Assembly: GCF_018613195.1 (NCBI RefSeq)
Contig: NZ_JAGGQQ010000019.1
Span: 124,001 to 188,000 of the forward strand
Length of the DNA stretch: 64,000 nucleotides
From: Bacillus sp. ISL-45
GTDB taxonomy: Bacteria; Bacillota; Bacilli; Bacillales; Cytobacillaceae
Direction of reading: 5' to 3'
Shown here piece after piece: positions 1 through 64,000 of this stretch (its first letter is position 1; each line of letters begins with the position of its first letter). The notes below the pieces were generated by a model, which saw nothing but the letters and a program-made list of their open reading frames with translations, was not told the origin of the DNA and searched no databases. Both the position numbers and the translations under genes were made by a program.

Positions 1-2
1 TA

Positions 3-2216
3 CTAGCTATTGATGACAATATTGAGATTCGTCTTTGGAAGAGCAATGGTGTTTCTTTTCATCCAAAGGCTTATTTGTTTAAGTCCGATTCTGAGGATTT
101 CTTGTTTATAGGTTCTTCGAATCTATCGAAATCTGCACTTAATAATGGGGTTGAATGGAACCTTTCAGTAAGCAATGATGAGGCAGTCTTCAACGATGCT
201 CTTGATGAGTTCCTAAAGGTATTTTATGCTGACCAAACTGTTAAGTTAAATGATGGAACGTTGAAGGATTATAAAGAAGCTTATGACCAATACCATAAAG
301 AAAACCACAATATCGCTAAGGTTTGGTCAGATACAGAAGAACTGGATTTGATGTTACCTACTCAAAAAGACTTACCTGTCCAGCCTGAAATTATCCATGA
401 TCCACCGATAAGTGAAACTTATGGAGATATAAAGCCACGGTTTGCTCAGATTGAAGCACTTGAAGAGCTTGATAAGACTAGGGAAGAAGAATACCAAAAG
501 GCACTTGTGGTAATGGCGACAGGCTTGGGTAAAACTTATCTCGCCGGGTTCTTTGCTAAGGATTTTAAGAAGGTCTTATTTATAGCACATAGGGAAGAGA
601 TTTTGTACCAAGCGAGGAAATCTTTCGAGAATATAATGCCTAACAAAAAGTATGGGATATACAACGGAAAGTACAAGGATAGCGAAGCAGATGCTATTTT
701 CGCTTCCATTTATACCTTAAGCGTGAAGGTACATATTGAGAGATTCAATCCTTATGAGTTTGACTTAATTATAGTGGATGAGTTTCATCATGCTGCAGCT
801 GAATCTTATCAGAGAGTATTGGACTATTTTAATCCAAAATTCTTACTTGGAATTACGGCAACTCCTCATCGTAATGACAATAAGGATGTATACGCTATTT
901 GTGATGGGAACGTAGCATACAGGTTAGACTTCCTGGATGCTATTAATCGTGAATGGCTTGCTCCATTTAAATACTATGGAGTCTATGATGATACTGATTA
1001 TACTCAAATTACATGGTTAGGAACACGTTATAATGAAGAAGAACTACTTGACTTACAGTTAAAAGAAGAGATGGCTTCGAAAATTCTAGAAGCCTGGGAA
1101 GACAAAAAACAGACAAGAACAATTGGTTTTTGTTCTTCAATTAGACAGGCAAACTTTTTATCTAGCTTTTTTAACAAACAGGGGTATAAAACAGTCAGCC
1201 TCCATTCTCAACAAAAAGAAGTAGGCCGTGCGAATGCCATAAAAATGCTTAAAGCAGGAGAACTGGACATCATTTTTACGGTCGATCTTTTCAATGAAGG
1301 TGTGGATATTCCCCCAGTAGATACACTTCTATTTGTGAGGCCGACAGAATCATTAACTGTATTTACTCAACAAATCGGGCGTGGTCTACGTTTAGCTCCT
1401 GGTAAGGACCATTGTGTGATTATCGACTTGATTGGAAATTATCGTAATGCGGATGTTAAGTTAAGCTTATTTGATACCGAAAGAGGTGAAGGTAAGTCCA
1501 AGAAGATTGAACCAAGAGTTCCTTCAAATTGTGAATTGAACCTGGATTTACAGGTGGTCAACCTTCTTAAAGAAATGGCTAAGAAGAGATCACCACGTAA
1601 AGAAAAGCTACTTAATGACTACTTCGATCTTAAACATGATCTCGGCAGAAGACCTACATATCTTGAACTGCATCTAAAGGGGCATTCTGATTCCTCTCAT
1701 TATAAGCAAGAATTTAACTCCTATGTAGGTTTCTTAGATTGGGCCAATGAGTTAAGCGAGCAAGAAAGGGTTACCTTTGAGCGGTATGAGAATTGGTTGG
1801 TCGAAGTAGAAAAAACGAGCATGTCCAAAAGCTATAAAATGGTTTTGCTGCTGGCAATGCTCAATCGAGGAATTACTGAATGGTCCAAACCTATTACTTC
1901 AAAAGAAGTAGCACCATTTTTTCATCATTATTTGACCGAAACAGAGTATAGAAAGAGAATCGACTTCTCCGATAAATCATCGAAAAAACTTTGGGAATAC
2001 AACGAAAAGGCTGTTAGTAAGCTCATTGAAACGATGCCTATGACAATGTGGGATCGTGGAGCAGATGGGTTAACCAGTTTTTCAGATGGAGAGTTCAGTA
2101 TAAACTCCGATGTCCTAGAAGAGGATCAAAAAACTCTTTATTATTGGACAAGAGAAATTGCAGAATATCGTTTACATGTACATTTTGAAAGAAGAGCTAA
2201 GAACAGCACTCATTAA
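3..2216 (+). CDS. PLD-like domain + DEAD/DEAH-box helicase (5' partial)
   Basis: The frame is open to the left window edge, so the gene starts upstream; the first residues seen belong to a phospholipase-D-like (HKD) domain, with FHPKAY at about 57-74 followed by IGSSNLSKSAL. A superfamily 2 helicase follows: Walker A ATGLGKT near 516-536, Walker B DEFHH near 780 (a variant of DEAH), motif III GITATPHR and motif VI QQIGRGLRL. The C-terminal 200 residues are not recognised and lack the DUF3427-like tail seen in the next gene. Such PLD-helicase proteins are typical of defence islands and probably act on nucleic acid using ATP. It ends in its own terminator 115 bases before a second, homologous helicase. 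The helicase assignment is firm; the biological role is inferred. Confidence 0.85.
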   Translation, partial: LAIDDNIEIRLWKSNGVSFHPKAYLFKSDSEDFLFIGSSNLSKSALNNGVEWNLSVSNDEAVFNDALDEFLKVFYADQTVKLNDGTLKDYKEAYDQYHKENHNIAKVWSDTEELDLMLPTQKDLPVQPEIIHDPPISETYGDIKPRFAQIEALEELDKTREEEYQKALVVMATGLGKTYLAGFFAKDFKKVLFIAHREEILYQARKSFENIMPNKKYGIYNGKYKDSEADAIFASIYTLSVKVHIERFNPYEFDLIIVDEFHHAAAESYQRVLDYFNPKFLLGITATPHRNDNKDVYAICDGNVAYRLDFLDAINREWLAPFKYYGVYDDTDYTQITWLGTRYNEEELLDLQLKEEMASKILEAWEDKKQTRTIGFCSSIRQANFLSSFFNKQGYKTVSLHSQQKEVGRANAIKMLKAGELDIIFTVDLFNEGVDIPPVDTLLFVRPTESLTVFTQQIGRGLRLAPGKDHCVIIDLIGNYRNADVKLSLFDTERGEGKSKKIEPRVPSNCELNLDLQVVNLLKEMAKKRSPRKEKLLNDYFDLKHDLGRRPTYLELHLKGHSDSSHYKQEFNSYVGFLDWANELSEQERVTFERYENWLVEVEKTSMSKSYKMVLLLAMLNRGITEWSKPITSKEVAPFFHHYLTETEYRKRIDFSDKSSKKLWEYNEKAVSKLIETMPMTMWDRGADGLTSFSDGEFSINSDVLEEDQKTLYYWTREIAEYRLHVHFERRAKNSTH

Positions 2217-2233
2217 TTAGGAGTGCTGTTTTA
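2202..2233 (+). terminator. Rho-independent terminator after first helicase
   Basis: A perfect 10-bp stem, AACAGCACTC paired with GAGTGCTGTT (2202-2211 and 2221-2230), is followed by a short T-rich tail. The left arm contains the last codons of the helicase. It separates the two tandem helicase genes, so the second probably has its own promoter in the 2234-2320 interval. Confidence 0.75.
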
Positions 2234-2330
2234 TATTGACCAAGTTCATATCAAAAACTCCTTCTTGAATTTATCCATTTATAGTACAATTTTACATATA
2301 GGTAAATAAGAAAGAGATTAAGGTGATAGC

Positions 2331-5144
2331 GTGGAAGTAGTAGAAAAGGAATTAATCGTAAATTCCGAAGCTGGCAATCTATTAACTGAGTTAGTAGAAT
2401 CCATACAGGAATGTGAAAGATTTTATTTTAGTGTGGCGTTTATAAATTTTAGTGGATTGCAGTTGTTGCTTGATCCGATAAAAGAAGCTGAAGAAAAAGG
2501 GATTAAAGGAAAGATTATAACCTCTACCTATTTAAATTTTACGGATGCTAAGGCATTGGAACGGTTAAAAGAGTTCTCTAATGTTGAATTAAAGGTTTTT
2601 GTGACAGATAAGGAAATTGGTTTCCATACAAAAGCGTACATCTTTGAATATAAAGATCATTTCAAGGTAATTATTGGGTCCTCCAATATTACGCAGAGCG
2701 CTCTGAAAAGTAATATTGAATGGAATGTTAAAATAATATCTAAAGAGGAAGCCCATTTTATTAAGGAAGTCATAAAAGAGTACAATAATCTATGGGATAT
2801 GAGTGTCGAAGCCGATCATGATTTTATTAGGCGTTATGAAGAGTTTCTAGAGGCATTTAAGAAATCAAATCCTTCTCAAAATATTATATATGAAGATAGA
2901 AAATATATAGTTCCAAACCGGATGCAGAGACGAGCAACTGAGAATCTAGAACGGTTACGAAGTTATGGAGAGAATAAAGCACTGGTCATTGCAGCAACCG
3001 GCACAGGAAAAACCTATATGTCTGCATTTGATGTGAAATCTTTCAATCCTCGTAAACTCTTATTTATTGTGCATCGAGAAGAAATTTTGAAAAAGGCCAA
3101 AGAGACTTTTGAGTTGCTACTACCTAATGAAGGCTACTCATTTGGACTATTAACAGGGAACCACAAACAAAAAAACGCAGACTATGTTTTTACAACAATT
3201 CAGACGATCTCTAAATGTTATCAAGAATTTGCAAAAGACGAATTTGATTACATGATCATTGACGAAGCTCATCACTCAGCTAGTCCAACCTATCAAACAA
3301 TTCTTGATTATTTTGAGCCTAAATTCACTTTAGGAATGACGGCAACACCTGAAAGAAGTGACAGCCACAATATCTTTGACATCTTTGACAATAATGTAGC
3401 TTTAGAAGTGAGACTGCATGAAGCGCTTGATGATGAGTTGGTTATCCCATTCCATTATTTTGGTATTACTGACATTGAAAGTGTTGACTTGAGTGATGTT
3501 GATATTGATGACATTGCGGAGATTACGAAGAGATTGAAGGTCAATGAAAGGGTCGATTTCATTATTGCTAAAATGGAATTTTACGGCCACGATGGGGTTA
3601 AGAGAAAAGCCCTTGGTTTCTGTGCCAGCATTGAACACGCTCAGTATATGGCTTCCGAATTTAATAAAAGAGGCTACAAGAGTGTTATCCTTCATGGCGG
3701 AGATTCTTCAGAAAAAAGGCAGCTGTTCATCAATAAATTAGAAGATCCCAACGATGACCTTGAGTTTATCTTTAGTGTCGATATCTTTAATGAAGGGGTA
3801 GACATTCCGTCCGTTAATACAGTGTTAATGCTAAGACCCACAAACTCCCCAATTGTCTTTATCCAGCAATTAGGAAGAGGGCTTAGGAAAAATCCTAATA
3901 AAAGCTTTTTAACGGTGCTCGATTTTATTGGAAACCACAGTAAAACCTTCCTGATTGCATTAGCATTGAATGGAAGCAGATATTATGACAAAGAAAGTTT
4001 GAAGGTAGCAATCGCTACCGGCTTTGCCAATATTCCTGGTGCGACTCATATCCAAATGGACAAGATCTCCCAAGAAAGAATTCTAGAGCAAATTGATCGA
4101 GAAAATTTTAACTCCATGAAATATTTAAAGGAAGAGTACCAGGAATTCAAGAAGCTAAATTCCGGTCGTATCCCGTTCCTTCTTGTGGATTATCTTAAGT
4201 ATGATGGGGCACCAGATCCAGTGAAATTTATTAATAAAGAGAAATCCTATTTACAGTTTGTCGCTAAGGTTGAGAAGCATGATCAATTGAAAAAGCTGCT
4301 TCTTAATGAAAACTTTGAAGCTACTCTTAAGGAGTTATCAAGTAAGCTACCGATAAAGAGAATTCATGATTTTGTGATTCTAAAGTATCTATTAACTCAT
4401 GAATCAATTAGTCTACAAACTGCAAAGGAACAAATTCTAAAAGTAGTTAAAAATGTCGACATAGATACAATACTTCATTCTTTTGAGACGCTGAACCAGG
4501 ATTACTATGATTCTGGCCATCTAAAGTCTAAACCGAAGTTAGTCCAATATAGGAATGGAGGGCTAACTAAGAGTGAGTTATTTTCGACTTTACTGCAGAG
4601 CGTGGAGTATTATAAGTATATTGAAGATGTAATTTCATACGGAATCTTTCGATATGAAAAGGAATTCCGAAATGAATTTTATGGGGTTCCTCACTTCAAA
4701 TTATACGAACAATATCAAATGGTTGATGCAGCTTTACTCTCGAATTACAGGAAAATTCATAGCTCATTCAGAGGATCAGGATTACTTGTCAATGGGAAAG
4801 AATTTTTCTTATTTGTGGACTTACACAAAGAGGCGGATGTTAAAGAGAGTATTAATTACAAGGATAAGTTTATCAACCAACATTTGTTCCAGTGGCAGTC
4901 TGTTAATAATACCAGCCAGGAATCTAATAGAGGACAAGATATCATTTTCAATAAAAAACGTGGTGTTAACCTTCATTTATTCATCAGAAAATACCGAGAG
5001 TTAGATGGTAAAACAGAGCCATATATTTACATTGGCAAAGGAAATTCGGTTCAATTTGAAGGGAATAAACCTATTACAGTTCAAATTGAACTAGAACACG
5101 AGATACCAGCAAATTTATATACTGAATTCACGAAAAAAGTATAG
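2331..5144 (+). CDS. PLD-like + DEAH helicase + DUF3427-like protein
   Basis: 937 residues from a GTG start preceded by AAGGTGAT. The N-terminal third is a PLD-like nuclease or binding domain (FHTKAYIF near residue 103, then IGSSNITQSAL). The helicase core has ATGTGKT near residue 225, DEAHH near 312, GMTATPERSD, and QQLGRGLRK near 515. The last 160 residues resemble DUF3427, with a conserved FQWQS and a late HLFIRK segment. The same PLD-helicase-DUF3427 architecture is widespread in Firmicutes, often next to a NUDIX pyrophosphohydrolase, as here (convergent gene at 5150). It is a paralogue of the preceding gene, with the same domain order but a longer C-terminus. A nucleic-acid-targeting defence function is likely but unproven. 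Confidence 0.88.
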   Translation: MEVVEKELIVNSEAGNLLTELVESIQECERFYFSVAFINFSGLQLLLDPIKEAEEKGIKGKIITSTYLNFTDAKALERLKEFSNVELKVFVTDKEIGFHTKAYIFEYKDHFKVIIGSSNITQSALKSNIEWNVKIISKEEAHFIKEVIKEYNNLWDMSVEADHDFIRRYEEFLEAFKKSNPSQNIIYEDRKYIVPNRMQRRATENLERLRSYGENKALVIAATGTGKTYMSAFDVKSFNPRKLLFIVHREEILKKAKETFELLLPNEGYSFGLLTGNHKQKNADYVFTTIQTISKCYQEFAKDEFDYMIIDEAHHSASPTYQTILDYFEPKFTLGMTATPERSDSHNIFDIFDNNVALEVRLHEALDDELVIPFHYFGITDIESVDLSDVDIDDIAEITKRLKVNERVDFIIAKMEFYGHDGVKRKALGFCASIEHAQYMASEFNKRGYKSVILHGGDSSEKRQLFINKLEDPNDDLEFIFSVDIFNEGVDIPSVNTVLMLRPTNSPIVFIQQLGRGLRKNPNKSFLTVLDFIGNHSKTFLIALALNGSRYYDKESLKVAIATGFANIPGATHIQMDKISQERILEQIDRENFNSMKYLKEEYQEFKKLNSGRIPFLLVDYLKYDGAPDPVKFINKEKSYLQFVAKVEKHDQLKKLLLNENFEATLKELSSKLPIKRIHDFVILKYLLTHESISLQTAKEQILKVVKNVDIDTILHSFETLNQDYYDSGHLKSKPKLVQYRNGGLTKSELFSTLLQSVEYYKYIEDVISYGIFRYEKEFRNEFYGVPHFKLYEQYQMVDAALLSNYRKIHSSFRGSGLLVNGKEFFLFVDLHKEADVKESINYKDKFINQHLFQWQSVNNTSQESNRGQDIIFNKKRGVNLHLFIRKYRELDGKTEPYIYIGKGNSVQFEGNKPITVQIELEHEIPANLYTEFTKKV

Positions 5145-5180
5145 TCTTCTCACTTTGAGAAGACTATTTTTTCGTGAATT
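5127..5180. terminator. Bidirectional terminator shared by convergent helicase and NUDIX genes
   Basis: Core stem TAGTCTTCTC (5142-5151) pairs with GAGAAGACTA (5157-5166) around a 5-base loop. It is flanked by an A-run on the left and a T-run on the right, and pairing continues outward through AATTCACG and CGTGAATT, with one 3-base bulge. The stop codons and last residues of both convergent genes lie inside the hairpin. It would terminate transcription from both sides. Confidence 0.85.
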
Positions 5181-5563
5181 AATTGATTTACAGCTGGAAG
5201 ATCTGCCGGAGCCCATTTAAGAGACTCTAAATTTTCTCGTTTTAGCCAAATTAGCTTTGAATGCTCACTGGCAGTTGGTGTATCTGAAATAATCTTACTC
5301 TTGATGGAAATTAAATTGATGGTAAATGTATCATATTCATGAGTATTATCATTAAAAACCTCAGTATTGGTTTCGATTTTGCAATGCAATTCCTCTTCAA
5401 TTTCCCTTTTAAGAGCAGTGTAGATATCCTCGCCTTCTTCCACCTTACCACCTGGAAACTCCCACATATTTGGGATAGCCATATCCGGTGATCTAAGTGC
5501 ACATAAAATTTCATTTTCGTTATTTTCTATAATTGCAGCAACAACTTTGACTAGCTTTTTCAT
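5150..5563 (-). CDS. NUDIX (deoxy)nucleoside triphosphate pyrophosphohydrolase
   Basis: 137 residues, with an ATG preceded by GGAGG. A MutT-like fold is indicated by a NUDIX box at about residues 38-60 (GGKVEEGED, then REIEEEL). The usual glycine after EExG is replaced by His-Cys, as in NudG-like CTP/8-oxo-dGTP pyrophosphohydrolases. The WEFPGGKVE segment is typical of dNTP-sanitising enzymes. It is convergent with the PLD-DEAH-DUF3427 helicase and shares its terminator; this gene pair recurs in Firmicutes, so a linked role is plausible. Substrate is not certain. Confidence 0.85.
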   Translation of the reverse strand: MKKLVKVVAAIIENNENEILCALRSPDMAIPNMWEFPGGKVEEGEDIYTALKREIEEELHCKIETNTEVFNDNTHEYDTFTINLISIKSKIISDTPTASEHSKLIWLKRENLESLKWAPADLPAVNQLIHEKIVFSK

Positions 5564-5651
5564 TTGTTCCTCCGTGAAGTTTTTTTCTACGCTTATAATA
5601 GCATTAGGAATGAAGGTTATCTATTTAGTTCATTTTAAATTAGAACTCTGT

Positions 5652-6638
5652 TTAGTTCGTAATATCCGCATCCATTTTTTCCATATACTCATGGCGGATC
5701 TCTGATAGACTTTTTCCTGTTTCCTTATGAATCGCAAAAACGTACGTTTGAATACTGGACCAACCATATAATCCTTTTAACCATTTTTGCATGGATTGTT
5801 CTGTGTCATTTATAAGAATATTGCCATTTGATAAAAGGACTCCTTCATCAGTAAAATCTTTGGCCTTTATTACATCGCCAGCTTTAACTACGCCCCATTC
5901 AAGCATGGAGTCTATCTTTGGTAATGCTCGTTTAGAAATGTTTGTGTTTTTCGGTTTGGATAACGGAGATGATTTTTCTAGGAAATTCACGAAATAATCA
6001 TCGTAATCGTTCAGTGGCAGTACTTTTTCGACATTTAAATATATATCTTCAGTAATCTTGTAAGGGGTTAATTTAATGCAGCTGATATCTACATTATTAC
6101 TGTTTAACCAGGCTACTGCTGAAAGAGTTTGTTCGTCAAAGTCAGAAGCGACCAGGATAATCCTTTGTTTTTGATTGAAACTGTTAATGGCATTGTGTTC
6201 TTGAAGGAAGGCTGATAATTTTCTGCTGCCTAATTCGAAGCTGGTTAAAGATCCGATATCGAAATCTCGACGGTATTTTTCAATATAGGGAGCGTAAATT
6301 TTTGTTACCAGGTCTTCAGGATCTTTGATGGTTGCATAACTTGCTGCATAGCGAATAGCCTGAAACTCAAAGGATTCTTTTCGGTTTTCAATATCCTTGC
6401 TGTCTCTTTTTATCTCAATTAAAACGATGTCACCGTTATTATCTATTGCTGTTAAGTCACTGCGTCCGTAGTGAACATTTCTCACTTGTTGGCCAACAAT
6501 GAGCATCGATTTTTCCTCATCAGCTATCATCTCAATATTAGTCCTCAACAATTCCTCAATGTCACTTTCTTGCATTCCTAGATCGAAAAATGTCACAGGC
6601 TCAATACTCTCTGCTTTTAAATTAGAGATTTTATACAT
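5652..6638 (-). CDS. NucS-like PD-(D/E)XK nuclease with RAMA-like C-terminus
   Basis: 328 residues from the ATG at 6638, which has GAGGG upstream; an in-frame TTG 48 bases further upstream has no ribosome site. Residues 55-110 carry a PD-(D/E)XK core (GRSDLTAID, then VLIEIKRD, then FQAIRYAASY) resembling the DUF91/NucS endonuclease group. The last 90 residues (WGVVKAGDVI, then VLLSNGNI, then GWSSIQTYVF) resemble the RAMA or winged-helix domain attached to restriction enzymes. Transcribed away from the McrBC pair beside it. It probably cleaves or senses foreign or modified DNA; the exact family is a judgement from motifs. Confidence 0.7.
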   Translation of the reverse strand: MYKISNLKAESIEPVTFFDLGMQESDIEELLRTNIEMIADEEKSMLIVGQQVRNVHYGRSDLTAIDNNGDIVLIEIKRDSKDIENRKESFEFQAIRYAASYATIKDPEDLVTKIYAPYIEKYRRDFDIGSLTSFELGSRKLSAFLQEHNAINSFNQKQRIILVASDFDEQTLSAVAWLNSNNVDISCIKLTPYKITEDIYLNVEKVLPLNDYDDYFVNFLEKSSPLSKPKNTNISKRALPKIDSMLEWGVVKAGDVIKAKDFTDEGVLLSNGNILINDTEQSMQKWLKGLYGWSSIQTYVFAIHKETGKSLSEIRHEYMEKMDADITN

Positions 6639-6847
6639 TGTAAACCCTCGCTTCGAAAGATTGTTATGTAAAGATTCAACATACAATTAAAGAATATCAC
6701 TAATAATGGTAAATGTTGAGGAGATTGGTTTTCTCTATTTGGTATTCATGAGAAAGTTCATCTATCCGGAAACTAGCTTTATGTTTTTAATTAAATTTTA
6801 ACTAAGTTAGTATTAAGTTATAGTGTAGATCATTGGGAGGGATAGTA

Positions 6848-9616
6848 GTGGACTATAACTTATTAAAGAGAATTTTATTAAAAGATAACTACTTTGATTT
6901 TCTATTAAAGCGGTATCTACAATTTCAAGATAACCCCATGTACGATGAAAAATATAAATGGGATATCCTTGGTGATTTGAATACATATTTACAGCAAACG
7001 TCAATTTCAGCTGAGAACATTGTTTCTGTTATCAAGTATATAAAAAGCAAGAATCCGCAGGCTGGCAGTTTTACTCATTGGAGTTCGATTGATAATCTCC
7101 TGAAGTTTGCTGAAGAGCAGCCTGGTCTTACTGCTAATCTTCTAATGGATTTATATAATGGATCTCTATCATTGGAGGAACGAATAGAAAAATTTTACCG
7201 TGCAGGTAAAGATCACGATAAAACGCTTGGTGCTCCTTTATTTGGTTATTTGCTTGCAGCATATGATTATAAGAAATATCCATTATACAAAGAAGATGTA
7301 CTACAATTCTTAAAAAAGAGTTTCGGTATCAATAAAAAGCTAGGGACTATTAGTGAAAACTATTTTTTCTTTTATGAGATTTGCCAGATTTTGCAGGAAT
7401 ATGTGCATAAAGAAGGAAATGGTTTCACTATGTTAGATGTCCAGGACATGTTGTTCAGCGTGTTTCATTATAATGCTTTGAAAGCAGAAGTCTCTGCGGA
7501 ATATTTGTATAGTATTGCGGTTCACTTCCGTGAGTTCATGGAAAATGACCAGCTGTTCCTGAATGAGATAAAAGAAATGGATGAGAAGGATCTTGAGGAA
7601 AGGAGAAGCTTTTACAGAACAGGAATCAAGGTTAACCGTATTCGTTTTCTGTTGCTTGATCAATGGCTAGAACAGAAAACATTGACTTTGGATGATTTGG
7701 AACGGATTAAGCAGCAGGTGAATGAAGAATACGATACAAATATCCTGCAGGTCTGGAATAATTTTCGAATCCTTTTTCAAATCTATTATCACCCTATCAA
7801 AGAGAGAGTTCAAAGCTCACTGGCTAACCTTCATGAATGCATTCGAAAAATTGAAGGTTTCAATGACGTGGAATTCGACGAGCATAAGTCTCTTAATGGC
7901 TTTGGTTGGAATCAGAATTATGGTGGCTCGGAATGCTGGCTGGCTGTTTATCCAAAAGCAAAAGAAAGCCACAAGAAGGCTGCCCAGCTTTTTCTCAGTA
8001 TTGACGCTGGCAAAATTCGTTATGGGCTTGGCTACGGTTCAGAACACCCAAAAAGGGAAGCAGCTTGGGTTATTGATACTCTTCAAGATATTAATGATTT
8101 TACATACCATAAATTAAAGACGAAATTTCAGGAAGTTCATCAACAGTTCTTGAGAGAAAACCAGCTGCCAGGCGATGAAGAGATTCATGAATCGGGCGAG
8201 GATTTTAGAATCGAGGAGGGGAATGGCATTAAATACTTTTGGATGACTGCAAACCCTTCTATTTGGACGATAGATAATATAAAGGATGGAAGTGAGGCAT
8301 TTTATACAGCATACAATGAGAAGGGGAATAAAAGAAGGCTATTTCAATCCTTTGAAGTTGCTGCGCCTGGTGATAAAATCATTTTCTATGAATCAACTCC
8401 TAGGAGGGAAATAGTAGCAGAAGGTGTGGTTACAAAAGGCCTCCACAGTAAGTCAGAGCCTGGTTTTTCAGAACCAGTACAGGGAGTCAGTTTCAGATTT
8501 GTAAAAGATATTTCACCGATTACTTGGGAGCAAATTATAAATGTAGAAGAGCTACAGGAAAGTGCACCAGTGAAAAGTGCAGCACAAGGAAGCCTGTTCC
8601 CTCTTATGAAAGAGGAATATGAAGCTATTCTTGCTATCGAAGAGCCAGTCGCGGAAGAGTATCAAGTTGAGATTCCTTCCGTTGATTTTTCGAGAGAAGT
8701 TGAGATAAACGGGCTGCATTTCGAAGATAAAGAGTTAATCCTTAAGCAGGTTAAGAATGCTCTGTCAAAAGGTAAGAACATCATTCTGATTGGTCCTCCG
8801 GGAACGGGAAAGTCAAAAATGGCGAAAGAAATCTGCCGTAGCTTTGATGTTGGTTATGAAATGACAACTGCAACCTCAGATTGGTCGACTTATGAAACCA
8901 TTGGTGGTAACCGTCCTAATTCCGATGGAACCCTGTCTTTCCAGCAAGGCTTGTTCTTGAATTGTTTCAAGGACTCTAAGACTAACAAGCCTTTGAACAA
9001 GTGGCTAATCATTGATGAAATGAACCGGGCAGATATCGATAAGGCATTTGGTGCAATGTTTTCTGCTTTAACTGGAGATAAGATTACCCTTAGTTTTCAA
9101 GGGAAGAGCGGACAGAACATCTCGGTGGTTCCGGAAAAAAGAGTGAATCAAGTTGTTCCTAATGATTATGAATATATTATCCCAGAAGACTGGCGATTAA
9201 TTGGATCGATGAACACCATTGATAAAGCATCACTATATGAAATGAGTTACGCTTTTATGAGACGATTCGCTTTCATTCCTGTCGGAGTACCAAAGAATAT
9301 TAGTAAGGAACTTGTTGATTCCTATTTGCCGTTATGGGGAATTCATGATTACAACTATTCCGAAGTTCTCGCTCAGGTCTGGGCGTATATTAACGACTAC
9401 AGACAAATCGGGCCGGCTATTATTGAGGATTTAGCTAAGTTCACCGAAGAAGATGGAGATTTTACATCGGCTGTCATTCTTTATGTTTTGCCACAATTCG
9501 AAGGTCTGCATGACTTTGAAATAACAGAGTTTGTTGATAAATTGGGACAACTGGATGGTATTGAAAAAGATAGGCTTATAGAATTTACTAGAGACTTTTT
9601 CGATATAAAGGAGTAA
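6848..9616 (+). CDS. mcrB: EVE-McrB: AAA+ GTPase subunit of a type IV restriction system
   Basis: 922 residues from GTG 6848, chosen because GGGAGGG lies 6 bases upstream. Residues 1-420 are a specificity region of DUF3578-like character. Residues about 455-580 form an EVE domain (YFWMTANPSIW, then GDKIIFYES), a YTH/PUA-related fold that reads modified bases. The C-terminal McrB AAA+ domain has Walker A GPPGTGKSKMA, Walker B LIIDEMNRADIDK, sensor GSMNTIDKASLYE and arginine finger AFMRRF. The family hydrolyses GTP to translocate DNA and activate McrC. It is immediately followed by the McrC gene, 2 bases apart. EVE-McrB fusions are known in type IV restriction. Confidence 0.9.
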   Translation: MDYNLLKRILLKDNYFDFLLKRYLQFQDNPMYDEKYKWDILGDLNTYLQQTSISAENIVSVIKYIKSKNPQAGSFTHWSSIDNLLKFAEEQPGLTANLLMDLYNGSLSLEERIEKFYRAGKDHDKTLGAPLFGYLLAAYDYKKYPLYKEDVLQFLKKSFGINKKLGTISENYFFFYEICQILQEYVHKEGNGFTMLDVQDMLFSVFHYNALKAEVSAEYLYSIAVHFREFMENDQLFLNEIKEMDEKDLEERRSFYRTGIKVNRIRFLLLDQWLEQKTLTLDDLERIKQQVNEEYDTNILQVWNNFRILFQIYYHPIKERVQSSLANLHECIRKIEGFNDVEFDEHKSLNGFGWNQNYGGSECWLAVYPKAKESHKKAAQLFLSIDAGKIRYGLGYGSEHPKREAAWVIDTLQDINDFTYHKLKTKFQEVHQQFLRENQLPGDEEIHESGEDFRIEEGNGIKYFWMTANPSIWTIDNIKDGSEAFYTAYNEKGNKRRLFQSFEVAAPGDKIIFYESTPRREIVAEGVVTKGLHSKSEPGFSEPVQGVSFRFVKDISPITWEQIINVEELQESAPVKSAAQGSLFPLMKEEYEAILAIEEPVAEEYQVEIPSVDFSREVEINGLHFEDKELILKQVKNALSKGKNIILIGPPGTGKSKMAKEICRSFDVGYEMTTATSDWSTYETIGGNRPNSDGTLSFQQGLFLNCFKDSKTNKPLNKWLIIDEMNRADIDKAFGAMFSALTGDKITLSFQGKSGQNISVVPEKRVNQVVPNDYEYIIPEDWRLIGSMNTIDKASLYEMSYAFMRRFAFIPVGVPKNISKELVDSYLPLWGIHDYNYSEVLAQVWAYINDYRQIGPAIIEDLAKFTEEDGDFTSAVILYVLPQFEGLHDFEITEFVDKLGQLDGIEKDRLIEFTRDFFDIKE

Positions 9617-9618
9617 TC

Positions 9619-10911
9619 ATGAAACGAAATACTGATGAACTTATCGAAGAAATCAGTGATTTTCTGGTTGTCTATCTGAAGTCTGGTAAGGTTAGTCTCA
9701 ATTCTTTTATCCGTAAGGCGCATTTAAATATTCGTGAGCTGGAACAGCTTATCAATATTCATTTTTTATTAAAAGATGAGGTAAAGGGATTCGTTAGAGA
9801 ACTTCCACGGCTGGTTAGAAGATTCAAGACATCTACCACTGTTTTCAATGAAACCTATCATGGACAAGTGAGGGGACAGATTCACTGGCAAAATACTGTG
9901 AAGGAAAGATTGAAAAGTGGAAATCGGGACCGAACTATTTTCTCCTGTAATGAGCAATCCCGTAATTACAACATTAAAGAAAACCTCGTGCTAAAATCTT
10001 TCGTTCAATTGATTGATCAGTTATTGAATCACAAAATTGAATCTGAAAGATTTATGAAATATGCCTGGTTCGCTGAATGGCGGGATTTAAAACACTTTGT
10101 CGAAGATGTCCTACACAAGAATATCTATATGCAGCGAGTATCATTGGATAAAGTTCGCATCACAGATAGGATGCTACAGGAGACCTCGAAGCATCGGAAT
10201 CCATTATATAGTGAAGCAGCAAGACTGCTTATTTTATACAGAAGGCTGCATGCTAAAAAGTTAAATGAAGAAGAAATTCAAAAACTCTTACAGCAGACGT
10301 TTGTTACACCAGATGAACCATCAGTCCTTTTTGAATTATACTGGGCCGTGCAGCTAATCAAGCAGAATGGAAACAATGCCAAGCTTGAGTTACTTGATGG
10401 ACGGAAGAACTTGTTTGCCAGTTGGAGTGACGAACGCTATAGATACGAGTTGTATCATGACTCGGCCGGATCAAGGAACCTTCTTTTTCATGTAGGTATT
10501 GAGGAAGCCAGGGAAGTGTACCATCCATTTATTGAAAAAAAGATCGCATCCATCGCTCAAGCCTCAATGGTTTCTGCGCATGCTTTTGGCAGTTCCTTTG
10601 ATCAAGGTTCCCTTTGGAATGGACGGCCGGATTTACTGGTTGAAGTTTATAACAAGGATACCGAAGAGCTTGTAAAAGTAGTCATTGGAGAAGTGAAGCA
10701 TACAAGCAATATTGAGTATGCCAAAGTAGGTTTACGCGAATTGGTGGATTATATGAAATTTATAAGAGGGTCTTCCGGTCAATATCTGACAGTAAGTAAG
10801 GAAGTTGACATCAAAGGAATGCTGTTTTTGGATAATGTTTATGTGAAGCAGAGTGAATTTGAGAATATTACGATAGTTAATCATCAGAATAACTCTGTTA
10901 CTGTAAATTGA
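9619..10911 (+). CDS. mcrC: McrC-like PD-(D/E)XK nuclease subunit
   Basis: 430 residues. The ATG follows the mcrB stop by two bases and its ribosome site AAAGGAG lies inside the end of mcrB, so translation is coupled. The N-terminal half is an all-alpha/beta McrC-type region that contacts McrB. The nuclease core is at residues about 335-370: GRPDLLVEV, then VIGEVKHT, giving the D...ExK catalytic triad. The conserved NYNIKENLVLKSF segment is typical of McrC. It supplies cleavage for the EVE-McrB motor against modified phage or plasmid DNA. Confidence 0.88.
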   Translation: MKRNTDELIEEISDFLVVYLKSGKVSLNSFIRKAHLNIRELEQLINIHFLLKDEVKGFVRELPRLVRRFKTSTTVFNETYHGQVRGQIHWQNTVKERLKSGNRDRTIFSCNEQSRNYNIKENLVLKSFVQLIDQLLNHKIESERFMKYAWFAEWRDLKHFVEDVLHKNIYMQRVSLDKVRITDRMLQETSKHRNPLYSEAARLLILYRRLHAKKLNEEEIQKLLQQTFVTPDEPSVLFELYWAVQLIKQNGNNAKLELLDGRKNLFASWSDERYRYELYHDSAGSRNLLFHVGIEEAREVYHPFIEKKIASIAQASMVSAHAFGSSFDQGSLWNGRPDLLVEVYNKDTEELVKVVIGEVKHTSNIEYAKVGLRELVDYMKFIRGSSGQYLTVSKEVDIKGMLFLDNVYVKQSEFENITIVNHQNNSVTVN

Positions 10912-10942
10912 TCCCTGAATTTCATTCCCACCTAATATTTTT

Positions 10943-10981
10943 AAGCGCAGGTTGTACATCACGTACTCTGGCGCTTTTTTT
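10943..10981 (+). terminator. Terminator after mcrBC
   Basis: AAGCGCAG pairs with CTGGCGCTT (one bulged base), with an inner GTAC/GTAC pairing, followed by seven T residues. It closes the mcrBC operon and separates it from the unnamed cluster at 11137. Confidence 0.8.
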
Positions 10982-11136
10982 ATTTATGATTAACACTTTA
11001 GCGCAAACTCTGTAAAGCATGAATGATATATATATTAGAAAAAATTTCCTGTTATTTTGGAGGGTAAGGAATTTTCTTGTCGAATTTTTTTATAATGGGA
11101 ATTTCTTATAAATCTTTTTAGAGCGGAGGCACACTC

Positions 11137-12183
11137 TTGATAACTGAAATTGTTTCTAAATATCATAGCCTTTCCAAAAATGACCCTCATCATCGTTATA
11201 AATCGTGGGAGCATTGTTATTCCTACTTTTCTAACAATCGAGCTAAATTGCACAATGAATTTGTCTTTGATCATGCGAGCTTGCATTTGGCTTTTTACTT
11301 GGCTAGCTGGGGGATGTTAAGGGGAAGTTCGTTTCTTTTGCAAAAAGATTATAAAGTACATCTATATTTTCTCAAAAATGTGGTCATGAATCCAGTTAAC
11401 GAAAAGTATTTTAATTGTATAGAAAAGAACATAATTGAAGATCGGGATATAGCCGGAATAAATAATCTTATAAAAGAAACTAAAAGGTCATATATGGAAA
11501 ATGTAAAGGAGATAAATGGAGAAGTAACGGAAATTAATGTTACTGATACATTGGCTTCAAAAATATTATTAGGAGTATATGGTAACGTACCTGCATATGA
11601 TCGTTATTTTAAAGATGGACTGAGTTTGTTTGGAATTAATACTCAATTTAATGAAAGTTCCTTAAATGAGCTGAAAACTTTTTACAACGAAAATTACCTG
11701 GAGTTCGAGAGTTTAAGAGTAAAATTCAGTCATGATGGAATCGAATTTACTCCAATGAAGTTGATTGATATGTACTTCTGGCAGGTTGGATTTATGATGG
11801 AGCAGAAAGGGATGTTCCAGCAGGATATAAAGAGAATTGCAGAGTTTGCACAAAAATATATTATTGCAGATTGTAAGGATAGAAATCCGTCACACCAGAC
11901 TAGGGTTTCTTTGAATAATACAGTTAAGAATCCTGGTACTGCTGAAATAAGAGAGTTCATCCAGTCTCGGTTGCTAATTGCAATGAATGAGGGAAAAAAA
12001 AGCTTAGATCTTAGATCTGGCGATATTCATAAAAATATGGGGCTGCATAATTGTATGCCTTCAGTTTGTAACGCTATGGTTTCAATACCGGGTTATAAAG
12101 GGGTGATTATCCAAGATACACCTAGCGGTAAGAGTTCCACTAAAGTTGTTAGATACATGTTGAAAGAACCTATAACAGTTTAG
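11137..12183 (+). CDS. Uncharacterised defence-island protein, first gene of an unnamed cluster
   Basis: 348 residues from TTG with GCGGAGGC 8 bases upstream. No named family is recognised. Two blocks look strongly conserved: an N-terminal HASLHLAFYLASWGMLRG followed by SSFLLQKDYKVH (residues about 46-80), and a C-terminal GDIHKNMGLHNCMPSVCNAM followed by KVVRYML, resembling a winged-helix-like tail I have seen on restriction-associated proteins. It lacks a signal peptide, and the middle is alpha-rich. It opens a co-directional run of five genes (to 14245) with short gaps, including a PD-(D/E)XK nuclease, so it is probably part of one defence operon. Confidence 0.6.
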   Translation: MITEIVSKYHSLSKNDPHHRYKSWEHCYSYFSNNRAKLHNEFVFDHASLHLAFYLASWGMLRGSSFLLQKDYKVHLYFLKNVVMNPVNEKYFNCIEKNIIEDRDIAGINNLIKETKRSYMENVKEINGEVTEINVTDTLASKILLGVYGNVPAYDRYFKDGLSLFGINTQFNESSLNELKTFYNENYLEFESLRVKFSHDGIEFTPMKLIDMYFWQVGFMMEQKGMFQQDIKRIAEFAQKYIIADCKDRNPSHQTRVSLNNTVKNPGTAEIREFIQSRLLIAMNEGKKSLDLRSGDIHKNMGLHNCMPSVCNAMVSIPGYKGVIIQDTPSGKSSTKVVRYMLKEPITV

Positions 12184-12199
12184 TGAGAGGGTGAAGTTA

Positions 12200-13096
12200 A
12201 TGAAGTTAACTCACAAGTGTCAGGATAAATGGATAAATAATAATTTGTTTGAGCCAACTTTTACTAATGAAAATGTATCCGATAAGGTAAAGCTTCATAA
12301 TGCAATAACCAGTACTTTAAGCAGTGCTGCTGCATGTTTAAATGTATTAGGAAACTTGAATATCAATGTCTTTGATCTTAAAAATTACTTAAATTCATTT
12401 GGTTTAGGTATACAAAAGATTCTCCCTTTCCCTAACGCAGCTAATGTCGAAGGTGAAATTTACGACGATAAAGGTCCTGTTGTGTTTGAGTGGATTGGTC
12501 CAAGACAATCTCCAATATACGAAATTAGTGGTGGAAGGGGACATAACAGGACGAGTGTTGATGCATAGATATTGGCTTTAATTGATAATAAAGTGACTCA
12601 AATTTTTATAGAATGGAAGTTTGATGAATCTTACAGTGGAAGATCTAAATTCAGTGGTGACCAAGGTATTGAAAGATTGAGAAGATACTCCTCAGTGTTG
12701 TCCCATTTGAGGCGAAACAACCCATTCAATATCAATGATAAGTCACAACTAGGCTTGTACGATCTTGGTTATGAACCATTTTACCAACTGTTAAGAATCA
12801 CATTGCTGGCGAGAATTACCACACCAATAAAAATAAAAGATTACCTGGTAGAAGACTATCGTGTACTACACTTAACGCATTCTCATAATAAAAAGTTAAA
12901 TATTCTTGCTGAAAAGCATACGATAAACACACCAGGTTTACGGAATGAAACGGGTAAGCAATTACATGATGTCTGGGCAAACACGATTCTATCACCAGCC
13001 GAGAGAAATCACTTTAAATCGGGTTATTGGGATAAATGTCTAGATAGATTGACTGATAGCAAGCTGAAGCAGTATTTAATCGAGCGATACTATTAA
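12200..13096 (+). pseudogene. PGN_0703-like restriction endonuclease interrupted by an in-frame TAG
   Basis: Two open stretches in the same frame (12200-12568 and 12572-13096) are separated only by the amber codon at 12566-12568 and one ATA codon. Read through, they give a 298-residue protein. The catalytic core straddles the stop: FEWIG, then RGHNRTSVDA before it and QIFIEWKFDE just after it, forming a D...ExK site like that of PGN_0703-type restriction endonucleases. The ATG at 12200 has GAGAGG about 10 bases upstream; the in-frame GTG at 12191 is too close to it. The second half has only a TTG and no ribosome site. It is a recent nonsense mutation, a sequencing error or a readthrough site; the family call is moderate. 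Confidence 0.65.
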
Positions 13097-13106
13097 TTAG
13101 AGGAGT

Positions 13107-13493
13107 GTGAAAATTATTGATGACCTCGTTACCTCCTTAGCTGAAGTAAAAAGCAACATTGAACAATTTAACCAAGATTTAAAAGCACAAACAGATATCG
13201 TTAATCAATTAACGCAATTTAAACACTGGTATTACATTCCATCAATAGATTCTTTCGGTCCAAGCAAATATATAGGCTATAAAGATATGGATACTGAAAG
13301 GTATGACAGAGGTAAAAGAAAAACAGGTGTAGATACAGAACGAGAATTGAAACAATGGTTTATTAAACTTCCTAAAGAGTCTCAGAAAAGCCTGGAATTA
13401 ATGGCGGAATTAGAAAGATTATTCTTTACCTTTGATAAATGGCCCAGAAGCAATGCTTATATTCATGTATTAAAGAATGGGATAAGAATTTAG
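13107..13493 (+). CDS. Small uncharacterised protein of the defence cluster
   Basis: 128 residues. The distinctive central block HWYYIPSIDSFGPSKYIGYK (residues about 41-60) looks like a conserved domain often found beside restriction enzymes, but I cannot name it. A coiled-coil-like N-terminus (residues 8-35) precedes it. The start is unclear: GTG 13107 has AGAGGAG ending only one base upstream, which is too close, and the next plausible initiators in frame are ATT codons at 13113 and 13116. Ten bases after the nuclease pseudogene, so co-transcribed. Confidence 0.6.
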   Translation: MKIIDDLVTSLAEVKSNIEQFNQDLKAQTDIVNQLTQFKHWYYIPSIDSFGPSKYIGYKDMDTERYDRGKRKTGVDTERELKQWFIKLPKESQKSLELMAELERLFFTFDKWPRSNAYIHVLKNGIRI

Positions 13494-13508
13494 AAGGGGG
13501 GATTGACT

Positions 13509-13749
13509 ATGAACTTTATACAATACCTTCAAGTTAGGCATAATACACAAGGTGGAAAAAGTAATCTCTGAAATTTCCGCTAAGCAATATAATAGTAGGC
13601 TCAATAGTATGATCAGAGAAAATATCTATGATGGAAAGAGTATGCTGAATGAAGAAATAACAAAAAAGATTAATAAAAAATATGCTAATAAAGCTGGAGA
13701 GTATGAAAGAACAATAAAGTATTATCGGGAGTACAAGAGTGTAAATTGA
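13509..13749 (+). pseudogene. Small cluster protein with a one-base frameshift in an A-run
   Basis: ATG 13509 has a strong AAGGGGGG site but runs only 20 codons (MNFIQYLQVRHNTQGGKSNL) to TGA. Removing one A from the AAAAA run at 13556-13560 joins it to the downstream frame (KVISEISAKQYNSRLNSM onward to 13747), giving a coherent 80-residue basic, helical protein. The longer downstream frame alone starts at GTG 13552 without a ribosome site. It is either a real frameshift, programmed slippage, or a homopolymer sequencing error. Confidence 0.6.
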
Positions 13750-13801
13750 GTTTGTGAATGAATCTTATTGGACAGAAGAATGAATAAAGGCGTGGAAACA
13801 T

Positions 13802-14245
13802 ATGAAAACAAAAGAATACTATTTTGAATTGTTCAGAACAACAAAAGCAAGAGCATTAGCACGAAGTATTGATGAATATATTTACCATAATAGTCCTTAT
13901 AGTGCAGAGGTAGAGGATTATCATGAAAGCAGGAAAAATGGTCAAAGGACAGATTGTATAGGATACATTAGCAAGGAAGGGTTATATAAATTTGTTTCGT
14001 TAACTTCTGCAAGGAAGACATGTTTGGTACTTCACTTGGGAAAGAAACTTCATACAGACACAGCTGTGGAGATGCAGGAAAAAATCGATCGGCTGTTAAA
14101 TAAAAAATATATTGATAGTGACTCGATAAAGCTAACTCCTGGAGAAGCATACATAAGGCTAGAATGGGTGGATAACTTAGATCAAATTATCCCATTTATT
14201 GATGAAGCGTACTATTTAAGGTTAGATCATGCGGTAATAAAATAA
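13802..14245 (+). CDS. Uncharacterised protein, last gene of the defence cluster
   Basis: 147 residues from ATG 13802. The C-terminal half (KFVSLTSARKTCLVLHLGKK to PFIDEAYYLRL) has the alternating pattern of DUF5655-like predicted nucleic-acid-associated domains, but this is only a weak resemblance. The N-terminus is helical and basic. It follows the frameshifted gene by 52 bases and ends the co-directional cluster. The 260 bases after it (14246-14506) are AT-rich and hold nothing I can name before the riboswitch promoter. Confidence 0.55.
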   Translation: MKTKEYYFELFRTTKARALARSIDEYIYHNSPYSAEVEDYHESRKNGQRTDCIGYISKEGLYKFVSLTSARKTCLVLHLGKKLHTDTAVEMQEKIDRLLNKKYIDSDSIKLTPGEAYIRLEWVDNLDQIIPFIDEAYYLRLDHAVIK

Positions 14246-14506
14246 AATTTAAATTATTTAAATCAACAGGCCTCGGGTGAAAAAACAGTCTTTTGAGTAT
14301 ATAAGCTTGGTATTTTCCTTTTAAAATAGTAAGTCATAAAAAGTAATGTTTTGAAGTCATTCTATGAGGCAGTAATAGGAGCCAATTATTTAACCTGTAA
14401 AAGTAGTAAATAATTCTTGGTAAATAGATTAGGTACTATAATTTAAAGTGAAGAATAAATTTTAGCTAATTCATACAATTTATTACTCCACTCGACATTA
14501 TTTGTG

Positions 14507-14512
14507 TATAAT
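14507..14512 (+). promoter_or_regulatory. Predicted -10 element for the cobamide operon
   Basis: A perfect TATAAT lies about 28 bases before the first riboswitch stem. No good -35 is present; TTACTC at 14483-14488 (18-base spacing) is the best match. Position relative to the riboswitch supports it. Confidence 0.5.
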
Positions 14513-14539
14513 TAAAACCAGCGGAAAATTTAATACATA

Positions 14540-14760
14540 AAGAATCTGGTGTCTTCTAAACGAATTACTAGTTTAGAGACTTAATAGGGAAGTTGGTGAA
14601 ATTCCAACGCGGTCCCGCCACTGTAACTGGGAGCTTCAAGCCTGATGCCACTGTACTTTTTGTATGGGAAGGCGCTTGATAGCAATGACCAGAAGCCAGG
14701 AGACCTGCCTGATTCTTCGCGCCACAACCTACGAGGATAGGAGGTGTTTGGGAACGATTC
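14540..14760 (+). promoter_or_regulatory. Cobalamin (B12) riboswitch
   Basis: The canonical B12 box AGCCAGGAGACCTGCC lies at about 14694-14709. The conserved core GCGGTCCCGCCACTGTAACT lies upstream near 14610-14629. Closing stem P1 pairs AAGAATC (14540-14546) with GATTCTT (14711-14717). Downstream, GGAGGTGTTTG (14740-14750) is complementary to CAAACATCTCC (14786-14796), the left arm of the following terminator, so it can act as an antiterminator. Ligand binding would favour the terminator and shut off the cobamide operon. The next gene is a cobalamin-binding lipoprotein, as expected. Confidence 0.95.
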
Positions 14761-14786
14761 TGGCTTTTTATAAGAGGAACCGACAC

Positions 14787-14823
14787 AAACATCTCCATGA
14801 GTAAAATGGAGGTGTTTTTTTAG
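14787..14823 (+). terminator. Riboswitch-controlled intrinsic terminator
   Basis: AAACATCTCCAT (14787-14798) pairs with ATGGAGGTGTTT (14806-14817), 12 bp with one G-U pair, then a T-run. It lies between the aptamer and the first gene, and its left arm competes with the antiterminator at 14740-14750. Confidence 0.9.
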
Positions 14824-14896
14824 TTTTATAGACAGGTTTTGTTTTGTTATGCAAAAAGTGAGAACTATTACAAAAGATAATTCGGAGGAATGAAAG

Positions 14897-15871
14897 ATGA
14901 AGAAATTGAATGCATTTTTATTTGCTTTATTATTAACGATTGGTGCGCTGGCTGGGTGTGGCAGCGACAATGCTGATAAGACTAAACAAGAAGATACAAA
15001 GAAAACGGAAACAGCCCAGCAGGCAGAAGCGAAATTCCCTGTCAGCATCACGGATGGAACAGGACAGGAAGTGACCATTGAATCGAAACCGGAAAAAATC
15101 GTTTCCCTGATTCCGAGCAATACGGAAATTGCCTACGGATTGGGTCTTGATGAGCAAATTGTCGGAGTTTCTGATTTTGATAATTTCCCAGAAGAAGTGG
15201 CGGATAAAGAGAAAATTGGCGGCATGGAGTTCAATGTCGAGAAAATCATTTCTTTAAAGCCTGATTTGGTTCTTGCGCATGCTTCAAGTGCGCATTCCTC
15301 TGAAGCTGGACTTCAGCAGCTTAGAGATGCGGGTATTACCGTGCTTGTCGTTAATGATGCGACGACATTCGATCAAGTTTATGAGTCAATCAGCATGGTT
15401 GGTACTGCGTCAGGCGAAAAGGAAAAAGCAGATGCTTTGATTGCGGACATGAAGAAAAAAATTGAAGAGGTCAAAACAAAAGCCCAGGAAATAAAAGAGG
15501 AAGATAGAAAGTCAGTATTCGTTGAAGTTTCGCCGGCGCCTGAAGTTTATGCTGCTGGGAAAAATACTTTTATTGACGAAATGCTGCAGATCATTAATGC
15601 GGAAAACACCGTTAAAGAAGAGGGATGGCCTAAGCTGGATTCAGAGGCCATTATTGAAAGCAATCCTGAGGTAATTGTCACGACCCACGGTTACTATACA
15701 CCTGAGCCGGTGAAAAATGTAACAAGCCGTGAAGGATGGGACAAAATTACGGCGGTCAAAGAGAACCGTGTAGTCGATGTTCATTCAGACAAGGTGACAC
15801 GAACAGGCCCGAGGCTGACAGAAGGAGTAGAAGAGCTTGCAAAAGCGGTTTACCCGGATGTTTTTAAATAA
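14897..15871 (+). CDS. btuF: Cobalamin ABC transporter substrate-binding lipoprotein
   Basis: 324 residues. A lipoprotein signal peptide has lipobox LAGC with the acylated cysteine at residue 21, then a charged low-complexity linker. Residues 55-320 form a periplasmic-binding-protein type 3 fold (PF01497-like; EKIVSLIPSNTEIAYGLG, then GGMEFNVEKIISLKPDLVLA). It resembles B. subtilis YvrC and BtuF. GGAGG precedes the ATG. It should capture corrinoids outside the membrane, but the permease and ATPase genes that normally accompany it are missing from this operon. First gene of the riboswitch-controlled operon. Confidence 0.9.
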   Translation: MKKLNAFLFALLLTIGALAGCGSDNADKTKQEDTKKTETAQQAEAKFPVSITDGTGQEVTIESKPEKIVSLIPSNTEIAYGLGLDEQIVGVSDFDNFPEEVADKEKIGGMEFNVEKIISLKPDLVLAHASSAHSSEAGLQQLRDAGITVLVVNDATTFDQVYESISMVGTASGEKEKADALIADMKKKIEEVKTKAQEIKEEDRKSVFVEVSPAPEVYAAGKNTFIDEMLQIINAENTVKEEGWPKLDSEAIIESNPEVIVTTHGYYTPEPVKNVTSREGWDKITAVKENRVVDVHSDKVTRTGPRLTEGVEELAKAVYPDVFK

Positions 15872-16658
15872 TAAGGTGATTTCCCGTGTCTTGCGGAGGA
15901 GCAATAAAAAACAGCCTCAATATAAGGGAGCGTCGCAGGAACCAAGTTTGTTTCCTGCTGCCCACCCATACAATGCAACACCAGTGGAAATAGGAGAAAG
16001 CTATCTGAAAATGACAGAAGACTTCGTTGTCCTGCATTCTCCTATTCCATTAAAAACTATGTCTTCGGGAGTGGTCGGTGCGGGAACCGGCTGGCACAGC
16101 ACCTTCGTGAACCGGCATGTGGACAAGAGTTATGATTGCAGTGATCACCGGGAAGAAATGATCCAGTATTTGAAGGAACAGGGATTCGAGCCTTACGAAA
16201 CGGTCGGGATGATGACTGCCGTTATGGTGGAGGATGTATGTTATAAGCATTATCAGGATGAAGAGTTTTCAGTGTTTATCGTCGTTACGGCAGGTACCGG
16301 CAATGCGGTGGACGCCTCGAAAAGCAGCGAGTATTATTCCTATGACATGTCACCTGGCACCATTAACATTTGGATATTCGTCAGCGGGGAACTGACTGAG
16401 GAAGCTTTCATCCAGAGCATTATGACAGCTACTGAAGCGAAGACAAAGGCTCTGCACGATCTGGAAATAAGGGATAGTCTGTCAGGTTCAGTGGCAACGG
16501 GTACATCTACTGACAGTATCTTAGTTGCTTCTACCCAGCGGGGACAAATGCTGGAATACGCCGGCACGATTACTCCTCTTGGGCGGACTATTGGCAAGGG
16601 TGTCCATGAATGTACAGTTGAAGCAATCACGAACAGCAAGAAAAGGGTGAAGATATGA
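15858..16658 (+). CDS. cbiZ: Adenosylcobinamide amidohydrolase CbiZ
   Basis: The CbiZ domain covers most of the protein (VLHSPIPLKTMSSGVVGAG, then TFVNRHVDKSYDC, then VVTAGTGNAVDAS). The family cleaves the aminopropanol arm of adenosylcobamides to give cobyric acid for remodelling. The N-terminal 45 residues before the domain are basic and unrelated. In B. subtilis YvrA this position is occupied by a fused ABC ATPase, so the gene may be what remains of such a fusion. The start is uncertain: ATG 15858 overlaps btuF and has no ribosome site; TTG 15837 and GTG 15876 are alternatives. ATGA overlap with cbiB. Confidence 0.85.
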   Translation: MFLNNKVISRVLRRSNKKQPQYKGASQEPSLFPAAHPYNATPVEIGESYLKMTEDFVVLHSPIPLKTMSSGVVGAGTGWHSTFVNRHVDKSYDCSDHREEMIQYLKEQGFEPYETVGMMTAVMVEDVCYKHYQDEEFSVFIVVTAGTGNAVDASKSSEYYSYDMSPGTINIWIFVSGELTEEAFIQSIMTATEAKTKALHDLEIRDSLSGSVATGTSTDSILVASTQRGQMLEYAGTITPLGRTIGKGVHECTVEAITNSKKRVKI

Positions 16659-17638
16659 TTCTGAACCACCTTATCGCGGTGACACTTGCAGTCATCCTTG
16701 ATTGGTTTGTTGGTGATCCGCCGGACTGGCCGCACCCTGTGAAGTGGATGGGCACGCTTATTTCGAAGTTGGACAGGCGAATGAATAAAGGAAGCGGCAG
16801 AAAAGCAAAGGGAATTGCAATGGTCGCTTCCGTCCTGCTGACTGTCGGAAGCATCGCTTTCCTTATCACATCATTATTTTACTTCCTGCATCCAGTAGCG
16901 GGAATCCTGATGGAAGCAGTGCTGATTTCGACTGCGATTGCCCAAAAAAGCCTGAAGGAAGCCGGACTATCAGTCTATGAGCCGCTTGAAGACAATGATT
17001 TGGGAGAGGCAAGGCACAAGCTGTCCTGGATTGTTGGCCGCGATACAGAGCAGCTTGAGGAACCAGAGATTGTCCGGGCTGCTGTCGAAACGGTAGCAGA
17101 GAACACGAGCGATGGCATTACTGCCCCGCTTTTCTGGGCAGTGATAGGAGGAGCTCCGCTTGCGCTTTTATATCGGGCCATCAATACCTGTGATTCGATG
17201 GTCGGCTATAAAAACGATAAGTATTTTGACTTTGGCTGGGCGTCGGCAAAACTTGATGATCTGGTGAACTGGATTCCAAGCCGGATTACTTCGCTTTGTA
17301 TGGTAGTGATGAACCGCCCGCTTTACACTACAAGAATTGACGCCTGGAAAATGGTCAGGCGCGATGCCAAAAAGCACCCGAGCCCAAACAGCGGATGGGG
17401 AGAGGCTGCTGTGGCGGCGATACTGGGTGTCCAGCTCGGAGGCATAAATTATTATAAAGGTGTCATTTCTGAACGCGCCACGATGGGTGAAGCACTTGTT
17501 ACCCTTGAGAAAAAGCATATTGTAGCAGCAAACAAAATCGTGACAGCGACTGTTCCGCTCTTTTTGGCAGTGCTGTGGCTTGGGGGGATTCTCATTGAAA
17601 TGGCCGGCTCATGGTGCCAATCCACATTATTTATATGA
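16655..17638 (+). CDS. cbiB: Adenosylcobinamide-phosphate synthase CbiB
   Basis: 327 residues, polytopic membrane protein. Diagnostic blocks are LDWFVGDPPDWPHPVKWMG (residues 14-32), SWIVGRDTEQL, TVAENTSDGITAPLFWA and HPSPNSGWGEAA. It attaches (R)-1-amino-2-propanol phosphate, made by the neighbouring CobD, to cobyric acid. The start ATG overlaps the cbiZ stop as ATGA, indicating coupling. Full family length. Confidence 0.95.
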   Translation: MILNHLIAVTLAVILDWFVGDPPDWPHPVKWMGTLISKLDRRMNKGSGRKAKGIAMVASVLLTVGSIAFLITSLFYFLHPVAGILMEAVLISTAIAQKSLKEAGLSVYEPLEDNDLGEARHKLSWIVGRDTEQLEEPEIVRAAVETVAENTSDGITAPLFWAVIGGAPLALLYRAINTCDSMVGYKNDKYFDFGWASAKLDDLVNWIPSRITSLCMVVMNRPLYTTRIDAWKMVRRDAKKHPSPNSGWGEAAVAAILGVQLGGINYYKGVISERATMGEALVTLEKKHIVAANKIVTATVPLFLAVLWLGGILIEMAGSWCQSTLFI

Positions 17639-18671
17639 AGCAATGAATCTGCCAGTTCCGGAAGAAAAGCTGGATTTCAGTGCCAATATTAATCCACTGG
17701 GTCCGCCTCTTGTGTTAAAAGAGAATTGGGGCCAGCTCCTTGAGTCGGTCACTGAATATCCGGATCCTAACGGAACGATTTTAAAAAGAAAGATCGCTGA
17801 AACGGTAGGATTGCAGGAAAACCAGATCCTCCTGGGGAACGGGGGCGCTGAAATCATTTCCCTGATTGGCCGGATGCTTGCTGGAAAACAGGCGGTGATT
17901 GTCCAGCCTGCTTTTTCGGAATATGAAGAAGCTTGCAGGGTAAACGGCTGCCAGGTACTGCACCACCACCTGCAAGCCAGCTGGGCATGGATGGAAGAGG
18001 GTTTAAGTGACAAGCTCCAGAAAGCGGATGCTTTATTCCTTTGCAATCCTAATAATCCCACCGGTGCCTACTATCCAAAATCGATCATTGTTCATTTGCT
18101 GGAGGAGTGCAGAAGGCATCAATGCTTGCTGATTGTCGATGAGGCATTTTACGACTTCCTTGCAGAATACGAATCGATCACCCATTACATAGAGGAATAT
18201 CCGAATTTACTTATCATCAGGTCGATGACAAAAATGTTTGCTATACCTGGCTTGAGGCTTGGCTATTTGCTCGCAGACCCAGCAGCCATTAGGGAGATTG
18301 CAGCCTTCCAGCCGCATTGGAGCACAAATGCGATTGCCTTGAAGGCAGGTGAATGGTGCCTCGATAGTGAATCATACATAAATGAAACAATTGCCTTAAT
18401 CGAACAGGAAAGACAACGTCTTTTCCGTTTTTACAAAAAACGGGACCTGCTGGTTTCTCCATCCCGTATTAATTTTTATCTTCTAAAGGACCCGTCTCTT
18501 AAAGGCCAGTATCCATTCCTGCAATACCTTCTTAATAGGGGAATCATCCCAAGACATACCTTGAACTTTCCTGGACTTGAGGGTGAATGGCTGCGATTTG
18601 CCATCAAGGGACCTGAAGCCAATGACAAATTGATGGGGGCGGTGGCTGAATGGCTGGACAGTCGTCTTTGA
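17595..18671 (+). CDS. cobD: Threonine-phosphate decarboxylase CobD
   Basis: 358 residues from TTG 17595, which has GGGGGGAT 6 bases upstream and gives the usual start KWPAHGANPHYLYEA; an in-frame TTG at 17580 lies before that site. Class I aminotransferase fold, with FLCNPNNPTGAYYP, VDEAFYDF and the PLP lysine in SMTKMFAIPGLRLGY. It makes aminopropanol phosphate for CbiB. Overlaps cbiB by 44 bases and cobU by 22. Confidence 0.93.
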   Translation: MKWPAHGANPHYLYEAMNLPVPEEKLDFSANINPLGPPLVLKENWGQLLESVTEYPDPNGTILKRKIAETVGLQENQILLGNGGAEIISLIGRMLAGKQAVIVQPAFSEYEEACRVNGCQVLHHHLQASWAWMEEGLSDKLQKADALFLCNPNNPTGAYYPKSIIVHLLEECRRHQCLLIVDEAFYDFLAEYESITHYIEEYPNLLIIRSMTKMFAIPGLRLGYLLADPAAIREIAAFQPHWSTNAIALKAGEWCLDSESYINETIALIEQERQRLFRFYKKRDLLVSPSRINFYLLKDPSLKGQYPFLQYLLNRGIIPRHTLNFPGLEGEWLRFAIKGPEANDKLMGAVAEWLDSRL

Positions 18672-19231
18672 TTTTTATCAGCGGTGGTGTCCGCAGCGGC
18701 AAAAGTCGTTTTGCCGAGATCCTCGCGGGGAAATCGGAAGCAAAATATTCCGGACAGCTCCACTACGTCGCTGCAGGACAGCCAAGCGATCATGAAATGA
18801 AAGAGAGAATCATGCGTCACCAGCAGGACCGGGAACTCAGCGGGCTGAATTGGAGAACCTGGGAAATCCCCAGGAATCTTTCCCCGTTTTCAACCGTTCT
18901 GACAAAAAATGATATCGTCCTGCTGGATTGCCTGACCACGCTGTTGAATAATGAATTTTTTCATGAAGATGGGCAGTGGGAATGTGATGGTTTCCCAGAA
19001 ATGATCGTAACTAAGATCATGAATGAGCTGAATCAAGTGACTCAACAAGCAAGAACATTTATCGTTGTCAGCAATGAGGTCCATGGGGAAGCGATATTGG
19101 ATGAAGGGCTTGTATTTACTTATGCTAAAGTGCTCGGCCAGCTTCATCAAGCTATTGTAAAAGAGGCGGATTATGCTTATTTAGTTGAAGCTGGGGTGCC
19201 GATTATGATGAAGGGGGAGGGTTCTCCGTGA
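18650..19231 (+). CDS. cobU: Adenosylcobinamide kinase/guanylyltransferase CobU
   Basis: 193 residues. P-loop GGVRSGKSRFAE at residues about 12-23; LLDCLTTLLNN and VVSNEVHGEAI follow. It phosphorylates adenosylcobinamide and transfers GMP to give AdoCbi-GDP, the acceptor for CobS. The Bacillus-type C-terminus (KVLGQLHQAIVKEADYAYL) differs from the enterobacterial one. A second, shorter CobU-like gene lies downstream at 22023. The GTGA overlap with cobQ couples translation. Confidence 0.88.
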   Translation: MAGQSSLIFISGGVRSGKSRFAEILAGKSEAKYSGQLHYVAAGQPSDHEMKERIMRHQQDRELSGLNWRTWEIPRNLSPFSTVLTKNDIVLLDCLTTLLNNEFFHEDGQWECDGFPEMIVTKIMNELNQVTQQARTFIVVSNEVHGEAILDEGLVFTYAKVLGQLHQAIVKEADYAYLVEAGVPIMMKGEGSP

Positions 19232-20730
19232 ATGGAATCATGGTTCTTGGTACAGCCTCTGATGTTGGGAAAAGTCTGATTGCCACTGCCATCTGCCGGG
19301 CCTATGCAAATGAGGGCGTACGGGTAGCGCCGTTCAAGTCGCAGAATATGTCCAACAATTCGTATGTCACCGCTGATAGTAAAGAAATCGGCAGAGCCCA
19401 GGGAATCCAGGCAGAGGCAGCTAGGACAGAGGCAACGGTTTGGATGAATCCCATTCTGCTAAAGCCGAGGTCCGACCAGGACGCGGAAGTGATCTTATTT
19501 GGGAAGGCGATTCACACCTTGTCAGGGAAGGCATATAGGGATGTTTTTTACGAACAGGGACTTGAAGCAATCCGTTCAGCTTTTGAAAAGCTTGGCCAGG
19601 AGTATGAAATGATTGTTATGGAGGGTGCTGGCAGCCCTGTGGAAATCAATTTAAAGGACCGTGAGCTAGTCAACATGAAGGTAGCGGAAATCGCCGATGT
19701 ACCAGCTGTTCTGGTCGCGGATATTGACAGAGGCGGGGTATTTGCCAGCATTATCGGCACTTTGGAACTAATGTCCCCGGAAGAAAAACAGCGGGTAAAA
19801 GGATTGATTATCAATAAATTCCGCGGTGACCAATCCTTGTTCGAAGAAGGGATTAAATGGCTGGAATCCAGGACAGGGATTCCCGTTCTCGGTGTACTCC
19901 CTTTTCTCGAAAACCATATGATTGATGGCGAGGATTCCTTATCGATACCAGCTTCCAAATACAGGGCGGGTCTTGATATTGCGGTGTTCAAGCCGCCGTA
20001 TATTTCAAACTACAGTGATATAGAGCCTTTCTACCTTGAGAACGATGTGTCGGTCCGATGGGTGAGTTCGGTTGAAGAAATCGGAGAACCTGATGCCGTC
20101 ATCCTTCCTGGCACAAAAAGCACAATCAAGGATCTTCAATATTTTAAAAAGGCAGGGCTTTTCAGCTGGCTTCGCGATTATGCTGATAACGGCAGATTTA
20201 TCGCTGGGATTTGTGGAGGCTATCAAATGCTTGGCGAGAAGCTCATTGACCCGTTTGGGAGTGATACAGGTTCAGAATATTCCGAGGAAGACGGGTTCGG
20301 GATCATTCCGGCTGTCACTACCTTTGCCAGGGTAAAAACAACCGCAAGGGCAGAAGGGATTTTTCATCCGGCCACAGGAATTTCCCTTTCAGCAAGAGGG
20401 TACGAAATCCATCTTGGCGAAACTGAAATGACTTCAATCTGCCAGCCGTTACTGCTGATAAGCGAGGACAAAGAGGAAGGATTTTATGGGAAAGATGGCC
20501 GCATCATCGGCACCTACCTGCACCATCTTTTCCACAATGATGAATGGAGAAATCATTGGCTCAACTCGATCCGCAAGGCCAAGGGGGAGCCAGAGAGAAA
20601 TCCGGTTTATATAAGCGAGCTAAAGGACCAGAAGTACGATGAACTGGCCAGCCATCTTATGAATCATCTAGACTGGAACAGGCTGAAAGAAATTCCGGAA
20701 AAATGGAGAAGCAGACATGAAATGGTTTAA
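19228..20730 (+). CDS. cobQ: Cobyric acid synthase CobQ
   Basis: 500 residues from GTG with GGGGGAGG upstream. The N-terminal dethiobiotin-synthetase-like ATPase has GTASDVGKSLIATAICR and PFKSQNMSNNSYVT. The C-terminal class I amidotransferase has the nucleophile Cys in GICGGYQMLGE and the His in TYLHHLFHN. It amidates adenosylcobyrinic acid a,c-diamide. Its presence without the earlier corrin-ring genes in this window suggests use of imported incomplete corrinoids or genes elsewhere. Overlaps cobS by 14 bases. Confidence 0.95.
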   Translation: MNGIMVLGTASDVGKSLIATAICRAYANEGVRVAPFKSQNMSNNSYVTADSKEIGRAQGIQAEAARTEATVWMNPILLKPRSDQDAEVILFGKAIHTLSGKAYRDVFYEQGLEAIRSAFEKLGQEYEMIVMEGAGSPVEINLKDRELVNMKVAEIADVPAVLVADIDRGGVFASIIGTLELMSPEEKQRVKGLIINKFRGDQSLFEEGIKWLESRTGIPVLGVLPFLENHMIDGEDSLSIPASKYRAGLDIAVFKPPYISNYSDIEPFYLENDVSVRWVSSVEEIGEPDAVILPGTKSTIKDLQYFKKAGLFSWLRDYADNGRFIAGICGGYQMLGEKLIDPFGSDTGSEYSEEDGFGIIPAVTTFARVKTTARAEGIFHPATGISLSARGYEIHLGETEMTSICQPLLLISEDKEEGFYGKDGRIIGTYLHHLFHNDEWRNHWLNSIRKAKGEPERNPVYISELKDQKYDELASHLMNHLDWNRLKEIPEKWRSRHEMV

Positions 20731-21502
20731 GGGTTTCCTGATCAACCTGCAATTCTTCTCCACAATCCCGATTCCTTTTGAGCTGCCGATGGATCGAAAG
20801 CATCTCGAGAGAGCGGTACAGACATTTCCTTTACTTGGGATTCTGCAAGGCGGCATTTATGCAAGCATCCTTTTTGCTATTGTCGAGTGGACACCCTTTT
20901 CAGCTATGACTGCTGCTATTGTATTGTGGCTTGCTTCGATTCTCCTAACTGGAGGAATCCATCTTGACGGCTGGATTGATTCCAGTGATGCCTATTTTTC
21001 TTATCGGGATCAGGAAAAACGATTAGAAATCATGAAAGATCCGAGGACCGGGGCGTTTGGTGTTTTGTCTGTCCTTGTGCTGTTAAGTACGAAGCTTTTC
21101 TTTCTATATGAAATTGTCGTTATGCTGCAAAGCGCTACCTATCTGCTAGCGCTCGCTATCCCAATTCTCGGCAGAATGGTGATGGGGATTCTGCTCGTTA
21201 CGGTCAGGCCTGTAAAAAACGAAGGGCTTGGGGCGATGTTCCATAATGCTTCATCAAAAAGCACCTTATGGATCTACCCTGTTTATCTTTTAGGTGTAGC
21301 AGGGGTACTGATTTTAACCGGCTTATATATTGGCATGGCCGTCTATTTTCTCGCAGCCATTTTCATTGTCCTTTTTCTAAGGAAAAAAATCGTCGAATGG
21401 TTTGGAGGAATGACAGGGGATACTCTCGGAGCGAGTGTCGAACTGACGGAGGTGTTGTTGTGGATGACATTGTGGCTATTGCATTATTTCGCCATGGGAT
21501 GA
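20717..21502 (+). CDS. cobS: Adenosylcobinamide-GDP ribazoletransferase CobS
   Basis: 261 residues, multiple membrane segments. Signature GGIHLDGWIDSSDAYFSY, followed by RLEIMKDPRTGAFG (residues about 76-115). It joins AdoCbi-GDP with alpha-ribazole (or its phosphate) to form adenosylcobalamin (phosphate). Normal family length. The 3' end overlaps cobC by 43 bases. Confidence 0.95.
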   Translation: MKWFKGFLINLQFFSTIPIPFELPMDRKHLERAVQTFPLLGILQGGIYASILFAIVEWTPFSAMTAAIVLWLASILLTGGIHLDGWIDSSDAYFSYRDQEKRLEIMKDPRTGAFGVLSVLVLLSTKLFFLYEIVVMLQSATYLLALAIPILGRMVMGILLVTVRPVKNEGLGAMFHNASSKSTLWIYPVYLLGVAGVLILTGLYIGMAVYFLAAIFIVLFLRKKIVEWFGGMTGDTLGASVELTEVLLWMTLWLLHYFAMG

Positions 21503-22089
21503 CAGTGGAAAATAAACGACAGGCCTATCTGGGATGGACAGATTCCCCTCTAGTGGCTCAACAAAACTTTCCTGAGATTCCTGACAGCTTTGAACAGATT
21601 TATTCTAGCGATCTTGGCAGGTGCAGGGAAACTGCGAACGTTCTTTTTCCAAAAGCAGTGGCGGAAATTGTACCAGAGCTCCGTGAAATCAATTTTGGCG
21701 ACTGGGAAGGAAAGACCTATGAACAGCTGAAGAACGAGGGCATGTATAAAAAGTGGCTATCTGAACCTTTTAAGATATCCCCGCCGAATGGGGAATCCTT
21801 TGATGCCTTTACCCATCGCGTGGAAAAAGGGTGGGAGAAAATTACCCGGAATATGGTTGGACATCAAATCAACACAGCAGCAGTGGTCACTCATGGGGGA
21901 GTGATTCGCTATTTATTAACTGTGTATGCTCCTGAAGAGAAAGATTTTTGGGAATGGAGCATTCCGTATGGCCGCGGTTATCAATTGACCTGGAGCAGAG
22001 AAGGTTTAAGGAGGGGAGAACGGTGCATTTCGTTACAGGAGGTGCCTTTAATGGCAAATCAAACTGGGTCAGGAAGCACTATCAGTTAG
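21460..22089 (+). CDS. cobC: Alpha-ribazole phosphatase-like histidine phosphatase CobC
   Basis: 209 residues from GTG 21460, chosen because GGAGG lies 7 bases upstream; the frame is open much further back inside cobS. Phosphoglycerate-mutase fold: LFRHGMTVENK with the catalytic His (the usual RHGET is RHGMT), IYSSDLGRCRETA, ELREINFGDWEG, and VVTHGGVIR with the second His. Likely dephosphorylates alpha-ribazole phosphate or adenosylcobalamin phosphate. Overlaps the next gene by 67 bases. Confidence 0.88.
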   Translation: MDDIVAIALFRHGMTVENKRQAYLGWTDSPLVAQQNFPEIPDSFEQIYSSDLGRCRETANVLFPKAVAEIVPELREINFGDWEGKTYEQLKNEGMYKKWLSEPFKISPPNGESFDAFTHRVEKGWEKITRNMVGHQINTAAVVTHGGVIRYLLTVYAPEEKDFWEWSIPYGRGYQLTWSREGLRRGERCISLQEVPLMANQTGSGSTIS

Positions 22090-22451
22090 ATGACCTTGAT
22101 CACTCGTGGAACTCAGCATATAAAGGGGATGAAATCCCGAAGCTGAATAGGCAGCAAATCATCGTTTTGGAAGGCCTCGAAGTGTGGATCCGGCAAATGG
22201 CTCAGAATGTCCAAGCAGATGAGAGCCGGCAAAATTTGAAGGAACTAATTCGAAAGTGGTTGAAATGGGAAAGTGAGGATCAGCAGCGGAAGTTGGTGCT
22301 GATCGGCAGTGATATTTCAAAAGGAATCGTTCCCATGGCAGCTGAAGATCGAGTATGGCGTGACATTACCGGCTGGGTTTACCAGGACATTGTTTCAGCT
22401 GCTGACCGGGTAGACGTGATTTGGTATGGAATCAGTCAAAAACTAAAATAA
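22023..22451 (+). CDS. Second CobU-like nucleotide-binding protein
   Basis: 142 residues from GTG 22023 with AAGGAGGGG 6 bases upstream. P-loop VTGGAFNGKSNWV at residues 4-16 and a CobU-like C-terminus (GSDISKGIVPMAAEDRVWRD, then ADRVDVIWYG). It is shorter than canonical CobU (about 180 residues) and lacks an obvious guanylated-histidine segment. It may be a divergent cobinamide kinase or accessory protein. It lies out of frame within the end of cobC and is followed by the adenosyltransferase. Confidence 0.75.
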   Translation: MHFVTGGAFNGKSNWVRKHYQLDDLDHSWNSAYKGDEIPKLNRQQIIVLEGLEVWIRQMAQNVQADESRQNLKELIRKWLKWESEDQQRKLVLIGSDISKGIVPMAAEDRVWRDITGWVYQDIVSAADRVDVIWYGISQKLK

Positions 22452-22463
22452 AGGGGTATGGAC

Positions 22464-23060
22464 ATGAGACTATATACGAGGACAGGCGATAAAGGGAAAA
22501 CGAGTATTATCGGAGGCCGGGTGGAAAAAGATGATATTCGTGTCGAAGCATACGGAACTGTCGATGAAGTGAACTGCTTTGTCGGCCAGGCGGTTACCCA
22601 GCTGGATCCTGAGATTTTTGCGGATATCCTAGAAGATCTTGAAAAAATTCAGCATGAGCTTTTTGACTGCGGCGGAGATTTAGCAAATGTAACGAAGAGC
22701 CGGGCGCTTAAACTGACAAAGGAATCAGTTGAATATCTTGAAAAGAAAATCGATGAGCTGATTGTCGAAGCTCCGAAGCTTGAGAGATTCATATTGCCGG
22801 GAGGAGCCCCTGCTGCCGCTTCCATCCATCTAGCACGCACGGTCACAAGAAGGGCTGAAAGATTAGTCGTTTCATTGTTAAAAGCTGACCCGGACGTTTC
22901 AGAAACCGCCTTGCAATTCTTGAATCGATTGTCCGATTATTTCTTTGCTCTTGCCAGGGTAATCAACTCAAGGCTAAATCTGCAGGATGTTGAATACGTT
23001 CGAAGTGCCAAGGTGTTCAGGGAGGGAAAGCGCAAGGAGGATCAGCAAGGTGAAGAATAG
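22464..23060 (+). CDS. pduO: Cob(I)alamin adenosyltransferase, PduO type
   Basis: 198 residues from ATG 22464 (AAAGGGG about 6 bases upstream; the in-frame ATG at 22458 is too close). Signature YTRTGDKGKTSIIGG at the N-terminus, EAYGTVDEVNCFVG, FILPGGAPAAASIHLARTV and RRAERLV. It transfers the adenosyl group from ATP to Co(I) corrinoids, which CobU, CobQ and CobS require. B. subtilis YvqK is the counterpart. Overlaps cblT by 11 bases. Confidence 0.93.
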   Translation: MRLYTRTGDKGKTSIIGGRVEKDDIRVEAYGTVDEVNCFVGQAVTQLDPEIFADILEDLEKIQHELFDCGGDLANVTKSRALKLTKESVEYLEKKIDELIVEAPKLERFILPGGAPAAASIHLARTVTRRAERLVVSLLKADPDVSETALQFLNRLSDYFFALARVINSRLNLQDVEYVRSAKVFREGKRKEDQQGEE

Positions 23061-23541
23061 GAAACGATCCTGGCTTGCCATGTTCATCGCCCTTTCAGCC
23101 GCGGGCGCATTCATTAAGATTCCAGCCGTGATTGACAGTGTAGCTTTGGATGCCTTGCCTGCGTTGGTGGCAGCAGGACTTTTGGGTGGACCGGCAGGAG
23201 CGGTCGTCGGCGGAATTGGTCATCTGGTATCTGCGATGGCTGCTGGAATGCCGCTCGGACCTTTTCATTTCCTGGCTGCCGGTGAAATGGCCCTGCTGGT
23301 ATATCTGTTCGGCATCTTATATAAAAACGGTAAACGCTGGCCAGCAGGCGCACTATTTATCATGGGCAACAGCTTCGCCGCCCCGCTTCCGTTTATTATG
23401 TTAATGGGAACGTCATTTTACATAGCTATTGTGCCATCCTTGTTTCTCGGTTCCATTTTAAATACAGCGCTTGCTTTTGTTATTTTGCCGAGGGTTGCTA
23501 GAGTTATTGGTGACAGCCTTCCATTTTCAAGACAGGCATGA
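23050..23541 (+). CDS. cblT: ECF transporter S component, likely alpha-ribazole uptake (CblT)
   Basis: 163 residues from GTG 23050, with AAGGAGG 9 bases upstream; the frame is open earlier but inside pduO. Five to six hydrophobic segments; AFIKIPAVIDSVALDALPAL and GGPAGAVVGGIGHL are typical of small ECF substrate-binding subunits. The next gene is CblS-like; CblT and CblS form the alpha-ribazole salvage pair described in Listeria and Geobacillus. It would need a general EcfAAT energising module encoded elsewhere. Confidence 0.8.
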   Translation: MKNRKRSWLAMFIALSAAGAFIKIPAVIDSVALDALPALVAAGLLGGPAGAVVGGIGHLVSAMAAGMPLGPFHFLAAGEMALLVYLFGILYKNGKRWPAGALFIMGNSFAAPLPFIMLMGTSFYIAIVPSLFLGSILNTALAFVILPRVARVIGDSLPFSRQA

Positions 23542-23579
23542 ACGAAGAAAAACTTGGCAGCTAGGGAGGGAAAAAGCAG

Positions 23580-24299
23580 GTGAGAGACACTTTAATGATT
23601 CCTTTAACTGAAGAAGAAAACCTTGTGATCGCCAGTGATAACAGCGGCAGCATCGGGATGAAGGATGGTGACGTGGTTCATGTTCCGTATAAGACCGTTG
23701 CATACTATTCTTTCAGGGTTGCTGTCATGGAGTGCCTAAGTGCGGGCGGGGAACCATTTGCTGCAGTCGTTCAGAATTTCTGTGGTGAAGATGCCTGGGA
23801 TGAATTATTGCGAGGGATTGAACAAGGAATTAGTGAGCTTGGAAGGGTGGACATAAAGGTTACCGGGAGCACGGAAAGCAATTTTATGTTAAACCAATCT
23901 GCTGTTGGCCTTTCGGTACTCGGAAAAAGAAAGGCAAATGCAAAAATTGAAAAGCTGACTTATGATTCCCAAACACGGATAGCTGTCATTGGCTCCCCTC
24001 TGGTCGGATCAGAGGTGATGGAAAAGGAAGAACAGATTGTGCCCTTGCCGGTTTTTAAGGAGGTTAGCTGCATGGAAGAAGTCGTCACGATTCCTGTTGG
24101 CTCCAAAGGAATTCTTCATGAGCTGAATACTCTGTTTGAGAATATAGAAGTTACTGAAGAAAATGTGGAAACAACTCTTCCGCTATTAAAATCTTCCGGC
24201 CCATCGACCTGCTTTGTGGCGGTTTTTCCGATTGAAATACTACATAAATTAAAATCGATTTGCGGCCGCTATTTTCATGAAATGAACTACTTGGGGTGA
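23580..24299 (+). CDS. cblS: Alpha-ribazole kinase CblS (AIR-synthase-like)
   Basis: 239 residues from GTG with GGGAGGG upstream. PurM/AIR-synthase-related fold: VIASDNSGSIGMKDGDVVHV at residues about 17-36, AVMECLSAGGEPFAAVVQNF, GSTESNFMLNQSAVGLSVLG. Its position after cblT and in a cobamide operon identifies it as alpha-ribazole kinase rather than a purine enzyme. It would phosphorylate imported alpha-ribazole for nucleotide-loop assembly by CobS. 38 bases after cblT. Confidence 0.82.
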   Translation: MRDTLMIPLTEEENLVIASDNSGSIGMKDGDVVHVPYKTVAYYSFRVAVMECLSAGGEPFAAVVQNFCGEDAWDELLRGIEQGISELGRVDIKVTGSTESNFMLNQSAVGLSVLGKRKANAKIEKLTYDSQTRIAVIGSPLVGSEVMEKEEQIVPLPVFKEVSCMEEVVTIPVGSKGILHELNTLFENIEVTEENVETTLPLLKSSGPSTCFVAVFPIEILHKLKSICGRYFHEMNYLG

Positions 24300-24302
24300 A
24301 AC

Positions 24303-24911
24303 ATGCTTCATTTATATGTAATCAGACACGGGGAAACAGAATGGAATAAAGAAAAAAGAAGCCAGGGCCGCCTTGATTCTCCCCTTACTGATAAAGGGAA
24401 AGAAGATGCCCGCTCACTGGGAGCCAGGCTTCAGGACACAGAATTTCGCCAAATCATTTCTTCTCCAAGCGGCAGAACAATGGAAACAGTCAGGCTGGTA
24501 AAAGGGGAGCGGATGATTCCCCTGTTCACCGACGAAAGGTTAATGGAAATTGACTTAGGGTCGTGGCAGGGAAAAACAGAAAACGAAATTAAATCTCTGT
24601 ATCCTGAAGAATTCGATACCTACTGGAACAAGCCTGAATGCTATATAAGCGTTGGCGGGGAAACCTTTTTACAGGTCCAGCATAGGCTGATGGAGTTTTT
24701 GGACGATTTGGAGAAGACCGTGAGAGATGGAAATGTCCTCATTGTTACCCACGGCGTTGTGATTAAGACTTTATACTTGCTAAGCAGGGATTCTTTATTA
24801 AAACACTTATGGGAGCCGCCATTTATCCATGGAACAAGCTTAACGATTTTAAAACTGGATGCTGGAAAAAAAGAACTGCAGCTTGAAGCTTGTGTTTCTC
24901 ATTGTTCCTAA
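24303..24911 (+). CDS. Histidine phosphatase family protein, second CobC-like
   Basis: 202 residues. LYVIRHGETEWNKEKRSQGR at the N-terminus with the catalytic RHGE, IISSPSGRTMETV, MEIDLGSWQG, VTHGVVIKTLY. It has the intact RHGET motif that the upstream CobC lacks (RHGMT). Three bases after cblS and last gene of the operon. It probably acts on alpha-ribazole phosphate or adenosylcobalamin phosphate, but general phosphatases share this fold. Confidence 0.82.
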   Translation: MLHLYVIRHGETEWNKEKRSQGRLDSPLTDKGKEDARSLGARLQDTEFRQIISSPSGRTMETVRLVKGERMIPLFTDERLMEIDLGSWQGKTENEIKSLYPEEFDTYWNKPECYISVGGETFLQVQHRLMEFLDDLEKTVRDGNVLIVTHGVVIKTLYLLSRDSLLKHLWEPPFIHGTSLTILKLDAGKKELQLEACVSHCS

Positions 24912-25042
24912 TAATGATATCACTAGTGGAGGGTGTAAAACTTTCATAGGAAATAGGTATATTGACCATTAGAAGTACTCATCGCCTCGATGAGATTATT
25001 TCCCATATTAAAAATAGGATTCGGGTAATTTTCTCAGAAAAA

Positions 25043-25083
25043 AGTCAGGTACTCTTTAGAAAAGGGTGCCTGGCTTTTTTTGT
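25043..25083 (+). terminator. Terminator of the cobamide operon
   Basis: AGTCAGGTACTCTT pairs with AAGGGTGCCTGGCT (several G-U or mismatched positions), then a run of seven T. It lies 130 bases after the last gene; the interval before it holds no recognisable gene. Confidence 0.75.
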
Positions 25084-25375
25084 TAGGCACTTGACGATGC
25101 AGTGGAGTTTCAAGTTGGGAACAGATTTTAAATAAATAATCCGGAAAACAGTTTTGTACTCAGTTACTGAAAAAGGGTTACCCTCCAGCAGTAAAAAAGT
25201 GCATTTAGAATTTCCCAATTAAAATCAGTCTAAAAGATCGTTTAGAAGATCAAACAGCCTGTTTTAGGAATAGTTTCCTATTTTTACAAAATAATCAAAA
25301 AGGTACTTTATATCCTTTTCCAATCTTTAATTCTACTATATCCTTAGTAAATAAATAGGAAAAGGAGGTTATATA
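25084..25375 (+). other. Intergenic region upstream of the LVIVD protein
   Basis: About 290 AT-rich bases with no open frame of note. A short inverted repeat TAGGAA-TAG-TTTCCTA lies near 25267-25282 and may be an operator or small hairpin. The 3' end carries the strong AAAAGGAGG ribosome site of the next gene. No convincing -35/-10 pair was identified. Confidence 0.4.
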
Positions 25376-26773
25376 ATGTTTAGATTATCTTCAAAGGTTC
25401 TTGCCGGAACTCTGGCTATTACCCTGGCAGGAACAAGTCTTGCCTGGGCCTGTGAGGATGGGCAAAAAAGTTATATTGAAGCTGGAGTTTCCACATTTGG
25501 AGGAATTCCTCTTGTTAAGGGGACAAAAAACTTCATGAATCTGCAGGAAACAGCCGCAGTGCCTTTAAAAGAGCTGAAGGGATCTTCAGTGACGACTGCT
25601 GATGTGTTTGCCCATAAAGGATTTGCCTACCTCGGAACTCACAGAGGAAAGATGACAAACGAGGGAGTCAGAATTTTTGACATGAAAGACCCTGCAAATC
25701 CTAAGGAAGTAGCCGTCATCGGAAATGACATTCCAGGAACATGGCAGGAAAAAGTCATTGTTCGATCTGTCAGTACCCCGTCTTTCCAAGGGGATATAGC
25801 TGCCATCAGTGTCCAAAGAGTGGATAAGGAACGATATGGCTATGAAGGGGAAACATCTCCAAATGGCGGAGTGGTTCTTTACGATGTTACCAATCCTGCG
25901 TCACCGAAGAAATTAGGCTTTTGGAAAACTCCTTCTGAACTGCCAACTGGAACTCATGAATTCTGGCTGACAGAGCAAAACAACCGTTTAATTCTGCTGG
26001 CAACCAACTACCAGGCTAAAAGATATAAAGACAAGGGAGTTAAAGTGAATGACTTCTCCATTGTTGATGTAACAGATCCAACTCAGCCAAAAGAGTTGTC
26101 CAACTGGGATCCAACTGAAGTAGGCGGTGCTTTTGACGGCAATTATACATATAAGGATGAGACAGGAGCGTCAAGGACTGCATTCCTTCACAGTGTGATT
26201 GCGGACGAGACTGGTAAGTATGCGTATCTGTCCTACTGGGATCTGGGTACGATTATTTTAGCCATTGAAGATCCGGCAAATCCGAAATTTGTGGGCCGTA
26301 CCAAATTTGAACGTGATGTTCAAGGAGCTGCCCATTCAGCTGCACTTGCACATGGCGGGAATATTCTCATCGAAACAAGGGAAGTGTTTAATCCGGATCC
26401 ACATGATCCAGCATTCGAGAGAGGATGGGGCTATGTCCGAGTCTATGATATTAAGGACAAGAGCAATCCAGTATTGCTGAGCACATTCCGAACATTGAAT
26501 TCGGCTGTTCAGATTAAAGCAGGCGAAAGACAGCCAGGAACCTATACAGTTCACGATCCAAAAGTCAGAGGAAACACTCTTTATCTGTCCCATTACTCAG
26601 ACGGGATTCGAATGGTTGACCTAACAGATCCTAGCAACCCAGTTGAAGTCGGTTCATATGTATCCGATAAGGCAAATGTTTGGGGAGTTTTTGTCGACAG
26701 GAATTATATACTTGCTTCAGATATGGGCCAGGGGTTGAAGGTGCTTCAGAAGAAAGGAACAGGGTTACGCTAA
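25376..26773 (+). CDS. Secreted LVIVD-repeat beta-propeller protein
   Basis: 465 residues. A signal peptide with hydrophobic core is followed by SLAWACED; cleavage is likely after SLAWA, near residue 25. At least six LVIVD repeats of 45-60 residues follow, each ending in a VxDPxxPxxV-like strand: FDMKDPANPKEV, YDVTNPASPKKL, VDVTDPTQPKEL, IEDPANPKFV, YDIKDKSNPVLL, VDLTDPSNPVEV. These build an extracellular beta-propeller. Family functions are mostly unknown (cell-surface binding is inferred). Monocistronic, flanked by terminators. Confidence 0.88.
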   Translation: MFRLSSKVLAGTLAITLAGTSLAWACEDGQKSYIEAGVSTFGGIPLVKGTKNFMNLQETAAVPLKELKGSSVTTADVFAHKGFAYLGTHRGKMTNEGVRIFDMKDPANPKEVAVIGNDIPGTWQEKVIVRSVSTPSFQGDIAAISVQRVDKERYGYEGETSPNGGVVLYDVTNPASPKKLGFWKTPSELPTGTHEFWLTEQNNRLILLATNYQAKRYKDKGVKVNDFSIVDVTDPTQPKELSNWDPTEVGGAFDGNYTYKDETGASRTAFLHSVIADETGKYAYLSYWDLGTIILAIEDPANPKFVGRTKFERDVQGAAHSAALAHGGNILIETREVFNPDPHDPAFERGWGYVRVYDIKDKSNPVLLSTFRTLNSAVQIKAGERQPGTYTVHDPKVRGNTLYLSHYSDGIRMVDLTDPSNPVEVGSYVSDKANVWGVFVDRNYILASDMGQGLKVLQKKGTGLR

Positions 26774-26833
26774 GAAGGAACAGCAGTATAGCCAAATTGC
26801 TGATCTGCTTAAAAATACTAGGTAAAGTAGGAT

Positions 26834-26868
26834 GATGATCTCTGTTTTTGACAGGGATCATCTTTTTT
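26834..26868 (+). terminator. Terminator after LVIVD gene
   Basis: GATGATCTCTGT pairs with ACAGGGATCATC (one mismatch), loop TTTTG, then TTTTTT. Confidence 0.85.
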
Positions 26869-27297
26869 ATATCCCACCATACTAGTTAATGGGGGGCTTG
26901 TAATTAAAAGGCATTTTGCTGGTCGTATTAAGTTTGCCTGCTCTTTTCTCACAAAAGAGTTAACTTTGGGAAGAAAAATAGGCAATTCAATCCTTTTTTG
27001 TAGTCAATAGCAACAAAGTTTGAGAAAAGAGCCATTTAAAAGACCCTGTGCAACAAGTCAGCTTCACAGGGTACATTTTAAGCTAGATTATAAAACTATT
27101 TTTCCAATAGGTCACTATAGTGGTCTCTTACCAAATGCGTCAATCCTCCTATTTCCCTTAACTCTGGTACTGAGAAATAAGGGAAATATGCAGGTAAACC
27201 CATAATGAAGATAGAATATTTAAAATATACAGAATATATAGCGTCAAAAACTTTAATTCATACAGTTTCAATATTGTATAAAAAAGGAGCAATTACC
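26869..27297 (+). other. Intergenic region with two inverted repeats before pucR-like gene
   Basis: ACCCTGTG (27043-27050) and CACAGGGT (27065-27072) form an 8-bp inverted repeat with a 14-base loop. CACTATAGTG (27113-27122) is a perfect 10-bp palindrome. Both may be regulator-binding sites or a weak terminator. The last 90 bases are very AT-rich. An open frame of 61 codons here has no ribosome site and is not called. Confidence 0.4.
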
Positions 27298-28917
27298 TTG
27301 TCTTTATATATCACGGTTGAGGATCTTTTACAGAGAAAGTACTTTGAGAATATTGAAGTCGTTGCGGGGCATGAGGGCCTGGGTCGCATTGTTAAATGGG
27401 TCCATGTGATGGATGTGACTAAAATCAGGAACCTTTTGAATGGGAAAGAGTTAATTTTGTCTACCGGGCTCGCATGGAAAGAGGACAAGAATTTGTTCTA
27501 TTCTGTTGTTGAGCAGTTAATTGAATCGCAGGCTGCTGCTCTTTGTTTTGAGATTGGTACTTACACTTCGATTCTGCCGCAGGAAATTATTGATCTCGCT
27601 AATGAACATCATTTCCCTATTATCCTTTTTAAACAAGAAGTTCCTTTCGTCAAGATTACCCAGGACATCCACACCCTTCTAATCAACCATCAGTACCAGA
27701 TGATTTCTGACCTTGAAGGCTATTCACAAGAGCTGAACAAGAAGCTATTAACAATTGAAAATCATCAAGAAATCCTCACTTTTATCCAACAGTATTTAAA
27801 AATTCAAATAGCCATCCTTTTTCATCCTTCTGATATTCAGTTTATTCCAAATGTAGATGAAAATGAGAAGAATGAACTTCTGCCTATCATGAATAGCCAT
27901 GTACCAGACCACTTATCAACTTCGATAGCAAGCGTTCCAATCCAGCTGCTCGGCGACAATAAAGCTGAGCTGTTCCTTCTTTCAAAAGGCAGGGATATTA
28001 CTGATTTTGACCGGCTGATTCTGGATCGGACGGCAACTGCTCTTGCACAGTTTCTCTTGCGAAAGCATTATTTCGAGGAGAAGCGGCGGAACGAGGAAAC
28101 GGAATTCCTGAATAACTGGCTGGAGGGAGAATGCAGTGAAGATGCGATTCAAGATTACATAGCCTATCATTCACCGCCAGTGGAGCCAAATGGGGGATTT
28201 GTCTGCTTGTGCAGGCTGGGGACAGCTGATTCATTTTCAAATCTCGATTTAACCTATTTTAAACTTTATGCAAGGACAATCTTTGAGCAGCAAGGATTTA
28301 CTTTTTATTCGATAGAGAAGAATGGTTTGTTGGCCTTTATTTTCTTGGATAAGAGAAGCACAGCCACCTGGAAGAAGAGGATGACAGAGGGAATTCACAA
28401 AATGCTGCAAAGCAATCTTAAAATCGGCAAATACAAATTCCAACATATGCTTGCGATTGGGAAATACGTACAGGAACTGAAAAACATTGGCGTGAGTTAT
28501 AAAACAGCTGCCGAGACACTCAGAATCCAGACACGCTGGAGCGAGCAAGAATCCTATTATTTCTATGATGACCTGCATATATACAGACTTATATCCCAGC
28601 TGGACGAGCATTTAGAGTTAAAGGAAATTGTGATGGAGTACCTGGAACCAGTGATTGAATATGACAAAAAGTATAATGCGAAGCTGATGGAAACTTTGAA
28701 AACCTATTTGTCATGTAATGGTTCAAAGCAAGAGACAGCGAAACGGCTTTATGTTGTTCGACAGACTCTCTATCATCGGCTTGATAAATTGGAAAATCTG
28801 CTTGGTGAGGACTTCATGAATCACGAAAAACGGCTGGCGATTGAGTTTATGATTTATTCTTATGACTATTTGATTTCATCCAGGCAGGTAAAAGAATCTG
28901 GACAAGAATTATTGTAG
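27298..28917 (+). CDS. PucR family transcriptional regulator
   Basis: 539 residues from TTG 27298, with AAAAGGAG 8 bases upstream; this start gives the family's usual beginning (LSLYITVEDLLQRKYFENIE). The frame is open 31 codons further but those codons match nothing. The N-terminal PucR domain has VVAGHEGLGRIVKWVHVMDV; the middle is GGDEF-like or GAF-like; the C-terminal HTH_30 has GSKQETAKRLYVVRQTLYHR. Such regulators control purine or amide catabolism in response to pathway metabolites. It stands upstream of, and presumably activates, the catabolic operon at 29059. Confidence 0.9.
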   Translation: MSLYITVEDLLQRKYFENIEVVAGHEGLGRIVKWVHVMDVTKIRNLLNGKELILSTGLAWKEDKNLFYSVVEQLIESQAAALCFEIGTYTSILPQEIIDLANEHHFPIILFKQEVPFVKITQDIHTLLINHQYQMISDLEGYSQELNKKLLTIENHQEILTFIQQYLKIQIAILFHPSDIQFIPNVDENEKNELLPIMNSHVPDHLSTSIASVPIQLLGDNKAELFLLSKGRDITDFDRLILDRTATALAQFLLRKHYFEEKRRNEETEFLNNWLEGECSEDAIQDYIAYHSPPVEPNGGFVCLCRLGTADSFSNLDLTYFKLYARTIFEQQGFTFYSIEKNGLLAFIFLDKRSTATWKKRMTEGIHKMLQSNLKIGKYKFQHMLAIGKYVQELKNIGVSYKTAAETLRIQTRWSEQESYYFYDDLHIYRLISQLDEHLELKEIVMEYLEPVIEYDKKYNAKLMETLKTYLSCNGSKQETAKRLYVVRQTLYHRLDKLENLLGEDFMNHEKRLAIEFMIYSYDYLISSRQVKESGQELL

Positions 28918-29058
28918 CCTGCAGAAAAGTAGGTTTTTTTTCAAAATGTAAAACATTCTCCGTTAGATTTTTTACAAAGTGTCTAATGAAACCTTGTCAA
29001 AAATACAAGATAATTTACATAGTTTAAAAATTCAGAAAATAGAGGAGGCTATCAACCA

Positions 29059-30522
29059 ATGAATGTGATCAGCGGAACGGATGTATTAAAGAACTATATT
29101 AACGGTGATTGGGTAGATGCCCAGTCCAATGAAACTCTTGAGGTCCCCAATCCAGCTACGAATGAAATATTAGCAAGGGTTCCTATTTCTTCTGCGGCAG
29201 ATGTAGATAAAGCTGTTAGCGCTGCCAAAACCGCGTTTGAATCTTGGAAAAACACTCCCGTGCCAAAAAGGGCACGAATTCTATATAAGTATCATTACTT
29301 ACTGACTGAGAATCACGAAAAGCTGGCCAGGTTGATTGTAGAGGAAAATGGTAAAGCCTATAAGGAAGCTTATGGGGAAGTGCAGCGGGGCATTGAGTGT
29401 GTAGAGTTTGCCGCTGGGGCACCAACGCTGATGATGGGCGAAAGCTTGTCCAATATAGCGGAGGAGATTGACTCTGAAATGTTCAGGTATCCACTTGGGG
29501 TAGTCGGAGGAATTACTCCATTCAACTTTCCGATGATGGTTCCGCTCTGGATGTTCCCTTTAGCCATTGCCTGTGGAAATACTTTCATACTGAAGCCTTC
29601 CGAAAGAACGCCACTTTTGGCAAATGAACTTGTGGCACTATTTTCAGAAGCGGGTGCTCCAAAAGGCGTATTGAACATTGTTCATGGAGCACATGATGTG
29701 GTGAACGGACTGCTTGACCATGAAGACGTCAAAGCCATTTCTTTTGTTGGTTCCCAGCCGGTTGCTAAGTATGTGTATGAAAGAGCGGCAGCCAATGGAA
29801 AGCGGGTTCAAGCACTGTCAGGGGCGAAGAACCACCATATTGTCATGCCTGATGCCGATGTGGCAAAGGCAGTAACAAATATCATCAGTTCCGCCTACGG
29901 AAGTGCTGGCCAGCGCTGCATGGCGTGCAGTGCGGTAGTTGTTGTCGGCGACAGAGAAGAATTTGTACAGGCATTAAAACAAAAGGCTAGCGAACTGGTG
30001 ATTGGAAATGGTTTAGATGATGAGGTCCTGCTTACTCCAGTGATTAGAGAATCACATCGCGAGAAGGTATTGGGATATATCGAAAAGGGAGTAGAAGAAG
30101 GAGCTTCACTGCTTCTGGATGGACGAAGTGCGTTGGACGAATTAAAGGACGGTACCTTCCTTGGTCCGACAATATTTGATCATGTTGAGCCTGACATGAC
30201 GATTGCCAGAGAGGAGATTTTCGCACCAGTGTTGAGTGTACTTCGTGCTGAGAATCTGGATGATGCGCTGGAGTACCTCCGGAAATCCCGTTTTGGCAAT
30301 GGAGCGACAATTTATTCGAAGGATGCAAAAGCAATCCGGCAGTTCAGGGAAGAGGCTGACACAGGAATGCTTGGAGTCAATGTAGGCGTTCCAGCCACGA
30401 TGGCTTTCTTTCCATTCTCCGGCTGGAAGGATTCCTTTTATGGAGACCTCCATGTGAATGGCAAGGATGGTGTGAACTTTTATACACGCAAAAAAATGAT
30501 TACTACTCGTTTTGATTATTAA
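29059..30522 (+). CDS. mmsA: CoA-acylating methylmalonate-semialdehyde dehydrogenase
   Basis: 487 residues, ATG with AGAGGAGG upstream. Aldehyde dehydrogenase fold of the MmsA/IolA group: [20 protein letters not shown] (cofactor domain), [16 protein letters not shown], and the catalytic Cys in [17 protein letters not shown]. It oxidises malonate or methylmalonate semialdehyde to acetyl- or propionyl-CoA with NAD and CoA. Next to an omega-aminotransferase and a ureidopropionase-like hydrolase, it probably finishes beta-alanine or beta-aminoisobutyrate catabolism rather than inositol use. Confidence 0.92.
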
Positions 30523-30561
30523 ATTTAGCCACAAAACCCAAAGCGTAGGAGGAAGGCGGGC

Positions 30562-31917
30562 ATGACAAAGACAAAACAAGCAGAGGATTTTCTTGCAAAG
30601 GACCGGGATTATGTCTGGCATTCAATGAAGCCATATAACCCCGACAGTACCCTTATAGCAGAGAAAGCAGAAGGCTCATGGGTGACGGACCATAACGGCA
30701 AAAGATATCTCGATGCCATGGCGGGGCTTTGGTGCGTGAATGTTGGTTATGGTAGGAAGGAACTGGCCGATGCAGCTTATGAACAATTAAGGGAAATGTC
30801 CTATTTTCCTCTTAGCCAGAGTCATATACCGGCGATTAAACTGGCTGAAAAGCTGAATGATTTACTGGGAGATGATTATGTTTTCTTTTTTTCCAACAGT
30901 GGATCTGAAGCAAATGAAACTGCCTTTAAACTGGTAAGGCAGTATCATCAGCAAAATGGTGAACACAACAGGTACAAATTCATTTCTCGATACAGGGCCT
31001 ATCATGGAAATTCGATGGGCTCACTCGCGGCAACGGGGCAGGCACAGCGTAAATTTAAATATGAGCCATTGGCACCTGGATTCCTACATGTTGCTCCGCC
31101 AGATCTATATCGTGGCGCAGATCAAGATGACACCGAAGCAGCTAACCTTCAGTCAGTCCAGGACATCGACCGTGTGATGACTTGGGAGCTTGGCGAGACG
31201 ATTGCAGGAGTGATAATGGAGCCGATCATTACTGGAGGCGGGGTCATCGTTCCACCAGAGCAGTATATGAAAGGTGTGAAAGAGGTTTGTGAAAAACATG
31301 GTGCCCTGCTGATCGTGGATGAAGTGATTTGTGGATTTGGCAGGACGGGGATGCCATTTGGTTTCATGAATTATGGTGTTAAACCAGACATCATCACAAT
31401 GGCCAAGGGTATTACTAGCGCCTACCTTCCGCTTTCCGCTACAGCGGTCCGGAAAGAAATCTATGAAACTTTTAAAGGGTCTGAGGAATATGATTATTTT
31501 CGGCATGTGAATACGTTTGGCGGAAACCCTGCGGCTTGCGCTCTCGCTTTGAAGAACATTGAAATCATGGAAAATGAAAAATTGTTCGATCGTTCGAGAG
31601 AGTTGGGTGATTATTTAAAACAAAGTCTTTATGACCGGCTGAAGAATCACACTTTTGTAGGAGATGTAAGAGGGAAAGGGCTGCTGGTTGGTATTGAACT
31701 CGTCATTGATAAGGAATCGAAAGAGCCACTAAATGCTAGTCTTGTAAATAAGGTCATTAATGGTTGTAAAGAAAGAGGGTTGATAATCGGAAAAAATGGG
31801 GCGACTGTTGCGGGATACAATAATATTTTAACTTTGTCACCGCCACTCAATATAGAGCTGGAAGACCTAGATTTTATCATTCAGACACTCACGGAAGAAT
31901 TACAGAAAATACAGTAA
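30562..31917 (+). CDS. Omega-amino acid (beta-alanine type) aminotransferase, class III
   Basis: 451 residues. Fold type I PLP enzyme: FFSNSGSEANETAFKLVRQY, YRAYHGNSMGSLAATG, LLIVDEVICGFGRTG, and the PLP lysine in ITMAKGITSAYLPL. It belongs to the group of beta-alanine/taurine-pyruvate transaminases. It would convert beta-alanine (or beta-aminoisobutyrate) to the semialdehyde used by the preceding dehydrogenase. 39 bases after mmsA; ends in a terminator. Confidence 0.9.
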   Translation: MTKTKQAEDFLAKDRDYVWHSMKPYNPDSTLIAEKAEGSWVTDHNGKRYLDAMAGLWCVNVGYGRKELADAAYEQLREMSYFPLSQSHIPAIKLAEKLNDLLGDDYVFFFSNSGSEANETAFKLVRQYHQQNGEHNRYKFISRYRAYHGNSMGSLAATGQAQRKFKYEPLAPGFLHVAPPDLYRGADQDDTEAANLQSVQDIDRVMTWELGETIAGVIMEPIITGGGVIVPPEQYMKGVKEVCEKHGALLIVDEVICGFGRTGMPFGFMNYGVKPDIITMAKGITSAYLPLSATAVRKEIYETFKGSEEYDYFRHVNTFGGNPAACALALKNIEIMENEKLFDRSRELGDYLKQSLYDRLKNHTFVGDVRGKGLLVGIELVIDKESKEPLNASLVNKVINGCKERGLIIGKNGATVAGYNNILTLSPPLNIELEDLDFIIQTLTEELQKIQ

Positions 31918-31931
31918 AACAACCACCGAAG

Positions 31932-31968
31932 ACACTCGTAATTTCATTTTGGGATTACGAGTGTTTTG
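31932..31968 (+). terminator. Terminator within the catabolic cluster
   Basis: A perfect 11-bp stem ACACTCGTAAT (31932-31942) with ATTACGAGTGT (31954-31964), then TTTTG. The weak T-tail suggests partial termination before the hydrolase gene. Confidence 0.7.
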
Positions 31969-32058
31969 TCAAAATCCAAAAAACTGAGGGATTTTTCAGC
32001 ACATGGCTGTCACTACGCTTTGACTGAAAGGATTTTTAAAAATAGGAGGAGGGGAAAG

Positions 32059-33306
32059 ATGAAACTGCAAACTTTTACGATTAACAAACAGCGTTTGGAG
32101 CAGCGTATTGATGAGTTAGCAGAAATAGGCAAGATTGGGGACACTGGTGTCTGCCGATTGACCTTATCGAAAGAGGACAGGGAAGGAGTAGAGAAAGTAA
32201 AGAGCTGGATGGAAGAAGCAGGTCTTACAACAAGAATAGACCATTTTGGCAATCTGATTGGGAGGCTTGAAGGTAAAGATCCCGATTCTCCAATATTAAT
32301 GATTGGTTCCCATATTGATTCCCAGCCATATGGAGGAAGGTTTGATGGTGTCATCGGGGTGCTGGGCGGGTTAGAAGTCGCGCAAACGTTGAAGGAGCAA
32401 AATGTTTTACCGCGAATGCCAATTGAGGTTGTTGCGTTTAGTGATGAGGAGGGCTGCCGCTTTAATAAAGGGTTATTTGGAGTCCGGGGAATCCTTGGAC
32501 AGCTTGAAGAAGGCGAATTGGAGAGAAAAGATAAAGATGGAATGACCAGGCGCGAGGCATTGAAGGAGTTTGGCTGTGACCCTGATAGGTTAAAAGAATC
32601 AGAATATCAAGAGGGAAGTATCTCTGCCTTCCTGGAAATGCATATTGAGCAGGGCCCAATCCTGGAAAAGAATGACCTCCCGGTTGGCATTGTCACCGGA
32701 ATTTCTGGCCCTTTATGGCTGACAATAGAGTTAGAAGGCTTTGCTGGCCATGCAGGTTCTGTGCCTATGGCAATGAGGCAGGATGCACTGGTGGGAGCAG
32801 CAAAAATCATTGTGGCGCTGAATGAACTTGCTGGTGAAGATCCTGATGCTCCAACAGTAGGAACTGTGGGAAGCATGAGTATTTTCCCGGATTCTCGTAA
32901 TATTATTCCTGAAAAAGTTACCTTCACTGTGGATTTAAGAGATATTGATATTAATAGACGACATCGGATCGAAGAGAGATTATTTGAGTGTATTGCTGAA
33001 ATCTCAAATCAACACAGCCTTACTTACAGAATTCATGAGGACACGAATAGTGAGCCGAGGTACTGTTCCGAGGAAATAATCGAATTGATGAGAGAGGAAA
33101 GCAAAAATATTGGACTGGATACCATTGAATTAATGAGCGGTCCATTCCATGACTCTCTTGCTATGTCCTATGTGTGCGATTATGGGATGATCTTCGTTCG
33201 CTGCAAGGATGGAATCAGCCATAATCCTAAGGAATTTTCTGCATTTGAAGATATATCCTTAGGAACAGAATTACTCTATCGAACAACCATTAGAATGACA
33301 GAATAG
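32059..33306 (+). CDS. Zn-dependent N-carbamoyl amino acid hydrolase / beta-ureidopropionase family
   Basis: 415 residues from ATG 32059, with AGGAGGAGGGG upstream; the frame is open 31 codons earlier without support. M20-family amidase motifs: GSHIDSQPYGGRFDGVIGVL, AFSDEEGCRFNKGLFG, LEMHIEQGPILE, and the C-terminal HDSLAMSYVCD. The family hydrolyses N-carbamoyl-(beta-)amino acids, allantoate or ureidoglycine. Neighbouring beta-alanine genes favour ureidopropionate as substrate; allantoate is the main alternative given the PucR regulator. Confidence 0.85.
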   Translation: MKLQTFTINKQRLEQRIDELAEIGKIGDTGVCRLTLSKEDREGVEKVKSWMEEAGLTTRIDHFGNLIGRLEGKDPDSPILMIGSHIDSQPYGGRFDGVIGVLGGLEVAQTLKEQNVLPRMPIEVVAFSDEEGCRFNKGLFGVRGILGQLEEGELERKDKDGMTRREALKEFGCDPDRLKESEYQEGSISAFLEMHIEQGPILEKNDLPVGIVTGISGPLWLTIELEGFAGHAGSVPMAMRQDALVGAAKIIVALNELAGEDPDAPTVGTVGSMSIFPDSRNIIPEKVTFTVDLRDIDINRRHRIEERLFECIAEISNQHSLTYRIHEDTNSEPRYCSEEIIELMREESKNIGLDTIELMSGPFHDSLAMSYVCDYGMIFVRCKDGISHNPKEFSAFEDISLGTELLYRTTIRMTE

Positions 33307-33341
33307 GAAGGTTCCCTATAACCGAAGAGGAGTTGAAAAAG

Positions 33342-33563
33342 ATGAGCAAATCTAAATTTAACACGCTCTATATCGCTGTCGGGCTGATACCGTTTTTAAT
33401 GCTCGTGTTTCCGTTTTTCGAGATTGCGAATCGTGCAACCCCGATTATATTCGGCTTACCCTTCTCATTTTTCTGGGTAATCCTGTGGATTGTCATTACG
33501 TTTGTAGCATTGGTGGTACTCTATCGTTTAGATCCAGATCAGGATGAGGAGGAGGATGTGTAA
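33342..33563 (+). CDS. DUF3311 small membrane protein
   Basis: 73 residues from ATG 33342 (GAGGAG 9 bases upstream; the in-frame TTG 33333 abuts it). Two membrane segments (about 8-28 and 38-60) and an acidic tail DPDQDEEEDV. DUF3311 proteins sit directly upstream of sodium:solute symporters and are likely a small subunit. Its TAA overlaps the next ATG by one base (TAATG). Confidence 0.88.
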   Translation: MSKSKFNTLYIAVGLIPFLMLVFPFFEIANRATPIIFGLPFSFFWVILWIVITFVALVVLYRLDPDQDEEEDV

Positions 33564-35029
33564 TGCCAGGATGGCAAATTGCTCTAATCATGATGATATT
33601 TTACCTTGTCATTGCTCTTTTTGTGGGTATTATGGCGGGAAGAGGCAGAGATGGCAGTTCACTGGATGAATTTGCGGTAGCAGGCGGAAAGCTTGGTTTG
33701 TTTGTGATGTGGTTCTTGATGGGAGGAGCTGTTTTTAGTGCTTTCTCATTTTTAGGAGCACCAGGATGGGCGTATTCAAAAGGAGCTCCGGCATTATATA
33801 TCATTACTTATACTGCCTTTGCCATTCTCCCATGGTACATCATTGGTCCAAAAATAGGGAAAATCGGCAGGAAATATCGTCTTTATACTGTTGCAGGGTT
33901 TTTAAAGGGAAGATTTAACAGCCCGGCATTGGCGGTACTTGTTGGATTGATTGCGCTTTTTGCATCCATTCAATATCTAGCTACACAGATGTCGGGTATG
34001 GCCATTATTTTTAACATCATGACCGAAGGAAGGATTCCATTCTGGCTTGGTGCACTGTTATCATATGGAATCGTTGTTGTTTATGTAGCAACTGGTGGAC
34101 TGCGTGCAGCTGCGTGGTCTGATGTATTCCAGGGTTTATTGATGATCCTGATTTCATGGATAGTGGGTTTAACAATTGTTTATCAATTGCATGGCGGAAC
34201 GACTGAAATGTTCGCTTCTATCGCGAGAGAGACACCAGAATTCCTTCAAATAGGGAAAGAAGGTTCTTCAATGGGGACTGTTGCTTATACAACAACCATT
34301 CTGGTATCCGTTATTGGATTTTTAATGTGGCCTCATTTGTTCTCTAAGTCATACGCTTCCAATTCCAGGACGATTAAAAAGACTGTGCTTGCATACCCAA
34401 TTTTCGCCTTGTTTTTAGTTCCACTTTTACTAGTAGGTTTCGCTGCTAAAGGGGTTGTTGATTCTGGACAACTGGAAAGTGCTGATCAGGTTTTGCCATA
34501 TTTGATTACAACGGTCATGAATTTACCTGGCTGGCTGTATGGCCTTGTCGGAGCTGGCGCGCTTGCTGCTGCCATGTCTACCGCCGATGCAATTACCCAT
34601 AGTGCTTCTTTGGAGGTTACTGATGGAGTAGTCAAATCCATTTGGAAGGATCTCTCAGACAAAACAACACTTCTTATCATGCGTGTTGGTGTATTTGTTA
34701 TCGGAGCATTAGCTTACTATATTAGCGTATTTGGCGGGCAGGGATTGATCGCCTTGTTATTAGGTGCTTATGGTTCCATTGTCCAATTTGCTCCCGGAGT
34801 GTATAGTGCGCTTTTTTGGCGAAGAGCAACGACTCAGGGGGTTATCTCAGGGTTGGTTGTAGGAACAATCGTCAATTACTATTTCCAACTAGTTGCAACT
34901 TCTACTCCCTTTGGTATCCACGCGGGTATTTTAGGGTTAATTTCTAACATTGTCATAATGGTCACAGTTAGTTATTTAACAAGAGCACAAACCGAAGATG
35001 AAGTTAATCGTTATGTCGATGTAGCATAA
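33563..35029 (+). CDS. Sodium:solute symporter (SSS family)
   Basis: 488 residues, about 13 membrane helices. Family signature around FAVAGGKLGLFVMWFLMGGA and GAYGSIVQFAPGVYSALFWR; the conserved AAMSTADAITHSASLEVTDG segment lies near residue 335. Coupled to the DUF3311 gene by a one-base overlap, with GAGGAGG upstream. Likely imports the substrate of the catabolic cluster (a ureido or amino acid, or a monocarboxylate). Confidence 0.92.
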   Translation: MPGWQIALIMMIFYLVIALFVGIMAGRGRDGSSLDEFAVAGGKLGLFVMWFLMGGAVFSAFSFLGAPGWAYSKGAPALYIITYTAFAILPWYIIGPKIGKIGRKYRLYTVAGFLKGRFNSPALAVLVGLIALFASIQYLATQMSGMAIIFNIMTEGRIPFWLGALLSYGIVVVYVATGGLRAAAWSDVFQGLLMILISWIVGLTIVYQLHGGTTEMFASIARETPEFLQIGKEGSSMGTVAYTTTILVSVIGFLMWPHLFSKSYASNSRTIKKTVLAYPIFALFLVPLLLVGFAAKGVVDSGQLESADQVLPYLITTVMNLPGWLYGLVGAGALAAAMSTADAITHSASLEVTDGVVKSIWKDLSDKTTLLIMRVGVFVIGALAYYISVFGGQGLIALLLGAYGSIVQFAPGVYSALFWRRATTQGVISGLVVGTIVNYYFQLVATSTPFGIHAGILGLISNIVIMVTVSYLTRAQTEDEVNRYVDVA

Positions 35030-35039
35030 AAAAATAGAT

Positions 35040-35079
35040 TCGCCAGACAGGATTTTGTAATATGTGTCTGGCGATTTTT
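35040..35079 (+). terminator. Terminator after symporter
   Basis: TCGCCAGACA (35040-35049) pairs perfectly with TGTCTGGCGA (35065-35074), followed by TTTTT. Confidence 0.88.
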
Positions 35080-35099
35080 CCATTTGAAAGGAGAGGCAT

Positions 35100-36749
35100 A
35101 TGAAAGCAGACTATATTTTTAACAATGGTGAAGTTATTACAATAGATAGCAAGAATCGCATTGCAGAAGCTGTAGCAGTTAAAGGAAATAAGATTATCGC
35201 TGTTGGTACGACGGAGGAAATGGAAGATTTCAGATCAGCAAGCACCACTATTATTGATTTGGAAGGTAAAACGCTAATGCCGGGTATCATCGATGCCCAT
35301 ATCCATTTGACGATCTATGGAACGAATTTATTAGGAGTCAGTTGTATAGAGCCGCATATTCAATCGTTAGAGGATTTGTTTATTGATCTTCGAAAAAAAG
35401 TTCAGGAGACACCCAAAGGGCAATGGGTAAGAGCTTGGGGATTCAAGGAATCCAATCTTAGAGAAAATCGTTACCCAACAAGGGAAGAGCTTGATGAAAT
35501 TTCAAAGGACCATCCGATTGTCATTATCAGAACATGCAACCACACATCATATGTAAACAGTAAGGCTCTTGAGATTGCGAAGATTGACGAGAATACTCCT
35601 GACCCTGAAGGAGGAATAATTGAAAAAAATAAAGATGGCAGTCTTACGGGACGAATGATCGAAAATGCCCATATGCAGGTTTTTCAATATGCAAGTTATA
35701 GTAATGAAGAAATCCGCAAAGGGATGCAGCTGGCTTCAGATGAATTTATCAAAGCAGGCATTACTAGTATCCATGATGCAGGAGGGTATGGTGATGGTGC
35801 CGAGATCATCCGAATCATGCAGCAGGCAATCAATGGAGGAGAAGTTAAGATCAGAATATATGCGATGATTGGTTCGCTGACCAATTCTCACGAGTTTGTT
35901 GAAAAGATGGTTCAAGCTGGACCGATTACAGGACTGGGAAATGACCATTTTAAGATTGGTCCCGCCAAGTTGTTTACTGATGGAAGCAGCGTCGGCCCCA
36001 CTATAGCTACACGAGAGGGGTATACTCATAATCCTGATGACAGAGGGATTATTTATTATAGCCAGGATGAGCTCAATCGAATTCTAGGTCAAGCACACGA
36101 GAAAGGTTTCCAGCTTACAGCACATGCCCAAGGTGACCGGGCGATTGAAATGCTTTTGGATTGCTATGAAATAGCGCTGACCAAACACCCACGTGAGAAT
36201 CACCGACACCGGATTGAACATGCGGGTATATCTTCCCCTGACTTACAGGAGAGAATAAAGAAGCTTGGTGTAGTTGTAACCCCAAACCCTGTTTTTATGT
36301 ATGCAAACGGCGACAAGTATCTCGAATACTATGGAGAGCGTGTGGATTACATGTATGCTGCCAGGGATTTTATCGACAAAGAAATTGTTGCAGCATTTGG
36401 GTCTGATGCACCTGTAACTTATTTAGATCCGTTGCTAGGAATTCATGCATCGGTAAATAGAGAATCGAATGATGGCCAGCCAGTTGGCAAGAATCAGTGC
36501 ATTGAAATCATGGAAGCGATAAAGGCATATACATGGAATGGTGCATATGCCAGCTTCGAGGAGAGTATTAAAGGAAGTATCGAGCCTGGTAAACTAGCGG
36601 ATTTAATTGTGTTGAATTCCAGTATTTTAAAAGAAGAGAAAAACAGAATCAAAGAAATGAAAGTCGAAATGACAATGATTGACGGGGAAATTTTGTACTC
36701 GTCAAATAAAAATTCAATTTATGAAAAAAATGAAGTTTATTCAAACTGA
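35100..36749 (+). CDS. YtcJ-like metal-dependent amidohydrolase
   Basis: 549 residues with GGAGAGG upstream. Amidohydrolase_3 fold: PGIIDAHIHL metal site near residue 62, HDAGGYGDG, LTAHAQGDRAIEM, HRIEHAG, GSDAPVTYLDPLLG. Substrates of this family are poorly defined (amides, formamides, carbamates). It lies just after the catabolic operon and a terminator, so an upstream hydrolytic step in the same pathway is possible. Confidence 0.85.
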   Translation: MKADYIFNNGEVITIDSKNRIAEAVAVKGNKIIAVGTTEEMEDFRSASTTIIDLEGKTLMPGIIDAHIHLTIYGTNLLGVSCIEPHIQSLEDLFIDLRKKVQETPKGQWVRAWGFKESNLRENRYPTREELDEISKDHPIVIIRTCNHTSYVNSKALEIAKIDENTPDPEGGIIEKNKDGSLTGRMIENAHMQVFQYASYSNEEIRKGMQLASDEFIKAGITSIHDAGGYGDGAEIIRIMQQAINGGEVKIRIYAMIGSLTNSHEFVEKMVQAGPITGLGNDHFKIGPAKLFTDGSSVGPTIATREGYTHNPDDRGIIYYSQDELNRILGQAHEKGFQLTAHAQGDRAIEMLLDCYEIALTKHPRENHRHRIEHAGISSPDLQERIKKLGVVVTPNPVFMYANGDKYLEYYGERVDYMYAARDFIDKEIVAAFGSDAPVTYLDPLLGIHASVNRESNDGQPVGKNQCIEIMEAIKAYTWNGAYASFEESIKGSIEPGKLADLIVLNSSILKEEKNRIKEMKVEMTMIDGEILYSSNKNSIYEKNEVYSN

Positions 36750-36816
36750 AATCCAAGCTGTTTAATAGAATCATGGAATTCTAACCGTAAAAACTCAAGG
36801 TGGAAGGAAGCATTTT

Positions 36817-37422
36817 ATGTATATACCTAAACATTTTGAAATTAGTGACCAAGAAATCATTCATGAGGTTATTGAAAAGTACAGCTTTGCCACTTTATTT
36901 TCTCACCATAAAGGAGAACCTTACGCTACTCATATGCCATTAATTTTTAATAAGGAAGAAAATACTTTATATGGCCATTTCGCCCGTCAAAATAGCCAGT
37001 GGAGGGATATCGAGAATCAATTAGTGCTTGCCATTTTCCAAGGGCCTCACAGTTATATTTCTCCCTCGTGGTATGAAACAAACAAGGCGGTGCCTACTTG
37101 GAATTACGTGTCCATTCATATATACGGAAAGTTGGAAATCATTGAAAATGAAAAAGTAATATTTGATTCTTTAAATGATATGGTAAATAAATATGAAAAG
37201 CCTCATAGTCCATACAATTTGAAAAATGTAGACTCCAAATATATAGATGGAATGAGTAAAGGCATTGTTGCGTTTAAAATCCCCATTACTAAAATTGAGG
37301 CAAAGGCTAAGCTAAGTCAAAATCATCCAGTGGAAAGGCAAGAGTTAATCATTGAGCAGTTAGAAAGATCTCCTGATCAAAATGATTTACAGGTAGCCTC
37401 CATTATGAAGGAAAACTTGTGA
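36817..37422 (+). CDS. PaiB-like FMN-binding protein
   Basis: 201 residues. The PaiB/FMN-binding negative regulator family is recognised by [11 protein letters not shown] at the start, [37 protein letters not shown] and [13 protein letters not shown]. The split-barrel flavin fold has been linked to protease and sporulation control in B. subtilis PaiB, but enzymatic roles are as likely. Ends before a clear terminator. Confidence 0.9.
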
Positions 37423-37442
37423 TAAATATTTATGAACAGCAA

Positions 37443-37473
37443 AGGGCACTTTTTCGGAAGTGCTTCTTTTTTT
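37443..37473 (+). terminator. Terminator after PaiB-like gene
   Basis: GGGCACTT pairs with AAGTGCTT (one G-U), then an uninterrupted T-run. Confidence 0.8.
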
Positions 37474-37773
37474 GTAACTGGTTATTTATGCTAATATGGT
37501 TTCAGTAACATAATGTGTAGTTTTATGAAAAGAATATCCCTTTTTTGGAATGTTTCAATCTATAAATGTTGATATTCTAGAAATGAATAGGCAAGTAGTT
37601 GCGTATACGTTAGCCGAAGATTTAGTTACTGCACTTTAATGAAGGGGGGATGAGGTGCATCTGGGGGAATATTAGAAAAAATCGATAGTTTTTCATTCAT
37701 AAGACAAGTACCTGAATTTGTAAAATTCGATACCTGTAATCAAAAACAATTATTTATATTCCGGAGGATCATA
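37474..37773 (+). other. Intergenic region before the SDR gene
   Basis: 300 AT-rich bases. A 29-codon frame (37550-37639) lacks a ribosome site and is not called. GAAGGGGGGATGAG near 37640 looks like a ribosome site but starts no frame of useful length. Nothing else recognised. Confidence 0.35.
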
Positions 37774-38553
37774 ATGACTAGTCTTAAAGGAAAACTTGCA
37801 ATAGTTACTGGTGCAAGTCGTTCAAAGGGAATCGGGGCTGCGATTTGTCGCTCACTTGCGAATGCTGGGGCAGATGTATTTTTTACACATTGGTCACCAT
37901 TTGATGAGATTAGTGGTAATGGGTTAGATAAGGATTTTCCCAATATGTTATGTAAAGAGTTAAGAACTATAGGAGTTAATGCTGCTCATATGGAGGTTGA
38001 TTTGAGTGAAAGCGAATCATCCAGTCTTATTATGGACCGAGTTGAAGAAGTGTTAGGGACACCTAGTATATTAGTGAATAATGCTACGTTTGAATCGCCA
38101 GCCAGTTTTCGAACTCTAAATAGAGAAATTCTGGACAAGCATTATAAAGTGAATAACAGTGGAACACTTATGCTGTCTCTGGAATTTGCGAAAAGGTATG
38201 AAAAGTCATTTCCTGAGGGGAAAGATGGACGAATCATAAATATGGTATCTAAAGGGCCTGATCCTGACAATCTGGCCTATATAGCAACTAAAGGTATGAT
38301 GATTGCCATAACCGAACCCTTATCAGTTGGATTAGCTTCCATTGGTATCACAGTAAATTCCGTAGATCCTGGCCCCACAGATTCCGGTTGGATGGATGAA
38401 GCATTGAGAGAACAGCTACTACCATTATTTCCATCTGGACGTATTGGAGTTCCTGAAGATGCTGCACGGTTAATAACATTCTTAGCCAGCGATGATTCTG
38501 GCTGGATTACGGGACAGACTATAAGATCTGAGGGAGGATTTTTGGGTAAATAA
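37774..38553 (+). CDS. Short-chain dehydrogenase/reductase (SDR)
   Basis: 259 residues, ATG with CGGAGGAT upstream. Rossmann motif VTGASRSKGIGAAICR, structural ILVNNAT (NNAG in most SDRs), active-site AYIATKG with Tyr and Lys, and C-terminal GWITGQTIRSEGGFLG. The loop carrying the catalytic Ser (NMVSKGPDPDNLAY) is about three residues shorter than in close SDRs, so the Ser-Tyr distance is unusual. Resembles 3-oxoacyl-ACP reductase-like enzymes; the substrate is unknown. Confidence 0.88.
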   Translation: MTSLKGKLAIVTGASRSKGIGAAICRSLANAGADVFFTHWSPFDEISGNGLDKDFPNMLCKELRTIGVNAAHMEVDLSESESSSLIMDRVEEVLGTPSILVNNATFESPASFRTLNREILDKHYKVNNSGTLMLSLEFAKRYEKSFPEGKDGRIINMVSKGPDPDNLAYIATKGMMIAITEPLSVGLASIGITVNSVDPGPTDSGWMDEALREQLLPLFPSGRIGVPEDAARLITFLASDDSGWITGQTIRSEGGFLGK

Positions 38554-38586
38554 TTGAATATAAGAATGCTATTTTGGAAGATAATA

Positions 38587-38628
38587 AACCTGATTTCTTG
38601 CTAAACACGAAGGAATCAGGTTATTTTC
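38587..38628 (+). terminator. Terminator after SDR gene
   Basis: AACCTGATT (38587-38595) pairs with AATCAGGTT (38614-38622), extended inward by C-T-T/A-A-G pairs, then ATTTT. Confidence 0.7.
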
Positions 38629-38686
38629 TATGCACATTTTGTTTCTGAGAGTGTCAAGTGACTTGATAAAAAAGTAGAGGGGTCAG

Positions 38687-39232
38687 TTATCGAATAAAAT
38701 AGCGGCCTAAAAGATTGCCAACCAGGAAAACCAGGATCATGACCAAACTAACCGGAAGACTGGTGAAAAAGAAATGCCAGTCGATTTTTCCATTTTCGAT
38801 TAAAAAATAATATGTAATGAGGCAGTAAGGGATAAGAAGGAACAGGGACGTTATAATGCCAGGCGTGTAGCCCCTGAACATAATGCTTTGAACAATATGC
38901 ATGGATGCCTGCAAAACAAATAAATTAAGGATGGCTGTAAATAAAAGAAAACCCCCGCCGTTAGATGAAAACTGGGCTGTCATTATTGCAGTGAATGAGA
39001 TGAATAGTAAAATCCATGTAGCCGAAACAGCAAGGTGAGCAGCGGTTGAACCTAGCTTTTCCCTCATTCTAAATGTCATCTCGACGAAGTTAGTCTTCGG
39101 ATATTTGTTTTTGTTTGCAGCCATGGAAGATTCGATGGTGATGATTTCTTCTAAGTCATGGAAAATGAAAACGATGGGAAGCAGCCAGATTAATGTTTTC
39201 AGATCTATAAATTGGTGGAGCTCCGCTAACAT
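38687..39232 (-). CDS. HXXEE domain membrane protein
   Basis: 181 residues from ATG 39232, with AAGGAGG about 10 bases upstream; an in-frame TTG nine codons earlier precedes that site. Five hydrophobic segments and the HDLEE motif near residue 27 that defines the family. Function unknown. Divergent from nothing obvious; lies between the SDR and cyclase genes. Confidence 0.8.
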   Translation of the reverse strand: MLAELHQFIDLKTLIWLLPIVFIFHDLEEIITIESSMAANKNKYPKTNFVEMTFRMREKLGSTAAHLAVSATWILLFISFTAIMTAQFSSNGGGFLLFTAILNLFVLQASMHIVQSIMFRGYTPGIITSLFLLIPYCLITYYFLIENGKIDWHFFFTSLPVSLVMILVFLVGNLLGRYFIR

Positions 39233-39358
39233 CTTTTGTCTACCTCCTTGTGGTTCCAAGACTGCCGTCTATTGTGTTTTGTTCATTTTATGGGACAGGA
39301 TAGAATAATATGCTAAAGGCGAATCAAGAGAGGTTATGAACATACTAATATTGTTGGT

Positions 39359-41245
39359 TTATTTACCAGTCAGGAGTTCTCCACCAGCTAATTTTTGATA
39401 ATTGGCCAGGGAAATCAATGGGAAAACATATTCGTAACAGTGATAATTGATATAAAAGGAGCCGGCCATTCCTCTTCCTTTTGGGTAGGCTGACGTCCAA
39501 TCTTGTTCCTTCCGATCCACTAAAAAAGCTGCACCTTTTTCAATTTCAGGTGTAACTCCAGTTGCCGCTGAGATGAGTGTGTCAAGAGCCCAGGCGGTAT
39601 GAGTGCGGGTACTTACGCCCAACGGAACATAAGAATTCTTGATATCACTTTTACAGGACTCTCCCCATCCGCCGTCAGGGTTCTGGATTTTCCGCAACCA
39701 TGCTAGAGCTTTTTGAATAGCTGGATGTTTAGGGGAAACCCCAACTGCAATCATTCCCGTTACGGCTGCCCATGTGCCATATATATACACGCCCCAACGC
39801 CCCACCCAGGAACCATCTGACTGTTGATGCCGAAGCAGCCAGCGAACTCCATCTTTTATCATCGGATGGTGATAATCCAAGTTGGTATAGTTGCCGAAGA
39901 ATTCTAAAGTCCTCCCGGTTAAATCAACCGTGGATGGATCAATCAGTAAATCCTTTCCGCCCTCTATCGGTAACAAGTTCAACACTTTCTTATCCACATT
40001 CTTTTCGAATGCCGCCCATCCTCCGTCATTGTTTTGCATGGAAACGAGCCAGTTTACTCCTCGATCCCATGCCTGCCGACAATCCATTTGTTCTGTGGCC
40101 AAAGTTCGGATGGCCCTCAGAGCAGCAGTTGTGTCGTCAATATCCGGGTGGAAAGTGTTCAAGTCTGCAAACCCCCAGCCTCCTGGTAATACGTTTGGTT
40201 CATGAATGGCCCAATCCCCGTATTTGAGATGCTGGCGGGAGAGAATGTATTGATTTGCCTTTTGAACAGTGCTGGATGAATACGGAACACCGGATTCTTG
40301 CAGAGCATAACTAATTAATGTCGTATTCCAGACCGTAGCCGTTGTGTACTGGCAGTGAAGTTCTCCGTCAATCCGGGAGGCCATTGCTTTTAAACCTTGC
40401 ACTGCACGAGTAATCACTGGATGGGTATTATGATAGCCTCTCGCCAATAAGGCAAAAATCATCAGGGAGGTCGTGCTGAAATAATTTAAATAGGTGCCGT
40501 CCGGTTCGATTCGGTCCAGCATATATTTTTCCGCACGATATAATGCCATTTCGCGAAGGTTTCCATGGTATTTCAGACCCTGAATCCCTTGTTTAATCCA
40601 TTTGATTAGCGAGCGGGCCTCTTCTTCTTGATCCTCTGTAAAAAAACGAACTTCTTTGTTTTGAAACAAATCGGAGAGATCGGGCGATCGGGACGTTCTC
40701 TTACGAAAATTCGTATTGGCGAGAATCAAAAAAGGGATAATGTTGGCTCTTCCGTATACGGAGAGGTCAAAAAGATCGATTGGAAAGGAGTCCGGTATAA
40801 GCATCACTTCAATATTAATGGGGAGGTGCGGCCACTCACATTGTCCTGTTAAAGCCAACAAGATTTTCAAAAACATATGGACTTCCCCGGCCCCTCCGTT
40901 GGCCATAATAAACCGCCTGGCTGCCTGGATATCCTCGTCTTTTCGATCCCGGTAACCTGAATAAAGAAGGGCATAATAGGCTTCCACAGTGGAGGTCAGA
41001 TTTCCTTTATCCTGATCATGAAAGAGCTTCCAGGATCCATCTTCCTGCTGTTGTCCGGCAATACGTTCAACTAATTCTTTTATGAATCCTTCATCATCTA
41101 TCTCCAATGTCCGTAATAAGATGATCATACTGCAGTCCGATGCGATTCCGGTCTCGAAAGGATAACGCCAGGCACCGTCTTCTGATTGGTCCTGGATTAA
41201 CTGAGTGGCGATTCTTTCCATTTCCTTATGTACCCGATGCCTCAT
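39359..41245 (-). CDS. sqhC: Squalene-hopene cyclase family (sporulenol synthase-like)
   Basis: 628 residues, ATG with GAGAGGATGGG upstream. Class II triterpene cyclase with the catalytic acid motif HPDIDDTTAA near residue 350, and repeated QW motifs (QQQEDGSW, QNNDGGWAAF, QQSDGSWVG, QNPDGGWGES). Length and spacing match B. subtilis SqhC, which cyclises tetraprenyl-beta-curcumene for sporulenes in the spore membrane; hopene formation is the alternative. Divergent from the DUF2515 gene with a 113-base shared promoter region. Confidence 0.92.
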   Translation of the reverse strand: MRHRVHKEMERIATQLIQDQSEDGAWRYPFETGIASDCSMIILLRTLEIDDEGFIKELVERIAGQQQEDGSWKLFHDQDKGNLTSTVEAYYALLYSGYRDRKDEDIQAARRFIMANGGAGEVHMFLKILLALTGQCEWPHLPINIEVMLIPDSFPIDLFDLSVYGRANIIPFLILANTNFRKRTSRSPDLSDLFQNKEVRFFTEDQEEEARSLIKWIKQGIQGLKYHGNLREMALYRAEKYMLDRIEPDGTYLNYFSTTSLMIFALLARGYHNTHPVITRAVQGLKAMASRIDGELHCQYTTATVWNTTLISYALQESGVPYSSSTVQKANQYILSRQHLKYGDWAIHEPNVLPGGWGFADLNTFHPDIDDTTAALRAIRTLATEQMDCRQAWDRGVNWLVSMQNNDGGWAAFEKNVDKKVLNLLPIEGGKDLLIDPSTVDLTGRTLEFFGNYTNLDYHHPMIKDGVRWLLRHQQSDGSWVGRWGVYIYGTWAAVTGMIAVGVSPKHPAIQKALAWLRKIQNPDGGWGESCKSDIKNSYVPLGVSTRTHTAWALDTLISAATGVTPEIEKGAAFLVDRKEQDWTSAYPKGRGMAGSFYINYHCYEYVFPLISLANYQKLAGGELLTGK

Positions 41246-41358
41246 TTAACCCATCCTCTCCCAATTATTCATCTTTGTATTCATATTCCGTAAGCAAAAT
41301 GAATATGCATTCCTTTGATGGGAATGACTGATCCGCTAAAAATGAACTTTTATGAAGG

Positions 41359-42498
41359 ATGATGCCGTTTTTGCTGAACTCTTTCTCAGATGTGAAAAAA
41401 GAATTAAAAAACAAGATGAAAAAGAAAAATTCCAGCCATTTGCCCCGTTTGTCGGAAAGAGATAAACGATGGATTCACCTTATAAAAGAACAGACGAGAC
41501 AGCTTAATCAGAACAATGTTACACGGACGAAAGCGTATTTTCAGTTTTACCTTAAGCACCCTGAAATACATTGGGCATTTCTCGGGCATATGGTATCACG
41601 AAACGTCGGATGGAACATGACGGATTTGAAAGGGGAGTTACTTACAAAGCTATTGCCTGAAAGTGATCAGAAAGATTTTTACTCCTTTTTGGAACGCGGC
41701 AGCTGGTTGATTTTTCAAGATGTGTTTCCACAATTTTTGATATATGAACTGAGTGTGAGGAGCAGGCAAGAAATGTTTCATCTTTTACCTCATTTTCACA
41801 CTTCGACCTTCATGGAGACGATGTGGCGGTATTTTTGGAACAGTGGGGATCAATCTGCATTGGCGATTGCGATGGTTATAAATGAACAAAGCTATTTGGA
41901 AAAAAGATTGATTCAAAATCCTCATTATAAAAAAATCGTAACAGGTACGGTCAGCTTTAAGATGTATGATTTTTTGAACCTCAATAACACTATTTTTCCC
42001 TATGGCACAGGGGATAAGAGGGAGAAAGCCTCGCTTGCCGGCGCCGCCTTACGGTATTTCACTTCTCTTCACGAAAGAATTTTATTCGGAAAAAAATTGT
42101 ATTCGCTTCTTTTTCAGCAGGAAAAGATTCTATCTGGGGTCTTGAAATGGGCCCATGAACACCCTCACACCGGCTCACGAAAAGATTATTGGCCAGATTT
42201 GTTTAATGATATAAATGAATCTTTTCCCCGGTCCCTTTATAAGCGACGGGTGAAGAATTGCGAGTTGAGAAAGGGTGCCGAGCGGCTGTACAGCCCGCCT
42301 TTAAAATACGCCTGGCCGAATACCCCTCATGAAAAGGCGGAGAGCGGAGATTGGTTTGAGGATTGGCATGTGCTGGATTATTTTCATAAAGAAGTCAGTT
42401 TGGATGGAGAGATTTTAAATAATTATTGCAAAACCATTGAAAGAATCGAACTTGCGGTTATGGCGAAGGAAGCCCTTCTGCTACGAGAAGAAGAATAA
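41359..42498 (+). CDS. DUF2515 family protein (YppC-like)
   Basis: 379 residues; mostly helical, with conserved HPEIHWAFLGHMVSRNVGWN (residues about 70-90), WLIFQDVFPQFLIYE and DWFEDWHVLDYF. I recognise it as DUF2515; no enzymatic motif is evident. The ribosome site AAGGA lies close to the ATG, so the second Met (41362) is an alternative start. Divergent from sqhC, with which it recurs in spore formers, suggesting a linked role. Confidence 0.78.
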   Translation: MMPFLLNSFSDVKKELKNKMKKKNSSHLPRLSERDKRWIHLIKEQTRQLNQNNVTRTKAYFQFYLKHPEIHWAFLGHMVSRNVGWNMTDLKGELLTKLLPESDQKDFYSFLERGSWLIFQDVFPQFLIYELSVRSRQEMFHLLPHFHTSTFMETMWRYFWNSGDQSALAIAMVINEQSYLEKRLIQNPHYKKIVTGTVSFKMYDFLNLNNTIFPYGTGDKREKASLAGAALRYFTSLHERILFGKKLYSLLFQQEKILSGVLKWAHEHPHTGSRKDYWPDLFNDINESFPRSLYKRRVKNCELRKGAERLYSPPLKYAWPNTPHEKAESGDWFEDWHVLDYFHKEVSLDGEILNNYCKTIERIELAVMAKEALLLREEE

Positions 42499-42550
42499 TC
42501 AATAACGAGCGGAGGTCCTGATACTGTTAAAATAATGCCAGGGTAATAAA

Positions 42551-42893
42551 TTGCCAAAAAATATAGTCCTAATATCTATTATTCGATTTGTGTACAATTT
42601 GCTGCTGTGGGTTGATAAACGGAAAACGGCAGAAGATATGATGCCGGTGTTTAGGTATTGGTTAGAAAACCTTGCTAATAACCAAGGGTTCGATGTTGGA
42701 ATCAGGCATAATGGTGAGCTTGTTGGCATGATTGGCGTCCAGTTTGATTGGGGAAATCGGACTGAGAGCATTGGTTATTTTATTTCAAAGAATAGTGAAG
42801 GTAAAGGGATCATCACAATCAGCTTAAAGAGTCTTATACGATCATTATGAGGATTTGATTGTTTATAGTCATTTGAGAAATGAGCAGCCCTAA
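42551..42893 (+). pseudogene. RimJ/RimL-type GNAT acetyltransferase, decayed
   Basis: The 99-codon frame contains the middle of a YdaF-like N-acetyltransferase (LLWVDKRKTAED, then FDVGIRHNGELVGMIGVQFD, then SIGYFISKNSEGKGI). The N-terminal strand region is missing or degenerate, with only a TTG start and no ribosome site. After SLIRSL the frame stops at TGA, and a one-base shift continues as YEDLIVYSHLRNEQP to 42893, also short of the normal C-terminus. Best read as a pseudogene with an internal frameshift and a 3' deletion. Confidence 0.75.
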
Positions 42894-42914
42894 ATGCTAT
42901 TAGATTATTATTTA

Positions 42915-42955
42915 ATCCCCTCGGAAGCAGACGTGCTTCTGAGGGGATCTTTCAG
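42915..42955. terminator. Stem-loop between GNAT remnant and NUDIX gene
   Basis: ATCCCCTCGGAAGCA (42915-42929) pairs with TGCTTCTGAGGGGAT (42934-42948), 15 bp with one G-T pair, then CTTTCAGTTTTT. It is a strong hairpin ending just before the 3' end of the minus-strand NUDIX gene at 42960; the T-rich tail is better on the plus strand. Confidence 0.7.
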
Positions 42956-42959
42956 TTTT

Positions 42960-43484
42960 TCAATAGAAAGACTCCATTTCTTTTAACTGTTTTAACACAT
43001 AAGCTTCGCGCTTTAACCAGCTATTATGCTCAAATGTGTCAATTAGGCTTTCATTTTGAAATATGGCTTCGTCGAGTGTAACCCATTTGGGAGTGAAGTC
43101 CAGCTCGGCCTCGTATTCATCCAATTGGAGCCCGTCTTTTTCTTCTGTTGCCAGATCACAAAGGTAGTAGTGTGAAGTCATTTGAAATAATGTATCTTCT
43201 TCGGACTCGTCCTTTTTCCGTTCAATAATTCTCCCGACCTTGTCCATTACAACACAATCAATATAGCCGGTTTCTTCTCTTACTTCTCGTTTTAGACATT
43301 CCTCATAGCTTTCATTCTTTTCTACTCCGCCACCGGGAAATTTAAAATCTCCTCTATTTGATTGAACTAGCAGAATGTGATGATTCTTTATAATAACCGC
43401 TCTTACTGCTATTCTCTCGATGGTATTCTTATAGCTAATCCTGTTGGGTTCGCCTATTGTCATATTGAAGTTCATGGTTTTCAT
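42960..43484 (-). CDS. NUDIX hydrolase
   Basis: 174 residues, ATG with GGAAGGATG upstream. Intact NUDIX box at residues about 50-72: GGGVEKNESYEECLKREVRE followed by ETGYI. KFPGGGVE is the usual lead-in. The acidic insertion (ERKKDESEEDTLFQ) and C-terminal helix are typical of NUDIX hydrolases of unknown substrate. Divergent from the HIT gene. Confidence 0.9.
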   Translation of the reverse strand: MKTMNFNMTIGEPNRISYKNTIERIAVRAVIIKNHHILLVQSNRGDFKFPGGGVEKNESYEECLKREVREETGYIDCVVMDKVGRIIERKKDESEEDTLFQMTSHYYLCDLATEEKDGLQLDEYEAELDFTPKWVTLDEAIFQNESLIDTFEHNSWLKREAYVLKQLKEMESFY

Positions 43485-43584
43485 TTAAAGCATCCTTCCA
43501 CTGTTTAATTCCCTTTAGAAAATTATACCAATTTTTATATAAATATATTATACTTTTAAAAATATCAAAAAAGGTGGGGTTCCT

Positions 43585-44037
43585 GTGAACGATTGTTTTA
43601 TCTGTAATAAACATGCTGGTACTATCCAAACTTCCGGTGTGACGATTTACGAGGATGATTATGTGTATGTCGGCCATATTGACCGGAATGGGGATCCGAA
43701 CTATTTAGGCCATATTATGATTGACTTAAAAAGGCATGTACCGACACTTGGTGACCTGAACATGGAGGAAGCAAAAGTGTTTGGCATGATGATGGCCAAA
43801 GTGGGTAAGGCTCTCATGGTAAGTGAGGGTGCTGAGCATATCTATTCCTATGTGTTGGGGGATGCCGTGCCACATCTTCATATGCACCTGGTTCCGCGCT
43901 ATCCGGGCACTCCAAAGGAATATTGGGGACCGAATGCTGTGTATGACTGGGAAGGTGCGCCAATGGGTGACAACGATGATGTGGTTGCACTTTGTACCCG
44001 TATCCAGACATATCTGGAGAATCATGCAGATGAATAA
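43585..44037 (+). CDS. HIT family nucleotide hydrolase/transferase
   Basis: 150 residues from GTG 43585 with AAGGTGGGG upstream. Zinc-site Cys pair CFICNKH at the N-terminus, HPTLGDLN-like segment HVPTLGDLNMEEA, and the catalytic HIT motif HLHMHLVPRY near residue 98. Its 3' end overlaps the PP2C-like gene by 14 bases. Probably a dinucleoside polyphosphate or AMP-conjugate hydrolase. Confidence 0.92.
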   Translation: MNDCFICNKHAGTIQTSGVTIYEDDYVYVGHIDRNGDPNYLGHIMIDLKRHVPTLGDLNMEEAKVFGMMMAKVGKALMVSEGAEHIYSYVLGDAVPHLHMHLVPRYPGTPKEYWGPNAVYDWEGAPMGDNDDVVALCTRIQTYLENHADE

Positions 44038-44845
44038 GCGCAGCCAGGAGTTTAGCTGGGTAGGGAGTCAGGTAAACTTCGTTGACCAACTGAATACTGT
44101 TAAGCTTGGTGAGATTGTGGTTGGGCGTTACGGTGGTAACTCGAGCTCTGGCTCGTATAAAAATGAAGATGGGTGTTTGGTATGGTTGAATGAGCAGCAA
44201 GATTGGGAGTTTGCTATTCTTCTTGACGCTCATAATACAGCGGAAAGTGCAGAGTTAGTTATTAAGCTATTCGAAATTGCGGAATCTGAAATAAAACATC
44301 TCTTGTCTCTGCCGGCAAAACATCTGACTTTTAAAAAGATTGAGGAGAAGGTATTAAGCCTATTTTTAGCAGAAGAAGTTCTGTCAGCTTGCCGAAATAT
44401 TACAGGTGAAACAGCTTGTTTGATTGTCGCCAGGAAGGGTCAGTATGTTTGGTGGTTTTCGATTGGTGATAGTGTGCTCTATTTATTCCATGAGGAACTT
44501 GCTGCGATGGGCCAGTATCAGTTGAATCAAAGACAATTCTATGAATGGATCGGCGAGGTTAATACGTTTGAATTGGATGTTCCTTGTTACAGTGTTGGTG
44601 TAAGGGAATTAAGAACAGGGAAGAACCGCCTTTTTCTTACGACAGATGGGTTGATTGAATGTCCAAATGAACCTTACGCAGACCCTGCCAGCATATATCA
44701 TTCCTTTAATGACACTCAAGCGGATGAAGGCATCATTACTTCCATGTTGGAAACGATTAAGGATCAGCAAGTGAGGGATAGCACGACTATCATTACCTGG
44801 AATGTGGATGTATTCAAGGAAGCCACCATGCCTAGTGATCAATAG
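44024..44845 (+). CDS. PP2C-like protein serine/threonine phosphatase
   Basis: 273 residues from ATG 44024 (GGAG 5 bases upstream, inside the HIT gene). Metal-site motifs of PP2C are recognisable but divergent: ILLDAHN (normally DGHG), WFSIGDSVLYLF, FLTTDGLIEC, and a terminal RDSTTIITW. The open frame extends upstream only as a shadow of the HIT gene. Probably a manganese-dependent phosphatase; activity is uncertain because of the DAHN change. Confidence 0.78.
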   Translation: MQMNKRSQEFSWVGSQVNFVDQLNTVKLGEIVVGRYGGNSSSGSYKNEDGCLVWLNEQQDWEFAILLDAHNTAESAELVIKLFEIAESEIKHLLSLPAKHLTFKKIEEKVLSLFLAEEVLSACRNITGETACLIVARKGQYVWWFSIGDSVLYLFHEELAAMGQYQLNQRQFYEWIGEVNTFELDVPCYSVGVRELRTGKNRLFLTTDGLIECPNEPYADPASIYHSFNDTQADEGIITSMLETIKDQQVRDSTTIITWNVDVFKEATMPSDQ

Positions 44846-44939
44846 ATTTAATTCGGTATAGTCATGCGTCTTTCGTTTATTAACTTTTGTCGTGATGATG
44901 GATAGTTAATAAAAATTGACATAAAGGGAAGGAGGCACA

Positions 44940-44993
44940 ATGAAAGTGGAGTATTTTATAGGCATAGTTCCACCAGAATATTTAGGCAATTGA
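44940..44993 (+). pseudogene. 2'-5' RNA ligase (LigT-like) N-terminal remnant
   Basis: AAGGAGGCACAATG gives a strong start followed by only 17 codons (MKVEYFIGIVPPEYLGN). This matches the first strand of Bacillus 2'-5' RNA ligase/phosphodiesterase family proteins (YFIGIVPPE). The frame ends directly inside a terminator hairpin, as if a deletion joined the first codons to the 3' end of the gene. A short leader peptide is the alternative. The rest of 44846-45120 holds nothing else recognisable. Confidence 0.6.
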
Positions 44994-45017
44994 CCTTATT
45001 ATATGAGGTCTTTTTTT
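44992..45017 (+). terminator. Terminator overlapping the LigT remnant stop
   Basis: GACCT (44992-44996) and AGGTC (45006-45010) with extra A-T pairs in the stem, followed by seven T residues. Confidence 0.75.
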
Positions 45018-45121
45018 ATTGCACTTTCAATATTTTTACTGTGTGGTGCAGGAAGCAACCATCTAAATAAAAATCATTTAATACACGTTCTCACATTAGT
45101 AGCTGTATAAAACCTTCATCT

Positions 45122-45174
45122 TTGCTTATGAAATAAATATCTGTTACGATTTAATCGTACACGATTTAATTAGT
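45122..45174 (+). promoter_or_regulatory. Promoter and OhrR-type operator of the peroxidase operon
   Basis: TTGCTT (45122-45127) and TACGAT (45145-45150) with 17-base spacing form a promoter. The -10 lies inside the perfect 13-bp palindrome ACGATTTAATCGT (45146-45158), and the half site ACGATTTAAT recurs at 45161-45170, a 15-base repeat. The layout resembles the OhrR operator of B. subtilis ohrA (AATT-rich tandem palindromes). OhrR encoded downstream would repress by covering the -10. Confidence 0.75.
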
Positions 45175-45191
45175 AAGAGGAGTGACTATAT

Positions 45192-45668
45192 ATGAAAAAT
45201 GTATATGATTTTACGGTAAAGAAGCCAAATGGACAGGAACAAAGTTTAAGTGATTATGAAGGAAAACCAATGTTAATTGTCAATACTGCAAGTAAATGCG
45301 GTTTGACTCCTCAGTTTAAGGGGCTTCAGGAAATGTATGACGAATACCAGGAGCAGGGGTTGGAGATTTTAGGTTTCCCATGCGGCCAGTTCAATGACCA
45401 GGAGTTTGATAACATCGAGGAGACGACTGAGTTTTGCCAGTTGAATTATGGTGTGTCATTCCCGATGTTCGCCAAGATTGATGTGAATGGAGCGAAAGCT
45501 GATCCGCTTTTTACTTTTTTAAAAGAACAAAAAGGCGGAGTGCTGACGAAGGATATCAAATGGAATTTCACTAAGTTCCTTGTTGACCGAAATGGGCAGG
45601 TAGTTAAACGCTATGCGCCAACTACTGAGCCGGAAAAAATCAAGAATGATCTTGTTAAATTACTCTAA
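45192..45668 (+). CDS. gpo: Glutathione peroxidase family thiol peroxidase
   Basis: 158 residues, AGAGGAG upstream of the ATG. Peroxidatic Cys in NTASKCGLTPQF (residue about 36), LGFPCGQFNDQE, and KWNFTKFLVDRNG. It has cysteine in place of selenocysteine and probably uses thioredoxin, as bacterial homologues do. It reduces organic hydroperoxides; B. subtilis BsaA is a counterpart. Followed after 10 bases by the OhrR-like regulator, an arrangement that fits peroxide-inducible control. Confidence 0.92.
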   Translation: MKNVYDFTVKKPNGQEQSLSDYEGKPMLIVNTASKCGLTPQFKGLQEMYDEYQEQGLEILGFPCGQFNDQEFDNIEETTEFCQLNYGVSFPMFAKIDVNGAKADPLFTFLKEQKGGVLTKDIKWNFTKFLVDRNGQVVKRYAPTTEPEKIKNDLVKLL

Positions 45669-45678
45669 TCATTGAAGG

Positions 45679-46128
45679 ATGAGTTACTTGAACGACTTTT
45701 TAACATTGGAAAACCAATTGTGCTTTGCCGTCTATGACGCGGGAAGCCAGTTTACCAAGCTTTATACAAAAGCACTAGATTCATTCGGACTTACTTATCC
45801 GCAATATCTAGCGTTATTGGCGCTTTGGGAAAAGGATGGGCTTACGCTTAAAGAGCTGGGTGATAGATTAAATCTCGGTACAGGGACTTTGACACCGATG
45901 GTCAAACGGATGGAAAGCAATAGATGGCTGAAAAGGGAGCGTTCGATACAGGATGAACGGAAGGTTTCCATCACCCTTCTTCCTAAAGCGGTTGAGCAAA
46001 AGGAAAAGATCGTACAGAAAATTGCCGCAGAACTAAAGCTATGCAATATTGAATATGAAGAGTATGAACAATTGATGAAGCAGTTAAGCGTTTTGCGGGA
46101 AAAATTGAAAACGTATAACCGGCCTTAA
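45679..46128 (+). CDS. ohrR: OhrR-like MarR family organic hydroperoxide sensor
   Basis: 149 residues. LENQLCFAVYDA carries the reactive Cys15, as in B. subtilis OhrR. The winged helix includes LTLKELGDRLNLGTGTLTPM and a basic wing RSIQDERKVSITL. With the ATG at 45679 the cysteine falls exactly at position 15, but GAAGG abuts this ATG; TTG 45688 has better spacing and would put the Cys at 12. It likely represses the gpo operon through the operator at 45146. Bases 46129-46251 contain a partial copy of the regional palindrome (ATTCGACTAACGGGC). Confidence 0.9.
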   Translation: MSYLNDFLTLENQLCFAVYDAGSQFTKLYTKALDSFGLTYPQYLALLALWEKDGLTLKELGDRLNLGTGTLTPMVKRMESNRWLKRERSIQDERKVSITLLPKAVEQKEKIVQKIAAELKLCNIEYEEYEQLMKQLSVLREKLKTYNRP

Positions 46129-46251
46129 AAACCGCGGGTATTCGACTAACGGGCTCGGGCTCCAAAAGTCAATTTTGTAAAAAGTAATGTTATTTGAAGG
46201 AATGTTCTTAAACACACGACTGCAATAGGCCAAAACACAGGTGATCTAAAA

Positions 46252-46719
46252 GTGAATATAACAATAAAACTTAATGATATAATTGAGGAAATGGAAGTAC
46301 AGTTTGAAGAGTCACGTTCATTACTAAATATTAAAACGGGCGTAATCGTGTTAGTAACATCGGAGGACTTAAGAGCTGCAGAAGACGAAGAACCATTTGA
46401 TCATTTACCTGAATGGGAACAAGAAAATAGAAGGATTGCAATGGATGTAGTAGAAAACTTTGAAATTTATATAGAGTTACCCACTAAATGGGAACGAGAT
46501 GAATATCAAATTATGGAAAACTTTTGCTTAACAGTCAGTGATCAACGGAAACAGGAACCTTTATTAAGGGCCATTAGAGGGAAGGGTGCCTTTAGAAGGT
46601 TCAAGGATAAAATATTAGAATTTGATATGGAAGAACAATGGTTTTCATACTGTGACGAGTGTTTTAAGCCAATTGCGATTGATTGGTGTCAGAAAAATAA
46701 AATAAACTATACTGAATAG
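46252..46719 (+). CDS. UPF0158 family protein
   Basis: 155 residues from GTG with AGGTGATC upstream. Acidic; the conserved core is ENFEIYIELPTKWERDEYQI, then FCLTV, then GAFRRFKD, then WFSYCDECFKPIAIDWCQKN, which is the UPF0158 signature. Function unknown. Begins the run of small accessory genes. The strong C-terminal Trp/Cys pattern resembles the family end IAIEWC. Confidence 0.82.
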   Translation: MNITIKLNDIIEEMEVQFEESRSLLNIKTGVIVLVTSEDLRAAEDEEPFDHLPEWEQENRRIAMDVVENFEIYIELPTKWERDEYQIMENFCLTVSDQRKQEPLLRAIRGKGAFRRFKDKILEFDMEEQWFSYCDECFKPIAIDWCQKNKINYTE

Positions 46720-46817
46720 GTATGATAGAGGGTGATTACTTATTAAATGGGTAATCTCCTTTTCTTATTAAAGAAAAAAAAGCAGGTTAATAAATAATAC
46801 ATAAAGGAGAGAAGGAA

Positions 46818-47231
46818 TTGGATCAAACGAAAGTAATGGTTTGTTTTAGCCTGTTTGGTGATGACTTTCCAGTCGGTTACGTAACGGATAAACTCAAAAT
46901 ACAACCCACTAATTCACATAGAAAAGGCGATATAATTCCCAATCGTTCAACTACGCTTTACCGAAAAGAGACGTGTTGGGAATATGGTACTGAGTACGAA
47001 GAAACAGAGGATGTAAATGACCAGCTCCAAAAAATTATGGAGCAGCTGCAAAATAAATCCTTATATATTCATGAATTAAAGAAGGCATACTCCCTAGATT
47101 GTAAATTCTTTATTGTCATTAAAATTGAGGCGGGAGAAACACCCGCTTTGTATCTATCTAAGGAATTTATTAAATTTGCTTCAATCGTTGAAGCTGAAAT
47201 TGACTTTGATTTATATGCTAATCCTTTTTAA
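46818..47231 (+). CDS. DUF4279 family protein
   Basis: 137 residues from TTG with AAGGAGAG upstream. FSLFGDDFPVGYVTDKLKI followed by PTNSHRKGDI matches the DUF4279 beginning; later CWEYGTEYEETEDVNDQL and KFFIVIKIEAGETPALYLS. These proteins often act as immunity-like or accessory proteins near toxins, but no toxin is seen here. Followed by the first full copy of the regional repeat. Confidence 0.8.
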   Translation: MDQTKVMVCFSLFGDDFPVGYVTDKLKIQPTNSHRKGDIIPNRSTTLYRKETCWEYGTEYEETEDVNDQLQKIMEQLQNKSLYIHELKKAYSLDCKFFIVIKIEAGETPALYLSKEFIKFASIVEAEIDFDLYANPF

Positions 47232-47253
47232 AGTGGTTATTGAAACTGGGTGA

Positions 47254-47321
47254 GTTGAGCCAGGCAGGATTAAGTGTCTTTTTTGTTGAAATGCTTATGA
47301 AGCGAAAGGGGTAAGGCGCAG
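47254..47321 (+). repeat. Regional repeat, copy 1
   Basis: GTTGAGCCAGGCAGGATTAA, then a T-run with TTGTTGAA, then the degenerate right part (AAGGGGTAAGG). It matches the regional consensus of terminator hairpin plus palindrome, and lies between the DUF4279 gene and a small membrane protein. Confidence 0.65.
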
Positions 47322-47346
47322 AAAAAATTTTAGGGGAGGCGATATT

Positions 47347-47520
47347 TTGGAAATTAAGCGTAAATTAACTTATCTTTTTACCTTGGTATTTCTAGCAATT
47401 GCAATATACCTTATTGTTGAGTCTATCTCATTTAAAGGGATATTTGACGAATTTGAACCAGTATGTATACTACTTTCTTTAATAGCATCACATTTGATAA
47501 CTACCAAGATTCTTGAATAA
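47347..47520 (+). CDS. Small two-helix membrane protein
   Basis: 57 residues from TTG 47347 with GGGGAGG 9 bases upstream. Two hydrophobic segments (about 10-25 and 38-53) separated by a short acidic loop (FDEFEPV). No family recognised. Bounded by repeat copies 1 and 2, so it looks like a single-gene cassette. Confidence 0.65.
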   Translation: MEIKRKLTYLFTLVFLAIAIYLIVESISFKGIFDEFEPVCILLSLIASHLITTKILE

Positions 47521-47550
47521 TCAGTATATTGTAATTTAACTAATTGTGTG

Positions 47551-47605
47551 CATAGATGTAGAAGGGGTTAACGCCTTTTTTTAGAAAATCCTTTTTTATT
47601 TAAAG
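47551..47605 (+). repeat. Regional repeat, copy 2 (partial)
   Basis: AGAAGGGGTTAACGCC, a T-run and AGAAAATCCTTTTTTATTTAA: the left hairpin arm and start of the right part are recognisable; the final GTTGAA-type arm is absent. Confidence 0.5.
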
Positions 47606-47626
47606 TTTTAATTGCGGGGGAATTAA

Positions 47627-47998
47627 GTGAAATAATCCATTAAAGTCATCGCATTTACTTTTGGAACACTCTTACTTATTGTAGGCGGAATAGTTCATGT
47701 GCTATTTTTGTTATTTTCACCTGATGAATTCAACCAAGAGAAATGGATAAATAAGCCTGCGGAAAGAGTTGGTATGGTGGATAGTATGCTCTCAGAAGTG
47801 GAGTTAAAAGGAAAGACTAAATCTGAGATTATAAAGCTTCTGGGCGAGGAAGAAGAAAGGGCTTATTTTAAGGAACCAAACAATATCGTATATTATTTAG
47901 GTGACGAGCGAGGTTTTATGAGTATAGACAGTGAATGGCTGGTCATTTGGTTTGACGATAAAGACAGAGTGACAGATTATGAAATTAAAACTGATTAA
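47627..47998 (+). pseudogene. Small secreted or membrane-anchored protein with TAA at codon 3
   Basis: GTG 47627 has GGGGG upstream, but codon 3 (47633-47635) is TAA. The frame then continues uninterrupted: SIKVIAFTFGTLLLIVGGI is a typical N-terminal membrane segment, followed by a soluble domain (ERVGMVDSMLSEVELKGKTK, then LGEEEERAYFKEPNN, then WLVIWFDDKDRVTDYEIKTD) to 47998. The soluble part resembles small SmpA/OmlA-like folds that follow a KTKSEIIKLLG helix. Without the stop it is a normal 123-residue gene; AAA to TAA is the simplest lesion. A restart at GTG 47699 would lose the anchor. Confidence 0.65.
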
Positions 47999-48168
47999 TG
48001 AATAACAGAGATGGTTAAACAGATTAGGTCTGAAATTCGTCTGTGAAAAAAATCTGCTTGAACATTAGTTGAAGACCAGGAGTTCTTGTGGCAGCTTCAT
48101 TTTTATTGAATAACGATGCAGTTATTTTTAAGTAGAGAATTGAGTTTTTAGATTTGGAAGAGTTTAAA

Positions 48169-48633
48169 ATGCTTTATAAGTTTACTATTATGACTCAAGA
48201 GCAGGCTGAAGATATTGCGACTAACTGGCATTACGACGGAGAGTATTCGTTTTATAATATTGAAGCTGACAGAGAAGATTTTGAAGAATTTTTAGACCCT
48301 GACAAAAGAGGTAACTCTACGTTTGCTGTAACAAAAGAAGATGAACTGATGGCTTTTTTTTCTGTTAATAAGGTAAATGATGGTGTTTTTGATACCGGCT
48401 TAGGAATGAGACCAGATATAACCGGAAAAGGGAAGGGTTTTGAATTCTTAAAGGCAGTGTTGGATTTTGTCCAATCTGAGCATAGACCTGCGAAAATTAT
48501 GTTATCAGTAGCAACATTTAATCAAAGAGCTATTAAAGTTTATAGAAAAGCGGGATTTAGAGATGGTGGAACCTTTATGCAAGATACAAATGGTAGCACC
48601 TTTGAATTCTTAAAAATGACATATGAATGTTAA
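48169..48633 (+). CDS. GNAT family N-acetyltransferase
   Basis: 154 residues from ATG 48169 (GGAAGAG upstream; the in-frame TTG 48154 is part of that site). Acetyl-CoA binding block LGMRPDITGKGKGFEFLKAV near residue 85, and the C-terminal strand NQRAIKVYRKAGFRDGGTF. Substrate unknown. Followed by a complete regional repeat. Confidence 0.88.
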   Translation: MLYKFTIMTQEQAEDIATNWHYDGEYSFYNIEADREDFEEFLDPDKRGNSTFAVTKEDELMAFFSVNKVNDGVFDTGLGMRPDITGKGKGFEFLKAVLDFVQSEHRPAKIMLSVATFNQRAIKVYRKAGFRDGGTFMQDTNGSTFEFLKMTYEC

Positions 48634-48644
48634 TTTTATTCTTC

Positions 48645-48730
48645 AGCCAACGGGGGCGGTGAGCTAAAACGGATTAACCACCTTCTTTATTGAATTCCTT
48701 ATTCAACGAGGCAGATTAGCTCAATAAGCA
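48645..48730 (+). repeat. Regional repeat, copy 3
   Basis: GGATTAACCACC, TTGAATTCCTTATTCAAC, then GAGGCAGATTAGCTCAATAA. The arms CTTATTCAAC and the later CTCAATAAG-like segment form the conserved palindrome. Same orientation as the genes. Bases 48731-48895 hold nothing else clear. Confidence 0.75.
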
Positions 48731-48895
48731 ATTAGACTAAAAGGGGTTTTTATTTGAACATTGAAAAGCGAATTAAAGCAATAGTTCAACAAGTGAATGC
48801 TTGATTTTTGCCCCGTTTATTGTTGACACGATGATGAAAGCTATGTAACAACTAAAAAAATGTTCAGTTTGAGTCGGATGGAAAGGTGTGAAAAA

Positions 48896-49315
48896 ATGGA
48901 TAAAAAAATAGACCATATAGGAATAGCTGTACGTAATTTGAACGCCAGTATTAATCTTTATATAAATGTGTTAGGAGGGAAATTGCTAGAACGTTATAAA
49001 AACGAGGATAAAGGTGTTGAAAGTGAAATCGCTGTTATAGAAATCAATGAAGATAGAATAGAATTATTGTCTCCAACAAATAATGTCACATCACCTATTG
49101 CACGGTTCATTCAACAAAAGGGTAAAGGTGTGCATCATATTGCTTATCGGGTTGACAATCTGGAGATTGCATTAGAAGAACTTAACAAACAAGGTATTCG
49201 TACATTAGAAGGTACATTAAGAATAAACAAACACGGGAGAAGATTAATTTATCTAAACCCAGCTGATACAGAAGGAACAATTATTGAGTATTGTGATTAT
49301 CCTAACCAAATTTGA
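48896..49315 (+). CDS. VOC family protein, methylmalonyl-CoA epimerase-like
   Basis: 139 residues from ATG 48896, with GGAAAGGTG upstream; the earlier in-frame ATG at 48860 has no site. Glyoxalase fold: KIDHIGIAVRNLNASINLYI (metal His), EIAVIEINEDRIELLSPT (metal Glu), KGKGVHHIAYRVDNLEIALE (metal His). Length and sequence match the methylmalonyl-CoA epimerase group. The link to the propionyl-CoA producing genes at 29 kb is only a suggestion. Confidence 0.85.
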   Translation: MDKKIDHIGIAVRNLNASINLYINVLGGKLLERYKNEDKGVESEIAVIEINEDRIELLSPTNNVTSPIARFIQQKGKGVHHIAYRVDNLEIALEELNKQGIRTLEGTLRINKHGRRLIYLNPADTEGTIIEYCDYPNQI

Positions 49316-49346
49316 TTTCTTAATGAACGAATAAAACTCTAAAAAT

Positions 49347-49381
49347 AATCAAATTCATAGTTAATTTGATTTTATTTTTTT
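49347..49381 (+). terminator. Terminator after VOC gene
   Basis: AATCAAATT (49347-49355) pairs with AATTTGATT (49363-49371), then TTATTTTTT. Confidence 0.75.
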
Positions 49382-49621
49382 TATGCGTAGGGTAGTTGTA
49401 TCAACAGCTCCTTATCTTTTGTGCTAAAGGGTAGGTTTGTAATGGGGAAACATCTTACTGAAAAAGTGAAAGAGGAATTGGGTTGGGCATATACTGTCGT
49501 GTTTACTCCTGATTGTTGAGTGAGCTAGCGGCCAAGATCGCCAAACAAGGAGGACATTTTTATTGGAAACCATAAGATAAAGTTCAGCAAGCTATAAGCT
49601 AAAAATAAACGACAACTGACT
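49382..49621 (+). other. Intergenic stretch with a 25-codon frame
   Basis: ATG 49442 to TGA 49519 encodes MGKHLTEKVKEELGWAYTVV and five more residues, with a weak GGTTTG before it; it may be a gene remnant. GGAGGACATTTTTATTGG near 49550 looks like an orphan ribosome site. Nothing else recognised. Confidence 0.3.
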
Positions 49622-49957
49622 TCAATAACGAATAATACGAAGACAAAATCTCTCCATACATTCGGGAGCATGAGTAATTGCATGGTAGTAATGATTAACA
49701 AGATTTAAATAGCGAGGCTCTAATGCAGTAAAGTTTATATATCTTTCTTTAAGTGAGGCATTGTTTAACTCACGATAATGTTGCAATCTTAAATAATTCA
49801 CCGTTGATTCAAAGACAAACCGCTTTCGGTTTAATTTTATAAAACACTCTTGCTGTTTCTTGTAGGACATCAAAGACTCAAATTTATGAAGTAACTGTAA
49901 AAACTCAGTTTCATATATATCCATATTCAATTCTAACGAATGTTCCAATTTGTTCAT
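49622..49957 (-). CDS. Hypothetical helical protein
   Basis: 111 residues, ATG with AGTAGGGATG upstream. No family recognised. Helical, rich in Leu, Tyr, Arg and His (YLRLQHYRELNN, then NLVNHYYHAITHAPECMERF). One of only a few minus-strand genes in this region. The 270 bases upstream of it, toward 50225, are very AT-rich and include many TTAC/GTAA motifs. Confidence 0.5.
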   Translation of the reverse strand: MNKLEHSLELNMDIYETEFLQLLHKFESLMSYKKQQECFIKLNRKRFVFESTVNYLRLQHYRELNNASLKERYINFTALEPRYLNLVNHYYHAITHAPECMERFCLRIIRY

Positions 49958-50140
49958 TTCATCCCTACTTCCATATTATTACTTTAAATGGTAATGAATA
50001 AATTGTAAGAAAGCAATGATAAATTACTTTTTAATATAATATAATTTACTTTTAAAAGTAACGATTATATAGTATTAGTAAATGTATAATAGCAATTTAT
50101 AAAACAAGTTTGGTAACAAAAAATAAACAAATGGGATACG

Positions 50141-50209
50141 TTAGTCTAGGAAGGAAAAAGGCACCTTAATATTGAATTCCTTTTAAACAGCTGATGCAGA
50201 TTAAGAAGG
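50141..50209 (+). repeat. Regional repeat, copy 4
   Basis: CTAGGAAGGAAAAAGGCACC, TTGAATTCCTTTTAAACAG, then GATGCAGATTAAGAAGG. The core TTGAATTCCTT and GCAGATTA match copy 3; the terminator stem is poor. Confidence 0.65.
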
Positions 50210-50278
50210 AAGACCATTCCAAACGTGGGATTACTAGGTAAAGATACGAAAAATTATATGGAGTATGAGGAACCTATT

Positions 50279-50557
50279 ATGAATTATCTTAAATTCTGTT
50301 TTTATCAGTTCATTTTATTTTCTGTCCTTTTTCCCATCAACCTCCTTTTCGATCATTATATTAGCAAGCCATTTACTATTGTTGATCTAGTAGCAGCCTG
50401 TATCAGTGTCCCTATTATAATAATGGTGTACTTCATAATTAATAAATTGTATAAAAACTTCGAGAATATAAGGTTGAGGAATAAGATATTCTTATCCATA
50501 CCAACTTTTATCTTATCAATCTTTTTTATTGGGTTTTTGGTACAAATGTTATTTTAG
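50279..50557 (+). CDS. Small membrane protein
   Basis: 92 residues from ATG 50279 with GAGG about 9 bases upstream; the frame is open back to 50225 without support. Three hydrophobic segments (about 5-22, 33-52 and 70-90), strongly basic loop (NKLYKNFENIRLRNK). No family recognised. Follows repeat copy 4. Confidence 0.6.
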   Translation: MNYLKFCFYQFILFSVLFPINLLFDHYISKPFTIVDLVAACISVPIIIMVYFIINKLYKNFENIRLRNKIFLSIPTFILSIFFIGFLVQMLF

Positions 50558-50585
50558 GTTCTCTTCAACTGAAGGTGGAGGTTAT

Positions 50586-50836
50586 TTGAAGAAGGAATTG
50601 GTATTTTCATTGAAGGTATAACAAGCATTTTTGCCCCCTTTAACTATCTGACAGTAATCATTATAGGTAGTTATTTCTTCTACATACTAGCTTTTTTCCT
50701 TATGTTTTACTGTAAAAGCAAAGGAACGATACTTCCCAAAAATCCATTCATCGCCTACTTATATGTACTGTTCAGTTTTATCAGTATCATTGTGAGCATG
50801 TTTTCTTTTTTTGTTCTTTCAATGTCCGGTGGGTGA
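50586..50836 (+). pseudogene. Small membrane protein with early frameshift
   Basis: GGTGGAGG precedes TTG 50586, which opens MKKELVFSLKV and stops at TAA after 11 codons. A shift near 50617 joins another frame, GITSIFAPFNYLTVIIIGSY and onward to LSMSGG at 50836, with three membrane segments. The complete protein would be about 83 residues. Frameshifted gene or a sequencing indel. 28 bases after the preceding membrane gene. Confidence 0.55.
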
Positions 50837-50856
50837 AGAGAAGTAACCAGGGTGAG

Positions 50857-50925
50857 GTTATCCAGGAAGGATTCATCGCCTCTTTTGGTAAATACCTTAT
50901 AATGCCTAACGAAGTAGTTTAGTAA
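50857..50925 (+). repeat. Regional repeat, copy 5
   Basis: GTTATCCAGGAAGGATTCAT, CGCCTCTTTTGGTAAATACC, then TTATAATGCCTAACGAAGTA with a degenerate right arm. The TCCAGGAAGGATT hairpin core is intact. Bases 50926-51064 have no recognisable gene. Confidence 0.65.
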
Positions 50926-51064
50926 TTTCCTTTTATTGGACACTAATGGATGTTTTTAAAAATAAATAGTGCTTTCTTAGAATATGGGGAAGGGTTGAAC
51001 ACAAAGAAGAGGATCTGAAACAATGTATTGCTGCAGGTCCTATCAACGAAATTGAATCAAAAGA

Positions 51065-51099
51065 AAGTGACAGACAAATGCTGTCACTTTTTTTTATTT
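51065..51099. terminator. Terminator at the 3' end of the lipoprotein gene
   Basis: AAAGTGACAG (51065-51074) pairs with CTGTCACTTT (51082-51091), followed by TTTTTATTT on the plus strand; on the minus strand the tail is CTTTCTTTTG. Probably bidirectional. Confidence 0.75.
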
Positions 51100-52113
51100 A
51101 TTCGGAATCTCTTTGACGGTTTGTTTTCCTGTTTTATGATTGTAATTCACGATATATAGGATCTTCTTATTTTTCTTTATATCGATAATTTTCACCGTTT
51201 TAGTGCCGTCTTGCTCCTGCCAGTTATCCATGATGACAGGTTCAATAAACTGGCCACTTTCAGTTAAGGACTTTACCCAATTTGTAGATGGCGAGTTATT
51301 CATGAGTTGTTCTAGTTGATATAGTGTTCCTTTAAACGGAAAAGTCTCTGTTGATGTGTGGGAATGGTAGGCTGTCACGTAATCTCCGACCTGAAAATTT
51401 TCTAGTTGTAGACTTTCTCCTTTTTGGTTTTTAAAATTGATCGACTTGTCAAAAGTAAAATCGACTCTGTTTATACGGAATCCGTTTGGTAAAACTTTCG
51501 TGATGTATCCAGTGTACATAAAATCTTTTTTATTTTTGAGCGCTTTCTCCTGGTCTTCTTTTAACTTCTCGGCAAACTCATTTTTGATCTCTATTACTTT
51601 TAAATCCTTATTTTTCAGATTAAGAGCAGCTTCGTATTTTTTTCCGTTTGGAGTCCTTTCGAAAAAATGAATGATTAGTTCATCATCCGTTATTTTTTGT
51701 ATGGATGGCGAAATGATTTTTCCCATAGGTTGATATTCGAGAATGTAACGAACCGCTTTGCTTATATCCTGGCTTCTCTTGTCATCATAGAGGATGACCC
51801 TAGTTGCTTCCCCTTGTCCCGGAAAGGATGTCTTTATTTCTCCTGTCGTTTTTAAACTAATAAGGCTCCCGGATTGAAGGTCTGTGGCAGTAATTTTTTC
51901 ACCAGAAGTCGTACCAATTACAGCCTTATCGATTGAATAGTAGGTACTGCCAACAAGAATTCTGCCTTCACTTGTTTCTTGGATAATACTTGCAGAATTT
52001 ACGAGATCATCATTCATGTTGACCTGGCCAACAAGTTTTGTTTTGGTTGGGATGCAACCAGTTAATGTAATAAGGAGTATAATGATGATAAATATATTAA
52101 TCTTCTTATGCAT
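51094..52113 (-). CDS. Lipoprotein of unknown function
   Basis: 339 residues. The signal peptide has lipobox LTGC with Cys at residue 19. The mature part is soluble and mixed alpha/beta, with repeated short strand motifs such as GYITKVLPNGFRINRVDFTF and VKIIDIKKNKKILYIVNY. No family recognised. ATG preceded by AGAGGAGG, located inside the end of the small lipoprotein gene upstream, so the two are translationally coupled. Confidence 0.75.
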   Translation of the reverse strand: MHKKINIFIIIILLITLTGCIPTKTKLVGQVNMNDDLVNSASIIQETSEGRILVGSTYYSIDKAVIGTTSGEKITATDLQSGSLISLKTTGEIKTSFPGQGEATRVILYDDKRSQDISKAVRYILEYQPMGKIISPSIQKITDDELIIHFFERTPNGKKYEAALNLKNKDLKVIEIKNEFAEKLKEDQEKALKNKKDFMYTGYITKVLPNGFRINRVDFTFDKSINFKNQKGESLQLENFQVGDYVTAYHSHTSTETFPFKGTLYQLEQLMNNSPSTNWVKSLTESGQFIEPVIMDNWQEQDGTKTVKIIDIKKNKKILYIVNYNHKTGKQTVKEIPNK

Positions 52114-52213
52114 TTTCTTTTCCTCCTCTATAGGATTCCCCAGAACTGTTTTGTTGGCATGCAGTTAGTATAAGTAAAAAGAATAAAACAACTAACTTAG
52201 ATTTGTTTTTCAT
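52106..52213 (-). CDS. Small lipoprotein (35 residues)
   Basis: ATG at 52213 with GGAGGGTGG upstream. MKNKSKLVVLFFLLILTAC is a complete lipoprotein signal with lipobox LTAC, followed by QQNSSGESYRGGKENA and stop. Its TAA overlaps the start of the 339-residue lipoprotein by 8 bases. It may be a tiny lipoprotein, a leader for translational coupling, or a truncated gene. Confidence 0.6.
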   Translation of the reverse strand: MKNKSKLVVLFFLLILTACQQNSSGESYRGGKENA

Positions 52214-52365
52214 AGTACCACCCTCCATAATTTTAGACGATACTTTAAAAAATTGGTTACGTTTGTATTAATATCGTATTATTTCGTCTCGATAATAAAT
52301 TCTGATGCCGGTAAAAACAAGGGCCTTTATGGACCCTTTTTGTGGGGAAATTCTAATCAACTTAA

Positions 52366-52434
52366 GGGTAAAAGGAATTCATCGCCTTTTTTGTTGAATT
52401 CCTTATTAAACAAACGGAGTATAGTTGAATAAGC
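52366..52434 (+). repeat. Regional repeat, copy 6
   Basis: GGTAAAAGGAATTCATCGCC, TTTTTTGTTGAATTCCTTAT, TAAACAAACGGAGTATAGTT and GAATAAGC. The final palindrome CTTATTAAAC...GTTGAATAAG is clear. Confidence 0.75.
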
Positions 52435-52461
52435 ATTATTTTAAATCTATGTAAAAATGTA

Positions 52462-52826
52462 GTGATTACCCAAATTACAAATACTTACTCAGTTGATTTA
52501 ATAAAAATTATGTTGAAATCATTAGGTGATATAAATGAAACAAACAATGATAACAGGGAATTTCTTAAAGAACAAAGTTTTCGTATAGCTTTTAATTTAG
52601 CAATGATAATTGTAATTTTATTGAAATGCATAGGAGCCATAGAAAAGAGTTTTAAAATTTGCTTATTCTTTTAACCTGTTTGTTAATAGTTCTATTTATA
52701 AATAAAATAATTTTAAAACTAAATTTATTTAAAGGTTTATTAGAGGGAAAAAGTAAAAGAAAATTCATGCAATTAATAAATTGGCCTACTTGGATATTGG
52801 TGCTAATTGTGATTTTTAGAAGTTAA
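52462..52826 (+). pseudogene. Small membrane protein with frameshift
   Basis: The first frame (70 codons from GTG 52462, no ribosome site) holds a soluble lead and one membrane segment (FNLAMIIVILLKCIGAI). Near the TTTTAAAATTT run at about 52652 a one-base shift joins NLLILLTCLLIVLFINKIIL and a final segment ending INWPTWILVLIVIFRS at 52826. Joined, it is a three-helix protein of about 120 residues. No family recognised. Confidence 0.5.
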
Positions 52827-52850
52827 TTTAGCTTTTTGATTTGTTACATA

Positions 52851-52934
52851 TGCTACTAACGGATGCGTTGTTCAGAAAGGATTAACGCTTTTTGTTAGAA
52901 ATCCCTATTCAACAACGGGGCAGTTAGTTGAAGC
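52851..52934 (+). repeat. Regional repeat, copy 7
   Basis: TGCTACTAACGGATGCGTTG, TTCAGAAAGGATTAACGC, then a T-run, CCCTATTCAACAACGGGGCA and GTTAGTTGAAGC. GCGTTNTTC/GGATTAACGC forms the terminator stem; TTCAAC/GTTGAA the palindrome. Confidence 0.78.
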
Positions 52935-52969
52935 AAAAAGATAGAAAAAGAGCAATGGAGGAGATTAAA

Positions 52970-53818
52970 GTGAAAATTGAATTTTTAGGAACTGCTGGTC
53001 CAATGGCTGTCCCACGACCTTTGTGTAAATGTGAGGTTTGCCACCAAGCAAGAGAAAAGGGTGTTCCATACAGTCGTTCTTGCCCTAGCTTATTTTTACA
53101 CGGACCTAATCTTTTATTTGACACCTCAGAAGATATAAATATGCAAATAAATCGTTCACAAATTACAGAAATAAACGGACTATTTTACTCACATTGGCAT
53201 CCAGACCACGTAATGGGGAGAAGAGTATTGGAACAGTTAAACACAAATTATGTTAATCACCCACCAAAGAATACGAGAACCGATGTATTCCTCCCTGAAC
53301 AAGTAGGAATTGATATCAAACGTTTTCTAGGAACTGGAGACCATCTTGAATTCTTAAACGACAAGGGGTACATAAAAATTCATATTATAGCAGATGGAAA
53401 TTCTGTGAACTTTAATGATGTAGAAGTAACACCTTTTAGATTAGCTGAAGATTATGCTTATGGCTTTTTGGTACAGGATACAGATAACAAAATCTTGATC
53501 ATTCCTGACGAACTGAGTAACTGGGACCCTGATAATAGATTTGATGGGCTAGACCTCGCAATTTTACCGATTGGTGTATTAGAATATCACCCTTCTACTA
53601 GAGAGAGAGTTGTTGATGTAAATCATCCAGTTTTAAAAGAAGAATGTACTTTTTCTGAGACAATTGAAATTATAAAAAAACTCAATCCGAAAAAAACTTT
53701 GCTTACCCACATAAATGGCTTTAGTTTCGATGATTTAAAGGCTTTAGAAGATAGACTAGAGTTGGAGGGTCTGAATATTGAAATTGCCTACGATACATTA
53801 TTAGTTGATGTAGAGTAG
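52970..53818 (+). CDS. MBL-fold metallohydrolase, PhnP-like
   Basis: 282 residues from GTG 52970, with GGAGGAG 7 bases upstream; the frame is open to 52928 without support. FLGTAGPMAVPRPLCKCEVC at the N-terminus is the PhnP-type Cys-rich start; the metal motif is HWHPDH near residue 80, with THINGFSFDDL near the end. Probably a phosphodiesterase acting on cyclic phosphates or related esters. Its strand FYSHWHPDH is intact, so the gene is likely functional. Confidence 0.85.
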   Translation: MKIEFLGTAGPMAVPRPLCKCEVCHQAREKGVPYSRSCPSLFLHGPNLLFDTSEDINMQINRSQITEINGLFYSHWHPDHVMGRRVLEQLNTNYVNHPPKNTRTDVFLPEQVGIDIKRFLGTGDHLEFLNDKGYIKIHIIADGNSVNFNDVEVTPFRLAEDYAYGFLVQDTDNKILIIPDELSNWDPDNRFDGLDLAILPIGVLEYHPSTRERVVDVNHPVLKEECTFSETIEIIKKLNPKKTLLTHINGFSFDDLKALEDRLELEGLNIEIAYDTLLVDVE

Positions 53819-53837
53819 TCGTACATTTTTTGTTGTG

Positions 53838-54725
53838 CTAACGGGTACAAGAGTACAGAAGCAACTCATTTTTGCGTTGCTTCTTCGCTTTGTTAAAAGT
53901 ATCTCTGGTAAAACCCTTTCTGAACCTTCTGCTTAGTTGAGCATAAATCCTAATGGTTTCGCTTTTCTCGTGGCCCAAAAGGCTTTGAATTACTTCTAAT
54001 GGTGCTCCATTATTTAATAAATGGGTGGCATTGCTGTGTCTTAGTTGGTGGGGGTGAACTTCCTTATCTATGCCGGCACGAGCTGAGATTTTTTTTATGT
54101 AATACTTCATTTGATTCAATATTCATTCTGTGTGGCTGCCTCTCCGTTACGAAAATAGCTGGATCCTTATCTTGTCGGCTATCAAAGTATCGTTTAAGCC
54201 ATAATTCAGCTCTGATATAAAATTAAAGTAGACTTCCCGTTCCTTATCGCGCTTTCTCCTGACTATAGACCAAATAAATGCAATTGCGATCCAGTGCAGC
54301 GAATTCTCCAATTCTGCAGCCAGTAGAAAACATCAATTCGAATAGTGCATTTTCCATGGGGCTAATACAGGCTTCAAGTTAAGTTCAATCTCCCTTTCTG
54401 ATAGAAACTTTGGGATTCTCTTGCCGGCTTTAGGTTCCTTGATCTTTGCTGCTGGATTAAGGGGTATATGCCTTTCCTCGTGACACCAGCCAAACAATGA
54501 CTTCATTAATCCAGTCCTGTGAGCCATAGGAGAAGGTTTTAAGTCCTTGCCTTGAGTAGCTAGATATTCCTTTAACCTTTCTGTATCGAAACTATCAATA
54601 TTCGGATCATTAAAATAACCAATTAGCAACTTCGCTTGGAGTCAATATGCTTTTATAGTATAAGGTGAAAAGCCTTCTATAAGTTTATCAGCTTCATAGG
54701 ATTTCCACGCAGTTGATAATAACAA
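53838..54725 (-). pseudogene. XerC/D-like tyrosine recombinase, decayed
   Basis: Reading on the minus strand from TTG 54725 (GGGAGG upstream), a SAM-like N-terminal domain (SYEADKLIEGFSPYTIKAY) meets a TGA at 54642-54644. It continues as LLIGYFNDPNIDSF and onward to about 54370. The catalytic domain is spread over shifted frames: STGCRIGEFAALD (first Arg), then the HQLRHSNATHLL box, LLGHEKSETIRIYAQL (His and Tyr). All catalytic residues are visible but at least three lesions break the frame. Length about 290 residues if repaired. It sits in the middle of the repeat array. Confidence 0.88.
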
Positions 54726-54869
54726 ACAAATTCCTCCCATTTAATTGGATACTAAGAGGAATTATTGCATGTTTTATAGAAATTAAGACTCAAGGTATTC
54801 AATAGGAATGAAAAGATTATTAAAAGACTTTTAATGTAAAGATAAATAGGAAAGTAAGGGGATTCAGTA

Positions 54870-55724
54870 ATGTCCTACTGGGAAAAGAAAATAATTCATA
54901 CCGCACGCGGACACTTTGAGGTTTTTGTTAAAGGAGAGGGCAATCCGGTTTGCGTCACTCACCATTATTCAGAATTTAACCATACGGGTGATTACTTCGC
55001 AGATACTTTTACAGAGAATAATATGGTCTACCTTGTGAATTTAAAACATACTGGAAATTCAAGTAAGGCAAATGAGGCTCATGAGTTGAGTATGTTTGAT
55101 GCTGTATACGACCTTGAAGCAATCAGAGAGGCCCTTGGTTATTCGCAATGGAGCTTTGCCGGACACTCGACAGGAGGAATGATAGGAGTCATTTACGGTA
55201 TTCATTTTTCAAAGTCACTCACTTCACTAATAATTGTCGGGGCAGCTGCCAGGAAGTATGCTAATTCATCCTCTGAGTGTATCTATCATCCTGACCACCC
55301 ACAGTTCGATCGAATGCAGCAACTTATTGAGACTTTAAAACGCACTGATTTATCACCTAGTGAAAGGGAGCGTTTCTCAAAAGAGAGAACGAAGCTGTCT
55401 TTGTTTCATCCGGATCAGTATGATGAATACTTTCCTTTAGGCATACATAAAAAGATGTCTGCTCCAAGAATGAATTTTTTTATCAGGGAAGAAATGATCT
55501 TTGATGTAACCCGTGAGTTAGAAAAAATCTCAACTAATACTTTAATAGTGAGTGGCCGATACGATGTACAATGCCCGCTTTCTTTCTCCGAAGAAATAAA
55601 AGAGTTAATACCAAAATCACAACTATTTGTTTTTAATGAAAGCAATCATTACCCTTTCCTTGAAGAAAAGTTGTTGTTTAGACAAGTCATCTCGACTTAC
55701 TTAGAACAAACGGCTTCTAATTGA
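54870..55724 (+). CDS. Alpha/beta hydrolase
   Basis: 284 residues, GTAAGGGGA upstream. Nucleophile elbow FAGHSTGGMIG near residue 95, acid in VSGRYDVQCPLS, and His in NESNHYPFLEE: a complete Ser-Asp-His triad. HHYSEFNHTGDYFADTF is the oxyanion segment. Substrate unknown; proline iminopeptidase-like. Bases 54741-54869 upstream hold no gene. Confidence 0.88.
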   Translation: MSYWEKKIIHTARGHFEVFVKGEGNPVCVTHHYSEFNHTGDYFADTFTENNMVYLVNLKHTGNSSKANEAHELSMFDAVYDLEAIREALGYSQWSFAGHSTGGMIGVIYGIHFSKSLTSLIIVGAAARKYANSSSECIYHPDHPQFDRMQQLIETLKRTDLSPSERERFSKERTKLSLFHPDQYDEYFPLGIHKKMSAPRMNFFIREEMIFDVTRELEKISTNTLIVSGRYDVQCPLSFSEEIKELIPKSQLFVFNESNHYPFLEEKLLFRQVISTYLEQTASN

Positions 55725-55857
55725 ACGATAGAAAGATATATTTATTTCAAGAAAAAACCAATATTGAGGTTTTATTTTTCTGGAATATTCCTAATATTTC
55801 GAACTGGATTGTGAATATGATGATAAAATTAAAAAAAGATAGAGGAGCGTAAATACT

Positions 55858-56784
55858 GTGTCTGAAACAAAGTTCGCTGAACTTCAAAAAGATCTTTTTA
55901 GTCTATTTAAGCTGGGGAAATATAATGAAGTACATTCACTAATTGATAGAGCACAGGGGGAATTTCCTGAAAGACTACATAAAACAATCTTTTGGAGGGC
56001 TTGTGTTTATTCTTTACAAGGAAACCAAGAAAACGCCATCGCAGTTCTGAAAGAAGGATTAAAAAAGGGAATATGGTGGAACCCTTTGACTTTAACTCGT
56101 GACCCGGATTTAAATAACCTTCAAAACATCGAAGAATTTAAAATGATAGTAAATGAGTGCCAGCAAATTTTAGGAAATCATAAATATATATCTAAACCTC
56201 AACTGTTTACTTATGGAAATGATCAATCAAATACAGGAATATTTTCTTTGCATTGGCGGGGGTCTAATGTAAAAGATTTCGCTCCTTATTGGTTCGACGA
56301 TGGTTTGTTAGACGATTATCTTTTTGCATTTCCGCAATCATCTCAGGTTTTCGGATACAATGCTTATTGCTGGGACAACCAAAATATTGCCGTTGAAGAG
56401 ATATCGGTATCATTCAGCGATTTTAAAGAAAAATATAATACAAAACAGGATATTATTGCTGGTGCATCACAAGGCGGGAAATTAGCGATTGAACTAAGTT
56501 TAAATGGAAATATTCTTGGGACAAAAGGATTTATAGCAGTTATCCCAGCCATTCAGGATGTGGCTTCTTTAGAAAGTTTACTAATTGGAAATAGAAATAA
56601 AATTAAGGGCTGCATTATTACTGGAGATAAAGACCCTTTTTATAATAAAACCGTTGAGTTAGTAAAACTTTTTGAGGAAAATAACTTTCAATGCAAATTT
56701 ATGGTCAAAGAGGGTTTAGGGCACTTTTTCCCTGCTGATTTTACAGATTTGCTAAAAGAAGCCGTTGAATTCATCAATTCATAA
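55858..56784 (+). CDS. TPR-like plus alpha/beta hydrolase protein
   Basis: 308 residues from GTG with AGAGGAG upstream. The N-terminal 100 residues look like a short helical repeat (TPR-like) region (GKYNEVHSLIDRAQG, then CVYSLQGNQENAIAVL). The C-terminal domain is an esterase fold with GASQGGKLAIEL (nucleophile), TGDKDPFYNK (acid) and GLGHFFP (His). Resembles esterases of unknown substrate. Ends 6 bases before an acetyltransferase fragment. Confidence 0.78.
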   Translation: MSETKFAELQKDLFSLFKLGKYNEVHSLIDRAQGEFPERLHKTIFWRACVYSLQGNQENAIAVLKEGLKKGIWWNPLTLTRDPDLNNLQNIEEFKMIVNECQQILGNHKYISKPQLFTYGNDQSNTGIFSLHWRGSNVKDFAPYWFDDGLLDDYLFAFPQSSQVFGYNAYCWDNQNIAVEEISVSFSDFKEKYNTKQDIIAGASQGGKLAIELSLNGNILGTKGFIAVIPAIQDVASLESLLIGNRNKIKGCIITGDKDPFYNKTVELVKLFEENNFQCKFMVKEGLGHFFPADFTDLLKEAVEFINS

Positions 56785-56790
56785 CCTAAA

Positions 56791-56889
56791 AAGTTTCGCC
56801 TTGAAAGAGTAGCAGCTCATACATTTTATAGCAAAATGGGTTATGAAGCTAAGAGTACGGGCCTCTCCAAGAGCCTTATCTCACAATAG
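56791..56889 (+). pseudogene. GNAT acetyltransferase C-terminal fragment
   Basis: 33 codons without a start, RVAAHTFYSKMGYEAKSTGL then SKSLISQ and TAG, match the last strand and helix of GNAT proteins (AHxFYxKMGYE). The N-terminal three quarters are missing; the fragment begins directly after the hydrolase stop, so a deletion joined them. Confidence 0.7.
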
Positions 56890-57220
56890 TTGCAGATTTG
56901 TTAAAGAAACAGTTGGAAAATGAAGGGTTTTTAAATCTGATACTCGAACTAATATAGTTGATTAACAAAAAAGGGGAGAGTAATCAGTGTTAAAGAGTAA
57001 TGAACTCGATTATAGGTAAATCTCCTACAATCTTAGATTTGGACGAGGAAACTTCCAGAGATGTTGAGAAAATTTGTTCCTTATGTTTTAGGAGATAAGC
57101 ACGATAGAAAAGTTCTAAATGAAAAACTTGATGTTTTTAATATAAAGCAAATAATTGGTTATACAGAACTTCAGTTGATCTTGGGATACAGAATATAAAA
57201 CGAATTCTTAGAAAGCAAAT
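56890..57220 (+). other. Degenerate coding remnants
   Basis: GGGGAGAGTAATCAGTG near 56974 resembles a ribosome site and GTG start, but the frame stops after about ten codons. Later frames give KSPTILDLDEETSRDVEKIC and, shifted, FVPYVLGDKHDRKVLNEKLD and onward to a TAA near 57199. This is compatible with one decayed gene with two or more frameshifts; no family recognised. Confidence 0.4.
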
Positions 57221-57311
57221 CTTCAACTAATGGCTGCGGTTGATCCAGGAAGGATTAACTGGCTTTTTTTTTGAATTCCTTAATAAGCCAAAGAAGCAGG
57301 GAGTTGAAGAA
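57221..57311 (+). repeat. Regional repeat, copy 8
   Basis: CTTCAACTAATGGCTGCGGT, TGATCCAGGAAGGATTAACT, GGC with a T-run, TTGAATTCCTTAATAAGCC, then AGCAGGGAGTTGAAGAAG. It shows both elements plus a preceding half palindrome (TTCAACTAA). Confidence 0.8.
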
Positions 57312-57348
57312 GATAGCCCTTTTGGGTAGTCATATCTGGGGGATTATT

Positions 57349-58122
57349 ATGAGTTATAAAATTGTGTTTTTAGATGTTGATGGAACTATTACAAATTACG
57401 AAGATGGCAGCATTCCTATTTCTACAATTGAAGCTATAAGATCTTTGAAAAGCAAAGGGTTAAAGGTTGTGGCTGCAACAGGTAGACCACTTTCAATGTG
57501 TAAGGAACTACAAGAATTAGGTATCGAAACATTTATAACAGCAAATGGCGGGTATGTGAAACACAATCAAGAAGTTATTCATAAAGTACCAATGGATAAA
57601 GGCATAATTAAAGAAGTTATGGAATTTGCGAAAATAGAGAATAACGGTTTGTCATTTTATACAGAAGAATTAAGTATGAATGGTGTAACAGAACTAAAAA
57701 TCTTATCTGCCTTAAAGGAAACTTTGTCTCTAAATAAATATCCTGGAACTCAACCCTTAATTCATAATGAAGACGTATTCTTATTGTGTTTGTTTGCAAA
57801 TGATAAAACAGTTGAGAAGTATATACAAAAGTTTCCGTATCTAAGATTTAGACGGTGGCATCCCTATGTGTTAAATGTTTTGCAGGAGGACGTTTCAAAG
57901 TCTTTAGCTATAATGAAAACTTTAGAATTCTTTGGTATTGATAAATCGGAAGCTATAGCTTTTGGTGACGGTGAAAATGATATTGATATGTTGGAATTAG
58001 TAGGGCTAGGTATAGCAATGGGAAATGGAAAAGAAAAATTGAAAAATATTGCGGATTTTGTTACTAAACCATCAAGTGAAGATGGAATTGACTACGCATT
58101 AAAAAGGTATGGAATTATTTAA
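57349..58122 (+). CDS. Cof-type HAD-superfamily phosphatase
   Basis: 257 residues from ATG 57349 with TGGGGGA upstream; the frame is open back into the repeat. Motif I FLDVDGTITNYED, motif II AATGRPLS, motif III/IV IAFGDGENDIDMLELVG with KSLA upstream. Complete catalytic set; sugar- or nucleotide-phosphate substrate unknown. Confidence 0.92.
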   Translation: MSYKIVFLDVDGTITNYEDGSIPISTIEAIRSLKSKGLKVVAATGRPLSMCKELQELGIETFITANGGYVKHNQEVIHKVPMDKGIIKEVMEFAKIENNGLSFYTEELSMNGVTELKILSALKETLSLNKYPGTQPLIHNEDVFLLCLFANDKTVEKYIQKFPYLRFRRWHPYVLNVLQEDVSKSLAIMKTLEFFGIDKSEAIAFGDGENDIDMLELVGLGIAMGNGKEKLKNIADFVTKPSSEDGIDYALKRYGII

Positions 58123-58149
58123 ATTATTTAGTTCTGCATTGGATGGCAA

Positions 58150-58210
58150 TTGTTCTTTAAAGGAATATCGCTGTTTTTCTTTTTTTTAAACGAGGCAAGT
58201 AAGTTTATAA
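58150..58210 (+). repeat. Regional repeat, copy 9 (weak)
   Basis: TTGTTCTTTAAAGGAATATC, a long T-run, then TTAAACGAGGCAAGTAAGTT. Only the T-run and AACGAGGCA part match well. Confidence 0.4.
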
Positions 58211-58288
58211 AAATGGTTTTTATTCCCTGTTATAAAATTATTCAGTATAATTAACTGGAGAATAATAACTGAAAAACGGGGGGATATT

Positions 58289-58525
58289 ATGCTTTTTATT
58301 TTTGTTTCTTTGGTTGTTGTAATTGTTTCTATTTTAGTTATTCAAAGTAGAGGAATTGAAAATCCTTTTTCTAAAGGGATTGGCCTTGCTATTGCATTAT
58401 CTATTTTAGCAGCCGTTAGTCTTTCACAAAACTATACACAAAGTCTAATTCCTGAAGCCAATGATGGGATTGGTATTTCAAATAAAATGGCTTATTGGAT
58501 CATCGGTGAAGATGGTTGGTCCTAG
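58289..58525 (+). CDS. Small membrane protein
   Basis: 78 residues, ATG with GGGGGGAT upstream. One or two hydrophobic segments (about 2-18 and 30-46) and a C-terminal soluble tail ending AYWIIGEDGWS. No family recognised. Followed after three bases by a second tiny membrane frame. Confidence 0.65.
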   Translation: MLFIFVSLVVVIVSILVIQSRGIENPFSKGIGLAIALSILAAVSLSQNYTQSLIPEANDGIGISNKMAYWIIGEDGWS

Positions 58526-58528
58526 GAA

Positions 58529-58636
58529 ATGTTTAAATATGTCTTTGAACTGTCAATTCACATATCTATAATTTTAATTGCATCCTATCCAATTGTTCTA
58601 ATGCTTGAATCGAAATTGGGTAGGAAAACTGCATAA
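58529..58636 (+). CDS. Tiny membrane protein (35 residues)
   Basis: ATG 58529 follows the previous TAG by 3 bases; weak TAGGAA site, so translation may be coupled. MFKYVFELSIHISIILIASY then PIVLMLESKLGRKTA: one hydrophobic helix and a basic tail. The pair with the preceding gene resembles small toxin or accessory membrane proteins, but nothing specific is recognised. Confidence 0.5.
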   Translation: MFKYVFELSIHISIILIASYPIVLMLESKLGRKTA

Positions 58637-58641
58637 AATAA

Positions 58642-58704
58642 TGCTGCCCAAAGAGGCAGCTTTTCTTTCTTCTTTAACTAAAGGGCGGGTTAGGTTGAAT
58701 AAGG
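58642..58704 (+). repeat. Regional repeat, copy 10 (alternative hairpin)
   Basis: GCTGCC-CAAAGA-GGCAGC with a T-rich tail forms a terminator; then TTCTTTAACTAAAGGGCGGG and TTAGGTTGAATAAGG give the conserved palindrome. The left hairpin differs in sequence from copies 5-8, whereas the right part is shared. Confidence 0.7.
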
Positions 58705-58793
58705 AACAGCGGGAGCCTTTGTAAGTTAGCGCAAGTTATTGAACCTTGTAAATAGGGAGCGCATTTTAATAAATGAGGAGGAGGAGGAGAATC

Positions 58794-59150
58794 TTGAACA
58801 AGTTCTTTTTTATACCAATACTTATTATATTAGCAATAATGGTAATTGGTCTTGATGTGTTTAATTCGAAACAAGAAGTGCCGATTGAACTGGTGGCATT
58901 TGAAAGTCTAACGAATAAAGAAAAGGAGCGAATTCCTGTAAGTCCTAAAGATTCGTATGTAAAGAAAGTTACTGTGAACGCGGAAATAAAATCGGAAATC
59001 GATAAAAATTATGATGAGAAAGAAGTATATGCCGTTACTTTTCGTCATTCAGGAGCTGATTCTTCTGGAAATCTAGAAGTTTATATTGGCCTGGAAAAAA
59101 GACTGTTGTTGGGAAGAAGCCTGATTAGAAACCATTTGTATTTAGCCTAA
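58794..59150 (+). CDS. Membrane-anchored small protein
   Basis: 118 residues from TTG 58794; the AGGAGGAGGAG before it is the ribosome site, and the in-frame ATG at 58773 lies within it. An N-terminal hydrophobic helix (FFFIPILIILAIMVIGL) and an external domain (VTVNAEIKSEIDKNYDEKEV, then FRHSGADSSGNLEVYIGLEK). No family recognised. Confidence 0.6.
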   Translation: MNKFFFIPILIILAIMVIGLDVFNSKQEVPIELVAFESLTNKEKERIPVSPKDSYVKKVTVNAEIKSEIDKNYDEKEVYAVTFRHSGADSSGNLEVYIGLEKRLLLGRSLIRNHLYLA

Positions 59151-59247
59151 ATATAATATACAAAAAAAGGTACTTTAACAAACATGCAGTAATGTTAATA
59201 AATAGTATAACTTTTCTTTATTAAGCGACAGTTAAGGAGTGGAGAAG

Positions 59248-59769
59248 TTGGCTAAGAAAGAAGATATTGTTATCCGAAGAGCGAATTTAGGAGATGCTTT
59301 AGCGATCTTACATATACAAAAAGAAGTAGTATCGGAAGGAGATTATTTAATAACTCTTTCAGAGGAATTTAATAAGACATTAGAACAACAAAGAGAATGG
59401 ATAGGGAAGATTTTGCAGAACGATAAAGAAACAATTTTGGTTCCCGAAATTCCAAATGAGATAGTAGGCTGGATAGTGCTTATATCACCAAACAGAATAA
59501 GGCTTTCTCATAATGGTTCGATTGGAATGATGATAAAGAAAGATTATCGAAGTATGGGGATTGGTAAGTTATTGATGAAAGGTATGTTGGATTGGGCAGA
59601 ACAAAATCCATTTATTGAAAAAGTTTCTTTAGGCGTATTCTCAACAAATGAAAGAGCAATAGCTTTATATAATAGTATGGGGTTTATCGAGGAAGGGAGA
59701 AAGATTAAAGAATTCAAGATGGATACCAATGAATATGTAGATGATATCTTAATGTACAAGCTTGTCTAA
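59248..59769 (+). CDS. GNAT family N-acetyltransferase
   Basis: 173 residues from TTG 59248 (AAGGAG 9 bases upstream; GTG 59239 abuts that site). IVIRRANLGDALAILHIQKE at the N-terminus, acetyl-CoA site KKDYRSMGIGKLLMKGML, and NERAIALYNSMGFIEEGRK. Similar to RimI/PhnO-like acetyltransferases such as those acting on amines. Followed by repeat copy 11. Confidence 0.9.
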   Translation: MAKKEDIVIRRANLGDALAILHIQKEVVSEGDYLITLSEEFNKTLEQQREWIGKILQNDKETILVPEIPNEIVGWIVLISPNRIRLSHNGSIGMMIKKDYRSMGIGKLLMKGMLDWAEQNPFIEKVSLGVFSTNERAIALYNSMGFIEEGRKIKEFKMDTNEYVDDILMYKLV

Positions 59770-59784
59770 ATACTATTGTGTTAA

Positions 59785-59859
59785 AGGGAGCGTTGATCCA
59801 GGATTAACGCGTTTTTTGTGAACTTCTTATAAAAATAAAGATACAGGAGTTGAACAAGG
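59785..59859 (+). repeat. Regional repeat, copy 11
   Basis: GCGTTGATCC-A-GGATTAACGC is a near-perfect 10-bp terminator stem, then a T-run, TGAACTTCTTATAAAAATAA, and ACAGGAGTTGAACAAGG. Confidence 0.78.
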
Positions 59860-59922
59860 AATTTAAGATATTAGGTCCTATTCTTCAATAATAAAATTAA
59901 ATAAAACAATAGGTAGGAAGAT

Positions 59923-60171
59923 ATGAAAAAAAGAAATTTTTAAATCGGAGCTCTTTTGGTAATTGCAACGTTCATAAAGGGTGGAAGAGATTTCTATTTA
60001 GCAAAAGAAGATCATCCACCGAACTTTTCTCCTTTGACAGAAGTTTTTAAAGACGGGGGAACAAAAGTTTATTCAGGTATAAGCTACAAGGTGATTGATT
60101 ATAATCAACTCCATGGACGAAAAGATGTGGTGTTACTCCCTTTTTATATAGATGATTGGGAATTAAAATAA
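59923..60171 (+). pseudogene. Small secreted protein with TAA at codon 7
   Basis: ATG 59923 has AGGTAGGAAG upstream; codons 2-6 are KKRNF and codon 7 (59941-59943) is TAA. The same frame continues IGALLVIATFIKGG (signal or anchor) and a small domain (NFSPLTEVFKDGGTKVYSGI, then KVIDYNQLHGRKDVVLLPF). With AAA in place of TAA it would be an 82-residue secreted protein. A restart at TTG 59956 lacks a ribosome site. Confidence 0.65.
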
Positions 60172-60194
60172 CAGTTACTTTTGAGTAAAGTAAA

Positions 60195-60262
60195 GGGAAC
60201 ACTGTCCTGGAAGGATTCATGCACTTTTGTCTAATCCCTTTTTAAACAAACGAAGGATAACA
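60195..60262 (+). repeat. Regional repeat, copy 12
   Basis: AACACTGTCCTGGAAGGATT, CATGCACTTTTGTCTAATCC, then CTTTTTAAACAAACGAAGGA. The right arm is cut by the following gene fragment. Confidence 0.6.
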
Positions 60263-60546
60263 CAGAAGTAACAAAATTTTATCCAAATAAAAAACAAAAG
60301 TATATGTGGCACTTTTGGGGAAAAGAGGACGAGTTAGAGGGTGAATTTAAGGTTATGGCCTCCCATAAAGAGAGTGGGGAACAGATTGCAATATTAGAAG
60401 GCCACTCTTTGGCAGGTCCTTATAACGGAGCGGATCGGCACGTTCCATCCAATATGTCTCTTCCTAAAGAAGGTATTTGGAAGTTGGATGCATATATAGG
60501 AGATAAGTTATTTGGGACGATATTCATAAAAGTTTATGAAGGTTAA
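60259..60546 (+). pseudogene. DUF4871-like protein, 3' fragment
   Basis: The frame is open from about 60259 at the end of repeat copy 12 (NTEVTKFYPNKKQKYMWHFW) to 60546. The first ATG is 60304 with no ribosome site. KYMWHFWGKEDELEG, SLAGPYNGADRHVPSNMSLP and GIWKLDAYIGDKLFGTIFIK resemble the C-terminal half of DUF4871 lipoproteins. The N-terminal signal and first strands are missing, cut at the repeat. Confidence 0.6.
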
Positions 60547-60603
60547 GAGAGATTTTATACAGAATCACTTATTATATGTTAAAGGGTCAAGAGTTCTCAA
60601 CCG

Positions 60604-60660
60604 TGCTGCTAGAGAAGGCAGCATTTTCTTGTTCGACTAACGGGGCAGGATAGTTAAAAA
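60604..60660 (+). repeat. Regional repeat, copy 13 (alternative hairpin)
   Basis: GCTGCT-AGAGAA-GGCAGC plus a T-rich tail is a terminator; then TTGTTCGACTAACGGGGCAG and GATAGTTAAA give the palindrome. Same hairpin family as copy 10. Confidence 0.7.
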
Positions 60661-60705
60661 AAGTTTTTCTTTTATGGATAGGTGCAAACTGTGTAGGAGG
60701 ACCTT

Positions 60706-60768
60706 ATGAATGAATTGTATAAGTTGTTAGAAAATAAATTTCATATAGAGGTGGAATTATATGCCTAA
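60706..60768 (+). CDS. Short upstream frame overlapping the WYL regulator start
   Basis: AGGAGG and ATG 60706 open 20 codons (MNELYKLLENKFHIEVELYA) ending at TAA 60766-60768, eight bases into the next gene. The strong ribosome site suggests it is translated; it could couple translation of the regulator or be the remnant of another gene. Confidence 0.4.
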   Translation: MNELYKLLENKFHIEVELYA

Positions 60769-61717
60769 AATTGACAATATGTTAGCAATTCTATGGATGC
60801 TTCGTTCAGGTGAAAAAATTACTGCAAAACAAATTTCAGAAAAGTTAGAGATGAATATAAGGACTGTGTATCGTTATATTGATACAATTTCAACAAGTGG
60901 CGTACCTATAATTTCAGAACCAGGACATAACGGTGGATACACTTTATTGAACAATTTTATTGAGGCTCCTCTTTTTTTTGATTTTGAAGAGCAAACTTCA
61001 CTTTTTCACGCTGCTGTTTTTGCAGAAGAAGCCGGATATTATGGAGGTGAAGCACTAAATAGGGCCATTTCAAAACTAAGTAAATACTCAAATCAAGAGC
61101 AGGTAACAAAGATAAACCAACATTTAACTAGTCTTGAAGTAATAAGTCGATTAAGTTCACTCTCTATGGAACCTTTTTTGAAAGAATTGGAGCAGGCTGT
61201 AGCTGACGGGTACTCAGTAAAAATTCTTTACCATAAAAGTGGCGAAAAAAATTATAGATTGGTCGATCCGTACAGAATTATCTATTGGAATAATAAGTGG
61301 TATGTGACTGGATTTTGTCATCTTAGGAATGATATCCGTAGTTTTAGAGTAGATCGAATTGAAAGTCTAATGCTAACCGAAAATAAGTTTAACCGGCCAG
61401 AAAATTTTTCAGCACGGGACTTTTTTATGAAAAACCTCCTTCCAACTATAGAAGATAAGGAAGGGATTACTTCTTTAGTTATTAATGGAAATGAAAGTAC
61501 GCTGAATGATGTTTGCCAACATTGGTTTTTAGGACATTATTTACATGAACGAAATTCAAATCAAGCAGTATTCCTTCTTGAAAAAGATATAATACATACA
61601 TATATACCTTATTTACTTTTCCCGTACGGTAAATCTATTCAAATTATCGAGCCAATAAGTCTAAAGAAAAGACTTATTGAAGTTCTGTCGGAATTAATAA
61701 AATTTCATCAAGTATGA
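60761..61717 (+). CDS. YafY-family HTH plus WYL transcriptional regulator
   Basis: 318 residues, ATG with AGAGGTGG upstream. HTH_11 in residues 1-60 (KITAKQISEKLEMNIRTVYR, then SGVPIISEPGHNGGY) and a WYL domain around VDPYRIIYWNNKWYVTGF and SFRVDRIESL (residues 165-215), then a WCX-like C-terminus. Such regulators sense ligands or nucleic acid. Next to a DJ-1 protein that it may control. Confidence 0.92.
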   Translation: MPKIDNMLAILWMLRSGEKITAKQISEKLEMNIRTVYRYIDTISTSGVPIISEPGHNGGYTLLNNFIEAPLFFDFEEQTSLFHAAVFAEEAGYYGGEALNRAISKLSKYSNQEQVTKINQHLTSLEVISRLSSLSMEPFLKELEQAVADGYSVKILYHKSGEKNYRLVDPYRIIYWNNKWYVTGFCHLRNDIRSFRVDRIESLMLTENKFNRPENFSARDFFMKNLLPTIEDKEGITSLVINGNESTLNDVCQHWFLGHYLHERNSNQAVFLLEKDIIHTYIPYLLFPYGKSIQIIEPISLKKRLIEVLSELIKFHQV

Positions 61718-61718
61718 T

Positions 61719-61752
61719 AACTTCCCTGACGTTAGCTGTCAGGGAAGTTTTA
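61719..61752 (+). terminator. Terminator after WYL regulator
   Basis: AACTTCCCTGAC (61719-61730) pairs perfectly with GTCAGGGAAGTT (61738-61749), then TTATT. Confidence 0.88.
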
Positions 61753-61792
61753 TTATAATTGCTATATAAATTGTGATTGGGAGTGTTATTGG

Positions 61793-62425
61793 ATGCAAAC
61801 AAAAAAAGTTTATCTATATGTATTTAACACAATGTCAGACTGGGAATATGGATATTTAATTGCCGAACTAAACACAGGAAGATATTTCAAAAACGGTATA
61901 GTACCTTTAAAAGTAGTTACAGTAGGAGCTAATAAAGAATTGATTACTACGATGGGGGGACTGAGCATAAAACCAGATATTTCCATTGATGAGTGTACTC
62001 TTGAGAGTAAAGATCTTTTAGTTTTGCCTGGAGGGACTACTTGGGGAGAAGTGATTCATCAACCAATCATGAAAAAAATTGGCGAAGCCTTAAAGCTCGG
62101 CACCATTGTTGCTGCAATTTGTGGTGCAACTGAGGCTCTTGCGAATATGGGATACTTAGATTCTCGAAAACATACAAGCAATGATTTAGAGTATTTTAAA
62201 ATGGTCTGCCCTAATTATAAAGGAGAAAAATATTATGAGATGAGACCTGCGGTATCTGGTGAGAATTTGGTTACTGCATCAGGGGTTGCGCCTCTGGAAT
62301 TTACGATGGAAGTATTTAAAAAATTAGAAGTATTTGCACCAGATACTTTAAATTCATGGTATAACCTAAATAAGACTCATAAACCTGAATACTTCTTCCA
62401 GTTAATGAATTCAATAAATAGATGA
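61793..62425 (+). CDS. DJ-1/PfpI family protein
   Basis: 210 residues. Class I amidotransferase-like fold: KVYLYVFNTMSDWEYGYLIA, LLVLPGGTTWGEVI, nucleophile elbow VAAICGATEAL with Cys near residue 107, and VTASGVAPLEFTMEV. Similar to B. subtilis YdeA-type proteins. Possibly a glyoxalase or stress hydrolase. Follows the WYL regulator after a terminator. Confidence 0.9.
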   Translation: MQTKKVYLYVFNTMSDWEYGYLIAELNTGRYFKNGIVPLKVVTVGANKELITTMGGLSIKPDISIDECTLESKDLLVLPGGTTWGEVIHQPIMKKIGEALKLGTIVAAICGATEALANMGYLDSRKHTSNDLEYFKMVCPNYKGEKYYEMRPAVSGENLVTASGVAPLEFTMEVFKKLEVFAPDTLNSWYNLNKTHKPEYFFQLMNSINR

Positions 62426-62463
62426 GCTAAAAAAACAACTTAGCAGATTTATATTAGTTTTAA

Positions 62464-62551
62464 AAAAACCATGCTTTAGACAATGTCAAAGCGTGGTTTT
62501 TAATGAAAAAGCCCAATTTCTCTATTAATTAAAGGTGAAGTAGGGCTTTTT
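62464..62551 (+). terminator. Two consecutive terminator-like hairpins
   Basis: AAAAACCATGCTTT pairs with AAAGCGTGGTTTTT (62464-62501, one G-T pair); then AAAAAGCCC (62506-62514) pairs with GGGCTTTTT (62543-62551) around a 28-base loop. Both end in T-runs. Confidence 0.7.
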
Positions 62552-62763
62552 AGTATAGAAAATTCCTTAACGTTGTAAATCCGCATTTTCCTGACGATAC
62601 CCCTTCTTCTTTCTATTTTCGGCAATTAGCAAAAACCAAAAAACAAAGGGAATTTTCAGCCTGTATATAAATAACTATTCAGATAGCATATATTTTCTTT
62701 GCAATTAGCTTATTGATTTCTATATTTACTATGATGAATTAATGGCCTTGATGGAATAAGAAT

Positions 62764-62802
62764 TTTTCTTATTTAACATAAGAAGCAGGATAGTTAAACA
62801 AG
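62764..62802 (+). repeat. Regional repeat, copy 14 (right part only)
   Basis: TTTTTCTTATTTAACATAAG then AAGCAGGATAGTTAAACAAGG: the arms CTTATTTAAC and GTTAAACAAG flank the GCAGGAT core. The left hairpin is absent. The 62552-62763 stretch before it holds nothing recognised. Confidence 0.6.
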
Positions 62803-62859
62803 GTCTTTGTCTTTGTGGTAAAATATGGTGATGATACTTTTTTAAGGAGGAATATTATT

Positions 62860-63052
62860 TTGATAAAAAAAAGCTACAAACCTTTGATGATTTAATAGCT
62901 TTGGTTCTTACTTTTCTTCTTGCACCCTTAATGGAAAAGGTATTTTAGGACTATTTATTGATTTAGATAATATTTTTTTATCATCCATATTAATAGGTAT
63001 TTTCATAATTTTAGCTTTTGTGATTACAGCCATTGAAATGTACCACCTCTGA
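62860..63052 (+). pseudogene. Small membrane protein with two frameshifts
   Basis: AAGGAGG precedes TTG 62860, but the frame breaks in the A-run at about 62863-62870. A second frame gives KKLQTFDDLIALVLTFLLAP then LMEKVF and stop; a third continues GILGLFIDLDNIFLSSILIG to EMYHL at 63052. Joined, it is a two-helix protein of about 64 residues. Its 3' end merges into the insertion-sequence-like repeats. Confidence 0.5.
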
Positions 63053-63117
63053 CATAGTATTTACCACCTAATGACAAAAAGTGTACCACAGAATGACAGA
63101 CTGTTTACCACTACTTA
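63041..63117. mobile_element. Insertion sequence terminus, IS21-like multiple repeats
   Basis: TACCAC begins at 63041, 63062, 63084 and 63106 (spacings 21, 22, 22), and the first three are followed five bases later by TGACA or ATGACA (TACCACCTAATGACA, TACCACAGAATGACAGACTG). Such tandem 20-22 bp terminal repeats are typical of IS21-family ends. No transposase gene is present in the window, so this is a solo or truncated end. Bases 63118-63245 hold nothing else recognised. Confidence 0.5.
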
Positions 63118-63246
63118 GATTAACCATTTTATTACGTAGTAGACTCTTACTGCCCAACAACGATTGTCATCATTGTGGAATATATGAATAATAATTCGTT
63201 ATCATCTGGTATGATTTTATTATGGAGTTTAGCAATATTGTGAAGT

Positions 63247-63285
63247 TCTTCACTTAAACTAACGATGCAGTTCAAGAAGAACAGC
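63247..63285 (+). repeat. Regional repeat, copy 15 (right part only)
   Basis: CTTCACTTAAACTAACGATG then CAGTTCAAGAAGAAC: resembles the palindrome CTT...AACTAACGGGGCAG...TTGAAGAAG of other copies, without the left hairpin. Confidence 0.4.
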
Positions 63286-63413
63286 AGAAAAACAGCCCAT
63301 CCCCAGACCTGTAAGGACTTTCATTGATATTCTCACCTTATGACTTTTGTCGCTTTGGAAAATTCTGATATTTGATATGATGAAATTGAATTCCAAAGAG
63401 AGAAGGATTGTTG

Positions 63414-64000
63414 ATGCCCAAATGGATATCGGTTACATTAATTGTATTTATTCTAATCCTTGTTTTATTGCTTGTTATTCCAAAAATCGCAAAAGTCCTG
63501 TTTATAAAAAATGCACAAGAAAAGGCATCGTTATTGCTTAAAGAATCAAATAGTGAAAATACAAAAAAAATTGAAAAAGCGGATATAAAAAACTTACCAT
63601 ATCCCGTGCAAAATTGGTTAATACATTCTAAGGTAATAGGAAAAGAACAAATTAGAACGGTTCGCTTAAAACAAGGTGGAAGAATGCGTACAAGGAAAGA
63701 CGGCACTTGGATGCCAGTAAAAGCAGAGCAATACTTTACCACTGACAAACCAGGGTTTGTATGGATTGCAGACGTCAAGATGGCACCTTTTATACAATTA
63801 TCAGGAAGGGATACCTATTTAGATGGTAAAGGGAAGATGAATATTAAACTGCTTTCTTTATTCCCAGTAGTAGATGCAAAAGGGCCGGAGATGGATTCTA
63901 GCACTATGATGAGATACCTAGCTGAAATGATGTGGTTTCCATCCGCTGCGCTAAGCCCTTATATTAAATGGGAGGAAGTTAATAAAAACGCTGCAAAGGC
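63414..64000 (+). CDS. DUF6544/DUF6920-like membrane-anchored protein (3' partial)
   Basis: 195 codons to the window edge, with no stop. ATG 63414 has AGAAGG 7 bases upstream. An N-terminal hydrophobic helix (WISVTLIVFILILVLLLVI) is followed by a domain with LPYPVQNWLIHSKVIGKEQI, TVRLKQGGRMRTRKDGTWMP, KPGFVWIADVKMAP, and MMWFPSAALSPYIKWEEV. This pattern matches the DUF6544 (formerly DUF6920) family of unknown function. The real gene continues to the right. Confidence 0.75.
   Translation, partial: MPKWISVTLIVFILILVLLLVIPKIAKVLFIKNAQEKASLLLKESNSENTKKIEKADIKNLPYPVQNWLIHSKVIGKEQIRTVRLKQGGRMRTRKDGTWMPVKAEQYFTTDKPGFVWIADVKMAPFIQLSGRDTYLDGKGKMNIKLLSLFPVVDAKGPEMDSSTMMRYLAEMMWFPSAALSPYIKWEEVNKNAAK

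Follow-up and report, generated by a model that had tools for sequence, protein, structure and literature searches.

A gene array in a Bacillus genome is very probably a relic segment of an integron-like cassette system with a different recombinase

Genes and repeats of the array

The window, by which we mean the whole 64,000-nucleotide stretch of Bacillus sp. ISL-45 DNA analysed here, ends in an array of small accessory genes separated by repeats. The genes, together with the half-site and pseudogene of a recombinase unit that lies among them, are as follows.

46252–46719, plus: cassette gene, UPF0158 (PF03682, 3.9e-9; 83% DNA identity to Paucisalibacillus locus L188)
46818–47231, plus: cassette gene, DUF4279 (PF14106, 5.3e-34)
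47699–47998, plus: cassette gene without a Pfam match (85% DNA identity over 411 bp to L097/L138)
48154–48633, plus: cassette gene, GNAT acetyltransferase (PF13302, 5.9e-12)
48860–49315, plus: cassette gene, VOC/glyoxalase (PF13669, 3.5e-19)
52928–53818, plus: cassette gene, metallo-beta-lactamase-fold hydrolase (PF12706, 3.8e-16)
53834–53849, plus: left half-site GCTAACGGGTAC, bounding the recombinase unit
53895–54725, minus: array recombinase pseudogene, opposite to the array (59% identical to the intact G053 copy; three TGA and one TAA inside)
54870–55724, plus: alpha/beta hydrolase gene (PF00561, 1e-16; accompanies the recombinase in several relatives)
55858–56784, plus: accessory gene, A/B hydrolase-like (PF22316, 3.7e-9)
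57271–58122, plus: cassette gene, HAD hydrolase (PF08282, 3.8e-55)
59239–59769, plus: cassette gene, GNAT acetyltransferase (PF00583, 3.1e-16)
60639–62608, plus: two-gene cassette (91% identical to the G020 cassette, L032)

The two-gene cassette encodes what we take to be an HTH regulator (60761–61717) and a DJ-1/PfpI-like protein (61793–62425). Its homology with L032 starts at the spacer of the site at 60625, and the sequence upstream differs. PADLOC returned three PDC-S07, two mad2 and one PDC-M40A match among 90 cassette proteins; because these matches are scattered, the arrays do not consist mainly of known defence genes.

The profile HMM used to locate repeats was trained on relatives, with 73 long-form copies and no window copy. 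Eleven copies were found at 47244–62806, all on the plus strand, with E-values of 3e-4 to 1e-16; the first 46 kb contained no copy, and the reversed window sequence gave no match. Run on the genome that carries the window, a sequence model, R1 (61 training rows, two of them window copies), added 47535–47637 (E 7e-4) and brought the window set to 12. A looser core pattern, which allowed up to 12 mismatches in 35 positions and had no match in the reversed control, added sites 50560 and 58669. As this pattern also matches at 39278, outside the array, at 56875 and at four minus-strand places, its matches are weak evidence alone. Two of the four minus-strand matches arise at palindromic sites, which the pattern recognises from either strand.

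47244–47311, plus: repeat, terminator and degenerate core site (profile HMM, 36.8 bits)
47535–47637, plus: degenerate repeat (model R1, E 7.4e-4)
48640–48733, plus: repeat, long form (profile HMM, 59.0 bits; in alignment A1)
50129–50203, plus: degenerate repeat (profile HMM, 22.8 bits)
50560–50594, plus: degenerate core site without terminator (pattern only, 8/35 mismatches, reversed control 0)
50849–50923, plus: repeat (profile HMM, 32.4 bits)
52372–52437, plus: repeat (profile HMM, 49.3 bits)
52852–52935, plus: repeat, long form (profile HMM, 45.1 bits)
57221–57315, plus: repeat, long form (profile HMM, 57.2 bits; terminator 57237–57261)
58669–58703, plus: core site, short form (pattern only, 9/35 mismatches, reversed control 0)
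59778–59862, plus: repeat, long form (profile HMM, 27.4 bits; terminator 59790–59810)
60186–60252, plus: repeat (profile HMM, 26.5 bits)
60625–60665, plus: core site, exact 12-mer CTAACGGGGCAG (profile HMM, 22.7 bits)
62765–62806, plus: core site (profile HMM, 18.9 bits)

The original prediction of about fifteen repeats was a fair count (11 by profile HMM, 12 with R1, and the two pattern-only sites), and the single orientation it gave them holds for all 11 profile HMM copies. Its account of the repeat anatomy was right; copies at 46140 and about 63260, recognised by eye, lack statistical support.

The repeats are about 90 bp long and similar to one another. Their core site consists of inverted arms, CTTATTCAACTAAC and GTTAGTTGAAYAAG, which flank an asymmetric 7-bp spacer, GGGGCAG, in a lox/dif-like form, and it is usually preceded by a terminator. 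A strict 33-base palindrome had no match in the genome of the window, because the copies there are too eroded. Terminator-like sites in the window number 15, versus 8.9 in shuffles, and a promoter scan found 62 promoters, fewer than in shuffles (71.4). TATAAT-like boxes 25–54 nt after the spacer start are mildly enriched (545 versus 439) with no sharp peak; the right arm as a -35 box, with a -10 box at fixed distance, was rejected for want of such a peak.

By itself, the short palindrome gives a stable fold (-11 kcal/mol), and it may well fold in the cell too. RNAalifold returned no base pair for the repeat alignment, so that an attempted covariance model ended as the sequence-only R1. Covariation between the arms of a site is expected if an attC-like site folds, and it would have argued for circles folding as a single strand; it fell short of significance (z 1.6). 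The repeats of three sources were scanned against Rfam without a match, and a phage record collection had no match to the repeat at E 1e-3.

Distribution of the repeats

The repeats predicted for 46140–63414 are real, but the array continues past the window edge (C12, 188969–191734). Further repeats of this genome lie at 103–111 kb of C12, on C26 and on C2, and at 209–255 kb of C12, where they are sparse and partly weak. Genome-wide scatter in both orientations had been named as grounds for giving up the cassette reading; the copies are instead clustered and co-oriented on C12 (plus, except for one overlapping match), C26 (minus) and C2 (plus), with a few singles.

Repeats are present in 144 of 151 genomes of the family. 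Across 144 loci we counted 957 repeats, of which 946 follow the orientation of the local majority and 11 do not, and the reversed sequence of these loci contained none. Where a cassette has an ORF of at least 50 aa, the longest ORF is in the sense direction in 379/469 cases. A search of open-licence PMC text returned no description of these arrays.

Cassettes recur as units

Cutting the first set of loci between successive sites gave 292 cassettes, and 21 cassette pairs, several sharing members, are at least 80% identical over at least 80% of both. Each homologous cassette is found again with its terminator and beside different neighbours, and the homology ends around the core site: identity across a site is above that of random site pairs inside the unit and at their level outside it. 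The best match between genera (G110 and G020) is 98.7% identical over 2640 bp, and its neighbours differ on both sides. In nine pairs, the gapped homology ends lie anywhere between positions -75 and +24 relative to the spacer; the similarity of the repeats blurs where exactly the crossover falls. In these comparisons a gene, its terminator and the left arm act as a single unit.

The original prediction had proposed comparing orthologous loci for the gain or loss of a gene with its repeat, and this comparison yielded two single-stretch indels at the spacer. One, between L103 and L104, spans 1837 bp with flanks 99.9 and 100% identical; the other, between L107 and L113, spans 2451 bp with flanks 91 and 97% identical. 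They are the two at a site among seven indels read at the sequence level. The right end of the L103/L104 insert is without a full left arm. A difference of about 4 kb between Cytobacillus plasmids that share a site lies inside a radC region and was rejected as a cassette.

The array recombinase

It had been predicted that no integron integrase is visible. This stands insofar as the genome has no IntI above the cut-off (best 96 of 265 bits), but a cognate recombinase is present, broken, at 53895–54725. The array recombinase is a 279-aa Xer-type tyrosine recombinase encoded in its own unit of about 1 kb, which is bounded by the same core sites. In the genome of the window, a Mesobacillus relative, the sole copy found is the pseudogene, and the recombinase units of many relatives become homologous to the window at about 53838. 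The R-K-H-R-H/W-Y catalytic set of tyrosine recombinases is present: R136, K163, H226, R229, H252 and Y261 do not vary among the 26 members aligned, which include phage sequences. The nearest solved fold is XerA, with a loose full-length superposition (rmsd 9.5). Scored against the IntI model TIGR02249, the enzyme reaches 99 bits where the cut-off is 265. With 63 residues from K to HxxR, versus 103 in IntI1, it lacks the I2 domain, which PMC4792948 gives as a feature of IntI integrases. In a tree with two IntI rows, the array recombinases form one clade among phage-type recombinases, away from both of these rows.

Of 84 distinct recombinase copies, 59 have a core site no more than 130 nt from their start, versus 4/84 random places. 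The ungapped site pattern is found beside the recombinase in 45/83 (random, 6/83), and the left half-site pattern, which is loose, in 79/83 (random, 35/83). The remaining 25/84 copies, including most of the window's genus, have no recognised site within 130 nt. Several of the site-less copies have a hydrolase gene in between. Most loci have repeats on both sides of the recombinase, which is opposite to the array in 113/113 placements with a repeat call, not all of them distinct (copies at 75% identity or above; three further placements had no repeats). Two copies of a 65% identical paralog run along the array, not against it. The recombinase units of L081 and L097, from different genera, are 97.5% identical and diverge at the spacer on both sides, and the recombinase-hydrolase block of the window has 1.9-kb counterparts, 87–89% identical to it, in L101, L103/L104, L106, L107, L112 and L113. 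The long repeat resembles an internally deleted form of the recombinase unit.

Recombinase and repeat number are associated. When any match at 75% identity or above, even a fragment, counts as presence of the recombinase, and repeats are scored up to 26 per genome, 10 or more repeats occur in 44/44 genomes with the recombinase and in 51/107 without it (p 1.6e-11). Given those 51 genomes, many arrays must be relics or be served in trans.

A cassette system with its own recombinase

We consider it very likely, from sequence comparison, that the window array is a relic segment of a cassette system widespread in Bacillaceae, integron-like in its working and served by a different recombinase. Units that recur in varied contexts, the two spacer indels, clustered co-oriented copies and a dedicated recombinase all support a cassette reading. 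A cassette would run from right arm through gene and, usually, terminator to left arm, and neighbouring cassettes would meet at the core site of CTTATTCAACTAAC, GGGGCAG and GTTAGTTGAAYAAG. The dedicated recombinase would bind both arms and exchange strands at the spacer; recombination of two neighbouring sites would release a cassette, presumably as a circle, which could then insert at another site in the same orientation. The asymmetry of the spacer, with almost every site of an array facing the same way, would make release and reinsertion possible. The recombinase gene lies, reversed, in a unit of about 1 kb whose observed boundaries are the same sites, and through its presumed movement the enzyme would spread with the arrays. 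With its sites eroded and a pseudogene as the sole recombinase copy found in the genome, the window array itself is an old and probably frozen example.

The MITE-like alternative raised by the original prediction holds that only the repeats, or a terminator mini-element and the recombinase unit, insert while the genes between them stay static. Such an origin would suit the recombinase unit, whose attL/attR-like ends give it the look of an integrated element, and the likeness of the long repeat to a deleted unit; against this, homologous cassettes recur with their own terminator beside different neighbours, and the repeat copies are clustered and co-oriented. Since genes travel with the repeats, this reading is not sufficient, and we regard it as very unlikely. 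RecA-dependent homologous recombination between repeats could shuffle genes without a dedicated recombinase, and similar repeats of about 90 bp do sit at the junctions, where their likeness blurs the crossover. The cleanest junctions nonetheless bracket the 7-bp spacer, the L103/L104 sites share little sequence, and a recombinase unit with the same bounding sites accompanies the arrays in fixed orientation, which makes this mechanism very unlikely.

Two further readings assign the sites to other recombinases. On a CALIN reading, the array is a classical integron in degenerate form whose attC sites IntI once served, as the small accessory genes in one-way arrays and the fit of the arms to RYYYAAC/GTTRRRY might suggest. 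That fit does not make the core site an attC: sites are conserved in sequence and arm covariation is not significant, Rfam is silent on the three scanned sources, the genome has no IntI above the cut-off, and the array recombinase (99 of 265 bits) stands apart from the IntI rows and is without the I2 insertion. We consider a CALIN highly improbable. Movement by host XerCD, as for Acinetobacter pdif modules, would agree with the dif form of the core site (two arms and a short spacer) and with an Xer-like enzyme, but the same sites enclose a dedicated recombinase whose presence tracks repeat number, and the co-oriented direct repeats differ from the alternating inverse C/D dif sites described in PMC13141974. 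The chance that host XerCD moves these cassettes seems to us negligible.

The preferred reading, a cassette system with its own recombinase, places the arrays near integrons by analogy only: they appear integron-like without being an integron. The layout supports the likeness, in that long one-way arrays (946/957 repeats co-oriented) of small, mutually unrelated accessory genes that each carry a site also characterise chromosomal integrons and superintegrons, where the tyrosine recombinase gene is likewise oriented against the array and arrays without a recombinase also occur. The recombinase does not support it, being Xer-type, without I2 and elsewhere in the tree, and neither does arm covariation. 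Instead of a folded attC there appears to be a short, sequence-conserved two-arm site; the recombinase gene sits in its own unit inside the array with repeats on both sides, unlike the one-sided integron; and the long-form repeats carry a terminator, which argues against promoterless cassettes read from Pc.

Acinetobacter pdif/dif modules also have short Xer-type core sites that bound genes, and are shuffled between replicons. In these modules, PMC13141974 describes recombination by host XerCD at inverse, alternating sites with a 6-bp spacer, whereas the arrays here have a dedicated recombinase, a 7-bp spacer and sites that are nearly all co-oriented, and fall outside the pdif definition. Phage-encoded Xer-like recombinases of Bacillota belong to the same family (37–68% identical to the array recombinase), although array recombinases form their own clade, and 28 phage-borne relatives had no repeats nearby within the flanks examined. 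The bcr1 and other small Bacillus repeats are likewise short, structured and intergenic in Bacillus-like genomes; the part of PMC2267715 available to us describes no recombinase or cassettes for them.

Beyond the window, we think it likely, again from sequence, that a live, independently evolved counterpart of the integron operates across Bacillaceae, in which a phage-derived, cassette-borne Xer-type recombinase captures, excises and exchanges cassettes between genera via double-stranded lox-like sites. PMC9024848 describes integrons as extremely rare in Firmicutes, and the review PMC8946536 raises the idea that a lack of host factors could exclude them from Gram-positive bacteria. If such a live counterpart exists, it gives Gram-positive bacteria a platform for gene capture of a kind believed to be almost missing from them. 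Because the array recombinase groups with phage ones, the system bears on whether integrons originated from phage or Xer recombinases. Should a separate system share the integron layout, gene-cassette arrays would have evolved at least twice, a simple double-stranded core site might be enough, and many of the small accessory genes in Bacillaceae would be moving as cassettes.

Repeat arrays in the window and across the family

Searching the window with a profile of 73 long-form copies taken from relatives revealed 11 repeat copies, all on the plus strand. The window's genome (4.6 Mb, 27 contigs) shares its genus with the relative G045; across the whole of it, a sequence model returned 55 repeat places at E<=0.05. 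Matches on the contig that holds the window (C12:124001-188000) are all on the plus strand except one, which overlaps a plus-strand match. Two other contigs carry clusters of uniform orientation, C26 entirely minus and C2 entirely plus, and a few single matches lie elsewhere. Positions 1-16000 of the window have a low G+C content of 0.34-0.40, near the 0.32-0.37 of the array (16-46 kb is mostly 0.40-0.49); the profile search found no repeat there. A cobalamin riboswitch (RF00174, 126 bits) lies well outside the array at 14530-14726 on the plus strand.

The strict core pattern, with at most 2 mismatches, is present in 52 of 151 family genomes, and the reversed control gave 0. Repeats at E<=0.001 occur in 144 of the 151, where counts per genome run to 26 (standing for at least 26) and one or two weak matches in a genome may be chance. 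Among 144 loci (2.589 Mb), 946 of 957 copies follow the majority orientation of their locus and 11 run against it; not all copies are independent because some loci are the same stretch taken twice, and their density is biased because the loci were mostly chosen for nearness to a strict match or to the recombinase. The reversed sequence of the same 2.589 Mb yielded no copies. An earlier, nearly non-redundant locus set gave 449 copies, 446 with the majority versus 3 against, and 0 in reversed sequence. Within open PMC text we found no description of these arrays, nor do passages of PMC9024848, PMC13141974, PMC4792948, PMC8946536 and PMC2267715 contain one.

Anatomy of the site

The short-form consensus is a perfect palindrome with 14-base arms flanking GGGGCAG. 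In the long form, a left half-site (ending in CTAACGGGTGCG) is followed by a terminator hairpin, a T-run, GTTGAATTCC and the full right site. Contexts are unique in 688 of 791 right sites; the spacer ends in CAG in 632 of these 688, a figure biased upward because the site-picking pattern itself contained CAG, and its first four bases vary. An alternative right arm containing CATTCCTGNAAT, often followed by TTGTGAAN and then ACTTAAAC, recurs at the L103/L104 junction and in the loci L096, L097 and L107, and may represent a second site class.

Cassettes as units

Cutting the first loci between successive right sites produced 292 cassettes with a median length of 737 bp. In 21 cassette pairs, several of which share members, homology covers 80% or more of each partner; we inspected the alignments of 15 in full and 2 in part. 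At the upstream end of the cleanest pairs, the terminator and arm differ and all sequence right of the spacer matches; at the downstream end the gene, terminator and left arm match and everything right of the spacer differs. This pattern is blurred in less similar pairs. Taken as a mean of all 21 pairs, identity beyond the unit is near the level for randomly chosen site pairs; within the unit it is above that level. The window unit at 60639-62608 is 91% identical to a unit of the relative G020, with homology starting at the spacer. Four further stretches of the window match relatives over one gene each, at 81-85% identity across the four:

46205-46777, one-gene match to relatives
47602-48010, one-gene match to relatives
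58212-58691, one-gene match to relatives
58711-59183, one-gene match to relatives

Comparison of related loci gave 17 candidate indel rows, several of them the same event. Seven events were read at sequence level: two lie at the spacer (L103/L104, with flanks 99.9 and 100% identical, and L107/L113) and five elsewhere.

Of 469 cassettes with an ORF of at least 50 aa, 379 have their longest ORF in the direction of the array; the other 90 will include recombinase units. Cassette ORFs (90 scanned of 140 drawn) matched 87 families in all, with GNAT (4), SUKH (3), NUDIX (3), DinB (3) and many single families. A 6.2 kb block is 99.2% identical between two genera (L091 7821-13979, L092 6331-12468), and in a locus of a third genus (L095 2776-5535) the shared sequence stops at the site next to the recombinase. 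The 5,990-bp Sporosarcina psychrophila plasmid pSP10-6k (L213) has one repeat, at 591-671 behind an ASCH-domain gene, and also carries a MobV relaxase gene; such a small plasmid is a possible vehicle for cassettes.

The array recombinase

Intact recombinases (279 aa as aligned) lie inside arrays of the relatives G020 and G053. The protein is Xer-like and scores below every curated cut-off (G053 copy, score/cut-off: XerA 212/220, XerD 209/329.6, XerC 208/335.15, IntI 99/265). At E<=1e-70, it or a relative occurs in 62 of 151 family genomes, counting the pseudogene of the window's genome. Of 298 other genomes sampled across the phylum, 2 have it, at 65% and 52% identity. Named genomes gave 78 recombinase loci over many genera among the best 80 of 350 stretches; these genera include Neobacillus, Mesobacillus, Cytobacillus, Peribacillus, Litchfieldia, Metabacillus, Psychrobacillus, Sporosarcina, Domibacillus and Oceanobacillus. 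Two records named in their titles as Chryseobacterium sp. ISL-80 (L134) and Paenibacillus sp. FSL R5-0490 (L137) also carry it; they match G057 and G037, genomes of the window's GTDB family, and their titles look mislabelled.

At least 10 repeats are found in 44 of 44 genomes with a recombinase match of at least 75% identity versus 51 of 107 others. At this identity the gene runs opposite to the array in all 113 placements with a repeat call; 3 further placements are without repeats. One boundary of its unit is a left half-site, lying at a median distance of 48 nt past the gene end (79 of 83 copies versus 35 of 83 random places, with a loose pattern); the unit ends at a core site a median of 76 nt ahead of the gene start (59 of 84 versus 4 of 84, gaps allowed). 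Several relatives of the window's locus (L101, L103/L104, L106, L107, L112 and L113) have a hydrolase gene within the recombinase block, and a site is visible behind it in L107 and L113.

In a 72-row tree, rooted at the midpoint only, all 25 array recombinases belong to a single clade (support 100/99). It groups with paralogs of 65% identity and next with Xer-like rows from phages and Bacillota; the two IntI rows sit apart from these, on a long branch. The nearest solved folds to the predicted structure are XerA chains, followed by archaeal Xer, XerD and IntI4, and a viral fold library returned phage integrases. The model has a mean pLDDT of 84 and a pTM of 0.58, and domain placement is therefore uncertain. 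Viral contigs (L236-L263) encode recombinases that share 37-68% identity with the array one; they carry no arrays, and the flanks examined at 28 phage recombinase loci contain no repeats. A second recombinase subfamily, about 65% identical to that of the arrays, was seen in L095 (7462-8298), L114, L115, L116, L209 and L212. It runs along the array, not against it, in two loci and so may differ; the others have few or no repeats nearby.

Proposed mechanism

Comparison of loci places unit boundaries around the site and shows that the repeats are co-oriented, that a recombinase accompanies the arrays with its catalytic residues intact, and that cassettes are shared between genera. We propose an integron-like cassette system in Bacillaceae, in which the recombinase would bind the arms, strands would be exchanged within the spacer, and circular intermediates would arise. 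The window array, a probable relic, would be frozen because its own recombinase (53895-54725, minus strand) is broken.
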